Assembly (NCBI GenBank): GCA_963965975.1
Contig: OZ014421.1
Span: 1,121,001 to 1,185,000 of the forward strand
Direction of reading: 5' to 3'
DNA length: 64,000 bases
DNA from: Xestospongia bergquistia
Lineage: Eukaryota; Porifera; Demospongiae; Haplosclerida; Petrosiidae
The notes beneath the pieces are model-generated. The model was given only the letters and a program-made list of their open reading frames with translations. It was not told the DNA's origin and searched no databases. Positions 1-64,000 of this stretch are shown here, one piece after another (the stretch's first letter is position 1; the number at the start of each line of letters is the position of its first letter). The translations under genes were made by a program, and so were the position numbers.

Positions 1-447
1 ATTGCTAGGGATTTCTTCGTAACTGATATAATTATCAAAGCCACAGTTTGCTATTGTTAATGATTTAATTGTAATATTTCTGCTACTACTAAATCGTATA
101 CCAGTTCTGTTGCTATCACTACACATTATGACTGAGGTGGATTGCATAACAGTCTCATGGAAGCCTTGTTCTATATGATCCTGTCCCTGTAGAGTTATAT
201 TACTAACATTGCTGATATTTAATATACCTTGTAAACTATGAGTTTCATTTAGGAAGTAGAAAATGGTATCATCAGTGAAGTAAAACGAATAATCAGCAAC
301 ATAGTAGGAGAGGTTGTAACAAGAAGTGTTATCAGAAGGACAATCTTCTCCATTAGGAGCTGCAGAGACATAATACTCAGAAGCAGTAACATATCCACTG
401 TAGATATACAGTATAACTGATGTTATATAATAGATATGACACCTCAT
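1..447 (-). CDS. BH1: beta-helix/multi-TM receptor-like protein, N-terminal part only (cut by window edge)
   Basis: This is the first 149 codons of a family gene, open without a stop to the left window edge. The start is the ATG at 445-447. It begins MRCHIYYITSV where the paralogues begin MSWCHIYYITSV, so one codon is missing and another altered right after the start. The hydrophobic segment at residues ~5-20 followed by V-T-A-S is a signal peptide. The next part matches the start of the beta-helix in BH3-BH7 (Y-F-L-x-x-T-H, N-I-S-N-V-S-N-I-T-L-Q-G). The 5' flank is class I, shared with BH3: an apparent 59-bp UTR intron lies at 494-552. The rest of the protein lies outside the window, so whether the gene is intact is unknown. 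The role of a cell-surface protein is inferred from the full-length paralogues. Confidence 0.85.
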   Translation of the reverse strand, partial: MRCHIYYITSVILYIYSGYVTASEYYVSAAPNGEDCPSDNTSCYNLSYYVADYSFYFTDDTIFYFLNETHSLQGILNISNVSNITLQGQDHIEQGFHETVMQSTSVIMCSDSNRTGIRFSSSRNITIKSLTIANCGFDNYISYEEIPSN

Positions 448-493
448 AATATAATGTGTCAATATTAATTGATTCTAAAGAAAAAATAATAAC

Positions 494-552
494 CTAAACA
501 AATATGTGTATTAATAAGAAATTATTCATAATATCAATGCAGTATTGCTTAC
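494..552 (-). other. Predicted 59-bp 5' UTR intron of BH1
   Basis: On the minus strand a donor GTAAGC (complement of 547-552) and an acceptor ending TTTGTTTAG (AG at 494-495) bracket 59 bases. The start codon at 447 follows after about 46 bases. BH3 has a donor and acceptor at matching positions, also 59 bases apart. Conservation of both sites in two diverged flanks supports a real intron. No transcript evidence is available. Confidence 0.5.
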
Positions 553-1854
553 TTGTTAAAAGAGGTACACTAGCAGCACAATACCAGTGAACAAATATCA
601 CAATAAGTATAACCTGCAGGCTACAAGTATGTGCAATAGTTTTGATAGTAACATCACATGGCAGCAGTCCATATATTCAATTGAACAGATACACGACTTA
701 AAATCTTTTTTTTAGGAAAAAAACAATCAAAACAATGCTGTTATCAATTAACCACTGACCTACTCCCTATAGTTTGTAATAACATCTGTGGTTGTATCAA
801 AAGACACCCAATCTGATAAAGCAGCTTTGATCATGACAAAGACTGTCATTACTAATGATGTTATTGTAATAACTGTCACACAATATAATACCTTCTTTTG
901 TCTATTGCTTGCAGAACTACTTTTGTGAGGTCAATTTTTGAAGTATATGAACTGTTCATTCAAAATAAGTAATATTTAAAACACTTTGTATTATTAATAT
1001 TGTAGTATATACTCAACCTAAGTGACCACAAATTGATTAAAACTATCAATTTATTTTTATTGTAACAGGACAGTTACTATTAAAACAGCTTTTCTTGATA
1101 AAAATACAAATAGTAATTACCAATTAATTTCTAAAAAACTGATAATCATTCATTGTTAGTATACACTCAGTAAAGTACATGTATAAACATCATATTATCA
1201 AAAATCACATTCTATTAAATATTTTCTAAAGTGTATACATTAACAAAGCGAATATTATTTCAACATTTTACTAATGAAGGAGTTGTGATTTGTATAGAGT
1301 GAGTTTATTGATTAATTTGCATTCTAACATTGAATCCACAGACTTGTACTGTAGTATTCTGTTACTGTTCAAGAATGACGTATAGAAATAGCCATTTTTA
1401 TTTACTTTTACGTTTTTCTGAGATTTGTGAAGTGAGTACATTAAACGTTGTATACCTACTTCTATAAGGTAGATGAAATATAGACTTAAAATTAAATCTT
1501 TATCCGCTTCTCTTTTAATTAGTAGAGAAAACTTCACAACAAATTATATAGTCTGTATATACACCCACTAATTATACCATAATATTGACTGTGATCACCT
1601 TAAATTGTTAATACCACACATGTGTAGTGATAAGCATTCATATGGATGTACAATTATACTGCCTCATAACAATTTTTTTGTTTGAGCCAAAAAACCTAGT
1701 ACAAAATTAGGACTGAATCAAAAGATAACACATGGTTTGTTCCCTTGAGCATGCTCAGTAATCATGTACTAAATATAGAATATAGATGATTAAATTTAGA
1801 ACACAAGTTAAACATAGATCATAACCAAGTCTTACAATAAATTGATAGTTATTT
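553..1854. repeat. BH1 5' flank, class I unit repeat (shared with 11070-12000 and 20043-21490)
   Basis: There is no gene here. The sequence aligns by eye with the flanks upstream of BH2 and BH3, so it belongs to a duplicated unit made of gene plus 5' flank. At about 1300-1670 it contains one copy of a ~300-base dispersed module, recognisable by 'gtattctgttactgttcaag' and 'gtctgtacacccactactaa' like strings, that recurs more than ten times in the window. The 88-codon open frame at 1271-1537 lies inside this repeat and is not supported as a gene. Confidence 0.6.
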
Positions 1855-3780
1855 GACCTTGTGGTGTGCGGAAATGTCCAGAATGAGAACGAGTAACTAT
1901 AGTGTTCGAAGTACATTATAAATTGTCACCTGTGTATGGAATGTTGATATTCTCAAATCTGAAAGTGGGATTGCTAGTTTCTTAAAAATGACCAGATGAT
2001 GTATCCACAGCTTATGATCTAGGAGTATCGGCAGTATGTTTGAATGTTCTGGAACTCACTGTGCTTGTGTCGTAACCCACACTGGAGTATTCTTTGTGAG
2101 TGGAGGTAGTTCTTGAATCCTTCATTATTTATCAAATTGATGCTTGTGCTCTTTCTAATAGTTCTGGTGTATTTCTCTGAATCCTTTCACCATTCTGGTA
2201 TCAAGTGCTTTCTTGTCTGGGTCAGTCAGTATGAAATTTATGCCTCATTAAGTAACTCAGTAGGGATTAACTTGAGTCAAGGAAGTGGTATTGCTCCGTA
2301 AGTCACAAGTGCTATATAAGGGTCAGTTGCATGTTCTAATAGAGTCTTCACGGTTCAGGGTAGTACGGACTACTAGTTAATACTGAAATTAAAATCGTAT
2401 GTAGAAGCAAACTACTTCATGTCCTTGTAATCAAATTGTTCTCTGTTATCACTCATGCAGGGATACCGTGGTGTGAAAATATATCTTTAAGTGATATGAG
2501 ATTAGACTACCTGAAGTAGTATTAGTAAGTTTTTGAACTTATACATATCTGGAATAATAGTCCATTACAACAAGATATATATATTGATTTTTATTATTGA
2601 GCCTTTAATTTCTCCCATGGATAAGCAAAAAGTGGACTTTGTGGTAGTGGTACTTTAGGAAGAATAGTAGTCTTCAAGCACACAGGACATGCTTTTACAA
2701 ACTCTTCCATTTGTTTTTGAAACACTTGGCCTAGATCTTTAGGAGTCATTATTTAATCAAAATGCAACAACAATTGTTTGCAATAGTGAGCACTCCTTTC
2801 ACTAACCTATTCTGTATTAAGTCTTTTACTCGACGTGCTTGATATACAACATTTCAGTATTAGAAACTGTTTACCTAGGCAAATACTTGTGTAAACTGTT
2901 ATCATCAGAAGGGAGGTGAGAAACCATTGTTTGTATAAGCACTGTTATCACCTCTCTTTTTTTCATTAGAGCTACTGGAGAATATCATAATGCAACAGAT
3001 GCATAGATAAACCAGGCAAGCCATAGCCGAAAATGAAGGATACAAGATGAAAGGTTGGCAAGACTAGTCTTACTAAAGAGTGACACAAAGGATTTGTGAT
3101 CATTTAACTGAATTTGCTACTCCAGAACATACTTTGCAACTTATCACATTCCCTAAACAATGACAAGAGACTCTTTTCAATCTATAAGTACCTTGGCTGT
3201 TTGCTCATAGCTCTTGAGGTTTATGTAGTTGCTCTCTAATGTGCATTCTTTTGTTGATGTACAATTACAGCTTCTAAGTTAATTTGACATAATGAAGTTT
3301 CTTCCATGGAACTTCTGTAATGATTGTTACTTCTGCCTCCATTGACTTCAATGATAGTGCTCCAAGATGAGATCGAGCTGTGTTCTAAATTAACTACACA
3401 TCTTGATATACTGCATCACTCGCATCTTTCTCCTATCTGTGGTTTCATCAATACTCATTTGCATTGTATTTGTCTTTGAGGTACATTGTGATTTAAAATG
3501 ACCTCTTCTGTTACATGGATGGCGTGTGGCAACTCTGGCTGTAGATTTGTGATTTGGGTAATGACTTCTCTCACAGTGAGTACATTTTTTGTCTGACCAT
3601 AGTTTGCTTTTGCTTTTTGTATGTATGACGGTGTTTATGCTCTTTGACAGTGTCTGACTATTGGACTACTATTAGACTACTATTATTGATGTTCATGAAT
3701 ACTTTCATGCTGAGGGACCATTCTTTTGGCCTTCTTGAGGTAAAAGTCTGCATCCATCTGTAATATTGTCAATAATGAAC
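1855..3780 (-). mobile_element. Ty3/gypsy-like retroelement fossil, copy 1 (gag zinc-knuckle and integrase remnants)
   Basis: Minus-strand translation gives decayed pieces of a Ty3/gypsy polyprotein in the expected order. About 3480-3585 encodes a gag nucleocapsid region with two CCHC zinc knuckles; one Cys has become Ser and one has become Arg. About 2600-2730 encodes the C-terminal part of the integrase HHCC zinc domain (Q-M-E-E-F-V-K-A-C-P-V-C). About 2440-2570 carries the start of the integrase core, with the D-Y-Y-S-R-Y and S-D-N motifs. Lower coordinates hold the pol C-terminus. Stops and frameshifts are frequent, and reverse transcriptase and RNase H are missing. No LTRs are visible. 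The same fossil lies at the matching place upstream of BH2 and BH3. Confidence 0.75.
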
Positions 3781-5570
3781 TCCTATAAAATATGGTCAAT
3801 ATTTGTTTCTTTCACTTCACCATTATTATTTATTGTTATGTCGAAATAATCATATTGGTCACAGAGAGTAGGATAGGAAGTGACTTGTCTACTACTTGTA
3901 AATGTCAAGTGATCTGTCACTAGATGTACATAAATATTCATTTTTTTATAATGGAAAAGTGACTTTATAATTAATACACATTAGCTAAGAATAACACAGT
4001 GAAAGTAGCATTTTTTTATTTAAAAATCTATTCTGCTTTGAAGTTTTTCAAAAATATTCCAATTCCAATTCTATTTTCTATCCTTTGATGAAATATTTAA
4101 CAATTTAAATCCTATACCCTCATCCTAATTGGAAACATGTCACTTTGCTTCATTCTAAGTGACAGCTCAAGGGTGCTCGTGCTCCACGCTTAACTTCATT
4201 GAACGATGGAAAATACAATTGGAATGTACACCTTTGGCTACCTTACTAGAAAGAAAGTGGATTACAATAGGTTGCTGTTAGTCGCATTGGATTAGAGTAA
4301 GTTAAGGTATGTTACAAAATTCAGCGTTTTTGTGGCAATTATTTTACCATACTTAGTAATCTAGTTAAATAAGTGGGTGTGATCTAAAACTATAAACAAG
4401 CAATGAGTTGTTGTTAATGTGATCAGACTTTGTCACTTTAGCTAAGCTTGAGATGCTCTATTATAAACATGACTATAAGAACAATTAAAGACTTAAATGT
4501 AATAGTATAAATCCCACACCTTTTTTGTACAGATCTGTGTTATGTCCTTTAAGTTATAACAAATATTATGTTTTTCATTAAGATACTCAGATGATAACAA
4601 TACTACAAAAATTAGAAAAGCCAAGACTATTTATACAGTACTGTAATTAGATTCATATTTACTAAATAATCAATAAGGTGACAATAGTCCAATTAGTTGA
4701 ACATAACAATCTGGTATAGTCTATGCTTGCAAATGTGTGTAAGATCCCTAGGAATAACAAACTTGAACAATATTTTCTTAACCTTCTGTATATGGAAATA
4801 TAATATCAGGAAATGTTCTTAAATATATTTTTAATAAATTTAAAGCATTGAGAGCAATAATTTAATTACTAAATAATAATTAATAATTCATAGTTATTAT
4901 TGACAGTATAAATATGAATTGACTTTGTGGTGTGGGCAGATTCTCAATTTTTTTGGCCTGGAACATATGCACACAAGTTAAATTGTTGTATGTATGCACA
5001 AGTACTTGTATTATAACATAATGTTAGTCAAGTGTTACAATGGATTACATACACTAAGGTTATGTACTGTATTAGACATGTTAAACATGTCTATACAAAT
5101 AACATATAGTCAGTACAATATAGAAAATGTCAAACATTGTCAACATTTGTCATTTTTATCATCTAATAGTAGTGAATCTGCTCACGTCATTTCCATTGAC
5201 ATCATCAACACTGAAGTAGTTATACATACAAAGGCAGGAGATACTGGAATCAATATAGAATTTTCATAGTATCATCATTTGTAAGTTTTGAAGGCTTCTT
5301 GAATATGTTCTTAACTTTCATGACAAGTTGCTGCAAATGAAACTATAACATGATCTTACACATAATAGAGTATGTTGCCACAGAAACATTAACTTTTTAT
5401 TATAATTAGAAGGTTATTTTGCAGTTTATACTCATTAGCCAAAAATAACATAGAAAATAGAATTATGTGCCATGCACTTGAATTAAAATACAAATTTCCT
5501 TATAGCAAACTATTGTGTAAAAAAACTACAACTATACATGTAATCAGCAAACGTTGTCAGATCAGTAGCT
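3781..5570. repeat. Intergenic: orphan 3'-flank module, then the BH2 3' flank
   Basis: No gene is supported. At ~3860-4010 there is a copy of the sequence normally found just downstream of family genes ('ctgtcactagatgtacataa', then 'acattagctaagaataacac'), with no gene attached. ~4990-5130 resembles pieces at 15230-15340 and 42530-42680, another dispersed repeat. 5280-5570 is the 3' flank of BH2 and includes a possible polyadenylation signal (AATAAA on the minus strand, 5396-5401). The 91-codon plus frame at 4994-5269 has no recognisable content. Confidence 0.5.
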
Positions 5571-8500
5571 CTAGTCAACTTGATCAAACAGTATTGATTC
5601 TCGTTTCATTTCCATTGATATCACTGTTATAGTAGATTTCCTTTCATCAACTGGATGCATTGAAGGAAGTTCCATATCAATAGGACTAGAAGATGGTGGA
5701 GGTTTATTCAATATCTTTTTGACCTTTGTAATATTGGTTGTAGCCAAACGAGACTTGAAGAGACAATCACAGACATGATAGAACATCAGACGATCCCAGA
5801 CATGGTATAATATAATACCACAGAATACAACAAATGATATTAATACTAAGACAATACTTGACACTTGCCCTTTAAATTTATCTTTATCATTTGAATTTTC
5901 TGCGTTCATATAAGCCATAAAAATGAGGTTAAGAATGAAAAATTCTTCCAGACAAACCAAAGGAAAATGTCGATATATTCCCTTCAAAATGAGATACATG
6001 AAGACAATGATGATTAAAATAGATGTTAACAAATCTAAGCTTACAGTAGTCTCATTGTCTAAAGACACAACCAGTGCTAAGATAACACGAACTAGGAGTA
6101 AAAATCCAGTCCAAAAACGACAATTGTCCTTATATGGACCTCCATATGCATCAAAGAAAGGTTTCATATTTGTTGACAACTTTTGGAAGTAGCACATGTA
6201 CTTTGATAGAGGTCCTTCAAATAATGGTATACTGAGAAGATAAAAGGTGTATGGAATAATAAGTAAAATGAGTACAGTCAGTGAGAATAGGAACAATGAA
6301 AGATGACAACCTTTTAGAAATTGGACATTGGCATCAAAATACCACCTTAGTAATGTTTCTTTTCTCTTGTCATCACCACATGGAATTTCGATGAAATAAA
6401 GGGCCTGGACAACAGTGCGTATTAGTTTTGTATAAGAGAGAAGGATCATAGTTGCTATGACTGGAATTATTTGTCTGCCAACAAGTCGAACCATTTTACT
6501 AGAATATCGTAACAATATTATGATGACTAATAGAATCAACCAAACGTAGACTGGAAAGACAAACTGAAGCCATGCTTTGCTACAAGAATCCATACCATGA
6601 TAGAAACATGTGTTAATACCCAGATCAAGATTGACCCAGGAAATAAACCAACTAAGAAATGGTATAGGGCCTTTAGGAAATAAAATATGTTCATATATTT
6701 TGACAACATTAGCATAGAATATAAGTCCATTGATTGTACCCACAGACACAGTTAAGTTTAAAGTAATGACAAAAGCTATTAATGCTATACCAGCTAAAGC
6801 AAATGGAATGATAAGAGCTACCTGGTCATTAGTACAATTCCCACATTGGTTGGAACCTAACATGAGACTGAATCCTTCATAACATTGTCCACAGAGTACT
6901 CCATCTCGATTATGAAGACATTGTTTGCTATGATAGTTAAGTGTAAAACGAATATTGCTATTATTACAATAATCAAAGGGGCAGTTAGGATAAACAATAA
7001 GACAGTTTGAATCATTTTCATAACCAATCCACATATCACCATCTCTTGTTATAATAAGAGTGTTATTATCACAAGTTATTGAATCTGAATTTAATTCAGA
7101 TCTACAAACACAAGTATCATTTTCTAATGGATACCCATTAGGACAGGGCTCAATAGTAACTTTAATGACTTTAGCATAAGAATCATATAAAGGTTCACTG
7201 ACTGAACTTTCAAGTGTAGCATAGACTTGTGTTGTATTCAATGAAGGATTTGTTATTAACTTGAAAATTATATAAGTACAATTTGCATTTACTCTATTAT
7301 CATTATATTGCACAATGGATGAGTAATCTGATAAATTCAATTTTATCACACCCTCTGTTAAGGTGTCTTTTAGACCAACTGTAGCTAGTGATATGTTGAC
7401 ATCAATTCCTGGTATTGCAATTATACTGATGTCTTTAATAGAACAATTTGGTTCATGTGATTCACAAAAACACACTTGAATAGGATCTGATGTCACTACT
7501 GATAGACCTGTCTGTTGAGGATAATGAAATAGGTGATCAAAGTAAAGTGTGCTTGTACAATCATCAATTTTACCACCATATAGGACATCACCAGATATGT
7601 CAGCTGTATTGTTAACGAAATATAACAGTGTTTTAGTATCATTAGGATAGTGATGAGGAATAACTTTAATGGTGCAATTGGTGGAACTGTTTATATCAAT
7701 AACTTGAGATACAAACATTCCTCCACCTAACACACTGGCATGATTATTGACAAATGATATGTTTGTATTTTGATTTAGTAACAATTGTGAGGAATCGTAT
7801 AAAGCAATAGCTCCACCATAAATGCCTGAATTGTTTACAAACATGTTATGTCCATCAAATGTTATTAGACTATTGTCAGCAACTAAACCAGTTGAGTTAT
7901 GATTACTAACTTCAATTTGATCAAATGTAATATCAGTAATATTGATTAATACCACTGCAGATCGATGTCTGTATTTGTATACATCAGGATTATTTATTAC
8001 TTTATTGAAATGAAATGAAACATTTGTGAAATGAAAGCAATTTTTTGAAGTTGCTTGAAAAGAATGAAGAACCAAACCTGATCCAGCATATGCAGTATTG
8101 TTGGATATAGTGCAGTTACTGAACTCATTGCTACCTCTTTCTGCATACAAAGTAGTGGACACTCCTCCTCCATAATACTGAGCACTATTACAATATATAT
8201 TGCAGTTTATAAACGCAATATTACCTCTTTCTGAGAACTGTTTAATGTACACTCCTCCTCCATTATACTGAGCATTATTCTTGTATATAGCGCAGTTAAA
8301 GAAATTAATATTAATGCTTCCATTGTATGAATGAATTAGGATTCCTCCACCATTATCATACTGAGCAGTATTATTGTATAAAATGCAGTTATTAAACTCA
8401 ATAGTACCATTCCCATACGAAAAAATCTCCACTCCTCTTCCATCATACTGTGCAGTATTGTTGTATAAGGCACAGCTACTAAACTCAATACTGCCATTCC

Positions 8501-10946
8501 CATCTGAATGAATGTCCACTCCTCCTCCATCATACTGTGCAATATTGTTGTATATAGTGCAGCTACTAAACTCAATATTACCATTCCTATGAGAACTAAT
8601 GTCTAATCCTCCTCCTTCATACTGTGCAGTATTGCTGTATATAGTGCAGTTAGTAAACTCAATACTGCCATTCCCATACGAACGAATGTCTGCTCCTCCT
8701 CCATTATACAATGCAGTATTGTTGTATATGGTGCAGTTGCTAAAGTCAATACTGTCATCCCCATATGAATAAAAGTCCACTCCTCCACCATCATACCATG
8801 CAATGTTATTGTATATGGTGCAGTTATTAAACTCAATACTGCCATTCCTGTATGAATGAATGTCCAATCCTCCTCCATCATACCATGCAATGTTATTATA
8901 TATGGTGCAGTTACTAAACTCAATACTGCCATTCCCATACAAATAAAAGTCCACTCCTCCTCCATCATACCATGCAATGTTATTGTATATGGTGCATTTA
9001 ATAAACTCAATACTGCCATCCCCATACGAATGAATGTCCACTCCTCCTCCATCATACCATGCAATGTTATTGTATATGGTGCATTTACTAAGCTCAATAC
9101 TGCCATTCCTATAGGAACGAATGTCCAATCCTCCTCCATCATACTGTGCAGTATTGTTGTATATAGCGCAGTTACTAAATTCAACACTGCCATTCCAATA
9201 CGAACGAATGTCCAATCCTCCTCCATCATACCATGCAATGTTATTGTATATGGTGCAGTTACTAAACTCAACACTGCCAGTCCTATACGAACGAATGTCC
9301 ACTCCTCCTCCATCATACCATGCAGTATTGTTGTATATGGTACAGTTGCTAAAGTCAATACTGCCATTCCTATATGAACGAATGTCCAATCCTCCTCCAT
9401 CATACCATGCAGTATTGTTATATATGGTACATTTGCTAAAGTCAATACTGCCATTCCCATATGAATGAATGTCCACTCCTCCTCCATCATACCATGCAAG
9501 ATTGTTGTATATGGTGCAGCTAATAAACTCAATACTGGCATTCTTGTATGAACGAATGTCCACTCCTCCTCCATCATACCATGCAGAATTGTTGTATATG
9601 GTGCAGTTGCTAAAGTCAATACTGCCATTTTCATACGAATGAATGTCCACTCCTCCTCCATCATACCATGCAGTATTGTTGTATATGGTGCAGCTACTAA
9701 ACTCAACACTGCCATTCCTATATGAACGAATGTCCACTCCTCCTCCATCATACCATGCGGTATTGTTATATATGGTACAGTTGCTAAAGTCAATACTGCT
9801 ATTCCCATATGAATGAATGTCCACTCCTCCTCCATCATACCATGCAAGATTGTTGTATATGGTGCAGCTACTAAACTCAACACTGCCATTCCTATATGAA
9901 CGAATGTCCAATCCTCCTCCATCATACCATGCGGTATTGTTATATATGGTACAGTTGCTAAAGTCAATACTGCCACTCCCATATGAATGAATGTCCACTC
10001 CTCCTCCGTCATACCATGCAAGATTGTTGTATATGGTGCAGTTGCTAAAGTCAATACTGCCATTCCCATACGAATGAATGTCCACTCCTCCTCCATCATA
10101 CCATGCAGTATTGTTATATTTAATGCAGCTACTAAACTCAATACTGTCATTCCTATACGAATAAAAGTCCACTCCTCCTCCATCATACCGTGCAATGTTG
10201 TTGTATATGGTGCAGTTACTAAACTTGATACTGTCATTTCCATTCAAACGAATGTCCAATCCTCCTCCTTTATACTCTGCAGTATTGCTGTGTATAGTAC
10301 AGCTACTAAACTCAATACTGCCATTCCCATATGAATATATGTCCACTCCTCCACCAGACCAAGCAGTATTGTTGTATATAGTGCAGTTACTAAACTCAAT
10401 ACTACCACCTTCACTCAAGCTGATATCCACTCCTCCTCCATACTGAGCAATATTGTTTGAAAACATACTATTTTCAATAATAACATCAGCTTTATTATTA
10501 TTACCATACCACAAAGACATACCATATCCGAAGCCCAGTGAAAAGTTTGATTTCAAAAGAAGAACTCTAGAGAGTCTCTTAAGCTGGTCATCATAGACTA
10601 TTAATGCATTTCCTGAAAATGTCTCACTAGCGCCATTATTAGCAAATGAAGACTTTCTAATTAACAAATTAAAAGCATTAACTAGAACAAGTCCATTACC
10701 TGAACTATTCTGGACTGATACACATTCTAATGTGACAGTATTAATGTCAACAAAGAACAAGCTAACTCTATGATGTAGATACAAGTAAGACCCATAGGGA
10801 TTGCGAGGGATTTCTTGTTCACTGATGTAACTATTAAATCCACAGTTTACTATTGTTAATACCCTCAATGCAACATCACTACTACTAGTAAATCGTATAC
10901 CAGCTCTGTTGCTATCACTACAACTTATTACTGAGGTAGTTTGCAT
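5571..10946 (-). CDS. BH2: giant beta-helix/multi-TM receptor-like protein with ~27 rungs, 5'-truncated
   Basis: From the first in-frame ATG this frame gives 1791 residues, but that Met aligns with residue ~102 of the paralogues. The same frame stays open and homologous for ~45 more codons, up to ~11067, and then hits a stop at 11094-11096 with no upstream ATG. Signal peptide, start and promoter are absent. Residues ~170-960 are about 27 tandem rungs of 29 residues (G-S-I-E-F-S-N-C-T-I-Y-N-N-T-A, then Y-D-G-G-G-V-D-I), against 4-6 in other members. Then come a second beta-rich region, a Cys-rich module with CGQC at ~1352, eight or nine hydrophobic segments at ~1375-1722 including F-F-D-A-Y-G-G-P-Y-K-D, and a tail ending R-E-S-I-L-F-D-Q-V-D. 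There are no internal stops. It is either a very recent pseudogene or a gene using an unseen upstream exon. Confidence 0.8.
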   Translation of the reverse strand: MQTTSVISCSDSNRAGIRFTSSSDVALRVLTIVNCGFNSYISEQEIPRNPYGSYLYLHHRVSLFFVDINTVTLECVSVQNSSGNGLVLVNAFNLLIRKSSFANNGASETFSGNALIVYDDQLKRLSRVLLLKSNFSLGFGYGMSLWYGNNNKADVIIENSMFSNNIAQYGGGVDISLSEGGSIEFSNCTIYNNTAWSGGGVDIYSYGNGSIEFSSCTIHSNTAEYKGGGLDIRLNGNDSIKFSNCTIYNNIARYDGGGVDFYSYRNDSIEFSSCIKYNNTAWYDGGGVDIHSYGNGSIDFSNCTIYNNLAWYDGGGVDIHSYGSGSIDFSNCTIYNNTAWYDGGGLDIRSYRNGSVEFSSCTIYNNLAWYDGGGVDIHSYGNSSIDFSNCTIYNNTAWYDGGGVDIRSYRNGSVEFSSCTIYNNTAWYDGGGVDIHSYENGSIDFSNCTIYNNSAWYDGGGVDIRSYKNASIEFISCTIYNNLAWYDGGGVDIHSYGNGSIDFSKCTIYNNTAWYDGGGLDIRSYRNGSIDFSNCTIYNNTAWYDGGGVDIRSYRTGSVEFSNCTIYNNIAWYDGGGLDIRSYWNGSVEFSNCAIYNNTAQYDGGGLDIRSYRNGSIELSKCTIYNNIAWYDGGGVDIHSYGDGSIEFIKCTIYNNIAWYDGGGVDFYLYGNGSIEFSNCTIYNNIAWYDGGGLDIHSYRNGSIEFNNCTIYNNIAWYDGGGVDFYSYGDDSIDFSNCTIYNNTALYNGGGADIRSYGNGSIEFTNCTIYSNTAQYEGGGLDISSHRNGNIEFSSCTIYNNIAQYDGGGVDIHSDGNGSIEFSSCALYNNTAQYDGRGVEIFSYGNGTIEFNNCILYNNTAQYDNGGGILIHSYNGSININFFNCAIYKNNAQYNGGGVYIKQFSERGNIAFINCNIYCNSAQYYGGGVSTTLYAERGSNEFSNCTISNNTAYAGSGLVLHSFQATSKNCFHFTNVSFHFNKVINNPDVYKYRHRSAVVLINITDITFDQIEVSNHNSTGLVADNSLITFDGHNMFVNNSGIYGGAIALYDSSQLLLNQNTNISFVNNHASVLGGGMFVSQVIDINSSTNCTIKVIPHHYPNDTKTLLYFVNNTADISGDVLYGGKIDDCTSTLYFDHLFHYPQQTGLSVVTSDPIQVCFCESHEPNCSIKDISIIAIPGIDVNISLATVGLKDTLTEGVIKLNLSDYSSIVQYNDNRVNANCTYIIFKLITNPSLNTTQVYATLESSVSEPLYDSYAKVIKVTIEPCPNGYPLENDTCVCRSELNSDSITCDNNTLIITRDGDMWIGYENDSNCLIVYPNCPFDYCNNSNIRFTLNYHSKQCLHNRDGVLCGQCYEGFSLMLGSNQCGNCTNDQVALIIPFALAGIALIAFVITLNLTVSVGTINGLIFYANVVKIYEHILFPKGPIPFLSWFISWVNLDLGINTCFYHGMDSCSKAWLQFVFPVYVWLILLVIIILLRYSSKMVRLVGRQIIPVIATMILLSYTKLIRTVVQALYFIEIPCGDDKRKETLLRWYFDANVQFLKGCHLSLFLFSLTVLILLIIPYTFYLLSIPLFEGPLSKYMCYFQKLSTNMKPFFDAYGGPYKDNCRFWTGFLLLVRVILALVVSLDNETTVSLDLLTSILIIIVFMYLILKGIYRHFPLVCLEEFFILNLIFMAYMNAENSNDKDKFKGQVSSIVLVLISFVVFCGIILYHVWDRLMFYHVCDCLFKSRLATTNITKVKKILNKPPPSSSPIDMELPSMHPVDERKSTITVISMEMKRESILFDQVD
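8070..10430 (-). repeat. 87-bp coding tandem repeats (beta-helix rungs) in BH2
   Basis: About 27 head-to-tail units of 87 bases encode 29-residue rungs. In the middle (about 9370-10080) the units alternate between two variants, one with R-S-Y-R-N then G-S-V-E-F, the other with H-S-Y-G-N then G-S-I-D-F. This gives a second period of 174 bases and shows duplication of unit pairs. Units near both edges are more diverged, as expected for unequal exchange in the centre. The period is a multiple of three, which keeps other frames open as well and explains the long shadow frames here. Confidence 0.95.
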
Positions 10947-11059
10947 AACTGTCTCATGAAAACCTTGTTTTATATGACCCAGTCCCTGTAGAGTTATATT
11001 ACTTACACTACTGATATTTAATATACCTTGTAGAGTATGAGTTCCCTCTAGGAAGTAGA

Positions 11060-11076
11060 AGAATGTATCTTCTTTT
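11060..11076. other. Deletion junction removing the 5' end of BH2
   Basis: To the left, the minus-strand frame matches paralogue codons from about residue 61 onward (D-T-x-F-Y-F-L-E-G-T). To the right, the sequence matches the BH1 upstream flank from about 892 ('cttcttttgtctattgcttg' there, 'cttcttttgtccattgttta' here). The first ~60 codons plus roughly 450 bases of proximal promoter are therefore missing in one step. The exact base is uncertain because of short shared sequence at the junction. Confidence 0.8.
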
Positions 11077-11093
11077 GTCCATTGTTTATAGTA

Positions 11094-12009
11094 CTAATTT
11101 TTGTGAGGTCATTTATTGAAGTACATGAATTGTCCAAAATAATTAATTAAAATAATATATGTGTTAATACTGTAGTGTGTAGACAAACTAAGTGACGAAG
11201 AATTGGTTAAACCTATCAATTTACTTTTATTGTAATCAGACATTTAATATTAAAATTGCTTTTCTTGACAAAAATACAAATAGTTATTACCAATTAGTGA
11301 ATGAAACTTAATAATCATTAGTTAGTACACACTCAACAAAGTACATGTTTATATAAACATCATATTATCAAAAATCATATTCTATTTAATACTATATAAA
11401 ATATATACATTAACAAGTCAAATAATATTTTAACATTTTACTAATGGATGAGTTGTGACTTGTATATAGTGAGGTTTATTGATTAATTTGCATTTTAACA
11501 TTTAATGCACAGACTTGTACTGTAGTATTCTGTTACTGTTCAAGAATGTTGTCACAAACAACCCTTCTTATATGTTTACATTCTTGTGATATTTGTTGAA
11601 GTGAGTACATTACCATTGTATTCCTACTTCCATGATAAACTATAGACTTAAAATCTAATCTTCAGCCACTCTTCTTATAACTAGTAAAGAAAACTTTACA
11701 ACTAGTCATATAGTCTGTACACCCACTACTAATCATTTACAATAATATTGACTGTGATCACCTTAACTCGTTAATGCCATGTACGTGTTGTAATAAGCAG
11801 TCACATGGATGTACAATTATACTGTCTCAAAGCAATTTTTATTTGAGCCAAAAGCCTGGTACAAAATCTGGATTGAATCTAAAACATAACACATGGTTTG
11901 CTCTTGCTCAGTAATAATATACTATATATAGAATATAGATGATTAAATACATAGAAACTAAATATACATCATAACCAAGTCTTACAAATTGTTCTATATC
12001 TCCCTCTCT
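11094..12009. repeat. BH2 5' flank, class I unit repeat (distal part)
   Basis: No gene. The stretch aligns with 890-1854 and ~20620-21490, including the dispersed ~300-base module at ~11440-11830. The proximal part of the class I promoter, including the UTR intron region seen in BH1 and BH3, is gone because of the BH2 deletion. Confidence 0.6.
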
Positions 12010-13315
12010 AAAGATTGATGGTAGATTAATTAACCTTATGGCAGGTAATAGTTCCAGAAACATTCTACACTGTCACCTGATTCTAGGATGTTAGTGTTCT
12101 CATGTCTGACTAATGGTTTCTTCTAAGATGACCAGATGATGTATCCATAACATATGATATTGGAATATCCGCAGCATGTCTGAATGTTCCTGTAACTTGC
12201 TGTCCTTGTACAAGAACCCACATTGGAGTATTCTTTGTGAGTGGAGGTAGTTCTTGAACCCTCCATTGATCAAATTGATGCTTGTGCTCTCTCTTGTACT
12301 TATTGTTCATATCCCTGAATATTTTGATGTCACCAGTCTGGTATCAAGTGCTTTCTTGTCTGGGATATGTCAGTATGAATTTTACACTCCATTACTAACT
12401 CAGTAGGGATTAACTTCCTCCATGCAAGGAAGTGGTATCACTCTGTATGTCACAAGTGCCCTATAAGGGTCAGTTACATGTTCCAATAGAAGCTTTGCAG
12501 TTTTAACTGGTCTTTTAGCTATACCATTTGACTGAGGGTAGTACAGACTACTAGTTACATGCTTAATGTTGTATGTGGAAGTAAACTGCTTCATATCTTT
12601 GGAATCAACTTGTTGTCTATTATCACTCATGCAGGGATACTATGGTATGGAATGTATCTTTAACTGATGAGATTATACTAGTTGAAGTAGTATTAGTACA
12701 TTTTTGAACTTTGGAATACTAGTCCATTACGACAAGATATTTGAACCTTTAATTTCTTCCATGCATGGATAGGCAAAAAATGAAGTTTGTGGTAGTGGTA
12801 CTTTAGTAGGGTTAGTGGCTGTCAAGGATACAGGACATGCTTTACAAACCCTTCCATTTGTTTTTGAAACACCTTGCCACCACACAGCTCATGTAAAACG
12901 ACGATGGCATTTTACAATACATCAGTGATCTTGGGTGTATCCTGTTTGGAGCTTCCATTTGTAGATCTTTATGAATCATTATTTAGTCACAATAAACAAC
13001 AAATAGTTTGCAATATTGAACTCTCCTTTCACTAACTAATGCTTCATCGAGTCTGTTCTAATCCTATGTTAACTCGACCAGCTTGATATACAACATTTTA
13101 GTATTAGAAACATCCTATCTAATCTGCTTAGTGAGCTAGACAATACTTGCATAAGCTGTTTTCATTTAAGGGAGGTGAGAAACCATTGTTTGTATAACCA
13201 CCTCTTTTATCACCTCTCTTTTTTCAATAGAGCTACTGAAATCAACAGGAGAACATCACAATACATCAGATGCATAGATAAACATGCTAGAAACATGAGA
13301 GAAGGATAGTCAAAC
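12010..13315 (-). mobile_element. Ty3/gypsy-like retroelement fossil, copy 2 (best preserved integrase)
   Basis: On the minus strand 12400-12630 encodes part of an integrase core (S-D-N-R-Q-Q, then Y-Y-P-Q-S-N-G-I-A-K-R). 12110-12310 encodes the downstream pol segment (E-L-P-P-L-T-K-N-T-P-M-W-V-L and S-G-H-L-R-R). A piece at ~12830-12900 resembles the integrase HHCC domain with a frameshift. In this family the third catalytic residue of the D-D-E triad is the Glu of N-G-x-x-E-R; here it is Lys (AAA), so the enzyme would be dead even without the frameshifts. Homology with copies 1 and 3 ends near 13315, and the gag knuckles are absent. Confidence 0.8.
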
Positions 13316-16221
13316 CAATATTAATTGATCATAGCCAAGTGTTACTACAATTCTACAATAAGTAAAGTTACCATTTGAAGATCAACCTTTTGAGACAAAT
13401 CAGGCACCATATTTAGGATACTAAAGCTTGTTTGATAATTTCTCTAGTCAAAAATCACAAATGCAAGTGGGTAGTCCATTAGTCAGAAAACCAATAAAGA
13501 ATATATTGTTGTATGAAGGATAATTGATATTTGAAAAACAATTATGAAGAAGTAAAGTAATTGATTGCACTCTATAGTGTCTAGATCAATGTATGTGCTA
13601 TTGTGTAGTCCAGTAGTCAGAATATTTTTAAGATGTATTCCTGTACGTACATTATAATGTGTTGTTAATATCGTCAAATGATATAATTATATTACGAAGC
13701 AGTAAAACTTATTGTTTAGTTCACTAGTTAGAAACCATTTATGAAAAGAAAGGATGGAATGTGCTACTTAATAGTTGTTACTGACTGCAACAAGCCCACA
13801 CCCACCCACACACATATGCATATTAATTACTCATACTTGTATATTGCATATGTTTACTTGTCCTTAATCTGGTTTTATATTTTAAGAAATCATGTATGAT
13901 AGAATATATGTAGTAAATATATTTATATATAAATATATTTAAATATATATAGAATGTATGTATATAGTGTAGTATAACATGAACCAATTAATAATGCACA
14001 TTAAGGAGCACTCCCATATTTCTTAATAAAAAGAAACTTGACATATTTTCTAAAAGCAGTTTAGATAAGTATCTTTTTTTTCTGATACATGGACATTTTG
14101 GTTACTGAATCTCTACCAAATATAAATACATAAAATGTTATGTTCGAATATATTACTCAACCAATCATCAGTTAAACTGAGCATGCCCAGTCTGTCGTAT
14201 TTACATGAAAATGTAACAAAACAGAGTGTATATAACTATAACTCTGTGTTATATGAATGTATTACCACTGGACATTAGCAGATAGATATCTTCCTTCCTT
14301 GCTACCATTGTAGACCTATATAATAACAGCTCTGACCTAGCCTTTTAAAAACAATAGTTAATATAAACAAAAAGTGACAGTCAAATAAAGTTATTTCACA
14401 GTATTTTACTTAGTCAGTAAACTAATTAACAAGTTAAAGTATATTGTGTAGTCTGTAGTTCAAGTCAAGTAAATGACTGTAAGTAAATAATATGAGATTT
14501 ATATCATTGTATGTAGTGTTTCTATTTTAATAATTTATGTTTATACGTAGGATAAAAAATGGTAAATTCAAACAGATAAGAACATGATGAGGTTACACAA
14601 TACAGTCCATTAGTCATTAGTCAGTAAACTAACTAACACTTTTATAATTTATTGTGTAGTCTATAGTTTATTAATGAAATTAAATCAAATTTTATTACAA
14701 AATTGAAGTAGATTTTTAAAAATTTACCAAGTAACTTCTTTGTCTTCAATAATGGAGAGGTTTTTCAGCAATCCAGGAAAAATTTTCAGAAAGATGTAGA
14801 CAATGATAGATTTCTTATTCTTCTCAGTCACAGGTTGTAGTATTGTTTTACTGTATCAAGAATATTGTTATGCTAATATAATTGACATTCTTCTGATATT
14901 TGGTCAAATGAGTACATAACATTACATTCCTTCTTCTAAAGTTGAGTTGAAACAATATACACTGACGTAAAGTCTAAAATTCAGCCACTCCTCTTTACGT
15001 AGTAGAGAAAACTTTTAAACAACTGATGATTGTAAGATGCAATAATGTACCATAATTATAATACTGTTTGGATATTTTGATCAGTATCTAACCAGTTAGC
15101 ACTACCAAGAGCTTCTTAATTCATTATATCAGTCAGTTAAAGCATTTGTATTTGTATTTGTAATTAAGTACTCTCAAAAGTACTTCTACATATACTTAAG
15201 TACATTTTCATTATTGGAGCTTGTACATGGCTAAGTTAAGTCGCACAATCCTTTGTTTATATTGCAATTAGTAATGAATATAAGTCAAATGTTATAATGG
15301 ACTATGGTCAATGGACTAACACAGTGAGGTGTTGTGGATTACTAAAGAGATATGAGCATTTACTGGCAATGAAATATCTCACAAATGGATGGATTGTGAT
15401 GTATATGATGTGAATTTCTTTGTTAATTTTTATTCTAACATTTAAATACACAGATTTTAGTATTCTTTTACTCTATCAAGAATATCGCAAAAAAACAACT
15501 TTATATGCTAAGAAGTTCTATGCTTGTTGGTAACATGTTTTTCCTGGTTCAGTTATATGTATTATTAAGAGGATATTATTGGGCCCAGTGGGGTATTGTG
15601 GATGACTGAAGATATATGACAATTTACTGGCAAAAAAATATCTTACAAATGGATGGATTGTGATGTATATGTTATGAGTTGGTTTGTTAATTTTTATTTT
15701 AACCTCTTAATACACAGATTGTAGTTTTCTTTTACTGTATTGAGAATATTGTAAACAAACAGCCTTCTATTCACATCTACTCTACATTCTTCTGATATTT
15801 GGTCAAGTTAGTATATAACATTGTATTCCTACTTCTAAAATTGAGTTGAAATGATACATTGATATAAAGTCTAACATTCAGTCACTCCTCTTCTACCTAG
15901 TAGAGAAAACTTATCATAATTATACCCTGTACACCCTCTACTAATCAATTACTGTACTATTGACTGTGATCACTTTAATATTTTTTGTCTGTACTTGTTG
16001 TAACAAGCAGTCATATGGAGAGTAGGATAGGAAATGATTTCTCCTCTATTTGTAATATCAGGTGATCTGTCTCTAGATTGTATTTAAATATTAACTGTTT
16101 GTTATAATAGAAAAGGTGACTTTATAATTAATACTTATTAGCACAGTGAATGTAGTATTAAGTCAATTGTTAAAACAATACATGACAACAATACATATAA
16201 TCAGCAACAGTTTCAGCAGCA
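13316..16221. repeat. Intergenic repeats and BH3 3' flank
   Basis: No gene is supported. AT-rich sequence to ~14800 includes a short A/T-only stretch near 13917-13955. The dispersed ~300-base module occurs at ~14820-15070 and again at ~15700-16020. A ~370-base repeat beginning 'ctaagaagttctatgcttgt' at ~15509 is nearly identical to one at ~41163. 16020-16221 is the conserved 3' flank that ends at the stop codon of each family gene. Confidence 0.55.
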
Positions 16222-19200
16222 CTAGTCATCTTGATCAAACAATATTGATTCTCGTTCTATTTCCATTGACAACACTGACATTGAAATAGATCTCCTTTCA
16301 ACATCAGGTGATCCAGGATGTATTAAAGGAAGTTCAATATCATTAGAACTAGAATATGGTGGAGGCTTCTTGAAAATATTCTTCACTTTTGTAATTGGTT
16401 GTTGCACATGAGATTTTAATAGACAATCCCAGATATGATAGAACATCAGACGATCCCAGACATGATAAAATATAATACCACAGAATACTACAAATGATAG
16501 TGATACTAAAACAATACTTGACATTTGGCCTTTTAATTGATCAGTGTCATTTGAAGTTCGTACATTCATATAAGCCATAAACAAGAGGTTAAGAATGAAA
16601 AATTCTTCCAGACAGCCCAAAGGAAAATGTCGATATATTCCTTTAGAAATGTAATGCATGAAGATAATGACAATTAGAAGAGATGTTAACACATCCAGGC
16701 TTTTAGTAGACTTAGTATCTAAAGACACAACCAGTGATAAGATAACACGAACTAATAGTAAAAATCCAGTCCAAAAACGGAACTTGTCCTTATATGGACC
16801 TCCATATGCATCAAAGAAAGGCTTCATATATGTTGAAAACTTTTTGCAGCAACACATGTACTTTGATAGAGGTCCTTCAAATAATGGTATACTAAGAAGG
16901 TAGAAGGTGTATGGAATAATAAGTAAAATGAGTACAGCCAGTGAGAACAAGAACAATGGTATATGACATCCTCTGAAATATTGGACATTAGCATCAACAT
17001 ACCACCTCAATAATGAGACAGTATTATTCTTATCATCAGTACATGGAATTTTGGTATAATAAAAAGCTTGGAAAACTGTGCGTATCAGTTTAGTGTAAGA
17101 AAGAAGGATCATTGTGGCCAGGACTGGAATTGCTTGCCTTCCAACAAGTCGAACTGCTTTGCTAGAATATCGTAATAATATTATAATAAATATTACAATA
17201 AACCAAACATAGGCTGGAAAGACAAATTGAAGCCATGTTTTACTACAAGAGTCCATCTTATGATAGAAACAAGTCTTAATACCTAGATCTAGATTGATCC
17301 AGGAAATAAACTGACTAAAAAAATCGACAGGGTGTTTAGGAAAGAAGATGGGTTCGTATATTTTGACAACATTAGCATAGAATATAAGTCCATTGATTGT
17401 ACCCACAGATACTGTTAAGTTTAAAACAATAACAAAAGCTACCAGTGCTATACCAGCTAAGGCAAATGGAATGATAAGAGCTATGTTGCCATTAGTACAT
17501 TGTCCACATTGATCGGAACCTAATATGAGACTAAATCCTTCAGCACATTGTCCACAGAGTACACCAGATCGATTAAGAAGACATTGTTTGCTAGGATAGT
17601 GAAGTATAAAGCTAATATTACTGTCATTACAATAATGGAAGGGGCAGTTAGGATAAACAATAAGACAGTGTGAATTATTGTCATAACCAATCCACATATC
17701 ACCATCTCTAGTTATAATTTGAGTGTTAATATCACAATTTATGGGAGCTAAATTTAATTCAGGTCTGCAAACACAAATGCCATTTACTAATGGAAAACCA
17801 TTAGGACAGGGCTTGATAGTAACTTCAATGACCTTTGCATAAGGATCATATAAAGGATCACTAATTGAATTATTAAGTGTAACATATACTTGTGTTTTGT
17901 TTGATGAAGAGTTTGTTCTTAATGTGAAAGTTATGTCAGTACAAATTGTAATTAGTCTATTGTTAATATTTTGAACAAAAGATGAACTGTCTGATGAGCT
18001 CAATTTTATTGCACCTTGTGTTAAACCATCTAAAGTACCTACTGTAGCTAGTGATACATTAATATCAATTCCAGGTGTTGGAAATATACTGTTGTTTGTA
18101 ATAGAGCAATTAGGCTTATTTAATTCACAAAAGCATACTTGAATAGGATCTGATGACACTGTTGATAGACCTGTCTGTTGAGGATAGTGAAATAGGTGAT
18201 CAAAGTAAAATGTGCTTGTACAATCATCAATTTTACCACCATATAGGACATCACCAGATATGTCAGCTTTATTGTTAACAAAATATAATACTGTTTTAGT
18301 ATCATTACAATCATGATAAGGAATAACTTTAAAGGAACAATCAGGTACAATGTCTACACCAAGAACTTGATCATGATATACAAAGATTCCTCCTCCTGAC
18401 TTACTGGCATGATTATTGATAACTGTAATGTTTGCATTCTCATTTATTAATAATTGTGAGTAATCATATAAAGCAATACCTCCACCATAAATACCTGAAT
18501 TGTTTACAAACATGTTATGTTTATCAAATGTTATTAGACTATTGTCCCCAAGTAAACCAGTTGTATTATGATTACTAACTTCAAGTTGAGTAAATGTAAC
18601 ATTAACAATGTTTAACAATGTGATAACAGATCGATGTCCATTTTGTTGTGCAACTGGCCTATTAAATACTTTATTGAAATGAAATGAAACATTTGTGAAA
18701 TGAAAGCTACTTGTTGAAGTTGATTGGAAAGAACGGAGAACCAAACCTGATGCATAGTATGCAGAATTGTTTGATATAGTGCAGTTACTGAACTCAATAC
18801 TACCACTTTCTGCATATGAAATAATGTAAATTCCTCCTCCATTAGATTCAGCAGTATTATCATATATATTACAGTCAATAAACTCAATAGTACCACCTTC
18901 TGATGAATATATTATCACTCCTCCTCCATTCACTTCAACAGCATTGTTGTATATATAGCAGCTACTAACATCAATACTGCCATTTCTATAGGATCCAATA
19001 TACACTCCTCCTCCTTTCAAAGCAATATTGTTGCATATGGTACTGTCACTAAGGTCAATACTACTTTTCCCATATGATCCAATATAAATTCCACCTCCAA
19101 ACTTAGCAGTATTGTTGGATATAGTGCAGTTACTAACCTCAATATGGCCTCCTCCATTCAAGACAATACGCATTCCTCCTCCAGACCAAGCATTATTATT

Positions 19201-19947
19201 GTTTGAAAACATACTATTATCAATCATTACATCTGGTTCAATATCACGATCACACCACAAATATATGCCATTTCCTAAACCTAATGTAAAATTTGATTTC
19301 ACAATTTTAACTTGGGGTTGTCTTTTAAGTGGGTTAAAATAAACAATTAATGCATTGCCTGAAAACAGCTCATGAGCTCCATTATTAGCAAATGAGGAAT
19401 TAGCAATTAACACATCATAAGCATTAACTAGAACGATTCCATGATTTGAATTATTTTGGACTGATACCCATTCTAATGTCACACTATCGATGTCAACAAA
19501 GCATAAGCTAACATCATAATGTCGATACCAGGTGAATCCACAGTTTGCTATTGTTAACATTTTCAACTCAATTTCAGTACTACTAGTAAATTGTATACCA
19601 GTTCTGTGCTTATCACTACACCTTATTACTGATGTAGATTGTATAATAGTCTCATGGAAGCCTTGTTCTATATGACCCAGTCCTTGTAGAGTTATGTTAC
19701 TTACATTGCTGATATTTAATATACCTTGTAGAATATGAGTTCCCTCTAGGAAGTAGAAGATTGTATCATCAGTGAAGAAAGATGCATTACTAGCAGTATA
19801 GTAGGAGAGGTCATGACAAGGTAGATCAGTAGAAGGACAAGATTCTCCATTAGGAGCTGCAGAGACATAATACTCAGAAGCAGTAACATATTCACTGTAG
19901 ATATACAGTATAACTGATGTTATATAATAGATACGACACCAACTCAT
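16222..19947 (-). CDS. BH3: beta-helix/multi-TM receptor-like protein, complete
   Basis: Single exon, 1241 residues. Start chosen at MSWCRIYYITSV because it opens a signal peptide (hydrophobic ~7-18, cleavage expected after V-T-A at ~23) shared by all members. Residues ~60-250 are degenerate beta-helix. ~252-395 are five clear 29-residue rungs (N-C-T-I-x-N-N, then G-G-G-x-Y-I). ~395-600 is further beta-helix. ~700-815 is a Cys-rich module with C-P-N-G-F-P-L, M-W-I-G-Y and CGQC at ~796. ~815-1165 contains eight or nine hydrophobic segments and F-F-D-A-Y-G-G-P-Y-K-D between them. The Ser-rich tail ends R-E-S-I-L-F-D-Q-D-D. A large glycosylated surface receptor or adhesion protein is inferred. 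The coding region is closest to BH6, but the promoter is class I like BH1, with an apparent UTR intron. Confidence 0.92.
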   Translation of the reverse strand: MSWCRIYYITSVILYIYSEYVTASEYYVSAAPNGESCPSTDLPCHDLSYYTASNASFFTDDTIFYFLEGTHILQGILNISNVSNITLQGLGHIEQGFHETIIQSTSVIRCSDKHRTGIQFTSSTEIELKMLTIANCGFTWYRHYDVSLCFVDIDSVTLEWVSVQNNSNHGIVLVNAYDVLIANSSFANNGAHELFSGNALIVYFNPLKRQPQVKIVKSNFTLGLGNGIYLWCDRDIEPDVMIDNSMFSNNNNAWSGGGMRIVLNGGGHIEVSNCTISNNTAKFGGGIYIGSYGKSSIDLSDSTICNNIALKGGGVYIGSYRNGSIDVSSCYIYNNAVEVNGGGVIIYSSEGGTIEFIDCNIYDNTAESNGGGIYIISYAESGSIEFSNCTISNNSAYYASGLVLRSFQSTSTSSFHFTNVSFHFNKVFNRPVAQQNGHRSVITLLNIVNVTFTQLEVSNHNTTGLLGDNSLITFDKHNMFVNNSGIYGGGIALYDYSQLLINENANITVINNHASKSGGGIFVYHDQVLGVDIVPDCSFKVIPYHDCNDTKTVLYFVNNKADISGDVLYGGKIDDCTSTFYFDHLFHYPQQTGLSTVSSDPIQVCFCELNKPNCSITNNSIFPTPGIDINVSLATVGTLDGLTQGAIKLSSSDSSSFVQNINNRLITICTDITFTLRTNSSSNKTQVYVTLNNSISDPLYDPYAKVIEVTIKPCPNGFPLVNGICVCRPELNLAPINCDINTQIITRDGDMWIGYDNNSHCLIVYPNCPFHYCNDSNISFILHYPSKQCLLNRSGVLCGQCAEGFSLILGSDQCGQCTNGNIALIIPFALAGIALVAFVIVLNLTVSVGTINGLIFYANVVKIYEPIFFPKHPVDFFSQFISWINLDLGIKTCFYHKMDSCSKTWLQFVFPAYVWFIVIFIIILLRYSSKAVRLVGRQAIPVLATMILLSYTKLIRTVFQAFYYTKIPCTDDKNNTVSLLRWYVDANVQYFRGCHIPLFLFSLAVLILLIIPYTFYLLSIPLFEGPLSKYMCCCKKFSTYMKPFFDAYGGPYKDKFRFWTGFLLLVRVILSLVVSLDTKSTKSLDVLTSLLIVIIFMHYISKGIYRHFPLGCLEEFFILNLLFMAYMNVRTSNDTDQLKGQMSSIVLVSLSFVVFCGIIFYHVWDRLMFYHIWDCLLKSHVQQPITKVKNIFKKPPPYSSSNDIELPLIHPGSPDVERRSISMSVLSMEIERESILFDQDD

Positions 19948-19983
19948 GATATGGAATTAATAGTTGGTTTTAAAGAAAATAAC

Positions 19984-20042
19984 CTAAATAAATAAGTGTT
20001 TCAATAAAAGGTAAGTCATAATATCAATTATATATTACTTAC
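19984..20042 (-). other. Predicted 59-bp 5' UTR intron of BH3
   Basis: The minus-strand donor GTAAGT (complement of 20037-20042) and the acceptor CTTATTTATTTAG (AG at 19984-19985) enclose 59 bases, the same length and position as upstream of BH1. The start codon follows about 36 bases after the acceptor. Inference from conserved splice signals only. Confidence 0.5.
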
Positions 20043-21490
20043 TTGTTAAAAGAGGTACACTAGCAGAACAGTACAATTGAACAAAGTCACAATAAGCAAG
20101 CCACAAGTTTATGTGATAGTTTTGATAGTAACATTATCTGGGTTTTATCCTACAGTAACTTCCCCCCAAAAATTTACTGTGATTTAATTGCATGAAATTA
20201 ATAAAAACAAGATTGGGAAGCAGGATGGGAGAAGAAATATTAGAGCATGCAATGAGAATATGTGTTGAAGGAACTGAATGCTTAACAGATGAAACACAGG
20301 AATCAAAAATTACAAAAAGTCAAGAAAAGAAAAATAGCACAAGCTAAAAGTGCATTGGAAGTCAATTCTCCCCCCCCCCCCCCCCCACAAAAAAAAATTC
20401 TAGATAGAACGCTGCATTATATGACAGTAGTCCTTATATATTTAATCTGTTATCTAGAAAAACAATCAAAACTATGCTGTTATCAATTAACCACTGACCT
20501 ACTCCCTATAGTTTGTAATAACATTGTGGTTGTATCAAAAGACACCATCTGATAAAGCAGCTTTGATCATGACAAGGATCATTACTAGTAATGATGTCAT
20601 TGTAATAACTATCACACAATATTATATGAACTGTTTATTCAAACTAAGTACTACTTAAAACAGTATGTATTATTAATATTGTAGTATGTAGTCAACCTAA
20701 GTGACAAAGAATTGGTTAAAATTACCAATTTATTTTTATTGTAATCAGATACTTAAAATTAAAACAGCTTTTCTTGACAAAAATACAAATAATAATTACC
20801 AATCAGTGAATGAAAACTGATACATGTTTATATAAACATCATATTATCAAACATCATATTCTATTATATAAATATATACATTAACAAGTCAAATAATATT
20901 TTAACATTTTACTAATGGATGAGTTGTGACTTGTATAGAGTGAGGTTTATTGATTAATTTGCATTTTAACATTTAATGCACAGACTTGTACTGTAGTATT
21001 CTGTTACTGTTCAAGAATGTTGTCACAATCAACCCTTCTTATATGCTTACATTCTTGTGACATTTGTTGAAGTGAGTACATTACCATTGTAGTCCTACTT
21101 CCATGATAAACTATAGACATATAATCTAATCTTCAGCCACTCCTCTTATAACTAGTAAAAGAAAATTTTGCAACTAATCATGTATAGTCTGTACACCCAC
21201 TACTAATCATTTACAGTAATATTGACTGTGATCACCTTAACTTGTTAATACCATGTACATGTTGTTATAAGCAGTCACATGGATGTACAATTATACTGTT
21301 TCACAACAAATTCATTTGAGCCAAAAGCCCGGTACAAAATCAGGACTGAACTAAACATAACACATGGTTTGTTCTCATGAGCATGCTCAGTAATGATATA
21401 CTAAATATAGAAATAGATGATTAAAATTAATATAGAACACAAACTAAATATAGATCATAACCAACTCTTACAAGTGATCTACATCTCCAT
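20043..21490. repeat. BH3 5' flank, class I unit repeat with a ~320-bp unique insertion
   Basis: The stretch aligns with the BH1 flank except for ~20135-20455, which has no counterpart there. The insertion contains a C17 homopolymer (20370-20386) followed by an A run, and a short codon-like stretch around 20208-20349 that I do not recognise. Past 20460 the sequence rejoins the shared flank, with the dispersed module at ~20940-21300. No gene is supported. Confidence 0.55.
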
Positions 21491-22930
21491 TTCTCAAGAT
21501 TGATAGTAGGTTAATTGACCTTGTGGTTGGATAATAGTTTCATAATGAGAACGAGTAACTATAGTTTTCGAAGTACATTCTAAACTGTCACCTGTTTCTG
21601 GTACGTCAGTGTTCTCATGTCTGACGCTGAGATTAATAGTTTCTTCTAAGATGACCAGATGATGTATCCATAACATGTGATCTGGGAGCATCAGCAGCAT
21701 GCCTGAATGTTCCTGGAACTTGCTATCCTTGTGTGAGAACCCACACTGGAGTATCATTTGTGAGTGGAGGTATACTGTGGTATGGAAATGTATCTTTAAG
21801 TGATGAGATTATACTAGTTGAAGTAGTAATAGTAAGTTTTTGAACTTGTACATATCTGGAATAATAGTCTGTTATACAAAAGGTATATTGAGCCTTTAAT
21901 TAATTCCATGGATAACCAAAAAGTGGAGTTCGTGGTAGTGGTACTTTAGGAGGAATAGTAGTCTTCAAGCACACAGGACATGCTTTTACAAACTCTTCCA
22001 TTTGTTTTTGAAACACCTGACCACCACAAAGCTGACAGCCAGCTTGATATACAGTTAACATATCAGTATTAGAAAAATGTATCTGATCTGCTTGTGTAAG
22101 CTGTCTTCATTAGGAGGGAGGTGAGAAACCATTGTTGTATAAGCAACTGTTATCACCTTTCTTTTTTCATTAGAGATCAACAGAATATCATAATATATCA
22201 GATTCATAGATAAACCTGCCAGAAACATGAGATTAATAGTCAAACCACGCAAGCCATAACTGAAAATGAAGGATGCAAGGTGAAAGATTAGTCTTACTAA
22301 GGAGTGACACAAAAGATTTGTGATCAGTCTTTAACTGAATGTGCTACTCCAGAATTTACTTTGCAACTTATCACATGACCTAAACAATAGCAAGAGACTC
22401 TTTTCAATCTGTTGTGGGAAAATTACAGCTCCTAAGCTAATTTGACATAATCAACTTTCTTTCATGCAGCTTCTGAAAAGACTGTTACTTCTGCTTCAAT
22501 TGACTTCTATCATAGTGCTCCAAGATGAGATCGATCTGTGTTCTAAGTTAACTACATCTTGATATACTGCATCACTCACATTTTTATCCTATCTGTGGTT
22601 GCATTGATACTCAGTTCCATTGAGTTTGCCTTTGAGGAACATTGTGATTTAAAGTGACCTCTTCTGTTACATGGATGGCATGTGGCAACTCTGGCTGTAC
22701 ATTTGTGATTTGGGTAATGACTTCTCTCACAGTGAGTACATTTTTCATCTGACCATGGTTTGGTTTGGCTTTCGGTATGTATGACGGTGTTTATGCTCTT
22801 TGATAGTGTCTGACTATTGGACTACTATTAGAGTCTATTGATGTTCATGAATACTTTCATGCTGAGGGTCATTCTTTTGGCCTTCTTGAGGGTAAAGTCT
22901 GCATCCATCTGTAATAGTGTCAATAATACA
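21491..22930 (-). mobile_element. Ty3/gypsy-like retroelement fossil, copy 3 (intact gag zinc knuckles)
   Basis: The minus strand at 22639-22740 encodes two zinc knuckles. One is C-x2-C-x3-H-x5-C; the other is an exact CCHC (C-x2-C-x4-H-x4-C, 22639-22680). All Cys and His are kept. ~21940-22020 encodes the integrase HHCC remnant and ~21500-21760 the C-terminal pol segment. About 390 bases of integrase core present in copy 2 (12247-12637) are deleted at ~21768. It sits upstream of BH3 exactly as copies 1 and 2 sit upstream of BH1 and BH2. No LTRs or reverse transcriptase are seen. Confidence 0.75.
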
Positions 22931-23683
22931 CAATCATGAACTCCTACACAATATGATCTATGATCACAGCCTCCCTTGGTCTACAAAGTCACAATTATTT
23001 CTGAGGCTGTTAATACAAATTATAAACTGTTCTGCAAACTTGTCGTTTTGGCTGTGCTTGTTAAAGCAATCATGTTCAGAAGTTAGAATTTTTTCCTTAC
23101 TTTAAAGAAAACATCAAATTTCTCGAGGACTTGATCATAGTCAGTATGTTGGTCCTCCATAGGATTCATCCAGAACGAGGTAGCTTCAGCATCTTCCATG
23201 CAGTAATAAAAGAAACTTAACATATTTTCCAAAAGGATTTTAATTTTTTTTCTGATACATGGAAATTTTAGTCACTGACAACTTACCAACTATAAATACA
23301 TTAAATCAGTTTGAATGTATTACCCAACTAATTATCGTTAAACTCTGACCATGCCCACTTTATCAATTTTTGCGTTATGTGCTTATTGCCATAAGCAGTC
23401 ACATAGTGACTACTTATGGCAACAAGCACTTCACCTTGTTTGTAAATATCAAGTTGTCTGTCTCTAGATGTACATAAATATTAACCATTTGTTGTAATTG
23501 AAAAGGTGACTTCATAATAAACACTTATTAGCTAAGAACAACATGTAAATGTATCATGTTATGCATAAAAAGTCAAATTATTAAAGAATACAATTTCTTA
23601 CTACACCATAATATATATAATACATATAGGACATAAGAAGCTATACATTATTTAATCATCAAATGTTGTCAGAATCAGCAACA
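22931..23683. repeat. BH4 3' flank and intergenic remnant
   Basis: No gene. 22931-23250 looks unique and AT-rich. From ~23360 the sequence is the conserved 3' flank ('taagcagtcacatagtgact', 'caagttgtctgtctctagat'), nearly identical to the BH5 3' flank at 31270-31553, consistent with BH4 and BH5 being a recent pair. Confidence 0.5.
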
Positions 23684-26600
23684 TTAGTCATCCTTGTCAA
23701 ACAACATTGATTCTCGTTCCATTCCCATTGACACCACTGACATTGGAACAGATCTTCTTTCATCATCAGAAGGATTTGAATGTGTGAAAGGAAGTTTCAG
23801 ATCATTAGAAGTAGAGGATGGTGGAGGTTTCTTGAATCTATTCTTGACTTTTGTAATTTGTTGTTGTAAATAAGATTTTAATAGACAATCCCAGACATGA
23901 TAGAACTTCAGACGATCCCAAACATGATAAAATATAATACCACAGAATACAACAAATGATATTGATACTAAAATAATACTTGACACTTGTCCTTTTAATT
24001 TGTCGCTGTCATTTGTAGTTCGTACATTCATATAAGCCATAAGCATGAGGTTAAGAATAAAAAATTCTTCCAGGTAATCCAAAGGAAAGTGTCGATATAT
24101 TCCCCTGAAAATGCGATACATGAAGATAATAACTATTAAAAACGATAGTAACACATCCGAACTTTTGGTAGCGTTAGTGTCTACAGAGACAGTCAGTGCT
24201 ATGATAATCCGAACAAACAATAAAAATCCAGTCCAAAAACGACACTTGTCCTTATATGGACCTCCATATGCATCAAAGAAAGGCTTCATATATGTTGACA
24301 ACTTTTGGCAGCAACACATGTACTTTGATAGAGGTCCTTCAAATAATGGTATAGTAAGAAGGTATAAGGTGTATGGAACAATAAGAGAAATGAGTACAGC
24401 CAGCGAGAACAAGAACAATGGTATATGACAACCTCTGAAATATTGGATATTAGCATCAACGTACCACCTCAGTAATGTGACATTATTCTCACCACTACAT
24501 TGTATATTAGTGTGATTAAGGACTTGGAAGACAATACGTATCAGTTTGGTATAAGAAAGAAGGATCATGGTGGCTAGTACTGGAATTACTTGTCTTCCAA
24601 CAAGTCGAACTACTTTGCTAGAATATTTTGATAATATTATGATAAGTATTAGAATGAACCAAATGTAAGATGGAAAAATAAATTGTAACCAAGCCTTACT
24701 GCAAGAACCCATGCCTTGAATGAAACAAGTCTCAATATCCAGATCTAGGTTGATCCAGGAAATGAATTGACTAAGAAAAATCACAGGATATTTAGGGAAA
24801 AAGATGTGTTCGTACATTTTGACAACATTAGCATAAAATATAAGTCCATTGATTGTACCCACTGACACAGTTAAGTTTAAAGCAATTACAAAAGCTACCA
24901 GTGCTATACCAGCTAAAGCAAATGGAATGATAAGAGCTATGTAGTCATTAGTACATTGTCCACATTGATTGGAACCTAACATGAGACTGAGTCCTTCAGC
25001 ACATTGTCCACAGAGTGTTCCAGAACGATTGAGAAGACACTGTGGTTCAGGAGATGTGATGTTAAAAATAACTGTTCCTTCATTGCAATAATCAAAGGGG
25101 CAGTTATGATAAACAATAAGACAGTTTGAGTCATTTTCATAACCAATCCACATATCATCATGTCTTCTTATAAGTTGGGTGTTGACATTACATGTTATTG
25201 AAGATGTTTTTAATTCAGGCCTGCAAATGCAAATATCATTTACCAGTGGATAACCAATTGGACAGGACTCAATGTTAACATTAATGACTTTATCATAATG
25301 TTCATATAAATGATATAAATGTTCACTGATTGAACGCTGTAGTGTAGCGCGAACCCTTGTTGTCTTTAATGAAGGATTTGCTGTTAACTTGAAGGTTACA
25401 TTGGTACAAACTGCTTTTAGTCTAGTATTGTCAGTTAGTACGGTAGCTGAGGAACTATCTGATATCAAATTTATCACACCTTTTGTTAAGCTGTTATGTA
25501 TACCAACAGTAGCTAGTGATATATTGACATTAATTCCAGGCATTGCAAATATGCTGATGCTTTTAATAGAGCAATTTTTTCTGTTTGTTTCACAAAAACA
25601 TACTTGAATAGGATCTGATGACACTACTGATAAACCTGTCTGTTGAGGATAGTGGAATAGATGATTGAAGTAAAGTGTGTTTATACAATCTTCAACTTTA
25701 TTAATGTATAGGACATCACCAGATATGTCAGCTGTATTTTTAACAAAATATAACACTGTTTTAGTATCATTAAGGTTATGATAAGGAATGACTCTAAAGA
25801 AACAGTCTGTGGCAAGAACTTGATCATGATATATAAAGATTCCTCCACCTGACTCACTTGCATGATTACTTATAAATGATGTGTTTGTATTCTGTTTTAG
25901 CAATAGTTGAGAGGATTTGTATAAAGCAATACCTCCACCATAAATACCTGAATTGTTTACAAAGATGTTATGTCCATCAAATGTTATTAGACTATTTTCA
26001 GCGACTAAACCAGTTGTGTTATGATTACTAACTTCAAGTTGATCAAATGTAACATTATTAACATTGATTACTACAACAACAGATCGATATCCTTTTTGAT
26101 ATACATCAATTTTACGAATTACTTCATTGAAACGAAATGAAACATTTGTAAAAAGAAAGCTATTTTCCAAATTGACTTGAACTGAACGGAGAAGCAAACC
26201 TGATGCAAAGTATGCAGTATTATTGGATATAGTGCAGTTACTGAACTCAATACTACTAGTTTCTGCATGTGAATCAATGTGTACTCCTCCTCCATCAGAC
26301 TGAGCAGTATTATTGTATATAATGCAGTTACTAAACTTAATACTACTATCATCGAATAAAAACGCATTCACTCCTCCTCCATTAGCTATAGCACTATTGT
26401 TGCATATATTGCAGTTACTAAATTCAATACTGCCATTCTTATATGATATAATATGCATTCCCCCTCCATTATAAGCAGTATTGTTACATATTGTACAGTT
26501 ACTAATCTCAATACTACCACCTCCGAGCAATGTAATATACACCCCTCCTGCATACCAACCATTATTGTGTGAAAACACACCATTTCTAATGATTACATCA

Positions 26601-27310
26601 GCTTCATGATCATCATCATACCACAAGTATATGCCAGATCCAAAATACAGTGTAAAATTTGATTCCAAAATAGTAAGTTTAGACAGTCTGTTAGTGTGGT
26701 CATTATTGACTATATATACATTGGCTAAGAAATATTCTTGAGTTATATTATTAGCAAATGAAGAATTAGCAATTAACACATCATAAGAATTACGAATAAC
26801 GAGTCCATCACCTGAACCATTCTGGACTGATACATATTCTAATGTAACATTATCGATGTTAGCAAAGTACAAACTAGCACTATATAATTGATCCCGTTTA
26901 AACCCACAGTCTGCTATTGTTAATGTCTTCAATACAACATCACTGCTACTAATAAATTGTATACCATTTTCGTTGCTAACATTACACCTTATTACTGAGG
27001 TGGATTGCGTAACTGTCTTATGGAAGCCTTGTTCTATATGACCCAGTCCCTGTAAAGTTATATTACTTACATTAATGATGTACAATATACCTTGTAGAGT
27101 ATGAGTTCCCTCTAGAAAGTAGAAGACTGAATCATCATTGAAGTAAGACGAATAATCATCAATATAGTAGGAGAGGCTGTGACAAAATGTGTTAGTAGGA
27201 CAAGGTACTCCATTAGGAGCTGCAGAGACATAATACTTAGAAGCAGTAACATCTCCACTGTAGATATACAGTATAACTGATGCTATATAATAGATATGAC
27301 ACCAGCTCAT
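23684..27310 (-). CDS. BH4: beta-helix/multi-TM receptor-like protein, complete
   Basis: Single exon, 1208 residues, starting MSWCHIYYIASV with a signal peptide ending at V-T-A-S (~24). Four regular rungs lie at ~250-373. The Cys-rich module has CGQC at ~766, with M-W-I-G-Y-E-N and C-P-F-D-Y-C before it. Hydrophobic segments run ~788-1137, and the tail ends R-E-S-M-L-F-D-K-D-D. It is the sister copy of BH5: from residue ~160 through the membrane-proximal region the two are almost identical, while the first ~160 residues and several transmembrane loops differ. That pattern suggests gene conversion of the middle of the gene. It has a class II promoter with a TATA-like box at 27507-27517. A surface protein of unknown ligand is inferred. 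Confidence 0.92.
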   Translation of the reverse strand: MSWCHIYYIASVILYIYSGDVTASKYYVSAAPNGVPCPTNTFCHSLSYYIDDYSSYFNDDSVFYFLEGTHTLQGILYIINVSNITLQGLGHIEQGFHKTVTQSTSVIRCNVSNENGIQFISSSDVVLKTLTIADCGFKRDQLYSASLYFANIDNVTLEYVSVQNGSGDGLVIRNSYDVLIANSSFANNITQEYFLANVYIVNNDHTNRLSKLTILESNFTLYFGSGIYLWYDDDHEADVIIRNGVFSHNNGWYAGGVYITLLGGGSIEISNCTICNNTAYNGGGMHIISYKNGSIEFSNCNICNNSAIANGGGVNAFLFDDSSIKFSNCIIYNNTAQSDGGGVHIDSHAETSSIEFSNCTISNNTAYFASGLLLRSVQVNLENSFLFTNVSFRFNEVIRKIDVYQKGYRSVVVVINVNNVTFDQLEVSNHNTTGLVAENSLITFDGHNIFVNNSGIYGGGIALYKSSQLLLKQNTNTSFISNHASESGGGIFIYHDQVLATDCFFRVIPYHNLNDTKTVLYFVKNTADISGDVLYINKVEDCINTLYFNHLFHYPQQTGLSVVSSDPIQVCFCETNRKNCSIKSISIFAMPGINVNISLATVGIHNSLTKGVINLISDSSSATVLTDNTRLKAVCTNVTFKLTANPSLKTTRVRATLQRSISEHLYHLYEHYDKVINVNIESCPIGYPLVNDICICRPELKTSSITCNVNTQLIRRHDDMWIGYENDSNCLIVYHNCPFDYCNEGTVIFNITSPEPQCLLNRSGTLCGQCAEGLSLMLGSNQCGQCTNDYIALIIPFALAGIALVAFVIALNLTVSVGTINGLIFYANVVKMYEHIFFPKYPVIFLSQFISWINLDLDIETCFIQGMGSCSKAWLQFIFPSYIWFILILIIILSKYSSKVVRLVGRQVIPVLATMILLSYTKLIRIVFQVLNHTNIQCSGENNVTLLRWYVDANIQYFRGCHIPLFLFSLAVLISLIVPYTLYLLTIPLFEGPLSKYMCCCQKLSTYMKPFFDAYGGPYKDKCRFWTGFLLFVRIIIALTVSVDTNATKSSDVLLSFLIVIIFMYRIFRGIYRHFPLDYLEEFFILNLMLMAYMNVRTTNDSDKLKGQVSSIILVSISFVVFCGIIFYHVWDRLKFYHVWDCLLKSYLQQQITKVKNRFKKPPPSSTSNDLKLPFTHSNPSDDERRSVPMSVVSMGMERESMLFDKDD

Positions 27311-27640
27311 GATGGCAGTGTGTTAAACAGCAGATGAATGAAATATTACGTGTGCCCTTTGCTACAAAATTCAACTTCCAGATTTTGAGATCTAGATTTT
27401 TTACTTATATCGATTTTTATGACGATCAAATATATATTAAGATATTAAGTAAAAAGTCGATTGAGTAAAAAGTCGATTGATGCCAGAAACAGATCGTTAT
27501 GGGCTACCTTTTATATGAACAGAAAACGTCATTGTTTATTTAAACGATATTGTCTGTATCGACGTCCGAAGAACGGCACATATCGGTAACATCATCTAAA
27601 TCTATTTTTCTCATCAAAAGATAACTTAATAGTCATCTCT
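27311..27640 (-). promoter_or_regulatory. Class II promoter of BH4
   Basis: On the minus strand a TATA-like CATATAAAAGG lies at 27507-27517, about 200 bases upstream of the start. Further up is the class II block with 'gaacggcac' and 'cggtaacatcatct', where the CACGTG core of BH5/BH6 is degraded to CACATA (27577-27582). The remaining positions are shared with the BH5, BH6 and orphan copies. Function is inferred from conservation. Confidence 0.55.
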
Positions 27641-28378
27641 AAAGTAGAAGCAATATAATTGTATTGACGGAACATTAATGCATACCACAGTTTGTTTTAA
27701 CAAGTAATAATTGCATATTAAAAAATTGAAAATTGAAAAATTGAAAAAGGAAAGAATTTCGTCTATACATCTGACGACGATAGACTAAGCTTATGCTATA
27801 ACTACACATGACCAGTAAACACCGCTATATAATATTCTATAGTAATAATATCACTTTAACGTAATTATGAACCTAGTATCTTGTGATTCAAAGCTTCGTT
27901 GCTTATACTGTAGTATTCTTTCGTTGTATCAAGAAAACTGTAAACAAAAATAGTAGAACTATAGACATATATACCTGACGCTGTTGTATTTACTAGTAGA
28001 AAAACTATAAAACTACATTCTTAACTAGATGAACAATTTATTAATCATGTAGTCTGTACACCCATTACAAATCTTACCATATTGTTGGCTGTGATCATAT
28101 TTGTGTCATATGTCTGTTATGATAAGCAGTCACATGTATGATGAAGTAAGAGGTGACTTGTACATTTTTGCAATTGTAAATTGATCTATCACTAGATGTA
28201 CGTAAATATTAGCAGTTGGTATAAAAGAAAATGTAAATTTATATAACTTTATAATTAATATACTCACTAGCTAACAATAACACAGTAAATGGAACATTAT
28301 ATAAAATAATTGTTAAGACAATACATTATCTTATTATTCTTACAACACTACTATTATATATAAGATATAACAATTATA
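27641..28378. repeat. Intergenic: dispersed 3'-flank module without gene
   Basis: ~27880-28380 is a copy of the module that normally lies downstream of a family gene ('cagtcacatgtatgatgaag', 'atctatcactagatgtacgt'), but no coding sequence follows it. This is likely the trace of a lost gene copy. Confidence 0.5.
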
Positions 28379-28625
28379 TACACTGTAAAAATTGATTAGT
28401 TGACTTAACCATTACTTGGTTATACAGGTTGCAATTATAAACTTATTTTGTCGAAAAAATAAGCATAACATTGTTTTTATTACTAATGTACTACTGTTTA
28501 TATAGCTACATAACCATTAATTTTATAACACATTAGTAATCAAAATAATATTAAGTTTACTTTTTGCATATGCAACCTGAATAACCATGTTTTGGTTAAA
28601 TCAACTAATCAATTTTTACAGTGTA
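28379..28625. mobile_element. MITE with long terminal inverted repeats and TA target duplication
   Basis: The ends are CACTGTAAAAATTGATTAGT (28381-28400) and its near-perfect inverse ending CAGTG at 28623. The inverted arms extend inward over ~110 bases each. Both sides are flanked by TA (28379-28380 and 28624-28625). No coding capacity. The TA duplication and short length fit a Tc1/mariner-type non-autonomous element; the superfamily is an inference. Confidence 0.75.
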
Positions 28626-30619
28626 GATGATATGAGATCAACAAATGTTAATGTAGTGTTATTGTGATACTTGTGGCTTAAGATGATAATCTAGTACTAT
28701 TGAGGTACCTCAATAGTACAAGATAATTGTAACATCTAGCGAATCAGGTAAACATAATAGAATGTATGTAGCGCAGGATAAAATAATAATGCACATTAAG
28801 CAGCACTCCCATATACATTAGTAAAAGGAAACTTTACATCTGCATGCTATCTACAAGCTGTTAAAATAACAAGGCTGTTATATCTGACAACTGGACATTT
28901 TGAATGCTGAATCCCTGCTAAATATAAATACATTGAAAGATTTGTTTGAATAAATTATCTAAACAATAAAGTCTGTTTAATTCTAATCATGACCATTTTA
29001 TCATATTGGCATGAAAATGTAACAAAAACAGGATGTAATTTTGTATTATATGAAACTATTACCCCTGGAACTTAGAAGATATGTATCTTTTTTTAAGCAT
29101 TATAGACCTTGTGTTTAAAAATATGATATTTTAACCACCTTTAGTATATCATCAATCAACAATATTACTGCCTTACTTGTAATGAACTTTATAGTAACAG
29201 CTCAGGCCTAAAGCAATAGTAGATAAGTAATGAAAACATTATGTTGCTTATTATCTGCTTAAATAAGTTTGTTAAATGCGACCTGTATAAACAGATATTG
29301 GTTAAATAAACCAATCAGTGTTTATATATATATATATATATATATAGTCTTTCCACCCACTAATAATGATACATATTAATATTAGGTTATAATCACATTA
29401 AACTAATGTTCTCATCATATGTATTATATGTAGTGATAAGCAGTATATCAGTTACATATACAATAGAGTATAGTTAAAACATATTATGTATAGTGTGTAC
29501 AACCTAATTAGGAAGTCAAAAGCTTGTATGTTATGTTTCTAGTCAATAAACCATAATAGTTACAATACAGTCCATTAGTTAGTAAAAGTTAGTTTATTGT
29601 GTAGTCTGTTTAGTATTAAAGCAATCAGGAAATAAAATCCAATTTCATTAGAAAGTTGAAGTAGATTTTTTATAGTTCAAAATAAACTAATTATAATAAG
29701 TCAATATAGGCTAGTATGTAATCCAATAGTTATCATAAAGTAATCAAGGAAGCAATAGCTATTCTTTAATTGGCATAGTGTGTAATTCAATAATCATCTA
29801 GTTATGTAAATGTATAGTAGTCAGGAAACTAACTTAACAAGATAAATAAGTGTTCTGAGCAATAGTTGAATAGTAAGCTAATTAGAGAGCCAAAATTAAA
29901 TTAATGTATAGTCCTTTATTCTAGTTATCAGAATAAAGGATGGAAAGCCATGAAGGCTAAGTCCATTTATCAGAAATGCCAATTAAGAGTATATTGTAAT
30001 GTGAAGAACAATTGTCATTTAAAAACTGATTACAAAGGAACAAATATTATATATTGAACTGCACAATGTGTAGTTCAATTTTAAACTGAATAGACTATTG
30101 TGACGTCCAAATTAGTCAAGAAACTATTTAACAAATTGAAGTTATATTTCTGTACATCATAATTGATGTTAATGTTGTCTAATGATATAATTAATTAGGA
30201 AGCACTAAAAGGTAGTGTGTAGTTCACTAGTTGGAAAACCAATTATAAAGAAAGGATAGCATGTGCTCCTGAATAGTAGTAATGCATTTACTGAGTACAG
30301 CAAAATTTATATAAATATGTATGAACATATTATATTTATATGTATATATACATATTTATATTTTAAAGTATATAGTCTTATATTTGTACATTGCATTTGT
30401 TACTTGTTCTTTATTTGATTTTCTTTATAATTATTTCAATTTATTTCTGATGTAACACTGTATATAAAAGAACTCTGCATTGATCTGCATTGTTAAGAAT
30501 GCTGCATGTCTCCACACAGTGATAAAATGAAGGCTGTTCTCTTTGTTTTGATCTTTATATATTGATGGTGGAAAAACTCTTTGAAAATTCCTTAGAAATT
30601 AATATTTATGTCATAATGT
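28626..30619. repeat. Intergenic repeats between BH4 and BH5
   Basis: No gene. It holds a perfect 26-base palindrome at 28694-28719, a fragment at ~29150-29300 related to the right arm of the foldback element at 38900-39465, a TA microsatellite at ~29317-29345, and AT-rich sequence to ~30530. ~30130-30160 is a paralogous site that lacks the transposon found at 50285-50791. Confidence 0.5.
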
Positions 30620-31232
30620 TAACCTCGCTATGCGTGGGCGCTTTACTGTAGTCTGTCAGTGTGTGTGTGTATGTCTGTTACCTGGGCAAATGGCTTTGAA
30701 CTGCTTTAACTCGGTACTGGTAGACACCAAATTATTATGGACGGTAGCAAAACTTCTGTACTTCTTAAGAATACTGCCAAAAGGAGCATCAAACGAACAA
30801 AAAGCTTTAAAAGTCTGAAAAACCTTTTAAAAAGCACAGCTTTCAGTGAAGACTCGAGAATTCAATAAAAATGTCCTGCATACAGCTTATGACATTTTCC
30901 AACTTTTTAAAGTGATATTTTTTGCAAAAATACTTCTTTGGAAGTTATGACAGTTTTACTAACTTTAGCTTTGTCAATACATTGAGCGTGAATAAAAAAT
31001 ACTATCACCATAGCTGTCATTGGAGAATCACTAACTTTTACTAAGAAGTTGGAAAGTATTGGATTTTTTGTCAATTAGAGTACAAAGTACCCAGTAGACG
31101 CACTAAAAGGCAAAACTTTTTTCTCTTTGAATGAAGAGAAATGCAGAGTCATCAAATCATCTTACGTATCCACGTGGATTACGTCACTTGAAGAGGATAA
31201 GGAAGTCTCTGGATAAGACCACAGCGAGGTTA
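30620..31232. mobile_element. Possible non-autonomous DNA element with short inverted ends
   Basis: TAACCTCGCT at 30620-30629 is matched by its inverse AGCGAGGTTA at 31223-31232, which reads as an 8-base inverted end plus a TA duplication. The interior has a higher GC content and less repetition than its neighbours. The 62-codon plus frame at 30630-30818 is inside it and has no recognisable content. Ten matching bases are weak evidence. Confidence 0.35.
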
Positions 31233-31553
31233 GGCACTTTAGTGCATTTCATTTTTGCTTTATTTGATTATTGCCATAAGCAGTCACATGGTGACTGCTT
31301 ATATCAATAAGCACTTCACCTCTGTTTGTAAATATCAAGTTGTCTGTCACTAGATCTAGATGTAGATAAATATTAAACATTTGTTGTAATTGAAAAGGTG
31401 ACTTCATAATAAACATTTATTAGCTAAGAACAACATGTAAATGTATCATGTTATACCCGAAAAAGTCAAATTATTAAAGAAGACAATTTCTTACAACAAT
31501 ATAAATACATATGACATGAAAGCTATACATTTAATCAGCAAATGTTGTCAGAA

Positions 31554-34500
31554 TCAGCAAAATTGGTCATCCTTGTCAAACAACATTGATTCTTGTTTCA
31601 TTCCTATTGACACAACCAATATTGGAATAGGTCTTTCATCATCAGAAGGATCTGAACGTGTAAAAGGAAGTTCCATATCATTTGAAGTTGAGGATGGTGG
31701 AAGTTTCTTGAATCTATTCTTGATATTTGTAATTTGTTGTTGCAAATAAGATTTTAACAGATGATCCCAAACATGATAAAATATAATACCACAGAATATA
31801 ACAAATGATATTGATACTAAAATAATACTTGACACTTGTCCTTTTAATTTGTCGTTGTCATTTGTAGTTCGTACATTCATATAAGCCATAAGCATGAGGT
31901 TAAGAATAAAAAATTCTTCCAGGTAATCCAAAGGAATGTGTCGATATATTCCCTTGAAAATAAGATACATGAAGATAATAACTATTAAAAGAGATAGTAA
32001 CACATCCGAACTTTTGGTAGCGTTAGTGTCTACAGAGACAGTCAGTGCTATGATAATCCGAACAAGTAATAAAAATCCAGTCCAAAAACGACACTTGTCC
32101 TTATATGGACCTCCATATGCATCAAAGAAAGGCTTTATATATGTGGAAAACCTTTTAAAACAACACATGTACTTTGATAGAGGCCCTTCAAATAATGGTA
32201 TAGTAAGAAGGTATAAGGTGTATGGAACAATAAGAAAAATAAGTACAGCCAGTGAGAACAGGAACAATGGTATATGACAACCTTGTACATATTGCACATT
32301 GGCATCAATATACCACCTCAACAATGTGACATTATTGTCACCATCACATTGTATTTTAGTATAATGAAGGACTTGAAAGACAATACGTATCAGCTTTGCA
32401 TAAGAAAGAAGGATCATAGTGGCTAATACTGGAATTATTTGTTTTCCAAAAAGTCGAACTACTTTGCTAGAATATTTTGATAATATTATGATAAGTAATA
32501 AAATAAGCCAAACATAGGCTGGAAAAATGAACTGTAACCATGTCTTAGTGCAAGAACCCAAGCCATGAATGAAACAAGTCTCAATATCCAGATCTAGGTT
32601 GATCCAGGAAATGAACTGACTAAGATACATCACAGGATATTTAGGAAAGAAGATGTGTTCGAACATTTTGACAACATTAGCATAGAATATAAGTCCATTG
32701 ATTGTACCCACTGACACTGTTAAGTTTAAAGCGATTACAAAAGCTACCAGTGCTATACCAGCTGAAGCAAATGGAATGATAAGAAATATATAGTTATTAG
32801 TACATTGTCTACATTGATTGGAACCTAACATGAGACTGAGTCCTTCAGCACATTGTCCACAAAGTGTTCCAGAACGATTGAGAAGACACTGTGGTTCAGG
32901 AGATGTGATGTTAAAAATAACTGTTCCTTCATTGCAATAATCAAAGGGGCAGTTATGATAAACAATAAGACAGTTTGAGTCATTTTCATAACCAATCCAC
33001 ATATCGTCATGTCTTCTTATAAGTTGGGTGTTGACATTACAAGTTATTGAACATGTTTTTAATTCAGGCCTGCAAATGCAAATATCATTTACCAATGGAT
33101 AACCAATTGGACAGGACTCAATGTTAACATTAATGACTTTATCATAATGTTCATATAAATGATAAAAATGTTCACTGATTGAACGCTGTAGTATAGCACG
33201 AACCCTTGTTGTCTTTATTGAAGGATTTGCTGTTAACTTGAAGATTACATTGGTACAACCTGCATTTATTCTAGTATTTTCAGCTAGTACGGTAGCTGAG
33301 GAACTATCTGATATCAAATTTATCACACCCTTTGTTAAGCTGTTATGTATACCAACAGTAGCTAGTGATATATTGACATTAATTCCAGGCATTGCAAATA
33401 TGCTGATGCTTTTAATAGAGCAATTTTTTCTGTTTGTTTCACAAAAACATGCTTGAATAGGATCTGATGACACTACTGATAGACCTGTCTGGTGAGGATA
33501 GTGAAATAGATGATTAAAGTAAAGTGTGTTTATACAATCTTCAACTTTATTAATGTATAGGACATCACCAGATATGTCAGCTGTATTGTTGACAAAATAT
33601 AACACTGTTTTAGTATCATTAAGGTTATGATAAGGAATAACTCTAAAGAAACAGTCTGTGGCAAGAACTTGATCATGATATATAAAGATTCCTCCACCTG
33701 ACTCACTTGCATGATTATTGATAAATGATATGTTTGTATTCTGTTCTAGCAATAGTTGAGAGGATTTGTATAAAGCAATACCTCCACCATAAATGCCTGA
33801 ATTGTTTACAAAGGTGTTATTTCTATCAAATGTTAATAGACTATTTTCAGCGACTAAACCAGTTGTGTTATGATTACTAACTTCAAGTTGATCAAATGTA
33901 ACATTATTAACATTGATTACTACCACAGCAGATTGATATCCTTTTTGATATACATCAATTTTACGAATTACTTCATTGAAACGAAATGAAACATTTGTAA
34001 AAAGAAAGCTATATTCCAAATTGACTTGAACTGAACGGAGAAGCAAACCTGATGCAAAGTATGCAGTATTATTGGATATAGTGCAGTTACTGAACTCAAT
34101 ACTACTAGTTTCTGCATGTGAATCAATGTGCACTCCTCCTCCATCAGACTGAGCAGTATTATTGTATATAATGCAGTTACTAAACTTAATACTACTTTCA
34201 TCAAATGAAAACGCATTTACTCCTCCTCCATTCGCTATGGCACTATTGTTGTATATATTGCAGTTACTAAATTCAATACTGCCATTCTTATATGATCTAA
34301 TGCACATTCCCCCTCCATTATAAGCAGTATTGTTACATATAGTGCAGTTACTGAACTCAATACTACCACCTCCGAGCAATGTAATATACACCCCTCCTGC
34401 ATACCAACCATTATTGTGTGAAAACATACTATTTCTAATGTTTACATCAGCTTCATGATCATCACCATACCACAAGTATATGCCAGATCCAAAATACAGT

Positions 34501-35162
34501 GTAAAATTTGATTCCAAAATAGTAAGTTTGGACAGTCTGTTAGTGTGGTCATTATTGACTATATATACATTGGCTAAGAAATATTCTTGAGTTATATTAT
34601 TAGCAAATGAAGAATTAGCAATTAACACATCATAAGAATTACGAATAAAGACTCCATCACCTGAACCATTCTGGACTGATACATATTCTAATGTGACATT
34701 ATCAATATTGACAAAGTATAAGCTAACACTATATTGTTGATTCCAGTTAAATCCGCAGTCTGTTATTGTTAACGACTTCAATGCAACATTACTGCTGCTA
34801 CTAAATTGTATACCTGTTCTTTTGCTAACACTACACCTTATTACTGAGGTGGATTGCATAACTGTCTCATGGAAGCCTTGTTCTATATGACCCAATCCCT
34901 GTAGAGTTATATTACTTACATTACTGATATTTAATATACCTTGTAGAGTATGAGTTCCCTCTAAGAGGTAGAAGATGGCATCATCAGTGAAGTAAGACAG
35001 ATAATTAGCAATATAGTAGGAGAAGTTGTGACAAGGTAGATCATCATAAGGGCAGGATTCTCCATTAGGAGCTACAGAGACATAATACTCAGAAGCAGTA
35101 ACATCTCCACTGTAGATATACAGTATAACTGATGTTATACAATAGATATGACACCAGCTCAT
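31554..35162 (-). CDS. BH5: beta-helix/multi-TM receptor-like protein, complete, with extended C-terminus
   Basis: Single exon, 1202 residues, starting MSWCHIYCITSV with a signal peptide to V-T-A-S. Four regular rungs are at ~250-374. The Cys-rich module has CGQC at ~765, but the second motif reads C-R-Q-C where others have C-G-Q-C. Hydrophobic segments occupy ~788-1125. Two local oddities stand out. The duplicated V-W-D element after the last transmembrane segment has collapsed to one copy, losing about nine residues against BH4. The family stop codon (TAA in BH4) is CAA here, so the protein runs on as Q-F-C before the next stop. Sister of BH4. The class II promoter is the best-conserved kind, with TATA and CACGTG. 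Confidence 0.92.
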   Translation of the reverse strand: MSWCHIYCITSVILYIYSGDVTASEYYVSVAPNGESCPYDDLPCHNFSYYIANYLSYFTDDAIFYLLEGTHTLQGILNISNVSNITLQGLGHIEQGFHETVMQSTSVIRCSVSKRTGIQFSSSSNVALKSLTITDCGFNWNQQYSVSLYFVNIDNVTLEYVSVQNGSGDGVFIRNSYDVLIANSSFANNITQEYFLANVYIVNNDHTNRLSKLTILESNFTLYFGSGIYLWYGDDHEADVNIRNSMFSHNNGWYAGGVYITLLGGGSIEFSNCTICNNTAYNGGGMCIRSYKNGSIEFSNCNIYNNSAIANGGGVNAFSFDESSIKFSNCIIYNNTAQSDGGGVHIDSHAETSSIEFSNCTISNNTAYFASGLLLRSVQVNLEYSFLFTNVSFRFNEVIRKIDVYQKGYQSAVVVINVNNVTFDQLEVSNHNTTGLVAENSLLTFDRNNTFVNNSGIYGGGIALYKSSQLLLEQNTNISFINNHASESGGGIFIYHDQVLATDCFFRVIPYHNLNDTKTVLYFVNNTADISGDVLYINKVEDCINTLYFNHLFHYPHQTGLSVVSSDPIQACFCETNRKNCSIKSISIFAMPGINVNISLATVGIHNSLTKGVINLISDSSSATVLAENTRINAGCTNVIFKLTANPSIKTTRVRAILQRSISEHFYHLYEHYDKVINVNIESCPIGYPLVNDICICRPELKTCSITCNVNTQLIRRHDDMWIGYENDSNCLIVYHNCPFDYCNEGTVIFNITSPEPQCLLNRSGTLCGQCAEGLSLMLGSNQCRQCTNNYIFLIIPFASAGIALVAFVIALNLTVSVGTINGLIFYANVVKMFEHIFFPKYPVMYLSQFISWINLDLDIETCFIHGLGSCTKTWLQFIFPAYVWLILLLIIILSKYSSKVVRLFGKQIIPVLATMILLSYAKLIRIVFQVLHYTKIQCDGDNNVTLLRWYIDANVQYVQGCHIPLFLFSLAVLIFLIVPYTLYLLTIPLFEGPLSKYMCCFKRFSTYIKPFFDAYGGPYKDKCRFWTGFLLLVRIIIALTVSVDTNATKSSDVLLSLLIVIIFMYLIFKGIYRHIPLDYLEEFFILNLMLMAYMNVRTTNDNDKLKGQVSSIILVSISFVIFCGIIFYHVWDHLLKSYLQQQITNIKNRFKKLPPSSTSNDMELPFTRSDPSDDERPIPILVVSIGMKQESMLFDKDDQFC

Positions 35163-35410
35163 AACGGCGGCGTGTTTAACAGTAGATGATATATGGCAGT
35201 TGCCGTTAGCGTAAAAAGAAGCTTCTAGTTGATCTAGAATTTCTTACTTTTATTAATTTTTATCAAACAGATCTCAATTAAAAGTCGATTGATGTCCGAA
35301 AGATCGGTATAGACTGCCTTTTATATAAAACACTATACGCTAATGTTTATTTTAATTGTCTACTTCGAAGTCTAAAGAACGGCACGTGGCGGTAACAACC
35401 GTAACATCAT
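35163..35410 (-). promoter_or_regulatory. Class II promoter of BH5
   Basis: On the minus strand the TATA box TATATAAAAGG lies at 35318-35328, about 160 bases above the start. CACGTG (an E-box palindrome) is at 35383-35388 and TTCGAA at ~35363-35368. The bases around the start include the GC-rich 'cgccgccgtt' directly before ATG, rare in this AT-rich window and shared with BH6 and, in part, BH7. Confidence 0.65.
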
Positions 35411-36990
35411 CTAAAATCATTTGTTTTTCTCATTATTATTGATAACTTAACAATACTCTCAGAAGTAAGAGCAATATAATATATATATACGAACATGGCA
35501 CTGTTGTCTATACATCGAGGAAACTATAGAGCTACATTTCTACACTAAATGAATAATTTATTAACTTGTAGTCTGTACACCCACTACTAATTAGCATGCT
35601 GTTATACTATATTATTGACTGTGATAACTTTAAAAGATTGCTTTGTGTCATATCTCTGTTATGATAAGCATTTACATGTACATGAAGTAAGAAGTGATAT
35701 GTATCATTTGTAATTGTAAAGTAATTCATCACTACATGTATGTAAACATTAACAGTTTGTTATAAAATAAATTGGAAATTTAAGTAATTAACATATTCAA
35801 TAGCTAACAATAACACAATAAATGGAACATTGTATATAATAATTGTTAAGAAAATATATAATTATCTTATTCTTACTACACTACTATTATATATAAGATA
35901 TAACAATTATATGAATGACATGTAATCAGTAAATGTTGTCAGAAATATCACTGACGGTCAATTCCAAAATACATTAATAATGAAAACATTATGTTGTTTA
36001 CTTTTTGGATTTAATAAGTTTACTAAATCCATCCAGTATAACCATATATTGATTAAATAAACCAATTAATCTTTATAGTATGACTATTAAAAAAGACTAT
36101 TATAGTATTATACCATATTAATGTGTATTTGAAAAACACAAACATTAACTGTTTGTTAAATAGAAAAGATAACTTTTAAATTAATACACTCACTAGCTAC
36201 AATAACAAAGTAAATGCAACATTGTATGAAATAATTGTTGAGACAATATAGTTATCTTACTACACTACATATACCTATATCTGTTGTGATAAGCAGCTAT
36301 ATAGAGCATGAGGTGACCTGTACATTATTTATGATTGTCAAGTGATCTGTCATTAGATACACAAAAAAACATTAACTGTTTATTATATTAGATATGATAA
36401 CTTTACAATGAATATGCTGACTATCTAACAATAACACAATAAATAGAACATTGTATAATATAATTGTTAAGACCATAAAATTATCTTGTTATTATCACTA
36501 CACTACTATTATATATAAGATATAACAATTATATTGAATGACATGTAATCACTAAGTGTTAATCAATGGCTGTTATGATACCTGTAGCTTAAGAACATGA
36601 GTTGATGATGACAACAAGTACGTTTAAGGTTGTTCAAGATGATTATGTCATCACATGCTATTTGAGGTACTTCAAAAACATAAAATAACTGTAACGTCAT
36701 GACAACTAGTACTGTGTAGGTATCTGAAGAAGCTAATATCAAGTGTCATTAGCTCAAAAAAGAGAGATGACTATCTCATCTAGTACTATTGAGGTATCTC
36801 AATAATACAAGATAATTGTAACATCTAGCAAATCAAGTAAACATTATAGCATATATGTAGTGTAGAATAACAGTAAATTAATAATGCACATTAAGGAGCA
36901 TTTCCATATATATTAGTAAAAGGAAACTTTACATCTATATAATATATTGAAAGCTGTTAAAATAATAAGACTGTTTTCTCTGACAAATGT
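35411..36990. repeat. Upstream duplicated block, copy a
   Basis: AT-rich, no gene. It aligns with 37290-38690 (offset about 1698 over most of its length) and with 47190-48720. It contains a relic of a gene 3' end ('taatcagtaaatgttgtcag' at ~35924) that is not preceded by any coding sequence, and a second decayed one at ~36543. Confidence 0.65.
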
Positions 36991-36999
36991 AATTATATT

Positions 37000-37290
37000 A
37001 AATGCGTGTTTAACTGTAGGTGAATGAAATAATATGGAGTTGACTTTATAGCCTCAAAATCAACTTCTAGTTGACCTAGATTTTCTTACTTTTATTAATC
37101 TTTATCAAACAGACATCAATTAAAAGTCGATTGATGTACGAAAGATCGCTATGGAGTGCCTTCTATATGAAGGTCAAATGTTTATTTAAACAATATTGTC
37201 TACTTCGAAGTTGAAAGAACGGCACGTGATGGTAATATCATCTAAAATAATTTTTTTCTCATTAAAAGATAACTTAACACTCCTCCAGAA
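37000..37290 (-). promoter_or_regulatory. Orphan class II promoter copy (no gene attached)
   Basis: The sequence matches the BH6 upstream region almost base for base ('gcgtgtttaactgtaggtga', 'aaaagtcgattgatgtacga') and keeps CACGTG at 37223-37228. Its TATA box is degraded (ATATAGAAGG). Where a coding region should start (below 37000), the sequence is instead the far end of block a. The promoter was probably left behind by unequal recombination. Confidence 0.7.
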
Positions 37291-38690
37291 GTAAAAGCAA
37301 TATAATTATATTGATAGAGTATTAATACATGTATATATACGAATATGGCTCTGTTATCTAGATCTATACATCTGACCATAATAGACTATAATTTCTGCTA
37401 CAACTACATATGACCAGTAAGTTTGTTATTAAATAAATTGGAAATTTATGTAATTAACATATTTACTAGCAAACAATAACACAATAAATGAAACATTGTA
37501 TATTCTAATTGTTAAGAAAATATACAATTATCTTATTCTTACTACATTACTATTATATATAAGATATTATAACAATTATATGAATGATATGTAGTCAGTA
37601 AATGTTGTCAGAAATAACACTGACGGTCAATTACAAAATACATTAGTAATGAAAACATTATGTTGTTTACTTTTTTGCATGTAATAAGTTTACTGAATCC
37701 AAAAAGTATAACCAACATATAATGATTAATTTAACCAATTAATCTTTATAGTATGACCATTAAACAAAGACTATTATAGTATTATATCATATTAATGTAA
37801 ATTTGAAAAACACAAACACTAACTGTTTATTAAAATAGAAAAGATAACTTTAAAATTAATACACTCACTAGTTACAATAACAAAGTAAATGGAACATTAT
37901 ATAAAATAATTGTTGAGACAATATAATTATCTTACTACACTACATATATCTACATTTATATCTATATATATCACATGTCTACTGTGATAAGCAGCCATAT
38001 AGGGAATGAGGTGACCTGTACATTATTTATGATTGTCAAGTGATCTGACATTAGATACACATAAAAACATTAACTGTTTATTATATTAGAAATGATAACT
38101 TTACAATGAATATGCTGACTATCTAACAATAACACAATAAATAGAACACTGTATAATCTAATTGTTAAGACAATACAATTATCTTATTATTATTACTACA
38201 CTACTGTTATATATAAGATATAACAATTATATTGAATGACATGTAATCACTAAGTGTTAATCAATGGCTGTTGTGATACCTGTAGCTTAAGAACATGAGT
38301 TGATGATGACAACAAGTACGTTTAAGGTTGTTCAAGATGATTATGTCATTACATGCTATTTGAGGTACTTCAAAAACATAAAATAACTGTAACGTCATGA
38401 CAACTAGTACTGTGTAGGTATCTGAAGAAGCTAATATCAAGTGTCATTAGCTCAAAAAGGAGAGATGAGTATCTCATCTAGTACTATTGTGATATCTCAA
38501 TAATGCAAGATAATTGTAACATCTAGCAAATCAAGTAAACATCATAGCATATATGTAGTGTAGAATAACAATAAATTAATAATGCACATTAAGGAGCATT
38601 TCCATATAATTTAGTAAAAGGAAACTTTACATCTATATAATATATTGAAAGCTGTTAAAATAATAAGACTGTTTTATCTGACAAATGGAG
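37291..38690. repeat. Upstream duplicated block, copy b
   Basis: This is the second copy of block a, with about 137 bases deleted near 37400 relative to it. It carries the matching gene-less 3'-end relic at ~37590. Tandem arrangement of a and b shows a local duplication after the block formed. Confidence 0.65.
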
Positions 38691-38899
38691 ATTGGTTGAA
38701 CGAATGCTTACAAAATATAAATACATTGTAACATTTGTTTGAATGAATTGTGACCAATTAACTCTGTTTATCTCTGACAATGACCATTTTATTATATTGG
38801 TATGAAAATGTAGCAAAAAAAGGATATAATCCTTTATTAGATGAAAGTATTACCACTGGAACTTACCAGATATGTAATAAGATATGCTATTATTATTAT

Positions 38900-39465
38900 A
38901 TTAGTTTGATGTTATTATAACCTGATATTAATACGTAAACCATGTATTATCAGTAGTTGAAGTAAAGGCTATAATATATGTATATATATAATATAGCCTA
39001 GATACTCTATATATTTATATATATATATATAAGTATATATATACATTGATTGGTTGATTTAATCAATAAAAGTTTATACTTGTTGCATTTAACAAACTTA
39101 TTTCAGGAGAAAATAAACAACATAATGTTTTCATTACTAATCTAATATTGCTTTAGGCCTGAGCTGTTACTATGGAGTTCATTACAAGTAAGGCAGTATC
39201 AATTAACGATATTACTGCCTTACATTTAATGAACTCCATAGTAATAGCTCAGGCCTAATAGCAGGAATAGTAGATTAGTAATGAAAACATTATGTTGTTC
39301 ATTTTCTGCTGAATTACAATTGTTAAATATAACCAGTATAAACATATATTGATTAAATCAACCAATCCATGTTACATATATATGTATATATTATAGCCTT
39401 TACAACCACTACTGATGATATATGGTTTATGTATTAACATCAGGTTATAATCACATTAAACTAAT
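38900..39465. mobile_element. Foldback element with ~270-base inverted arms
   Basis: Left and right halves are near-perfect reverse complements around a centre near 39203. Examples are 'ggcctgagctgttactatgg' on the left against its inverse at ~39230-39255, and 'ttataacctgatattaatac' at ~38917 against the inverse at ~39430-39452. The outer arms include an AT microsatellite. Single-arm relatives occur near 29150-29300, 51500-51700 and 14280-14360. No coding capacity. Likely a foldback MITE. Confidence 0.75.
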
Positions 39466-39660
39466 GTTCTCATCATATGTAGTACATCTTGTTATCATAA
39501 TACAGAAACTAAATTCTCTGTTCTAATACAGAAACAACATTCATGATTTGGGTAATGTAGAAACTACTGTTCTTGATCCTTTGATGGTCAAACAAATATT
39601 TCTTTATAAATAAAATTATCATTTATAATGTATGATTATTTTCATTTTTTTATTGATGGT
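39466..39660. other. AT-rich intergenic sequence
   Basis: No repeat or gene recognised, apart from a possible splice acceptor (polypyrimidine then CAG) close to the collagen-like fragment that follows. Confidence 0.3.
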
Positions 39661-39897
39661 GACTCTGTATCAGCTGGTGTTGCTTCCACAAGTTTGGTAT
39701 AAAGACTTGTCAACAAGGAGCCGAACTTGTTTTATGAAAAAGGAAATAGAGCTAATTTCATGTGCTTTCCGTATGATCCTCAGTACATGAGTACTACACC
39801 TCACAATAGGCTGTTTTATTTAAATGGAAGCCAGTATTTAAACGACAACAAGATTTTCACTGAAACCATAGCTACTATCTATGGTGAAACCACATAA
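39661..39897 (+). pseudogene. Decayed fragment resembling the sponge short-chain collagen C4 C-terminal domain
   Basis: One plus frame reads A-G-V-A-S, a stop at 39700-39702, then G-N-R-A-N-F-M-C-F-P-Y-D-P-Q-Y and F-Y-L-N-G-S-Q-Y before the terminal TAA at 39895-39897. In the C4-like domain as I know it the corresponding pattern is G-G-G-A-N-Y-x-C-L-P-x-D-P-x-Y followed by Y-G-x-E-Y. Near the internal stop, a shift to the next frame gives V-W-Y-K-D, which fits the family better, so a frameshift is likely. There are no Gly-X-Y repeats and the final Cys motif is absent. The identification is from memory of the family pattern, without a search. Confidence 0.5.
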
Positions 39898-41160
39898 AAT
39901 AAAATTAAGTCCCAAAAACTAATGTTTCTTGTATATGTGTTACATTTCTAACAAAGCTACTAAACTTAGATACCAGCTAAAGTAATTCTCCTTCATCATG
40001 GAATAGAGATCATTATGGATATTTAATGACAAGCCACTATTGATTATAGTAATGCATGTTGATTAAAGGAATGCCTTTAACTTCAGCAAGTGTAGAAAGT
40101 GCTTTGTTCTAACTGGTAGAGGTCATTTGAAAAAGTGGTGTACCCTATTATAACAATATTGACTGTCTTTTCTTTAAAGAGACATAATACATTAATGTTT
40201 AAGTAAACATTGTTTTAATTCATTGAACAACATCATTTGGTGTTAACATTGTCAAGAAAATGATAAATAATTTTTCAAAGTAAGAGTTACATCATTAATA
40301 GAAAATTATTATTAATTAAATACTTTCTACCTATTTTTATTAACATGTACTAATTGTATGAAGTTATGCAGACAGTTATTTCTCATTTTTGCCAGATATA
40401 TTAAACTACTTTTCTATACTCAACTGCATGCATTCATCATTACAGCAGAGAGATGGGAAGAGGTGCCAATGTTATATACAAAGGACCAAAGTTAAGTGTG
40501 CAGAGCTCTATTGTGTCCCAATGGAGAGTATTCAAAGCGATATATTATTCTTGGGCGAGTTACAATGGGTCACAATACTTGATCTGATGTGTGCGTGTGC
40601 GTATGATGTTTATTTGTGTACAACTACTTACTACTTGAAGTGTAATTTGTAATATATTTAAATTAGTATTTGTTTCTTCCACTCATCATGAATAGTGTCT
40701 TTTGTTTTGCCAAAACACATTATAGTGCTCCTGTAATTAACGAAAAATTAGATAATTGCTGAGATAGATTTGCATAAACAAGTCTATATTCAAATAACAG
40801 AAGTACTGACAACTGCTAAAACAACACTGGGACTATTTCCAATAAAGTATGAGATTACTATTCAAACTTTATAATCATTATTGATTTTAAATACATGTCT
40901 ATCAAGGGACATCTGACCAAAGGACATATATATTGACTAAAGGGAGAGTAAATTACATTGGGTTACATGTTAAGTTATGTCACAGAATCTTATGTTTTCA
41001 TAGCAATCATTTTATCAGTAACTTCCGTGTAATATTTTAACGTAGTCAAGGAAATCACTGTAAGTTTAATGTGGTAGGAGATTTACATCATTATATATAT
41101 AATATAGTCATTTATAGTTATACAATGGACAAAAAAATGGCAAAGCTGCAAAGATGAAAA
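39898..41160. other. Intergenic, mostly unrecognised
   Basis: There is an 87-codon plus frame at 40389-40652 opening with TTG rather than ATG, with nine Cys and no recognised domain; I do not call it a gene. ~40900-41000 contains a dispersed repeat also seen near 15240 and 42500. Confidence 0.3.
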
Positions 41161-41860
41161 TACTAAGAAGTTCTATGCTTGTTGGTAACATGTTTTTCCT
41201 GGTTCAGTTATATGTATTATTAAGAGAATATTGTTGGGCCCAGTGGGGTATTGTGGATGATTGAAGATATATGACAATTTACTGGCAAAGTAATATCTTA
41301 CAAATGGATGGATTGTGTGTATATGATATGAGTTGGTTTGTTAATTTTTATTCTAACCTCTTAATACACAGATTGTAGTTTTCTTTTTCTGTATTGAGAA
41401 TATTGTAAACAAACAACCTTCTATTCACATCTACTATACGTTCTTCTAATATTTGGTCAAGTGAGTACATAGCATTGTATTCCTACTTCTAAAATTGAGT
41501 TGAGATAATAAACAATGATGTAAAGTCTAACATTCAACATGTTTTTGTTGGTTCAGTTATATGTATTATTAAGAGAATATTGTTAGCCCAGTATTGTGGA
41601 TGACTGAAGATATATGAGCATTTATTGGCAAAGAAATATCAGACAAATGGATGGATTGTGTGTATATGATATGAGTTGGTTTGTTAATTTTTATTCTAAC
41701 CTCTTAATATACAGATTGTAGTTTTCTTTTACTGTATTAAGAATATTGTAAACAAACAACCTTCTATTCACATTTACTATATGTTCTTCTCATATCTGGT
41801 CAAGTGAGTATATAACATTGTATTCCTACTTCTAAAATTGAGTTAAAATAATAAATAATA
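41161..41860. repeat. Two direct copies of a ~370-bp intergenic repeat
   Basis: The first copy begins 'actaagaagttctatgcttg' near 41162 and the second near 41537. Both match ~15507-15900. Each ends in the sequence 'gtattcctacttctaaaatt' with the following motif that elsewhere leads to a gene 3' flank. The second is joined directly to the pseudogene. Confidence 0.7.
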
Positions 41861-42840
41861 CATTGAAATAAGCCATAAACATGAGGTTAATAATGAAGAA
41901 TTCTTCCAGACAGCCCAAAGAAAAACGTCGATATATTCCCTAAAAAATATAATGTATGAAGATAATGACAATTAGAAGAGATGTTAACACATCCAAACTG
42001 ACAATAGCATCAGAATTTTGAGACACAACCAGTGCTAAGATAACACGAATAAGGAGTAAGAATCCAGTCCAAAAACAATACTTGTCTTTATATGGACCTC
42101 CATATGCATCAAAGAAAGGCTTCATATACGTTGACAACTTTTGACAGCAACACATATATTTTGATAGAGGTCCTTCAAATAATGGTATAATAAGAAGATA
42201 GAAAGTGTATGGAACAATAAGTAAAATAAGTACAACCAGTGAGAACAGGAACAATGGTATATGACAACCTCTTAGATATTCGATATTAGCATTAATGTAC
42301 CACCTAAGTAATAAGACAGTATTATTCTTACTATCAGTACATGAAATTTGTTTGGAATGAGACTGAATCCTTCAGCACATTGTCCATACCAGCATACCAG
42401 ATTGTGAAGACATTGTTTGCTGGGATAGTGAAGTGTAAAACTTATATTACTGTATATGAATATTAATAAGTAAGACAGTATATGACAATATATATTGACT
42501 AAAAGAAAAATGGATTACGTTGGATTACAGGCTAAGTCACACAATCCATATTTATATTGCAATCAAATGTTACAATGGACTATGGTCAATGGACTAACAC
42601 TTACTAAACTAGTGTTATTATGTACTGCATAAGACATGTTAAAAATATGTCCATACAAATACACATATTTAGTACAATGTGGAAAACAATTTATATCAAT
42701 TTTGTACAAGAGATAAAGATCATAGTGGTTAGTACTGAAATTGTCTGTCTTCCTACAAATTGAACACTGTATTGGAATAATCCAGTAATATTATGATGAT
42801 TATTAGGAGAGCCCAAACATAACCTGGAAAGATAAACATT
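41861..42840 (-). pseudogene. Scrambled BH pseudogene (transmembrane and Cys-rich fragments out of order)
   Basis: Three pieces of a family gene are visible on the minus strand. 41861-42351 encodes later transmembrane segments, including F-F-D-A-Y-G-G-P-Y-K-D, and is broken by a stop at 41940-41942. 42352-42450 encodes the Cys-rich module with CGQC mutated to Y-G-Q-C. 42690-42835 encodes the third and fourth transmembrane segments in decayed form. Piece two is joined to piece one with the intervening ~280 codons missing, and piece three lies outside the normal order. 42455-42690 is dispersed repeat. It begins and ends exactly in 3'-flank type repeats. Confidence 0.85.
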
Positions 42841-43206
42841 CATCCACTCCTCTTTTACCTAGTAGAGAAAACCTTTAAAGTAATCATATAATCTGTACAC
42901 CCAATACTACTCAATTATTGTACTATTGACTGTGATCATTTTAATATTCTTTGTTTGTACTTGTTGTAACAAGCAGTCATATGAAGAGTAGAGTAGGAAA
43001 TGACTTCTCCTCTATTTGTAATATCAGGTGATCCGTGCCTGGATGTATTTAAATATTAACTGTTTGTTATAATAGAAAAAGATGACTTAATAATTAATAC
43101 TCATTAGCAAACAATAACACACTGAATGTAATATTGTTATAATTAAGTCAATTGTTAAAACAATACATGATAACAATACAAATAATCAGCAACAGTTTCA
43201 GCAGCA
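42841..43206. repeat. BH6 3' flank
   Basis: Conserved downstream flank, nearly identical to the BH3 3' flank (15880-16221), in line with the close relation of the two coding regions. No gene. Confidence 0.55.
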
Positions 43207-46200
43207 CTAGTCATCTTGATCAAACAGTATTGATTCTCGTTCCATTTCCAATGACACAATTGACATTGAAACAGATCTTCTTTCAACATCACTTGATCCA
43301 AGATGTATTAAAGGAAGTTTAATATCATTAGAACTAGAAGGTGGTGGAGGGTTCTTGAAAATATTCTTGACTTTTGTAATTGGTTGTAGCAAATGAGATT
43401 TTAATAGACAATCCCAGACATGATAGAACATCAGACGATCCCAGACATGAAAAAGTATAATACCACAGAATACTACAAATGATATTGATACTAAAACAAT
43501 ACTTGACACTTGTCCTTTTAATTTGTCATTATTATTTGAAGTTTGTACATTGAAATAAGCCATAAAAATGAGGTTAAGAATAAAAAATTCTTCCAGAAAG
43601 CCCAAAAGAAAGTGTCGATATATTCCTTTCAAAATGTGATACATGAAGATAATGACAATTAGAAGAGATGTTAAAACATCTAAACTTTTAGTAGCCTCAG
43701 TATCTAGAGACACAACCAGTGCTAAGATAAGACGAACTAATAGTAAAAAACCAGTCCAGAAACGACACTTGTCCTTATATGGACCTCCATATGCATCAAA
43801 GAAAGGCTTCATATATGTTGAAAAACTTTTGCAGCAACACATGTACTTTGATAAAGGTCCTTCAAATAATGGTATAGTAAGAAGGTAGAAGGTGTATGGA
43901 ACAATAAGTAAAATGAGTACAGCCAGTGAGAACAGGAACAATGGTATATGACATCCTCTGAAATATTGGACATTAGCATCAACATACCACCTTAATAATG
44001 AGACAGTATTATTCTTATCATCAGTACATGGAATTTTGGTATAATAAAAAGCTTGGAAAACTGTGCGTATTAGTTTAGTATAAGAAAGAAGGATCATTGT
44101 GGCCAGGACTGGAATTGCTTGCCTTCCAACAAGTCGAACTGCTTTGCTTGAATATCGTAATAATATTATAATACTTATTACAATAAACCAAACATAGGCT
44201 GGAAAGACAAATTGAAGCCACATTTTACTACAAGAATCCATGTTATGATAGAAACAAGTCTTAATACCTAGATCTAGATTGATCCAGGAAATAAACTGAC
44301 TAAAAAAATTGACAGGGTGTTTAGGAAAGAAGATGGGTTCGTATATTTTGACAACATTAGCATAGAATATAAGTCCATTGATTGTACCCACAGACACTGT
44401 TAAGTTTAAAACAATAACAAAAGCTACCAGTGCTATACCAGCTAAAGCAAATGGAATGATAAGAGCTATGTAGTTATTAGTACATTGTCCACATTGATTG
44501 GAACCTAATATGAGACTAAATCCTTGAGCACATTGTCCACAGAGTACACCAGATCGATTAAGAAGACATTGTTTGCTAGGATAGTGAAGTATAAAGCTAA
44601 TACTACTGTCATTACAATAATGGAAGGGGCAATTAGGATAAACAATAAGACAGTGTGAATTATTGTCATAACCAATCCACATATCACCATCTCTAGTTAT
44701 AATTTGAGTGTTAATATCACAAGTTATGGAAGCTGCATTTAATTCAGGTCTGCAAACACAAATGCCATTTACTAATGGAAAACCATTAGGACAGGGCTTG
44801 ATAGTAACTTCAATGACCTTAGCATAAGGGTCATATATAGGATCACTAATTGAATTATTAAGTGTAACATAGACTTGTGTTGTGTTTGATGAAGAGTTTG
44901 TTCTTAATGTGAAAGTTATGTCAGTACAAATTGTAATTAGTCTATTGTTATTATTTTGAACAACAGATGAATTGTCTGATGAACTCAATTTTATTGCACC
45001 TTGTGTTAAACCATCTAAAGCACCTACTGCAGCTAGTGATACATTAATATGAATTCCAGGTGTTGAAAATATACTGTTGTTTGTAATAGAACAATTAGGC
45101 TTATTTAATTCACAAAAGCATACTTGAATAGGATCTGATGACACTGCTGATAGACCTGTCTGTTGAGGATAGTGAAATAGGTGATCAAAGTAAAGTGTGC
45201 TTGTACAATCATCAATTTTACCACCATATAGGACATCACCAGATATGTCAGCTTTATTGTTAACAAAATATAACACTGTTTTAGTATCATTACAATCATG
45301 ATAAGGAATAACTTTAAAGGAACAATCAGGTACAATGTCTACACCAAGAACTTCATCATGATATACAAAGACTCCTCCTCCTGACTTACTTGCATGATTG
45401 TTGATAAATGTAATGTTTGCATTCTTATTTATTAATAATTGTGAGTAATCATATAAAGCAATACCTCCACCATAAATACCTGAATTGTTTACAAACATAT
45501 TATGTTTATCAAATGTTATTAGACTATTGTCCCCAAGTAAACCAGTTGTGTTATGATTACTAACTTCAAGTTGAGTAAATGTAACATTAACAATGTTTAA
45601 CAATGTGATAACAGATCGATGTCCATTTTGTTGTGCAACTGGCCTATTAAATACTTTATTAAAATGAAATGAAACATTTGTGAAATGAAAGCTAGTTGTT
45701 GAAGTTGATTGGAAAGAACGGAGAACCAAACCTGATGAATAGTATGCAGAATTGTTTGATATAGTGCAGTTACTGAACTCAATACTACCACTTTCTTCAT
45801 ATGGAATAATGTAAATTCCTCCTCCATCAGATTCAGCAGTATTAATATATATAGTACAGCCAATAAACTCAATAGTACCACTTCCTGATGAATATATTAT
45901 TACTCCTCCTCCATTCACTTCAACAGTATTGTTGTATATATAGCTATTACTAATATCAATACTGCCATTTCTATAGGATACAATATACACTCCTCCTCCT
46001 TTCAAAGCAATATTGTTGCATATGGTACTGTCACTAAGTACAATACTACTTTTCCCATATAATCCAATATAAATTCCACCTCCAAACTTAGCAGTATTGT
46101 TGGATATAGTGCAACTACTAACCTCAATATGGCCTCCTCCATTCAAGATAATAGCCATTCCTCCTCCAAACCAAGCATAATTGCTTGAAAACATACTATT

Positions 46201-46938
46201 GCTAATCATTACATCAGGTGCACTATCATGATCACACCACAAATACATGCCTTGTCCAAAGCCTAATGTAAAATTTGATTTCACAATTTTAACTTGGGGT
46301 TGTCTTCTAAGTGGGTTAATATAAACAATTAATGCATTGCCTGAAAACACCTCATGACCTCCATTATTAGCAAATGAGGAATTAACAATTAACACATCAT
46401 AAGCATTAACTAGAACAAGTCCATGATTTGAATCATTTTGGACTGATACCCATTCTAATGTCACACTATCGATGTCAACAAGGTATAAACTAACATTATA
46501 ATGTCGATAGACTCGATACCAGGTGAATCCACAGTTTGCTATTGTTAACATTTTCAAGTCAATTTCAGTACTACTAGTAAATTGTATACCAGTTCTGTGC
46601 TTATTACTACACCTTATTACTGATGTAGATTGCATTACTGTCTCATGGAATCCTTGTTCTAAATGACCCAGTCCCTGTAGAGTTATATTACTTACATTGC
46701 TGATATTTAATATACCTTGTAGAATATGAGTTCCCTCTAGGAAGTAGAAGACTGTATCATTAGTGAAGTAAGATGAATAATTAGCAACATAATAAGAGAG
46801 ATTGTAACATGTTAGGTTATAAGAAAAACAAGATTCTTCGTTAGGAGCTGCGGAGACATAATACTCAGAAGCAGTAACATATCCACTGTAGATATACAGT
46901 ATAACTGATGTTATATAATAGATATGACACCAACTCAT
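43207..46938 (-). CDS. BH6: beta-helix/multi-TM receptor-like protein, complete
   Basis: Single exon, 1243 residues, starting MSWCHIYYITSV with a signal peptide to V-T-A-S. Five regular rungs lie at ~266-399, the Cys-rich module with CGQC at ~798, hydrophobic segments at ~819-1169, and a tail ending R-E-S-I-L-F-D-Q-D-D. The coding sequence is nearly the same as BH3 over most of its length, including the Y-N-G-H-R-S-V-I-T-L-L type segments and the whole Cys-rich module. The upstream region, however, is class II and matches BH5 and the orphan copy. Identity with BH3 stops within a few bases of the start codon. It also differs from BH3 by a short insertion (extra Y-R-V-type residues near residue 140). 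A surface receptor or adhesion role is inferred from topology. Confidence 0.92.
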   Translation of the reverse strand: MSWCHIYYITSVILYIYSGYVTASEYYVSAAPNEESCFSYNLTCYNLSYYVANYSSYFTNDTVFYFLEGTHILQGILNISNVSNITLQGLGHLEQGFHETVMQSTSVIRCSNKHRTGIQFTSSTEIDLKMLTIANCGFTWYRVYRHYNVSLYLVDIDSVTLEWVSVQNDSNHGLVLVNAYDVLIVNSSFANNGGHEVFSGNALIVYINPLRRQPQVKIVKSNFTLGFGQGMYLWCDHDSAPDVMISNSMFSSNYAWFGGGMAIILNGGGHIEVSSCTISNNTAKFGGGIYIGLYGKSSIVLSDSTICNNIALKGGGVYIVSYRNGSIDISNSYIYNNTVEVNGGGVIIYSSGSGTIEFIGCTIYINTAESDGGGIYIIPYEESGSIEFSNCTISNNSAYYSSGLVLRSFQSTSTTSFHFTNVSFHFNKVFNRPVAQQNGHRSVITLLNIVNVTFTQLEVSNHNTTGLLGDNSLITFDKHNMFVNNSGIYGGGIALYDYSQLLINKNANITFINNHASKSGGGVFVYHDEVLGVDIVPDCSFKVIPYHDCNDTKTVLYFVNNKADISGDVLYGGKIDDCTSTLYFDHLFHYPQQTGLSAVSSDPIQVCFCELNKPNCSITNNSIFSTPGIHINVSLAAVGALDGLTQGAIKLSSSDNSSVVQNNNNRLITICTDITFTLRTNSSSNTTQVYVTLNNSISDPIYDPYAKVIEVTIKPCPNGFPLVNGICVCRPELNAASITCDINTQIITRDGDMWIGYDNNSHCLIVYPNCPFHYCNDSSISFILHYPSKQCLLNRSGVLCGQCAQGFSLILGSNQCGQCTNNYIALIIPFALAGIALVAFVIVLNLTVSVGTINGLIFYANVVKIYEPIFFPKHPVNFFSQFISWINLDLGIKTCFYHNMDSCSKMWLQFVFPAYVWFIVISIIILLRYSSKAVRLVGRQAIPVLATMILLSYTKLIRTVFQAFYYTKIPCTDDKNNTVSLLRWYVDANVQYFRGCHIPLFLFSLAVLILLIVPYTFYLLTIPLFEGPLSKYMCCCKSFSTYMKPFFDAYGGPYKDKCRFWTGFLLLVRLILALVVSLDTEATKSLDVLTSLLIVIIFMYHILKGIYRHFLLGFLEEFFILNLIFMAYFNVQTSNNNDKLKGQVSSIVLVSISFVVFCGIILFHVWDRLMFYHVWDCLLKSHLLQPITKVKNIFKNPPPPSSSNDIKLPLIHLGSSDVERRSVSMSIVSLEMERESILFDQDD

Positions 46939-47190
46939 AACGGCGGCGTGTTTAACTGTAGGTGAATGAAATAATATGGAGTTGACTTTATAGCCTCAAA
47001 ATCAACTTCTAGTTGATCTAGATTTTCTTACTTTTATCAATCTTTATCAAACAGATCTCAATTAAAAGTCGATTGATGTACGAAAGATCGTTATGGACTG
47101 CCTTTTATATAAAACACTATACGCTAATGTTTATTTTAATCGTCTACTTCGAAGTTTAAAGAACGGCACGTGGCGGTAACAACCGTAACA
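46939..47190 (-). promoter_or_regulatory. Class II promoter of BH6
   Basis: Minus-strand TATATAAAAGG lies at 47101-47111 (about 165 bases above the start), CACGTG at 47167-47172, and TTCGAA near 47148-47153. The order and spacing match BH5. The sequence down to the start codon is shared with the orphan promoter at 37000-37290. Confidence 0.65.
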
Positions 47191-48720
47191 TCATCTAAAA
47201 TCATTTGTTTTTCTCATTATTATTGATAACTTAACAATACTCTCAGAAGTAAGAGCAATATAATATATATACTAATATGGCACTGTTGTCTATACATCGA
47301 GGAAACCATAGAGCTACATTTCTTCACTAAATAAATAATTTATTAACTTGTAGTCTGTACACCCACTACTAATTATACATGCTGTTATACTATATTATTG
47401 ACTGTGATAACATTAAAAGATTGCTTTGTGTCATATCTCTGTTATGATAACCATTTACATGTACATGAAGTAAGAAGTGATATGTATCATTTGTAATTGT
47501 AAAGTAATTCATCACTACATGTATGTAAACATTAACAGTTTGTTATAAAATAAATTGGAAATTTAAAAAATTAACATATTTACAAGCTAACAATAACACA
47601 ACAAATGGAGCATTGTATAAAACAATTGTTGAGACAATACAATTATCTTATTATTCTTACTATACTACTATTATATATAAGATATAACAATTATATGAAT
47701 GATATGTAATCAGTAAATGTTGTTTGAAATAACACTGATGGTCAATTCCAAAATACATTAATAATGAAAACATTATGTTGTTTACTTTTTGGTTCTAATA
47801 AGTTTACTAAATCCATCCAGTATAACCATATATTGATTAAATAAGCCAATTAATCTTTATAGTATGACTATTAAACAAATACTATTATAGTATTATATCA
47901 TATTAATGTGAATTTGAAAAACACAAACATTAACTGTTTATTAAAATAGAAAAGATAACTTTTAAATTAATACACTCACTAGTTACAATAACAAAGTAAA
48001 TAGAACATTGTATAAAATAATTGTTGAGACAATATAATTATCTTACTACACTACATATATCTACATTTATATCTATATATATCACATGTCTGCTGTGATA
48101 AGCAGCTATATAGAGCATGAGGTGACCTGTACATTATTTATGATTGTCAAGTGATCTGTCATAAGACACACATAAACATTAACTGTTTATTATATTAGAA
48201 ATAATAACTTTACAATGAATATGCTGACTATCTAACAATAACACAATAAATAGAACACTATATAATCTAATTGTTAAGACAATACAATTATCTTATTATT
48301 CTTACTACACCAATATTAAATATAAGATATAACAATTATATTGAATGACACGTAATCACTAAGTGTTAATCAATGGCTTTTGTGATACCTGTAGCTTAAG
48401 AACATGAGTTGATGATGACAACAAGTTCGTTTAAGGTTGTTCAATATGATTATGTCATCAAGTGCTATTGAGGTACTTCAAAAACATAAAATAACTGTAA
48501 CGTCATGACAGCTAGTATTGTGTAGGTATCTGAAGAAGCTAATATCAAGTGTCATTAGCTCAAAAAGGAGAGATGACTATCTCATCTAGTACTATTGAGA
48601 TATCTCAATAATACAAGATAATTGTAACATCTAGCAAATCAAGTAAACATAGTAGCATATATGTAGTGTAGAATAACAGTAAATTAATAATGCACATTAA
48701 GGAGCATTTGAAAAACACAA
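47191..48720. repeat. Upstream duplicated block, copy c
   Basis: Third copy of the block at 35411-36990 and 37291-38690, with the gene-less 3'-end relic at ~47705. No gene. The block ends near 48700, where a short piece of its own interior is repeated (a second copy of the 'aaacattaactgtttattaa' segment at ~48718). Confidence 0.65.
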
Positions 48721-50279
<1,559 letters not shown>

Positions 50280-50796
50280 AAGGTCAGGGTTTCATTTAGA
50301 AAAATGGACAAGGGGGGGGGGGCAAATAATACATCAAGAAAATTTAGGGGGATGAAGGGACTGTGCGTGACAGCACGTCCTCTAGGCTGGTGGTCTAGAA
50401 GCATGTCCCCAGAAAATTTCTGAATTTTAGACCCTCTGAGATTGCTTCTGGCACATTTTCAGACCATTTGTGGTTTTCAAATGACATGATGAGATGACCT
50501 TATTTCTGGTGCTGATAAGACACTTAGTACCTATAGACCAAGTTATACTGGTGCTGATAAGGCTTTTAGGGTAACACCCATAGACTATTGGTGTTTAGGT
50601 TAAAACTGTACATACTCCTTGTGTTTAGCCTATGGTTATCTTATGCTGTATATTCCTTGTATTGAGTTTCAGTTCTGTATTCATTACATCCAATTACCCC
50701 TTGAATAAAAATGGCTAACCTAATTTCCAAGGTGAAGTAAGACTATAGCAAGGGGGGGGGGGGGCAAATGCCCCCCCTAAATGAAACCCTGAAGGT
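50280..50796. mobile_element. Non-autonomous DNA transposon with target-site duplication
   Basis: The element is 50285-50791 (507 bases). It starts CAGGGTTTCATTTAG and ends with the inverse CTAAATGAAACCCTG. Both ends are flanked by AAGGT (50280-50284 and 50792-50796), a 5-base direct duplication. G runs of about ten bases lie just inside both ends. A paralogous empty site reads through at ~30132-30160. There is no transposase frame, so it is non-autonomous. CAGGG-type ends occur in hAT elements, but those normally duplicate 8 bases, so I leave the superfamily open. Confidence 0.85.
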
Positions 50797-52118
50797 TATA
50801 TTACTGTACATCATTATGTATTGTGAATGTTGTCTAATGATATAATTAACTATGAAGAAAGAAAGATAAGAACATAACGGTGTCTTTTTTTCTTTTAGTG
50901 ATGTATTTCTACTGGCTCAGTCATATGTATTATTAAGAGGAGATAATAGGCCCAGCAGAGTATTGAAAATGACTGAAGATATATGTGCATTTACTAGGAA
51001 AGAAACGTTTTACTAATTGATAAGTTCATAATTTGTATGATATGAGTTTTGTTGGTTAATTTTCATTCCAACCTTCTTAATGCATAAACTGTAATATTAT
51101 ATAACTGAATACTACTAAAAAACCTTCTTGTATGCTTTACAGCAATGGTCAAGTGAGTATATAACATTGTATTCCTACATTTATAATTTAGTTGAAATAA
51201 TAGATGTTATGTATTTAAAATCAAATTTTTAGCCACTCCTCTTTTTATCAGTAGAGAAATCTTTGTAACTGATGACATAGTCTGTACACCCACTACTAAT
51301 CATTTACCATATAATTGATTGTCATCACCTTATAATATTTTCTGCCATGTGCCTGTTGTGATACACAGTCACATGATGAGTATAATAGAAAATGGTTTGT
51401 CCTCTATTTGTAAATATCAAGTTGTCTGTAACTAGATATATGTAAAAAATAGCCACTTTAATTTTTGAAATTAGCAACTATTTAACATTATCACTGCCTC
51501 CACTCACTTAGAATAAAAACTTACTTGTAATCAACTCCATGGTAATAGCTCTGGCCCAGCACTTTTAAAATAATAGTAAGTTAAGACAATGAGCTACTTA
51601 AACAGTATAGTCAATAGTGGGTTAATAATCAAAACATTATAACATTTACTTTCTTGCATGAAATAAGTTTGATATTTTGATATAATAAGTTTCCCAAACT
51701 TTATAACCCAATTTTCCATCTTTTAAAAAGGCCATGTGCTATATATAGCATTGACTGTGAACAAAAAGTTTGTTAAAATCTGTAAAAAGTAAAAGAGATT
51801 CATTGATTGACTTGTACCTTGATCCTTTTAATCAAAATTTGAGGATTGATCTAACACATTAAATCACTTTAATTTTTTCCTGAAGTTAGCTATATAGGTC
51901 CTTGTTAAGTGACATTAATATTATTGCTCTTTCATGTTGCATTAATTTTTGAAGGCTATAATAATCTCTCTTGTTTTCTTAGTACAACCTAATAATAACA
52001 ATAATAACCTAATAATTAAGTTAATATAATTAAATGAATCCTTTTTATTTTTATAGACTTTTATAAAATAAATGAGCCAATTAATTATTACCTGATTAAC
52101 AAGGAGCTATATCACTTT
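50797..52118. repeat. Intergenic repeats
   Basis: No gene. ~50900-51420 contains the ~370-base repeat and dispersed module in decayed form. ~51500-51700 resembles one arm of the foldback element ('ctgcctccactcacttagaa', 'ggtaatagctctggcccagc'). The rest is AT-rich. Confidence 0.45.
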
Positions 52119-53250
52119 TCTCTAAAGATATTTCTGGTTCTCTTTTTTTACTCTTTGATTTGTTTTCTTCAGTTTTGTTATCTCTTAGTTACCGTAATAG
52201 CTACATGGGATTTAGACATAGAGTACAGGAGCTGAGGGGTTAAATATAGCTTACATGTATCTGTCATTATAGTGGGAGAGGCAGGAAGTAACTTTGCTAT
52301 GAAATGTCTAACAAATTCATTAAATAATTTTGTGAATTTCGTTTTTTTTGACTTTATCATTTTTCTGACACTAGTTGACTCATCTTCAAACCAATTTCCT
52401 GAACAATAGAAATTAATTCTTCCAATTAATCTATCACTCTCAATGACAATTATCTGAAATTATCTCTATTATTTCCTTAAAACTTTCTATTTTAACTTAA
52501 CATTCTAAAATGTCCTTGTTGTATCTCACTCCATTCAATTTATATGCTTAACTTTCTTCAAATCATTAATTAGTCATTCTTTATAGGCAGGTTTCATCAG
52601 GACTTGATTAAAGGTCTGTATATAAATATCATATCTAACAATTGTTCTAAATACATGCTTCAAAAATTATTATTATATAATATGTCATATCATTATACAG
52701 GATTTCATTATAAATTGTTTTCAATTCGCTAAACATCTCTAACAGACACAAGAATATAAATATTGTAGATTAATCTGTCTATAAGTATATATTATTTCAT
52801 ACAATCAACAAGCAACATATAATTACAGTGATCATATCATAATAAGTAAAGAATTTTTGCCGTCAAAACTTTAATGCAAGGACTATAAACTTCTTTTATT
52901 GTATGAAGAATACTGTAAGCAAAATAATAGACATTGATTTAGCATCTAATATATACCAGCCATTTCTGTATTTACTAGTGAAGAAAACTTTATAACAACC
53001 AAAATAAAAAATTTTTTATTTATATATCTGTAAGTCCACTACTAATAATATACTTTGTACTACAATATTAATGATTGTGATTACATTAAACAATATTATC
53101 ATATTATGTCTGTTATCATAAGCAGTCAGATACACTATTTATATTTGTCAATTAAGTAAATTTACTAGATGTATATAAACACTAAGATTAAAAATAATTT
53201 TATATTCAATACTTGCTAGCAAAATATACACACTAAATTGAATATTATAG
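52119..53250. repeat. Segmental duplication, copy 1 (pair with 61505-62622)
   Basis: About 1.1 kb aligns directly with the second copy at an offset near 9370. It shares strings such as 'atagcttacatgtatctgtc', 'caatttcctgaacaatagaa' and 'cataatatgtcatatcatta' like motifs in the same order. No coding frame of note is present; the 60-codon minus frame at 52178-52360 is not conserved as a gene. Confidence 0.75.
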
Positions 53251-53339
53251 CACTTGTCTTTTAAAGAGAACACCATTTTTTAATTATTCTTATAAGTACT
53301 ATTAATATATGTAAGACATGATAAATATAAATGATATGT

Positions 53340-53515
53340 AATCAGCAAATGTTGTCAGAATAAGGATCAATAAGCTATTATAATCATCAATTTCAAAGAG
53401 TAATGATTCTCATAACGTATTCATTGACAACACTGACATCAAATCAATGTTACACTATTTGATCTTAGAACTTCATATCATCGGATCAAAAAGATGGTAT
53501 AGACTTTTCAATAAC
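53340..53515 (-). pseudogene. Decayed 3' end of a BH gene
   Basis: It aligns with the last ~130 bases of BH7 plus its 3' tag: 'atgtaatcagcaaatgttgt', then 'cattgacaacactgacatc' and 'atcggatcaaaaagatgg' matching BH7 at ~53870-54020. The tail codons are frameshifted and the rest of the gene is absent. It lies about 500 bases downstream of the BH7 stop. Confidence 0.75.
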
Positions 53516-53896
53516 AATAATACTGTAAACAAATAATAGACTCTGTTAACATCTAATATATACTCCTGTTTTTACTAGTGGAGAAATCTTTCTAACTACA
53601 TTTCTAAACAAATGCACAATTGTTATAAGAATTTGCGTTTTGAGATACAGCATTTGTTATTGTTTGTTAAATAGATGTATGTAAACAATAAGTGTAACTT
53701 AAAATAGAAAAGATAATTTTTAGTTAATATTCATTAGCTAACAATAACACTGTAAATTGAACATTGTAGCACTTGAATAAAACAATTATAAAGACATAAC
53801 AACTTTTTCATTATTCTTATAGCATTATTATTATATATAATACATGACAAAATATGAATGACATGTAACCAGCAAATGTTGTCAGAATAAGCAACA
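53516..53896. repeat. BH7 3' flank
   Basis: Conserved downstream flank of the family, more diverged than those of BH3 to BH6. No gene. Confidence 0.5.
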
Positions 53897-56800
53897 CTAG
53901 TCATTAAGTTCAAACAGTAATGATTCTCTTAGCATATCCATTGACAACACTGACATCGAAGCAGTTTTACTTTCAACTATATTTGAACACTTTATACCAT
54001 CGGAACGAAAAGATGGCGGAGACTTCTTAAATTTTTTCTTGATTTTTGCAATTGTTTTGAATGAATGCGATTTTAACAGACGATCCCAAATATGATAGAG
54101 TATAACACTACAAAACACAACAAATGCTGCAAATATTAAAATATAACTTATCACGTGTCTTTTGGGTTTCTCAGATGCTGGTAGATTCATATAAGCCACT
54201 AACACAAGGTTAAGAATAAAAAAGTTTTCAAGACAAGCCAAAGAAAAATGTCGATATATTCCCTTCAAAAGGAAAAACATGAAAATAATAGCAACTAAAA
54301 TAGATGTTAACACATCCAAGCTTACAGTACCCTCAGTATCTAAAGACACAACCAGTGCTAAGATAACACGAACTAGGAGTAAAAATCCAGTCCAAAAACG
54401 ACACTTGTCTTTATATGGACCACCGTATGCATCGAAGAAAGGCTTCATATATGTTGGCAACTTTTGACAGCAACACATGTACTTTGATAGAGGTCCTTCA
54501 AATAATGGTATAGTAAGAAGGTAGAAGGTGTATGGAACAATTAGTAAAATGAGTATAGCCAGTGAGAACAGGAACAATGGTAGATGACAACCTCTTGAAA
54601 ATTGGACATTAGCATCAATATACCACCTCAGTAATAAGACAGTATTATTCTTATCGTCAGTACATGGAATTTTGGTAGAATAAAGAGCATGGAAAACAAT
54701 GCGTATCAGTTTAGTGTAAGAGAGAAGGATCATAGTGGCTAATACTGGAATTGCTTGTCTTCCAATAAGACGAACAACTCTGCTAGAATAACGTGATAAT
54801 ATTATGATAAGTATTAGAATAAACCAAACATATACTGGAAAAATAAACTGTAGCCATGCTTTACTGCAAGAACCCATCCCATCAATAAAACAAGTCTCAA
54901 TACCCAGATCTAGATTGATCCATGAAATTAACCAACTAAGAAATGGTATGGGACCATTAGGAAAGAAGAATTGTTCATATATTTTGACAACATTAGCATA
55001 GAATATAAGTCCATTCATTGTACCCACAGACACAGTTAAGTTTAAAACAATAACAAAAGCTACCAGTGCTATACCAGCTAAAGCAAATGGAATAATAAGA
55101 GCTATGTTGTCATTAGTACATTTTCCACATTGATTGGTACCTAACATGAGACTGAATCCTTCAGAACATTGCCCACAGAGTATACCAGCTCGATTATGAA
55201 GACATTGTTTGTCATGATAGTTAAGTGTGAAACTAACGTTACTGTTATTACAATAATCAAAGGGGCAGTTAGGATAAACAATAAGACAGTTTGAGTCATT
55301 TTCGTAACCAATCCACATATCACCAAATCTAGTTATAATTTGAGTTTTACTATTGCAAGTTATTAAAGGTGAATTTAATTCAGAACTACAAACACATGTA
55401 CCACTCACCAATGGAAATCCACTTGGACAGGACTCAATATTAATTTTAATTAATTTAGCATAAGGATCATTAAAAGGTTCACTGACTGAACTTTGAAGTG
55501 TAACATAGACTTGTGTTATGTTCAATGAAATGTTTATCTCTAATGTGAAAGTTACATTAGTGCAATTTGCATTTATTTTATTAGTTTGAACTTTTGATGA
55601 GCTATCTGATGTCAGCTTTATTACACCCTCTGTTGTGCCATTTTGTAGACCAACTGTAGCTAGTGATATGTTGACATCATGCCCAGGTTTTGCAAATTTA
55701 ATGATGTTTGTAATAGAGCAATTAGGTCTATTTAATTGACAAAAACACACACGATTAGGATCTGATGACACTGCTGATAGACCTGTCTGTTGAGGATAGT
55801 GAAATAGGTGATTAAAGTAAAGTGTGCTTGTACAATTATCAATTTTACCACCATATAAGACATCACCAGATATGTCAGCTTTATTATTGACAAAATATAA
55901 CACTGTTTTAGTATCATTAGGATCATGATAAGGAATAACTTTAAAGGAATAATTAGAGGTGGTATCTACACCAAAAATTTGTGATATAAAGATCCCTCCA
56001 CCTGACTCACTGGCATGATTATTGATAAATGATATGTTTGTATTCTGTTTTAGCAATAGTTGAGAGGATTTGTATAAAGCAATACCTCCACCATAAATAC
56101 CTGAATTGTTTACAAACATGTTATGTCCATGAAATGTTATTAGACTATTTTCAGCAACTAAACCAGTTGTGTTATGATTACTAACATCAATATGGTCAAA
56201 CATAACATTATTAACATTGATTAATACCACAGCAGCTTGATATCCTTTTTGATGTATATCAAAGTTATTAATTGCTTTATTGAATTGAAGTGAAACATTT
56301 ATGAAAAGGAACCTTCTTGTTGAGGCTCCTTGATCTGAATGGAGAAGCAAACCTGATGCAAAGTGCGCAGTGTTGTTGTATATAGTGCAGTTACTGAAAT
56401 CAATAATACCATTTACTGTATAAAAGTAAATGCATTCTCCTCCTCCATCAGACTGAGCAATATTATCATATATGTTGCAGCTAATAAACTCAATAGTACC
56501 GCTTATTGTGAACAAGCCAATGTACACTCCTCCTCCATCATATTGGGCAGTATTATTGAATATATTGCAGTTAATAAACTCAATATCACCACTTACTGTT
56601 AACGAACCAACGTACATTCCTCCTCCATCATCATACTGGGCAGTATTATTGTATATATTGCATTTAATAAACTCAATGCTAACGTTTCTTGTGAACAAAT
56701 CCATGTACAATCCTCCTCCATCATATTCAGCTACATTATTGTATATATTGCAGTCACTAATATCAATATTGACATTCTTAAGCAAATTAATATACATTCC

Positions 56801-57652
56801 TCCTCCAATCCAAGCACTATTGTTGTATATAATGCAATTACTTATATTAATACTACCACCATTACGTAAGATAATATTCAGTCCTCCTCCATGCCAAGCA
56901 TTATTGTGCGAAAACATACTATTTTCAATGATTAAATCAGCTACATTATCATTAATATACCACAAATACATGCCACTTCCTAAGCCGAGAGTAAAATTTG
57001 ACCTCACAATTTTTACTCTGGAAGGTGTTCTAAGCCTATCATTATTGATAATTAACGCGTTGGCAGCAATTGCTTCATGAGCTCCATTATTAGCAAATGA
57101 AGAATTAACAATTAACACATCATAAGCATTGTAAATAACGAGTCCATAACCTGAACTATTCTGGACTGATATACATTCTAAAGTGACATTTTTGATGTCA
57201 ACAAAGTATAAGCTAATGATATAATATCGATTCAAGTTAAACTCACAGTTTGCTATTGTTAATGATTTTAAGACAACATTATTACTACGAGCAAAGTTTA
57301 TGATAGATCTTTTGCTATAAGGACACCTTATTACTGAGGTAGATTGCATAACTGTCTCGTGAAAACCTTGTTCTACATGACCCAGTCCCTGTAGAGTTAT
57401 ATTACTTACGTTGTTGATCTTCAATATACCTCGTAGAGTATGAGTTCCCTCTAGGAAGTAGAAGACTGAATTATCAGTGAAGAAAGATGCGCTATCAGCA
57501 ATATAATAGGAGAGTTTGTGACAAGGTAACTGATCAGAGGAACAAGACTGTCCATTAGGAGCTGCAGAGACATAATACTCAGAAGCAGTAACATATCCAC
57601 TGTAGATATACAGTATAACTGATGTTATGTAATAGATATGACACCAGCTCAT
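53897..57652 (-). CDS. BH7: beta-helix/multi-TM receptor-like protein, complete
   Basis: Single exon, 1251 residues, starting MSWCHIYYITSV with a signal peptide to V-T-A-S. Six regular rungs lie at ~257-430, several with an extra residue (31 instead of 29), so this ectodomain is longer than BH3-BH6. The Cys-rich module has CGQC at ~826 and C-G-K-C after it. Hydrophobic segments span ~847-1190, again with F-F-D-A-Y-G-G-P-Y-K-D. The tail is the most diverged of the complete members (it lacks the V-W-D duplication and the P-P-P-P-S-S-S segment is altered) but still ends R-E-S-L-L-F-E-L-N-D. Class II promoter. Ligand and signalling partner are unknown. Confidence 0.92.
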   Translation of the reverse strand: MSWCHIYYITSVILYIYSGYVTASEYYVSAAPNGQSCSSDQLPCHKLSYYIADSASFFTDNSVFYFLEGTHTLRGILKINNVSNITLQGLGHVEQGFHETVMQSTSVIRCPYSKRSIINFARSNNVVLKSLTIANCEFNLNRYYIISLYFVDIKNVTLECISVQNSSGYGLVIYNAYDVLIVNSSFANNGAHEAIAANALIINNDRLRTPSRVKIVRSNFTLGLGSGMYLWYINDNVADLIIENSMFSHNNAWHGGGLNIILRNGGSINISNCIIYNNSAWIGGGMYINLLKNVNIDISDCNIYNNVAEYDGGGLYMDLFTRNVSIEFIKCNIYNNTAQYDDGGGMYVGSLTVSGDIEFINCNIFNNTAQYDGGGVYIGLFTISGTIEFISCNIYDNIAQSDGGGECIYFYTVNGIIDFSNCTIYNNTAHFASGLLLHSDQGASTRRFLFINVSLQFNKAINNFDIHQKGYQAAVVLINVNNVMFDHIDVSNHNTTGLVAENSLITFHGHNMFVNNSGIYGGGIALYKSSQLLLKQNTNISFINNHASESGGGIFISQIFGVDTTSNYSFKVIPYHDPNDTKTVLYFVNNKADISGDVLYGGKIDNCTSTLYFNHLFHYPQQTGLSAVSSDPNRVCFCQLNRPNCSITNIIKFAKPGHDVNISLATVGLQNGTTEGVIKLTSDSSSKVQTNKINANCTNVTFTLEINISLNITQVYVTLQSSVSEPFNDPYAKLIKINIESCPSGFPLVSGTCVCSSELNSPLITCNSKTQIITRFGDMWIGYENDSNCLIVYPNCPFDYCNNSNVSFTLNYHDKQCLHNRAGILCGQCSEGFSLMLGTNQCGKCTNDNIALIIPFALAGIALVAFVIVLNLTVSVGTMNGLIFYANVVKIYEQFFFPNGPIPFLSWLISWINLDLGIETCFIDGMGSCSKAWLQFIFPVYVWFILILIIILSRYSSRVVRLIGRQAIPVLATMILLSYTKLIRIVFHALYSTKIPCTDDKNNTVLLLRWYIDANVQFSRGCHLPLFLFSLAILILLIVPYTFYLLTIPLFEGPLSKYMCCCQKLPTYMKPFFDAYGGPYKDKCRFWTGFLLLVRVILALVVSLDTEGTVSLDVLTSILVAIIFMFFLLKGIYRHFSLACLENFFILNLVLVAYMNLPASEKPKRHVISYILIFAAFVVFCSVILYHIWDRLLKSHSFKTIAKIKKKFKKSPPSFRSDGIKCSNIVESKTASMSVLSMDMLRESLLFELND

Positions 57653-57850
57653 AACGGCGGCCAGTTTAACAGTAGATGATGAAATACAATGGAAGTGCTG
57701 TTTGCGTCAAAAATCACTCTCTAGCTTGATATTCGAAATAGATTGTTACGGACTATCTTTTATAAAAAAAGACACAGGACATCAATGTTTATTTAAACAA
57801 TATTATTTAATTCGGAAAGTGGCACGTACGTGGCGATAATATCCTCCAGA
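57653..57850 (-). promoter_or_regulatory. Class II promoter of BH7 (variant)
   Basis: Minus-strand TTATAAAAGA at 57756-57765 serves as a TATA box, about 105 bases above the start, closer than in BH5 and BH6. The CACGTG core carries a four-base insertion giving CACGTACGTG (57823-57832). The start-proximal 'gccgccgtt' is kept. Confidence 0.55.
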
Positions 57851-59900
57851 AATGATTTGTTTTTCTGACTAAACAATGGTTTGCACCTCTATCAAAAGTA
57901 AGACGAATATAGTCTTTTTGATGCATTAAAAATTATTTGTTTAGCTAACAATGGTACAGATATATCGACATTTATATCTATATATATCACATGTCTGCTG
58001 TGATAAGCAACTATATAGAGCATGAGGTGACCTGTACATTATTTATGATTGTCAAGTGATCTGCCATTAGACACACATAAACATTAACTGTTTATTATAT
58101 TAGAAATGATAACTTTACAATGTATATGCTGACTATCTAACAATAACACAATAAATAGAACATTGTATAATATAATTGTTAAGACAATACAATTATCTTA
58201 TTATTCTTACTACACTACTATTATATATAAGATACAACAATTATATGAATGACAAGTAATCAGTAAATGTTGTCAGAATTAACAATAGACTGTTTTGTCA
58301 TATCAATCTGAATAATGCACCTTAACAATACACACTATATACCACGATCACTCCCATATAGCTCTGTAAAGAAATCTTTATAAATACTTATCTAAAAAAA
58401 TTGAAAAGATGTTAATTATATTCGTAATATAATAATCACTGTTTAAATCAAAAGTTTTGAATAATTCATATATGAATTGGTTACGCAAAATTTATTGAAG
58501 TGCATCAACTGAAAATGCATTTAAGTGTATGTAAAAACTCCGTAGTAACAAACTTGGGCTGACATTTTCCAAAGAAATATTTCTTCACGCAATAATGATC
58601 TACATTAACAGTCAATTTCACAATACAATATCATAATGTTGTTTATTTTATACATCTAATAAGTTTGCTATATGCAAACAAAATAAACGTACATTTTGGT
58701 TAAACTAACCAATTCATTTTTATAGTGGTCATTGAATAAGACCATATATATATATGTATTGCAGCAATATCATATTGTTGTGAATTCTGATATTAAAATT
58801 TTATCATTTAAAAAAAAAATTAATGCACAGACTGCATGTATCATGAATATCATAAACAAAATAATTTAGACAAATCTAATATATGCTCCTGTATTTACTA
58901 GTGGAGAAACATTTCCAACAATATTTCTAAATCAATGTACAATTAATATATTATATAGCCTGTACACCCACTGCTAATCATACATCTTTATGAATCATGC
59001 ATATTATTAACTGTGACCACATTAAAAGCTTGTTTTGTCTTGTATGTCTATTGTGAAAAACAGTAACACGATGAGTAGATGAAGTGGTAATCTGTACACT
59101 ATTTATAATTGCAAAGTTATTTATCACTATATGTAGACCAACATTATAATTTACAGACATATAATTATGACACAATGTTTTAGAGTGATCACAGTCAATA
59201 ATATCATTTATAAACATCCATGATTAGTAGTGGGTTAAGATTTATCACTAGACATAGATAAACTTTACAGTTTACACACATAGATGACACAATCTTTAAT
59301 GTAATCACAGTCAATAATATCATTGATAAACATCCATGATTAGTAGTGGGTTAAGATTTATTATTAGATGTAGATAAATGTTAAAAGTTTGTCATAATAG
59401 AAAAGGTGACTAAAAACCAACAATAGTACATTCAGTAGAGTGTCGTATAATATATATAATATAATATAATATAATATTGTAGCACTTAAATTAAGAAATT
59501 GCTAAGTCAAAACAATTGTCTTATTATTTTTATTACATTACTATAAGAGAAGAAAAGCATAAATACTATATACAAACTATATAGTATTGTCATATTCAAT
59601 AATTGACCGTGCAAAATAAATTGCTGGTGTCATGGTAACACAATAGTGTCAAGGGACATGTTGTCACAATAACACCTTAATAATCATCTTGGATTTTTAG
59701 TATCATAGTAACACCAATGTCAAATCTTGTTCTTATGATGACAACAAGGTACTACCTTGTCTCTCCAAGTGTTATGATGAACCATATTAGTGTTTATAGT
59801 AAAATTGTGTTTTAGGTCTATTAAAAACATGAATGAATACTAGTCAAAAGTTCTTGTAATTATTTTTACTTTTAAATAATTGTAAAAATTTCTATTCAAA
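57851..59900. repeat. Intergenic repeats upstream of BH7
   Basis: 57960-58285 is a partial fourth copy of the upstream block, ending in a gene-less 3' tag at ~58260. ~58840-59060 is a dispersed module. 59155-59395 is a ~120-base tandem pair in the opposite orientation to all other module copies. No gene is supported. Confidence 0.55.
59155..59395. repeat. Tandem pair of inverted module fragments
   Basis: Two copies of about 120 bases ('tgatcacagtcaataatatc' at ~59190; the second copy with one base changed at ~59306), each followed by 'aacatccatgattagtagtg'. They read as the reverse complement of the 'cactactaatca..gtgatcac' part of the dispersed module. Confidence 0.7.
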
Positions 59901-60570
59901 AAGATTGTATTTTATCACAATAAATTTTAGAATCCATTTAGCACAGTATAATGTTAGATCAGAAACCGTATCAGAGTGCTCAGAAACGACTCCACTAGAT
60001 TCCTCTCTTTGCATATCTTCAACAGATGAGTTTCCGCCAATTTATCCTCTATAACACTTCCATCACTTGGTTTATACTTATGCTTTAGTAAATGTACTCG
60101 AACAAGACTTATAACTGCAATGAATGGAAAACAGTGGGTTTTGAGAGTGTACCAGTCTAATGTTACTATCAAGCTTAAGTAGTTGTTGAGAAGGTGAAGA
60201 ACAGCACTGGCACCTATAGACAAAAGTAGTACAAAGCTCAAAGTTCAAATTTTATTCGATAAAGCCCTAGTGGGCACGATTTGGAATGCAAATAAATCAG
60301 AATGTAGTAAATATGTTAACTTACTAAATTTAGACAAAACATCTAAGTGGAGTTTTTCTAATTACAATTTACATTTGTTTTTAGCGCATGCGTATAATTT
60401 GTCAACTGAGCACATGAGAGAATTATCATTTGTTGTCAACCTCGAACTTTGTCTCTTCTGTTATTGACATGCTCACTTGGTTGGTGTATTGAACGTGGCT
60501 AAATTAAAGCTGGTTCGAGTTTCTGGCTAGCTGTAATCTCTGCTGTCAATATAAGTGTTCTTGCATATAA
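59901..60570. other. Unique sequence with short open frames on both strands
   Basis: This stretch lacks the surrounding repeats. A minus frame of 95 codons (59954-60241) and a plus frame of 65 codons (60270-60467) diverge from near 60250, both opening with non-ATG codons. I recognise neither. They might be exons of unrelated genes, or the 5' region of the SAM-domain gene that follows. Confidence 0.25.
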
Positions 60571-60573
60571 GCG

Positions 60574-60627
60574 GTAGGTATAAGTCAATATTATTGTATA
60601 CTGATATTTTTTTCTCTTAATTACCAG
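60574..60627 (+). other. Possible 5' UTR intron of the SAM-domain gene
   Basis: A donor GTAGGT at 60574 (or GTATAA at 60578) and a strong acceptor at 60626-60627, preceded by a T-rich tract ('ttttttctcttaattaccag'), give a ~50-base intron. Inference only. Confidence 0.35.
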
Positions 60628-60678
60628 TTCTGTTGGACTTCTTTGTATCAAAATGAGTATTCACGACTTTAGTATAGT

Positions 60679-60977
60679 ATGACACCCGATGACATTTGTG
60701 TTTTTATGAGGGAAGGCTGCCATCATTAGACGAAGATGTTATTGAAACTTTTAGACAGAATAAAATTGACGGAATTGCATTCATAGAACTTAATGATGAA
60801 TATCTTCGAGAATTATGTCCTGTACTTGGTGACCATATGAAAATAAAGAAAATTGCTCAAACTTGTGTAGAACCTATCTCATCTCCTTCAACTCCAAAGT
60901 CATGTACATTAAATTCTTCCAGTTTGTCAAAGGGACAAACTCCTTACTCTTCACTCTGTAGTGGTGATACAGTGCCT
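60679..60977 (+). CDS. SAM-domain protein exon (probably frameshifted or partial gene)
   Basis: The plus frame encodes a sterile alpha motif domain: L-P-S-L-D-E-D-V-I-E-T-F-R, then N-K-I-D-G-I-A-F-I-E-L and L-C-P-V-L-G-D-H-M-K-I-K-K-I, matching the F-x-x-N-x-I-D-G-x-x-L and L-G-x-x-x-K-I-x-K-I pattern of the family. A Ser/Thr-rich linker follows. The only good ATG (60679) starts M-T-P-D-D-I-C-V-F-M-R-E-G, which looks like the first SAM helix but is in a different frame from the rest; the switch must occur at ~60712-60718. The exon ends in frame at a GTATGT donor (60978). SAM domains mediate protein-protein interaction; the partner is unknown. It is the only non-BH coding region here with clear domain content. 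Confidence 0.6.
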
Positions 60978-61065
60978 GTATGTATGATCATTAACTTTTT
61001 TATTTTTAATGTTTACATTTTTAATAATGTACAACATTGACAATATAATCTTTTTAATATTCCAG
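60978..61065 (+). other. Predicted 88-bp intron of the SAM-domain gene
   Basis: Donor GTATGT and acceptor 'ttaatattccag' flank 88 bases. Removing it keeps the frame (phase 0) into the next short exon. Confidence 0.55.
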
Positions 61066-61092
61066 GTTGAAAGCTCTTTTCAGAATTTCCAG
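61066..61092 (+). CDS. Predicted 27-bp mini-exon of the SAM-domain gene
   Basis: Nine codons (V-E-S-S-F-Q-N-F-Q) are in frame with the SAM exon and are followed by a GTAACT donor at 61093. Directly after the donor the dispersed ~300-base module begins ('gtgagtacataacattgc'), so the next exon is either beyond the repeats or lost. None is visible before 64000. Confidence 0.45.
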
Positions 61093-61504
61093 GTAACTAG
61101 TGAGTACATAACATTGCATTGCTACAGTTATAATTTAGTCGAAATAATAGAACTTAAAATTTTTTAGCCACCCCTCTTTTAATTAGTAGAGAAATCTTTG
61201 TAAATAATGACATAATCTGTACACCCACTACTAATCATATATGTTTATAAACATATTGTTGTCTTTGATCACATTAAAAGCTTGTTTTGTGTCATGTGTC
61301 TGTTATGATAAACAGTTATATGGTGAGTAGAACAAGAGGTGACCAGTACAGTGATTATAAAGTGATCTATCACTAGATGTATATAAATGTTACCACTCTG
61401 TTGTTATAGAAATGGTAGCTCTATATCACATGAACCATCAATAGCACATAACATGACATATTGTAGCACTTGAATTAAATGGTTGTTAAGACGATTTTCT
61501 TATA
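61093..61504. repeat. Dispersed ~300-bp module downstream of the SAM exons
   Basis: A copy of the repeat that elsewhere lies 3' of the BH genes ('gtctgtacacccactactaa' type string at ~61215, 'gatctatcactagatgtata' at ~61363). No gene is attached here. Confidence 0.55.
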
Positions 61505-62622
61505 TTCTCTAAACATGTTTCTAGTTCTCTTTTTGTTTTCTTCACTACTACTATCTATTAGTTACCATAATAACCCCATGGGATTTAGATATATAATACA
61601 GCAGCTGAGGGGTTGAATATAGCTTACATGTATCTATCATTATAGTAGGTGAGGCAGGAAGTAATTGTCTAACAAATCCATCAAATAATTTTGTGAATTT
61701 TTTGTTTCCTTGACTTTGTCATTTTTTCTACACTAGTTTACTCAAGACAATTTCCTGAACAATAGAAATTAATTCTTCTAATTAATTTATCACTCTCAAT
61801 GACAATTATCTGAATTTATCTTTATTTTTTCCTTAAAACTTTCTATTTTAACTTAACATTCCAAAATGTCCTTGTTGTATCTCACTCCATTCAATTTATA
61901 TGCTTAACTTTCTTTAAATCATTAATTAGTCATTCTTTATAGGCAGGTTTCATCAGTACTTGATTAAAAGGTCTGTATATGATTATCATATCTAACAACT
62001 GTTCTAAATACATGCTTCAAAAATTATTATTATATAATATGTCATATCATTATACAGGATTTCATTATAAATTCTTTTTAATTCGCTAAACATCTCTAAC
62101 AGACACAAGAATATAAATATTGTAGATTAATCTGTCTATAAGTATACATTATTTCATACAATCAACAAGCAACATATAGTTACAGTGGTCATATCATAAT
62201 AAGTGTTCAAGCTAAAGAATTTTTGCCATCAAAACTTTAATACAGGGACTGTAAAGTTGTATCAAGAATATTATAAGCAAAATAATAGACATTGATTTAA
62301 GATCTAATATATATCAGCGATGTCTGTATTTATTAGTGAAGAAAACTTTATAACAACATTCTAAACCAAAATAAATAAAAAAATTATTTAAATATCTGTG
62401 TGTCACTACTAATCATGTACTTTGTGTTGCAATATTAATGATTGTGATGATTACATTAAACAATATTATCATTATATGTTTGTTGTCATAAGCACTCAGA
62501 TACACTATTTATATTTGTTAATTAAATAAAAGTTACTAGATGTATATAAACACTAAGATTAAAAATAATTTTATATTCATTACTTGCTAGCAAACTTTAC
62601 ACACTAAATTGAATATTATTAT
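61505..62622. repeat. Segmental duplication, copy 2 (pair with 52119-53250)
   Basis: Direct second copy of the 1.1-kb segment, with small indels and substitutions. The two copies flank BH7 on both sides, so duplication and insertion events bracket that gene. Confidence 0.75.
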
Positions 62623-62634
62623 CTTTTGTTGATT

Positions 62635-62750
62635 TAAAATTACAGCTCCTAAGCTAATTTGACATAATCTAGTTTCTTCCATGCAGCTTCTGAAATGATG
62701 CTTCCTTTGACTTCAATGATAGTGCTCCAAGATGAGTTCGACTGTAAAAT
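62635..62750 (-). mobile_element. Small fragment of the Ty3/gypsy gag fossil
   Basis: It aligns with 22425-22530 of copy 3 and ~3265-3370 of copy 1 ('agctcctaagctaatttgac', 'gatagtgctccaagatgag'). Only about 115 bases remain. Confidence 0.65.
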
Positions 62751-63681
62751 GACTGTAAGTAAAATATAGTATTAGATTTACATGTAATGTTTTATTGTAT
62801 GTATTGTTTTTATTTAATAATTTATGTTTATACATAGGATTAGAAATGGTAAAGTCACACAGATAAGTGTGTGATGGGGTTGGGGCTCCATTTTTTATAT
62901 AGTACTTGGCATATTTCTCCTGGCATATGCATTATTAAGTAGAGACTGTAAGCCCAGTGGGGTATTGTGGAGGATTGAAGATATATATATATATATGTAT
63001 TTACTAGGAAGAAAACATTTTACTGATAGATGAGTTATGGTTTGTATGATGAGAGTTTTGTTTGTTAATTTATATTTTAACATTTAATGCTGAGACTGTA
63101 GTATTCTGTTACTGTTCAAAAATACTGTATAAAAGACATAAATCATTCAATGGTCATACACTTTACATTCTTCTGACAATTGGTCAACTGAGTACATAAC
63201 ATTATAATCTTACTTCTATGATATAGTTGAAATAATAGATACGTATACTGGCTTAAAATCTAATCTTCAGCCACTCCTCTTTTAACTAGTAGTGAAAATG
63301 ATCAAATAGTTTGTACACTCACTACTAATCATTGATCATATTATTGACTATGATCACCTTAAAATATTATGTTATGTGCTTGTTGCCATAAGCAATGACA
63401 TGGTGAGTCAGGTTTTAAGTGACTTGTCCTCTTTTTGTAGATATCAAAATGTCTGTCACTAGATGCACATAAATATTAACCATTTATTATAATTGAAAAG
63501 CTGACTTCAAAACTAATACTTGTTAGCTAATAACAACATGTAAACGTATAATGTCACACTTGAATAAGTCAAATTGTTAAAGAGTACAATTTATTATTAT
63601 TCTTACTACATTGTAATACATATAGGACGTGAAAGCTATACATGTAATCAGCAAATGTTGTCAGAATCAGCAGCACTAGTA
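62751..63681. repeat. BH8 3' flank with repeats
   Basis: ~62920-63100 is a decayed copy of the ~370-base repeat, ~63090-63400 the dispersed module, and 63400-63681 the conserved 3' flank leading to the BH8 stop codon. No gene. Confidence 0.55.
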
Positions 63682-64000
63682 CTAGTCATTTTGATCAAAC
63701 AGCATTGATTCTCGTCTCATTTCCACTGACGCCATTGACAAAGCACTAGATGTCTTTTCATCACCAGGGGATACTGGATGCACTGAAGGAAGTTCCATAT
63801 CATTAGAAGTAGCAGGTGGTGGAGGTTTCTTAAAACTCTTCCTGACTTTTGTAATTGGTTGTTGCAAACGAGACTTTAACAATCGATCCCAGACACCGTA
63901 GAATATCAGACGATCCCAGACGTGATAAAATATAATACCACAGAATACAACAAATGATATTGATACTAAAACAATACTTGACACTTGTCCTTTTGAATTG
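63682..64000 (-). CDS. BH8: beta-helix/multi-TM receptor-like protein, C-terminal part only (cut by window edge)
   Basis: About 106 codons are open to the right edge. They encode G-Q-V-S-S-I-V-L-V-S-I-S-F-V-V-F-C, the last transmembrane segment of the family, the V-W-D duplication, a Pro-rich stretch (K-K-P-P-P-P), and a tail ending R-R-E-S-M-L-F-D-Q-N-D. The stop is in the usual position. It is closest in this segment to BH3, BH4 and BH6. The start and ectodomain lie beyond the window. Confidence 0.88.
   Translation of the reverse strand, partial: NSKGQVSSIVLVSISFVVFCGIIFYHVWDRLIFYGVWDRLLKSRLQQPITKVRKSFKKPPPPATSNDMELPSVHPVSPGDEKTSSALSMASVEMRRESMLFDQND

What the first reader, a model, noticed from the sequence alone, without database searches (positions are those of the whole stretch)
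1..64000. Tandem array of intronless beta-helix, Cys-rich, multi-TM surface proteins
Eight family members plus at least two broken copies sit in one orientation. The architecture joins a right-handed beta-helix ectodomain, as known from pectate-lyase-like folds and bacterial polymorphic membrane proteins, to eight or nine transmembrane segments and a conserved acidic tail. That combination does not match any receptor class I can name. Tandem copies, variable ectodomains and a conserved membrane block fit a recognition or adhesion family, but the role is an inference.
Basis: partly seen in the sequence, partly recalled or inferred. Interest (0 to 1): 0.75.

Follow-up and report, generated by a model that had tools for sequence, protein, structure and literature searches.

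The report
Giant sponge surface-receptor gene family
A stretch of what looks like a sponge genome is filled with closely related one-piece genes for surface proteins that join a ladder-like outer rod to a nine-pass membrane core, part of a family of more than a hundred copies that may let the animal sense what touches its cells.

Summary
The window carries eight members of one family on the minus strand: five complete single-exon genes, one long frame lacking its signal peptide, two cut by the window edges; plus one decayed fragment. Complete proteins have a signal peptide, a right-handed beta-helix ectodomain (PF13229), a Cys-rich module, nine hydrophobic segments and a tail ending like RESLLF. 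The family is genome-wide: one membrane motif occurs 151 times (reversed control 0). Three Wnt loci, two nuclear receptors and no innexin match fit a sponge (yardstick recalled). Neighbours are mosaics: g32 pairs with g24 in its coding region but with g43 upstream. Ectodomains diverge faster than the membrane core, but dN/dS averages below 1 in every region and only 2 of 1205 sites reach P 0.9 for positive selection. I read it as a large contact- or ligand-sensing receptor family. The nearest described architecture is that of cysteine repeat modular proteins of alveolates; homology to them was not tested.

The parts
16..441 (-). N-terminus of left-edge family member (gene continues outside, open frame 1560 aa in the genome)
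   Evidence: tblastn 74% over residues 4-145
5571..10946 (-). g6: 1791-aa frame with a greatly lengthened beta-helix; lacks signal peptide and about 60 N-terminal residues
   Evidence: PF13229 E=1.8e-40
8365..10407 (-). 23.5 tandem 87-bp units in g6 = 29-aa beta-helix coils
   Evidence: Tandem Repeats Finder; direct repeats; 21 coils of exactly 29 aa
16222..19947 (-). g16: complete 1241-aa member
18313..19650 (-). g16 beta-helix region (about residues 100-545)
   Evidence: PF13229, 3 stretches, best 101-235; outer limits judged from the alignment
17479..17697 (-). g16 Cys-rich module before the membrane block: eight Cys at 98-100% of 47 members
   Evidence: weak DUF7630 match, below cut-off
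16468..17478 (-). g16 nine-segment membrane block
   Evidence: hydropathy averaged over 47 members
16225..16467 (-). g16 cytosolic tail with the terminal x[RQ][ED][STPA][LIMT][LIM][FYLDEC] motif
   Evidence: motif in 47 of 47 members, basophilic [RK]R[ED][ST] form in 32 of 47
23684..27310 (-). g24: complete 1208-aa member
31554..35162 (-). g32: complete 1202-aa member, coding region paired with g24
35100..38600 (-). g32 5' end and upstream DNA, paired with g43 upstream (mosaic junction near 35 kb)
   Evidence: sliding blastn; self blastn
41859..42768 (-). decayed copy: three pieces of the Cys-rich and membrane part in three frames
43207..46938 (-). g43: complete 1243-aa member, coding region paired with g16
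46950..48700 (-). g43 upstream DNA paired with g32, not g16
53897..57652 (-). g54: complete 1251-aa member
63685..63993 (-). C-terminus of right-edge member (split between two frames outside the window)

Best explanation
Each intact gene is a single coding exon for a cell-surface receptor. Shown by sequence: a signal peptide, an ectodomain dominated by a right-handed beta-helix with a variable number of about 29-residue coils rich in N-glycosylation sequons, a Cys-rich module, a nine-segment membrane core that changes slowest, and a tail with a conserved terminal motif. Inferred: the helix is a glycosylated rod held outside the cell that binds ligands (microbial, food or neighbour-cell surfaces); binding is relayed through the Cys-rich module into the nine-pass core and its conserved inner loop (FDAYGGPYKDKxRFWTG, between segments 5 and 6), and the tail's RES site is a switch for phosphorylation or trafficking. 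The sequence pattern shows that neighbouring copies share flanking DNA and are mosaics, so that upstream regions and coding regions have been exchanged between neighbours; I infer tandem duplication with unequal exchange, giving a large repertoire with reassorted expression, as in other big receptor families.
For: Architecture. Family size: 151 exact matches of one membrane motif and 138 of another, reversed controls 0; 75 of the 87 scored matches lie in open frames of at least 1000 aa (count); 884 first-look candidates, of which 87 were scored. Coding function kept: ratio of mean dN to mean dS 0.35-0.64 by region. Outside exposure: 25-82 sequons per ectodomain, 1.9-2.7 times the shuffled number in 14 of 14 proteins, against 1-5 in the shorter membrane part, for which no shuffle was made; Cys 143, 151, 219 and 244, present in 47 of 47 members, fall in loops or loop edges that the nine-segment model puts outside. 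Variation: 2 to 33 GG[GA] repeats per ectodomain; within g6 coils, G1-3, D5, C19, N24, A26 and Y28 are fixed in 21 of 21 while positions 7, 10, 18, 25 and 27 vary most. Mosaics; dS within pair g24-g32 differs between regions (0.063 vs 0.176, Fisher P 0.001, one of four uncorrected tests, the others 0.045, 0.008 and 0.001; from counts). A published protein class with a Cys-rich module plus nine segments acts in contact-triggered secretion.
Against: No ligand, expression or localisation data. No structure model. dN/dS below 1 in every region on average and only 2 of 1205 sites with P>=0.9 for positive selection, which is not what a rapidly co-evolving recognition surface would be expected to show, although between-paralogue tests have little power under recombination. 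Three of nine segments are weak (second, fourth and eighth). The divergent member L049 keeps Cys 143 and 219 but lacks 151 and 244, so the outer Cys pairing is not general. No known signalling domain in the tail. The core might instead be a transporter or channel.
Confidence: 0.5

Rival explanations
1. Adhesion or self/non-self (allorecognition) family: the beta-helix rods of neighbouring cells bind each other or the matrix, and the membrane block is mainly an anchor.
For: Rod of variable coil number and many sequons, tandem mosaic array, ectodomain and rungs more diverged than core.
Against: A nine-segment core with dN/dS about 0.35 and a terminal tail motif in 47 of 47 members is more than an anchor needs; 2 of 1205 sites at P>=0.9 for positive selection; no population data.
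Confidence: 0.2
2. Transporter or channel: the nine-pass core moves a solute or ion and the beta-helix is a substrate-gathering or gating cap.
For: Conservation is highest in the membrane core and Cys module; nine segments do not fit a classical seven-pass receptor.
Against: No transporter or channel family match that stands above chance in Pfam, NCBIfam or PDB sequence searches (one permease chain at E=1.1).
Confidence: 0.15
3. Selfish element: a multicopy intronless ORF carried by a transposon or virus.
For: Intronless, multicopy, on nine contigs.
Against: Same-strand tandem array with homologous intergenic DNA; no open frame of 150 aa or more in the window outside the genes (the plus-strand frames at 8856 and 56457 are antisense inside g6 and g54); dN/dS well below 1; no relative found in viral or prokaryotic contigs (each limited to two peptide patterns). 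Terminal repeats and target-site duplications were not searched for.
Confidence: 0.05
4. Bacterial or symbiont DNA, or recent gene transfer of polymorphic-membrane-protein-like genes.
For: PF13229 rings in 8 of 14 control genomes, the eight named being prokaryotes; weak Chlam_PMP matches; no introns.
Against: Sits in a 7.25-Mb contig of a genome with Wnt and nuclear-receptor genes on other contigs; no relative of the membrane block was found in the prokaryote collection by a scan with two peptide patterns; no autotransporter match.
Confidence: 0.04

Closest known systems
Cysteine repeat modular proteins (CRMPs) of Apicomplexa and ciliates
   Same: Large ectodomain, Cys-rich (EGF-like or ephrin-receptor-like) module by the membrane core, nine predicted transmembrane segments in Toxoplasma and Plasmodium, N-terminus outside and C-terminus inside for TgCRMPa; expanded in Chromera and Paramecium; a figure legend lists a parallel beta-helix repeat among CRMP domains (PMC9670195 passages; PMC9815656 passages and sections 6 and 11 part 1).
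   Different: Two to four CRMPs in many parasites, with kringle, lectin-like or other ectodomains and cytosolic tails of 478 and 565 aa in Toxoplasma; five segments predicted for Tetrahymena CRMPs. Here more than a hundred single-exon copies with a beta-helix ectodomain and tails of about 80 aa. Sequence homology was not tested here.
Chlamydial polymorphic membrane proteins (Pmp) and the Pmp-like proteins of Trichomonas (the latter recalled)
   Same: Beta-helix of repeated coils with GGA and FxxN motifs (abstract start of PMC11166332 in the listing); weak PF02415 matches.
   Different: Pmps are autotransporters (same abstract); here a nine-segment hydrophobic membrane block and no autotransporter match.
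Adhesion GPCRs
   Same: Large modular ectodomain plus multi-pass core; contact sensing as a working idea (drawn for CRMPs in PMC9670195).
   Different: Nine rather than seven segments; no GPS/GAIN or 7tm match.
Vertebrate olfactory receptors (recalled)
   Same: Single coding exon, tandem arrays, many copies, pseudogenes, mostly purifying selection.
   Different: No large ectodomain; no sequence relation known to me; not compared here.

Membership tests
PF13229 Beta_helix | Profile match over the curated cut-off | tested here: met
   5 of 6 window proteins over 25.9 bits; g54 at 23.0
CRMP | Nine transmembrane segments, N-out/C-in | tested here: inconclusive
   Nine hydrophobic segments, three weak; topology from Cys, sequon and charge pattern only
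CRMP | Cys-rich ephrin-receptor-like or EGF-like module before the membrane core | tested here: inconclusive
   Eight-Cys module present, but DUF7630 below cut-off (best E 0.004) and PF07699 not listed for these proteins
CRMP | Sequence homology of the membrane core | not testable with these tools
   No CRMP sequence was at hand; structure prediction off; PMC9815656 states that no homolog had a solved structure
CRMP | Role in regulated exocytosis after contact | not testable with these tools
   Needs experiments
Adhesion GPCR | GPS/GAIN domain and seven-pass core model | tested here: not met
   No such match in Pfam scans at E up to 1 or 5
Chlamydial Pmp | PF02415 repeats and C-terminal autotransporter domain | tested here: not met
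   PF02415 below cut-off (best 19.4 vs 20.6 bits); no autotransporter match; hydrophobic segments instead
Beta-helix enzymes (pectate-lyase-like) | Match to an enzyme family | tested here: not met
   In Pfam only the generic PF13229 and sub-threshold models matched; NCBIfam gave only far-below-cut-off matches, for g6

The most novel reading that the evidence does not exclude
This is a major, undescribed sensory or recognition receptor class of sponges: well over a hundred (perhaps several hundred) intronless nine-pass receptors with beta-helix ectodomains, whose arrays reassort promoters and coding regions by unequal exchange, and whose core shares an ancient origin with the CRMP contact sensors of alveolates.
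Probability: 0.3. Interest if true: 0.82.

Novelty: new variant of a known kind. Interest (0 to 1): 0.56.

Why it matters
How nerveless, filter-feeding sponges tell food, symbionts, pathogens and kin apart is largely open. A single-exon surface family with at least 151 copies of one core motif, a common nine-segment core and length-variable outer rods is a concrete, testable candidate repertoire. If the core proves homologous to CRMPs, a contact-sensing module known from parasites and ciliates would extend to animals.

Tried and rejected
Rejected: transposon or virus (no mobile-element-like open frame in the window, homologous flanks of tandem copies, purifying selection); bacterial origin of the whole protein; enzyme reading; strong positive selection on the ectodomain. 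The likelihood gain for allowing beta above alpha (2 delta lnL 9.40) is not claimed as positive selection because recombination and repeat misalignment can inflate it.

Led nowhere: PDB sequence searches with the membrane block, the full-length alignment, the 34-row alignment A3 and the g6 ectodomain (no hit, except one at E 1.1); viral contigs and genome-contig scans; NCBIfam (far-below-cut-off matches for g6, none for the other three). Ten literature searches, eight of them aimed at this family (all but 32 and 38), listed nothing that I recognised as a description of it; the lists are capped at 14-40 rows and I saw titles and abstract starts only. In three sponge papers the terms tried gave no mention of it (one search showed 12 of 19 places). 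The library holds open-licence papers only, so this does not show absence from print. An upstream alignment showed a short shared leader before the ATG in many copies and splice-acceptor-like sites in a few; not pursued.
Full report
WHAT IS THERE. The window is C11:1121001-1185000 of a 146-Mb, 21-contig genome. It holds six minus-strand frames of 1202-1791 aa. With g16 as query, tblastn finds those six, an N-terminus at the left edge, a C-terminus at the right edge and a decayed copy near 41.9-42.5 kb; a masked search adds a further scrap of that decayed copy at about 42.7 kb and one trace at 5.3 kb with E 0.02. Five genes are complete. g6 lacks the signal peptide and about 60 residues. The right-edge gene is split between two frames outside the window. 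Besides these genes, one search lists as frames of 150 aa or more only an overlapping minus-strand frame and an antisense frame inside g6 and an antisense frame inside g54.

ORGANISM. Three Wnt loci (nine matches), two nuclear-receptor DNA-binding domains and no innexin match were found. This is the content I recall for demosponges such as Amphimedon; the yardstick is recalled, and the innexin search rang nowhere, controls included, so its output says that it does not show absence. I could not name the species.

PROTEIN. Pfam gives PF13229 in 6 of 6 proteins, 5 of 6 over the cut-off. g6 has 23.5 tandem 87-bp units; 21 coils are exactly 29 aa, with G1-3, D5, C19, N24, A26 and Y28 fixed in 21 of 21 and the strongest variation at positions 7, 10, 18, 25 and 27; over all coil positions dN is 0.13 and dS 0.32. 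Sequons number 25-82 per ectodomain, 1.9-2.7 times the shuffled expectation in 14 of 14 proteins examined (one of them, L009, cut short), against 1-5 in the membrane part. The membrane block, averaged over 47 distinct members, has nine hydrophobic segments, three of them weak, eight Cys at 98-100% in the module before it, and Cys 143, 151, 219 and 244 in 47 of 47, in loops or loop edges that a nine-segment N-out model places outside. Against this, the divergent member L049 keeps 143 and 219 but lacks 151 and 244. The stretch FDAYGGPYKDKxRFWTG between segments 5 and 6 is the longest near-invariant run, on the inner side in this model. The tail ends in x[RQ][ED][STPA][LIMT][LIM][FYLDEC] in 47 of 47 members, and has a basophilic [RK]R[ED][ST] in 32 of 47; reading this as a kinase site is inference.

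FAMILY. One search scored 87 of 884 first-look candidates; all 87 match at 67-100% identity, 2 of 87 with a stop inside the match, and 75 of 87 lie in open frames of 1000 aa or more (count). One exact motif occurs 151 times (63 forward, 88 reverse), another 138 times, with reversed controls at 0; decayed copies can be among them. A divergent member (42% identical to g16 in the core) brings in further subfamilies on C1, C10 and C13, most of them in single frames above 1100 aa, three of those on C1 with stops inside. Three loci carry DUF7630 over its cut-off in frames of 704-1240 aa and may be more distant relatives; I could not read them.

EVOLUTION. Among 12 full-length genes (66 pairs), the ratio of mean dN to mean dS is 0.57 in the N-terminal ectodomain, 0.64 in the rungs, 0.51 in the C-terminal ectodomain, 0.37 in the Cys module, 0.35 in the membrane block and 0.58 in the tail; mean dS is 0.42-0.56 in all regions but the hard-to-align rungs (0.70). 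The core is therefore kept by selection on protein rather than by gene conversion alone. A site model on 1205 codons put one rung site and one tail site at P>=0.9 for positive selection and 331 sites at P>=0.9 for negative selection (summing its six regions). So the ectodomain is less constrained, not clearly under diversifying selection.

MOSAICS. Along g32, identity to g24 is 85-98% in 300-bp steps from 31.5 to 35.1 kb (in the last of these g16 is slightly closer), but in the step at 35.1 kb it falls to 69% while g43 gives 90%; further upstream to 38.6 kb g43 is the partner at 88-96% in all full-length steps. Along g43, g16 is the coding partner (89-98%) and g32 the upstream partner (92-97% from 47.0 to about 48.7 kb), where g16 has only scraps of 66 bp or less. 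The protein tree of 47 cores pairs g24 with g32 and g16 with g43 at full support and groups several arrays by place; g24 and g32 fall outside the group that holds the other members of their own array (midpoint root). Intergenic DNA is homologous between copies. This is what unequal crossing-over or conversion in a tandem array would leave, and it moves upstream regions between genes.

WHAT IT WORKS LIKE, AND WHAT IT IS. A Cys-rich module with nine segments is the published core of apicomplexan CRMPs, proposed sensors that trigger rhoptry discharge in Toxoplasma, with many members in Chromera and Paramecium (PMC9670195: passages; PMC9815656: passages and sections 6 and 11 part 1). Tetrahymena CRMPs are given five predicted segments, so the count varies in that family. 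I recall similar uncharacterised multi-pass blocks in cnidarians and other eukaryotes; no call tests that. Membership is therefore not claimed. Adhesion GPCR and chlamydial Pmp membership were tested by profile and not met.

VERDICT. Its role is inferred. The strongest new facts are its genome-wide size, the nine-segment model with conserved outer Cys and tail motif, the sequon-dense coil ladder, and the mosaic exchange of upstream and coding regions.

Noticed in passing
G000 C11:133850, 139946, 146042 (+): Three members 6096 bp apart with the same frame length, the same beta-helix scores and almost the same core scores (742.5, 742.5, 743.1 bits): a very recent tandem triplication or an assembly artefact.
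   Followed up: no
window upstream of ATGs; L009, L075, L077: A short leader just before the ATG is shared by many copies, and a few have pyrimidine-rich AG sites there, so a 5'UTR intron is possible in some members.
   Followed up: partly
   Followed up: partly
G000 C2:12102919-12105027 (-): The best PF13229 match of the genome lies in a cluster of short frames, some with stops, unlike the family's long frames.
   Followed up: no
window 41187-41859: Direct repeat of a 343-bp unit (1.9 copies, 91%) abutting the decayed copy; related sequence also occurs near 15.3-15.9 kb.
   Followed up: no
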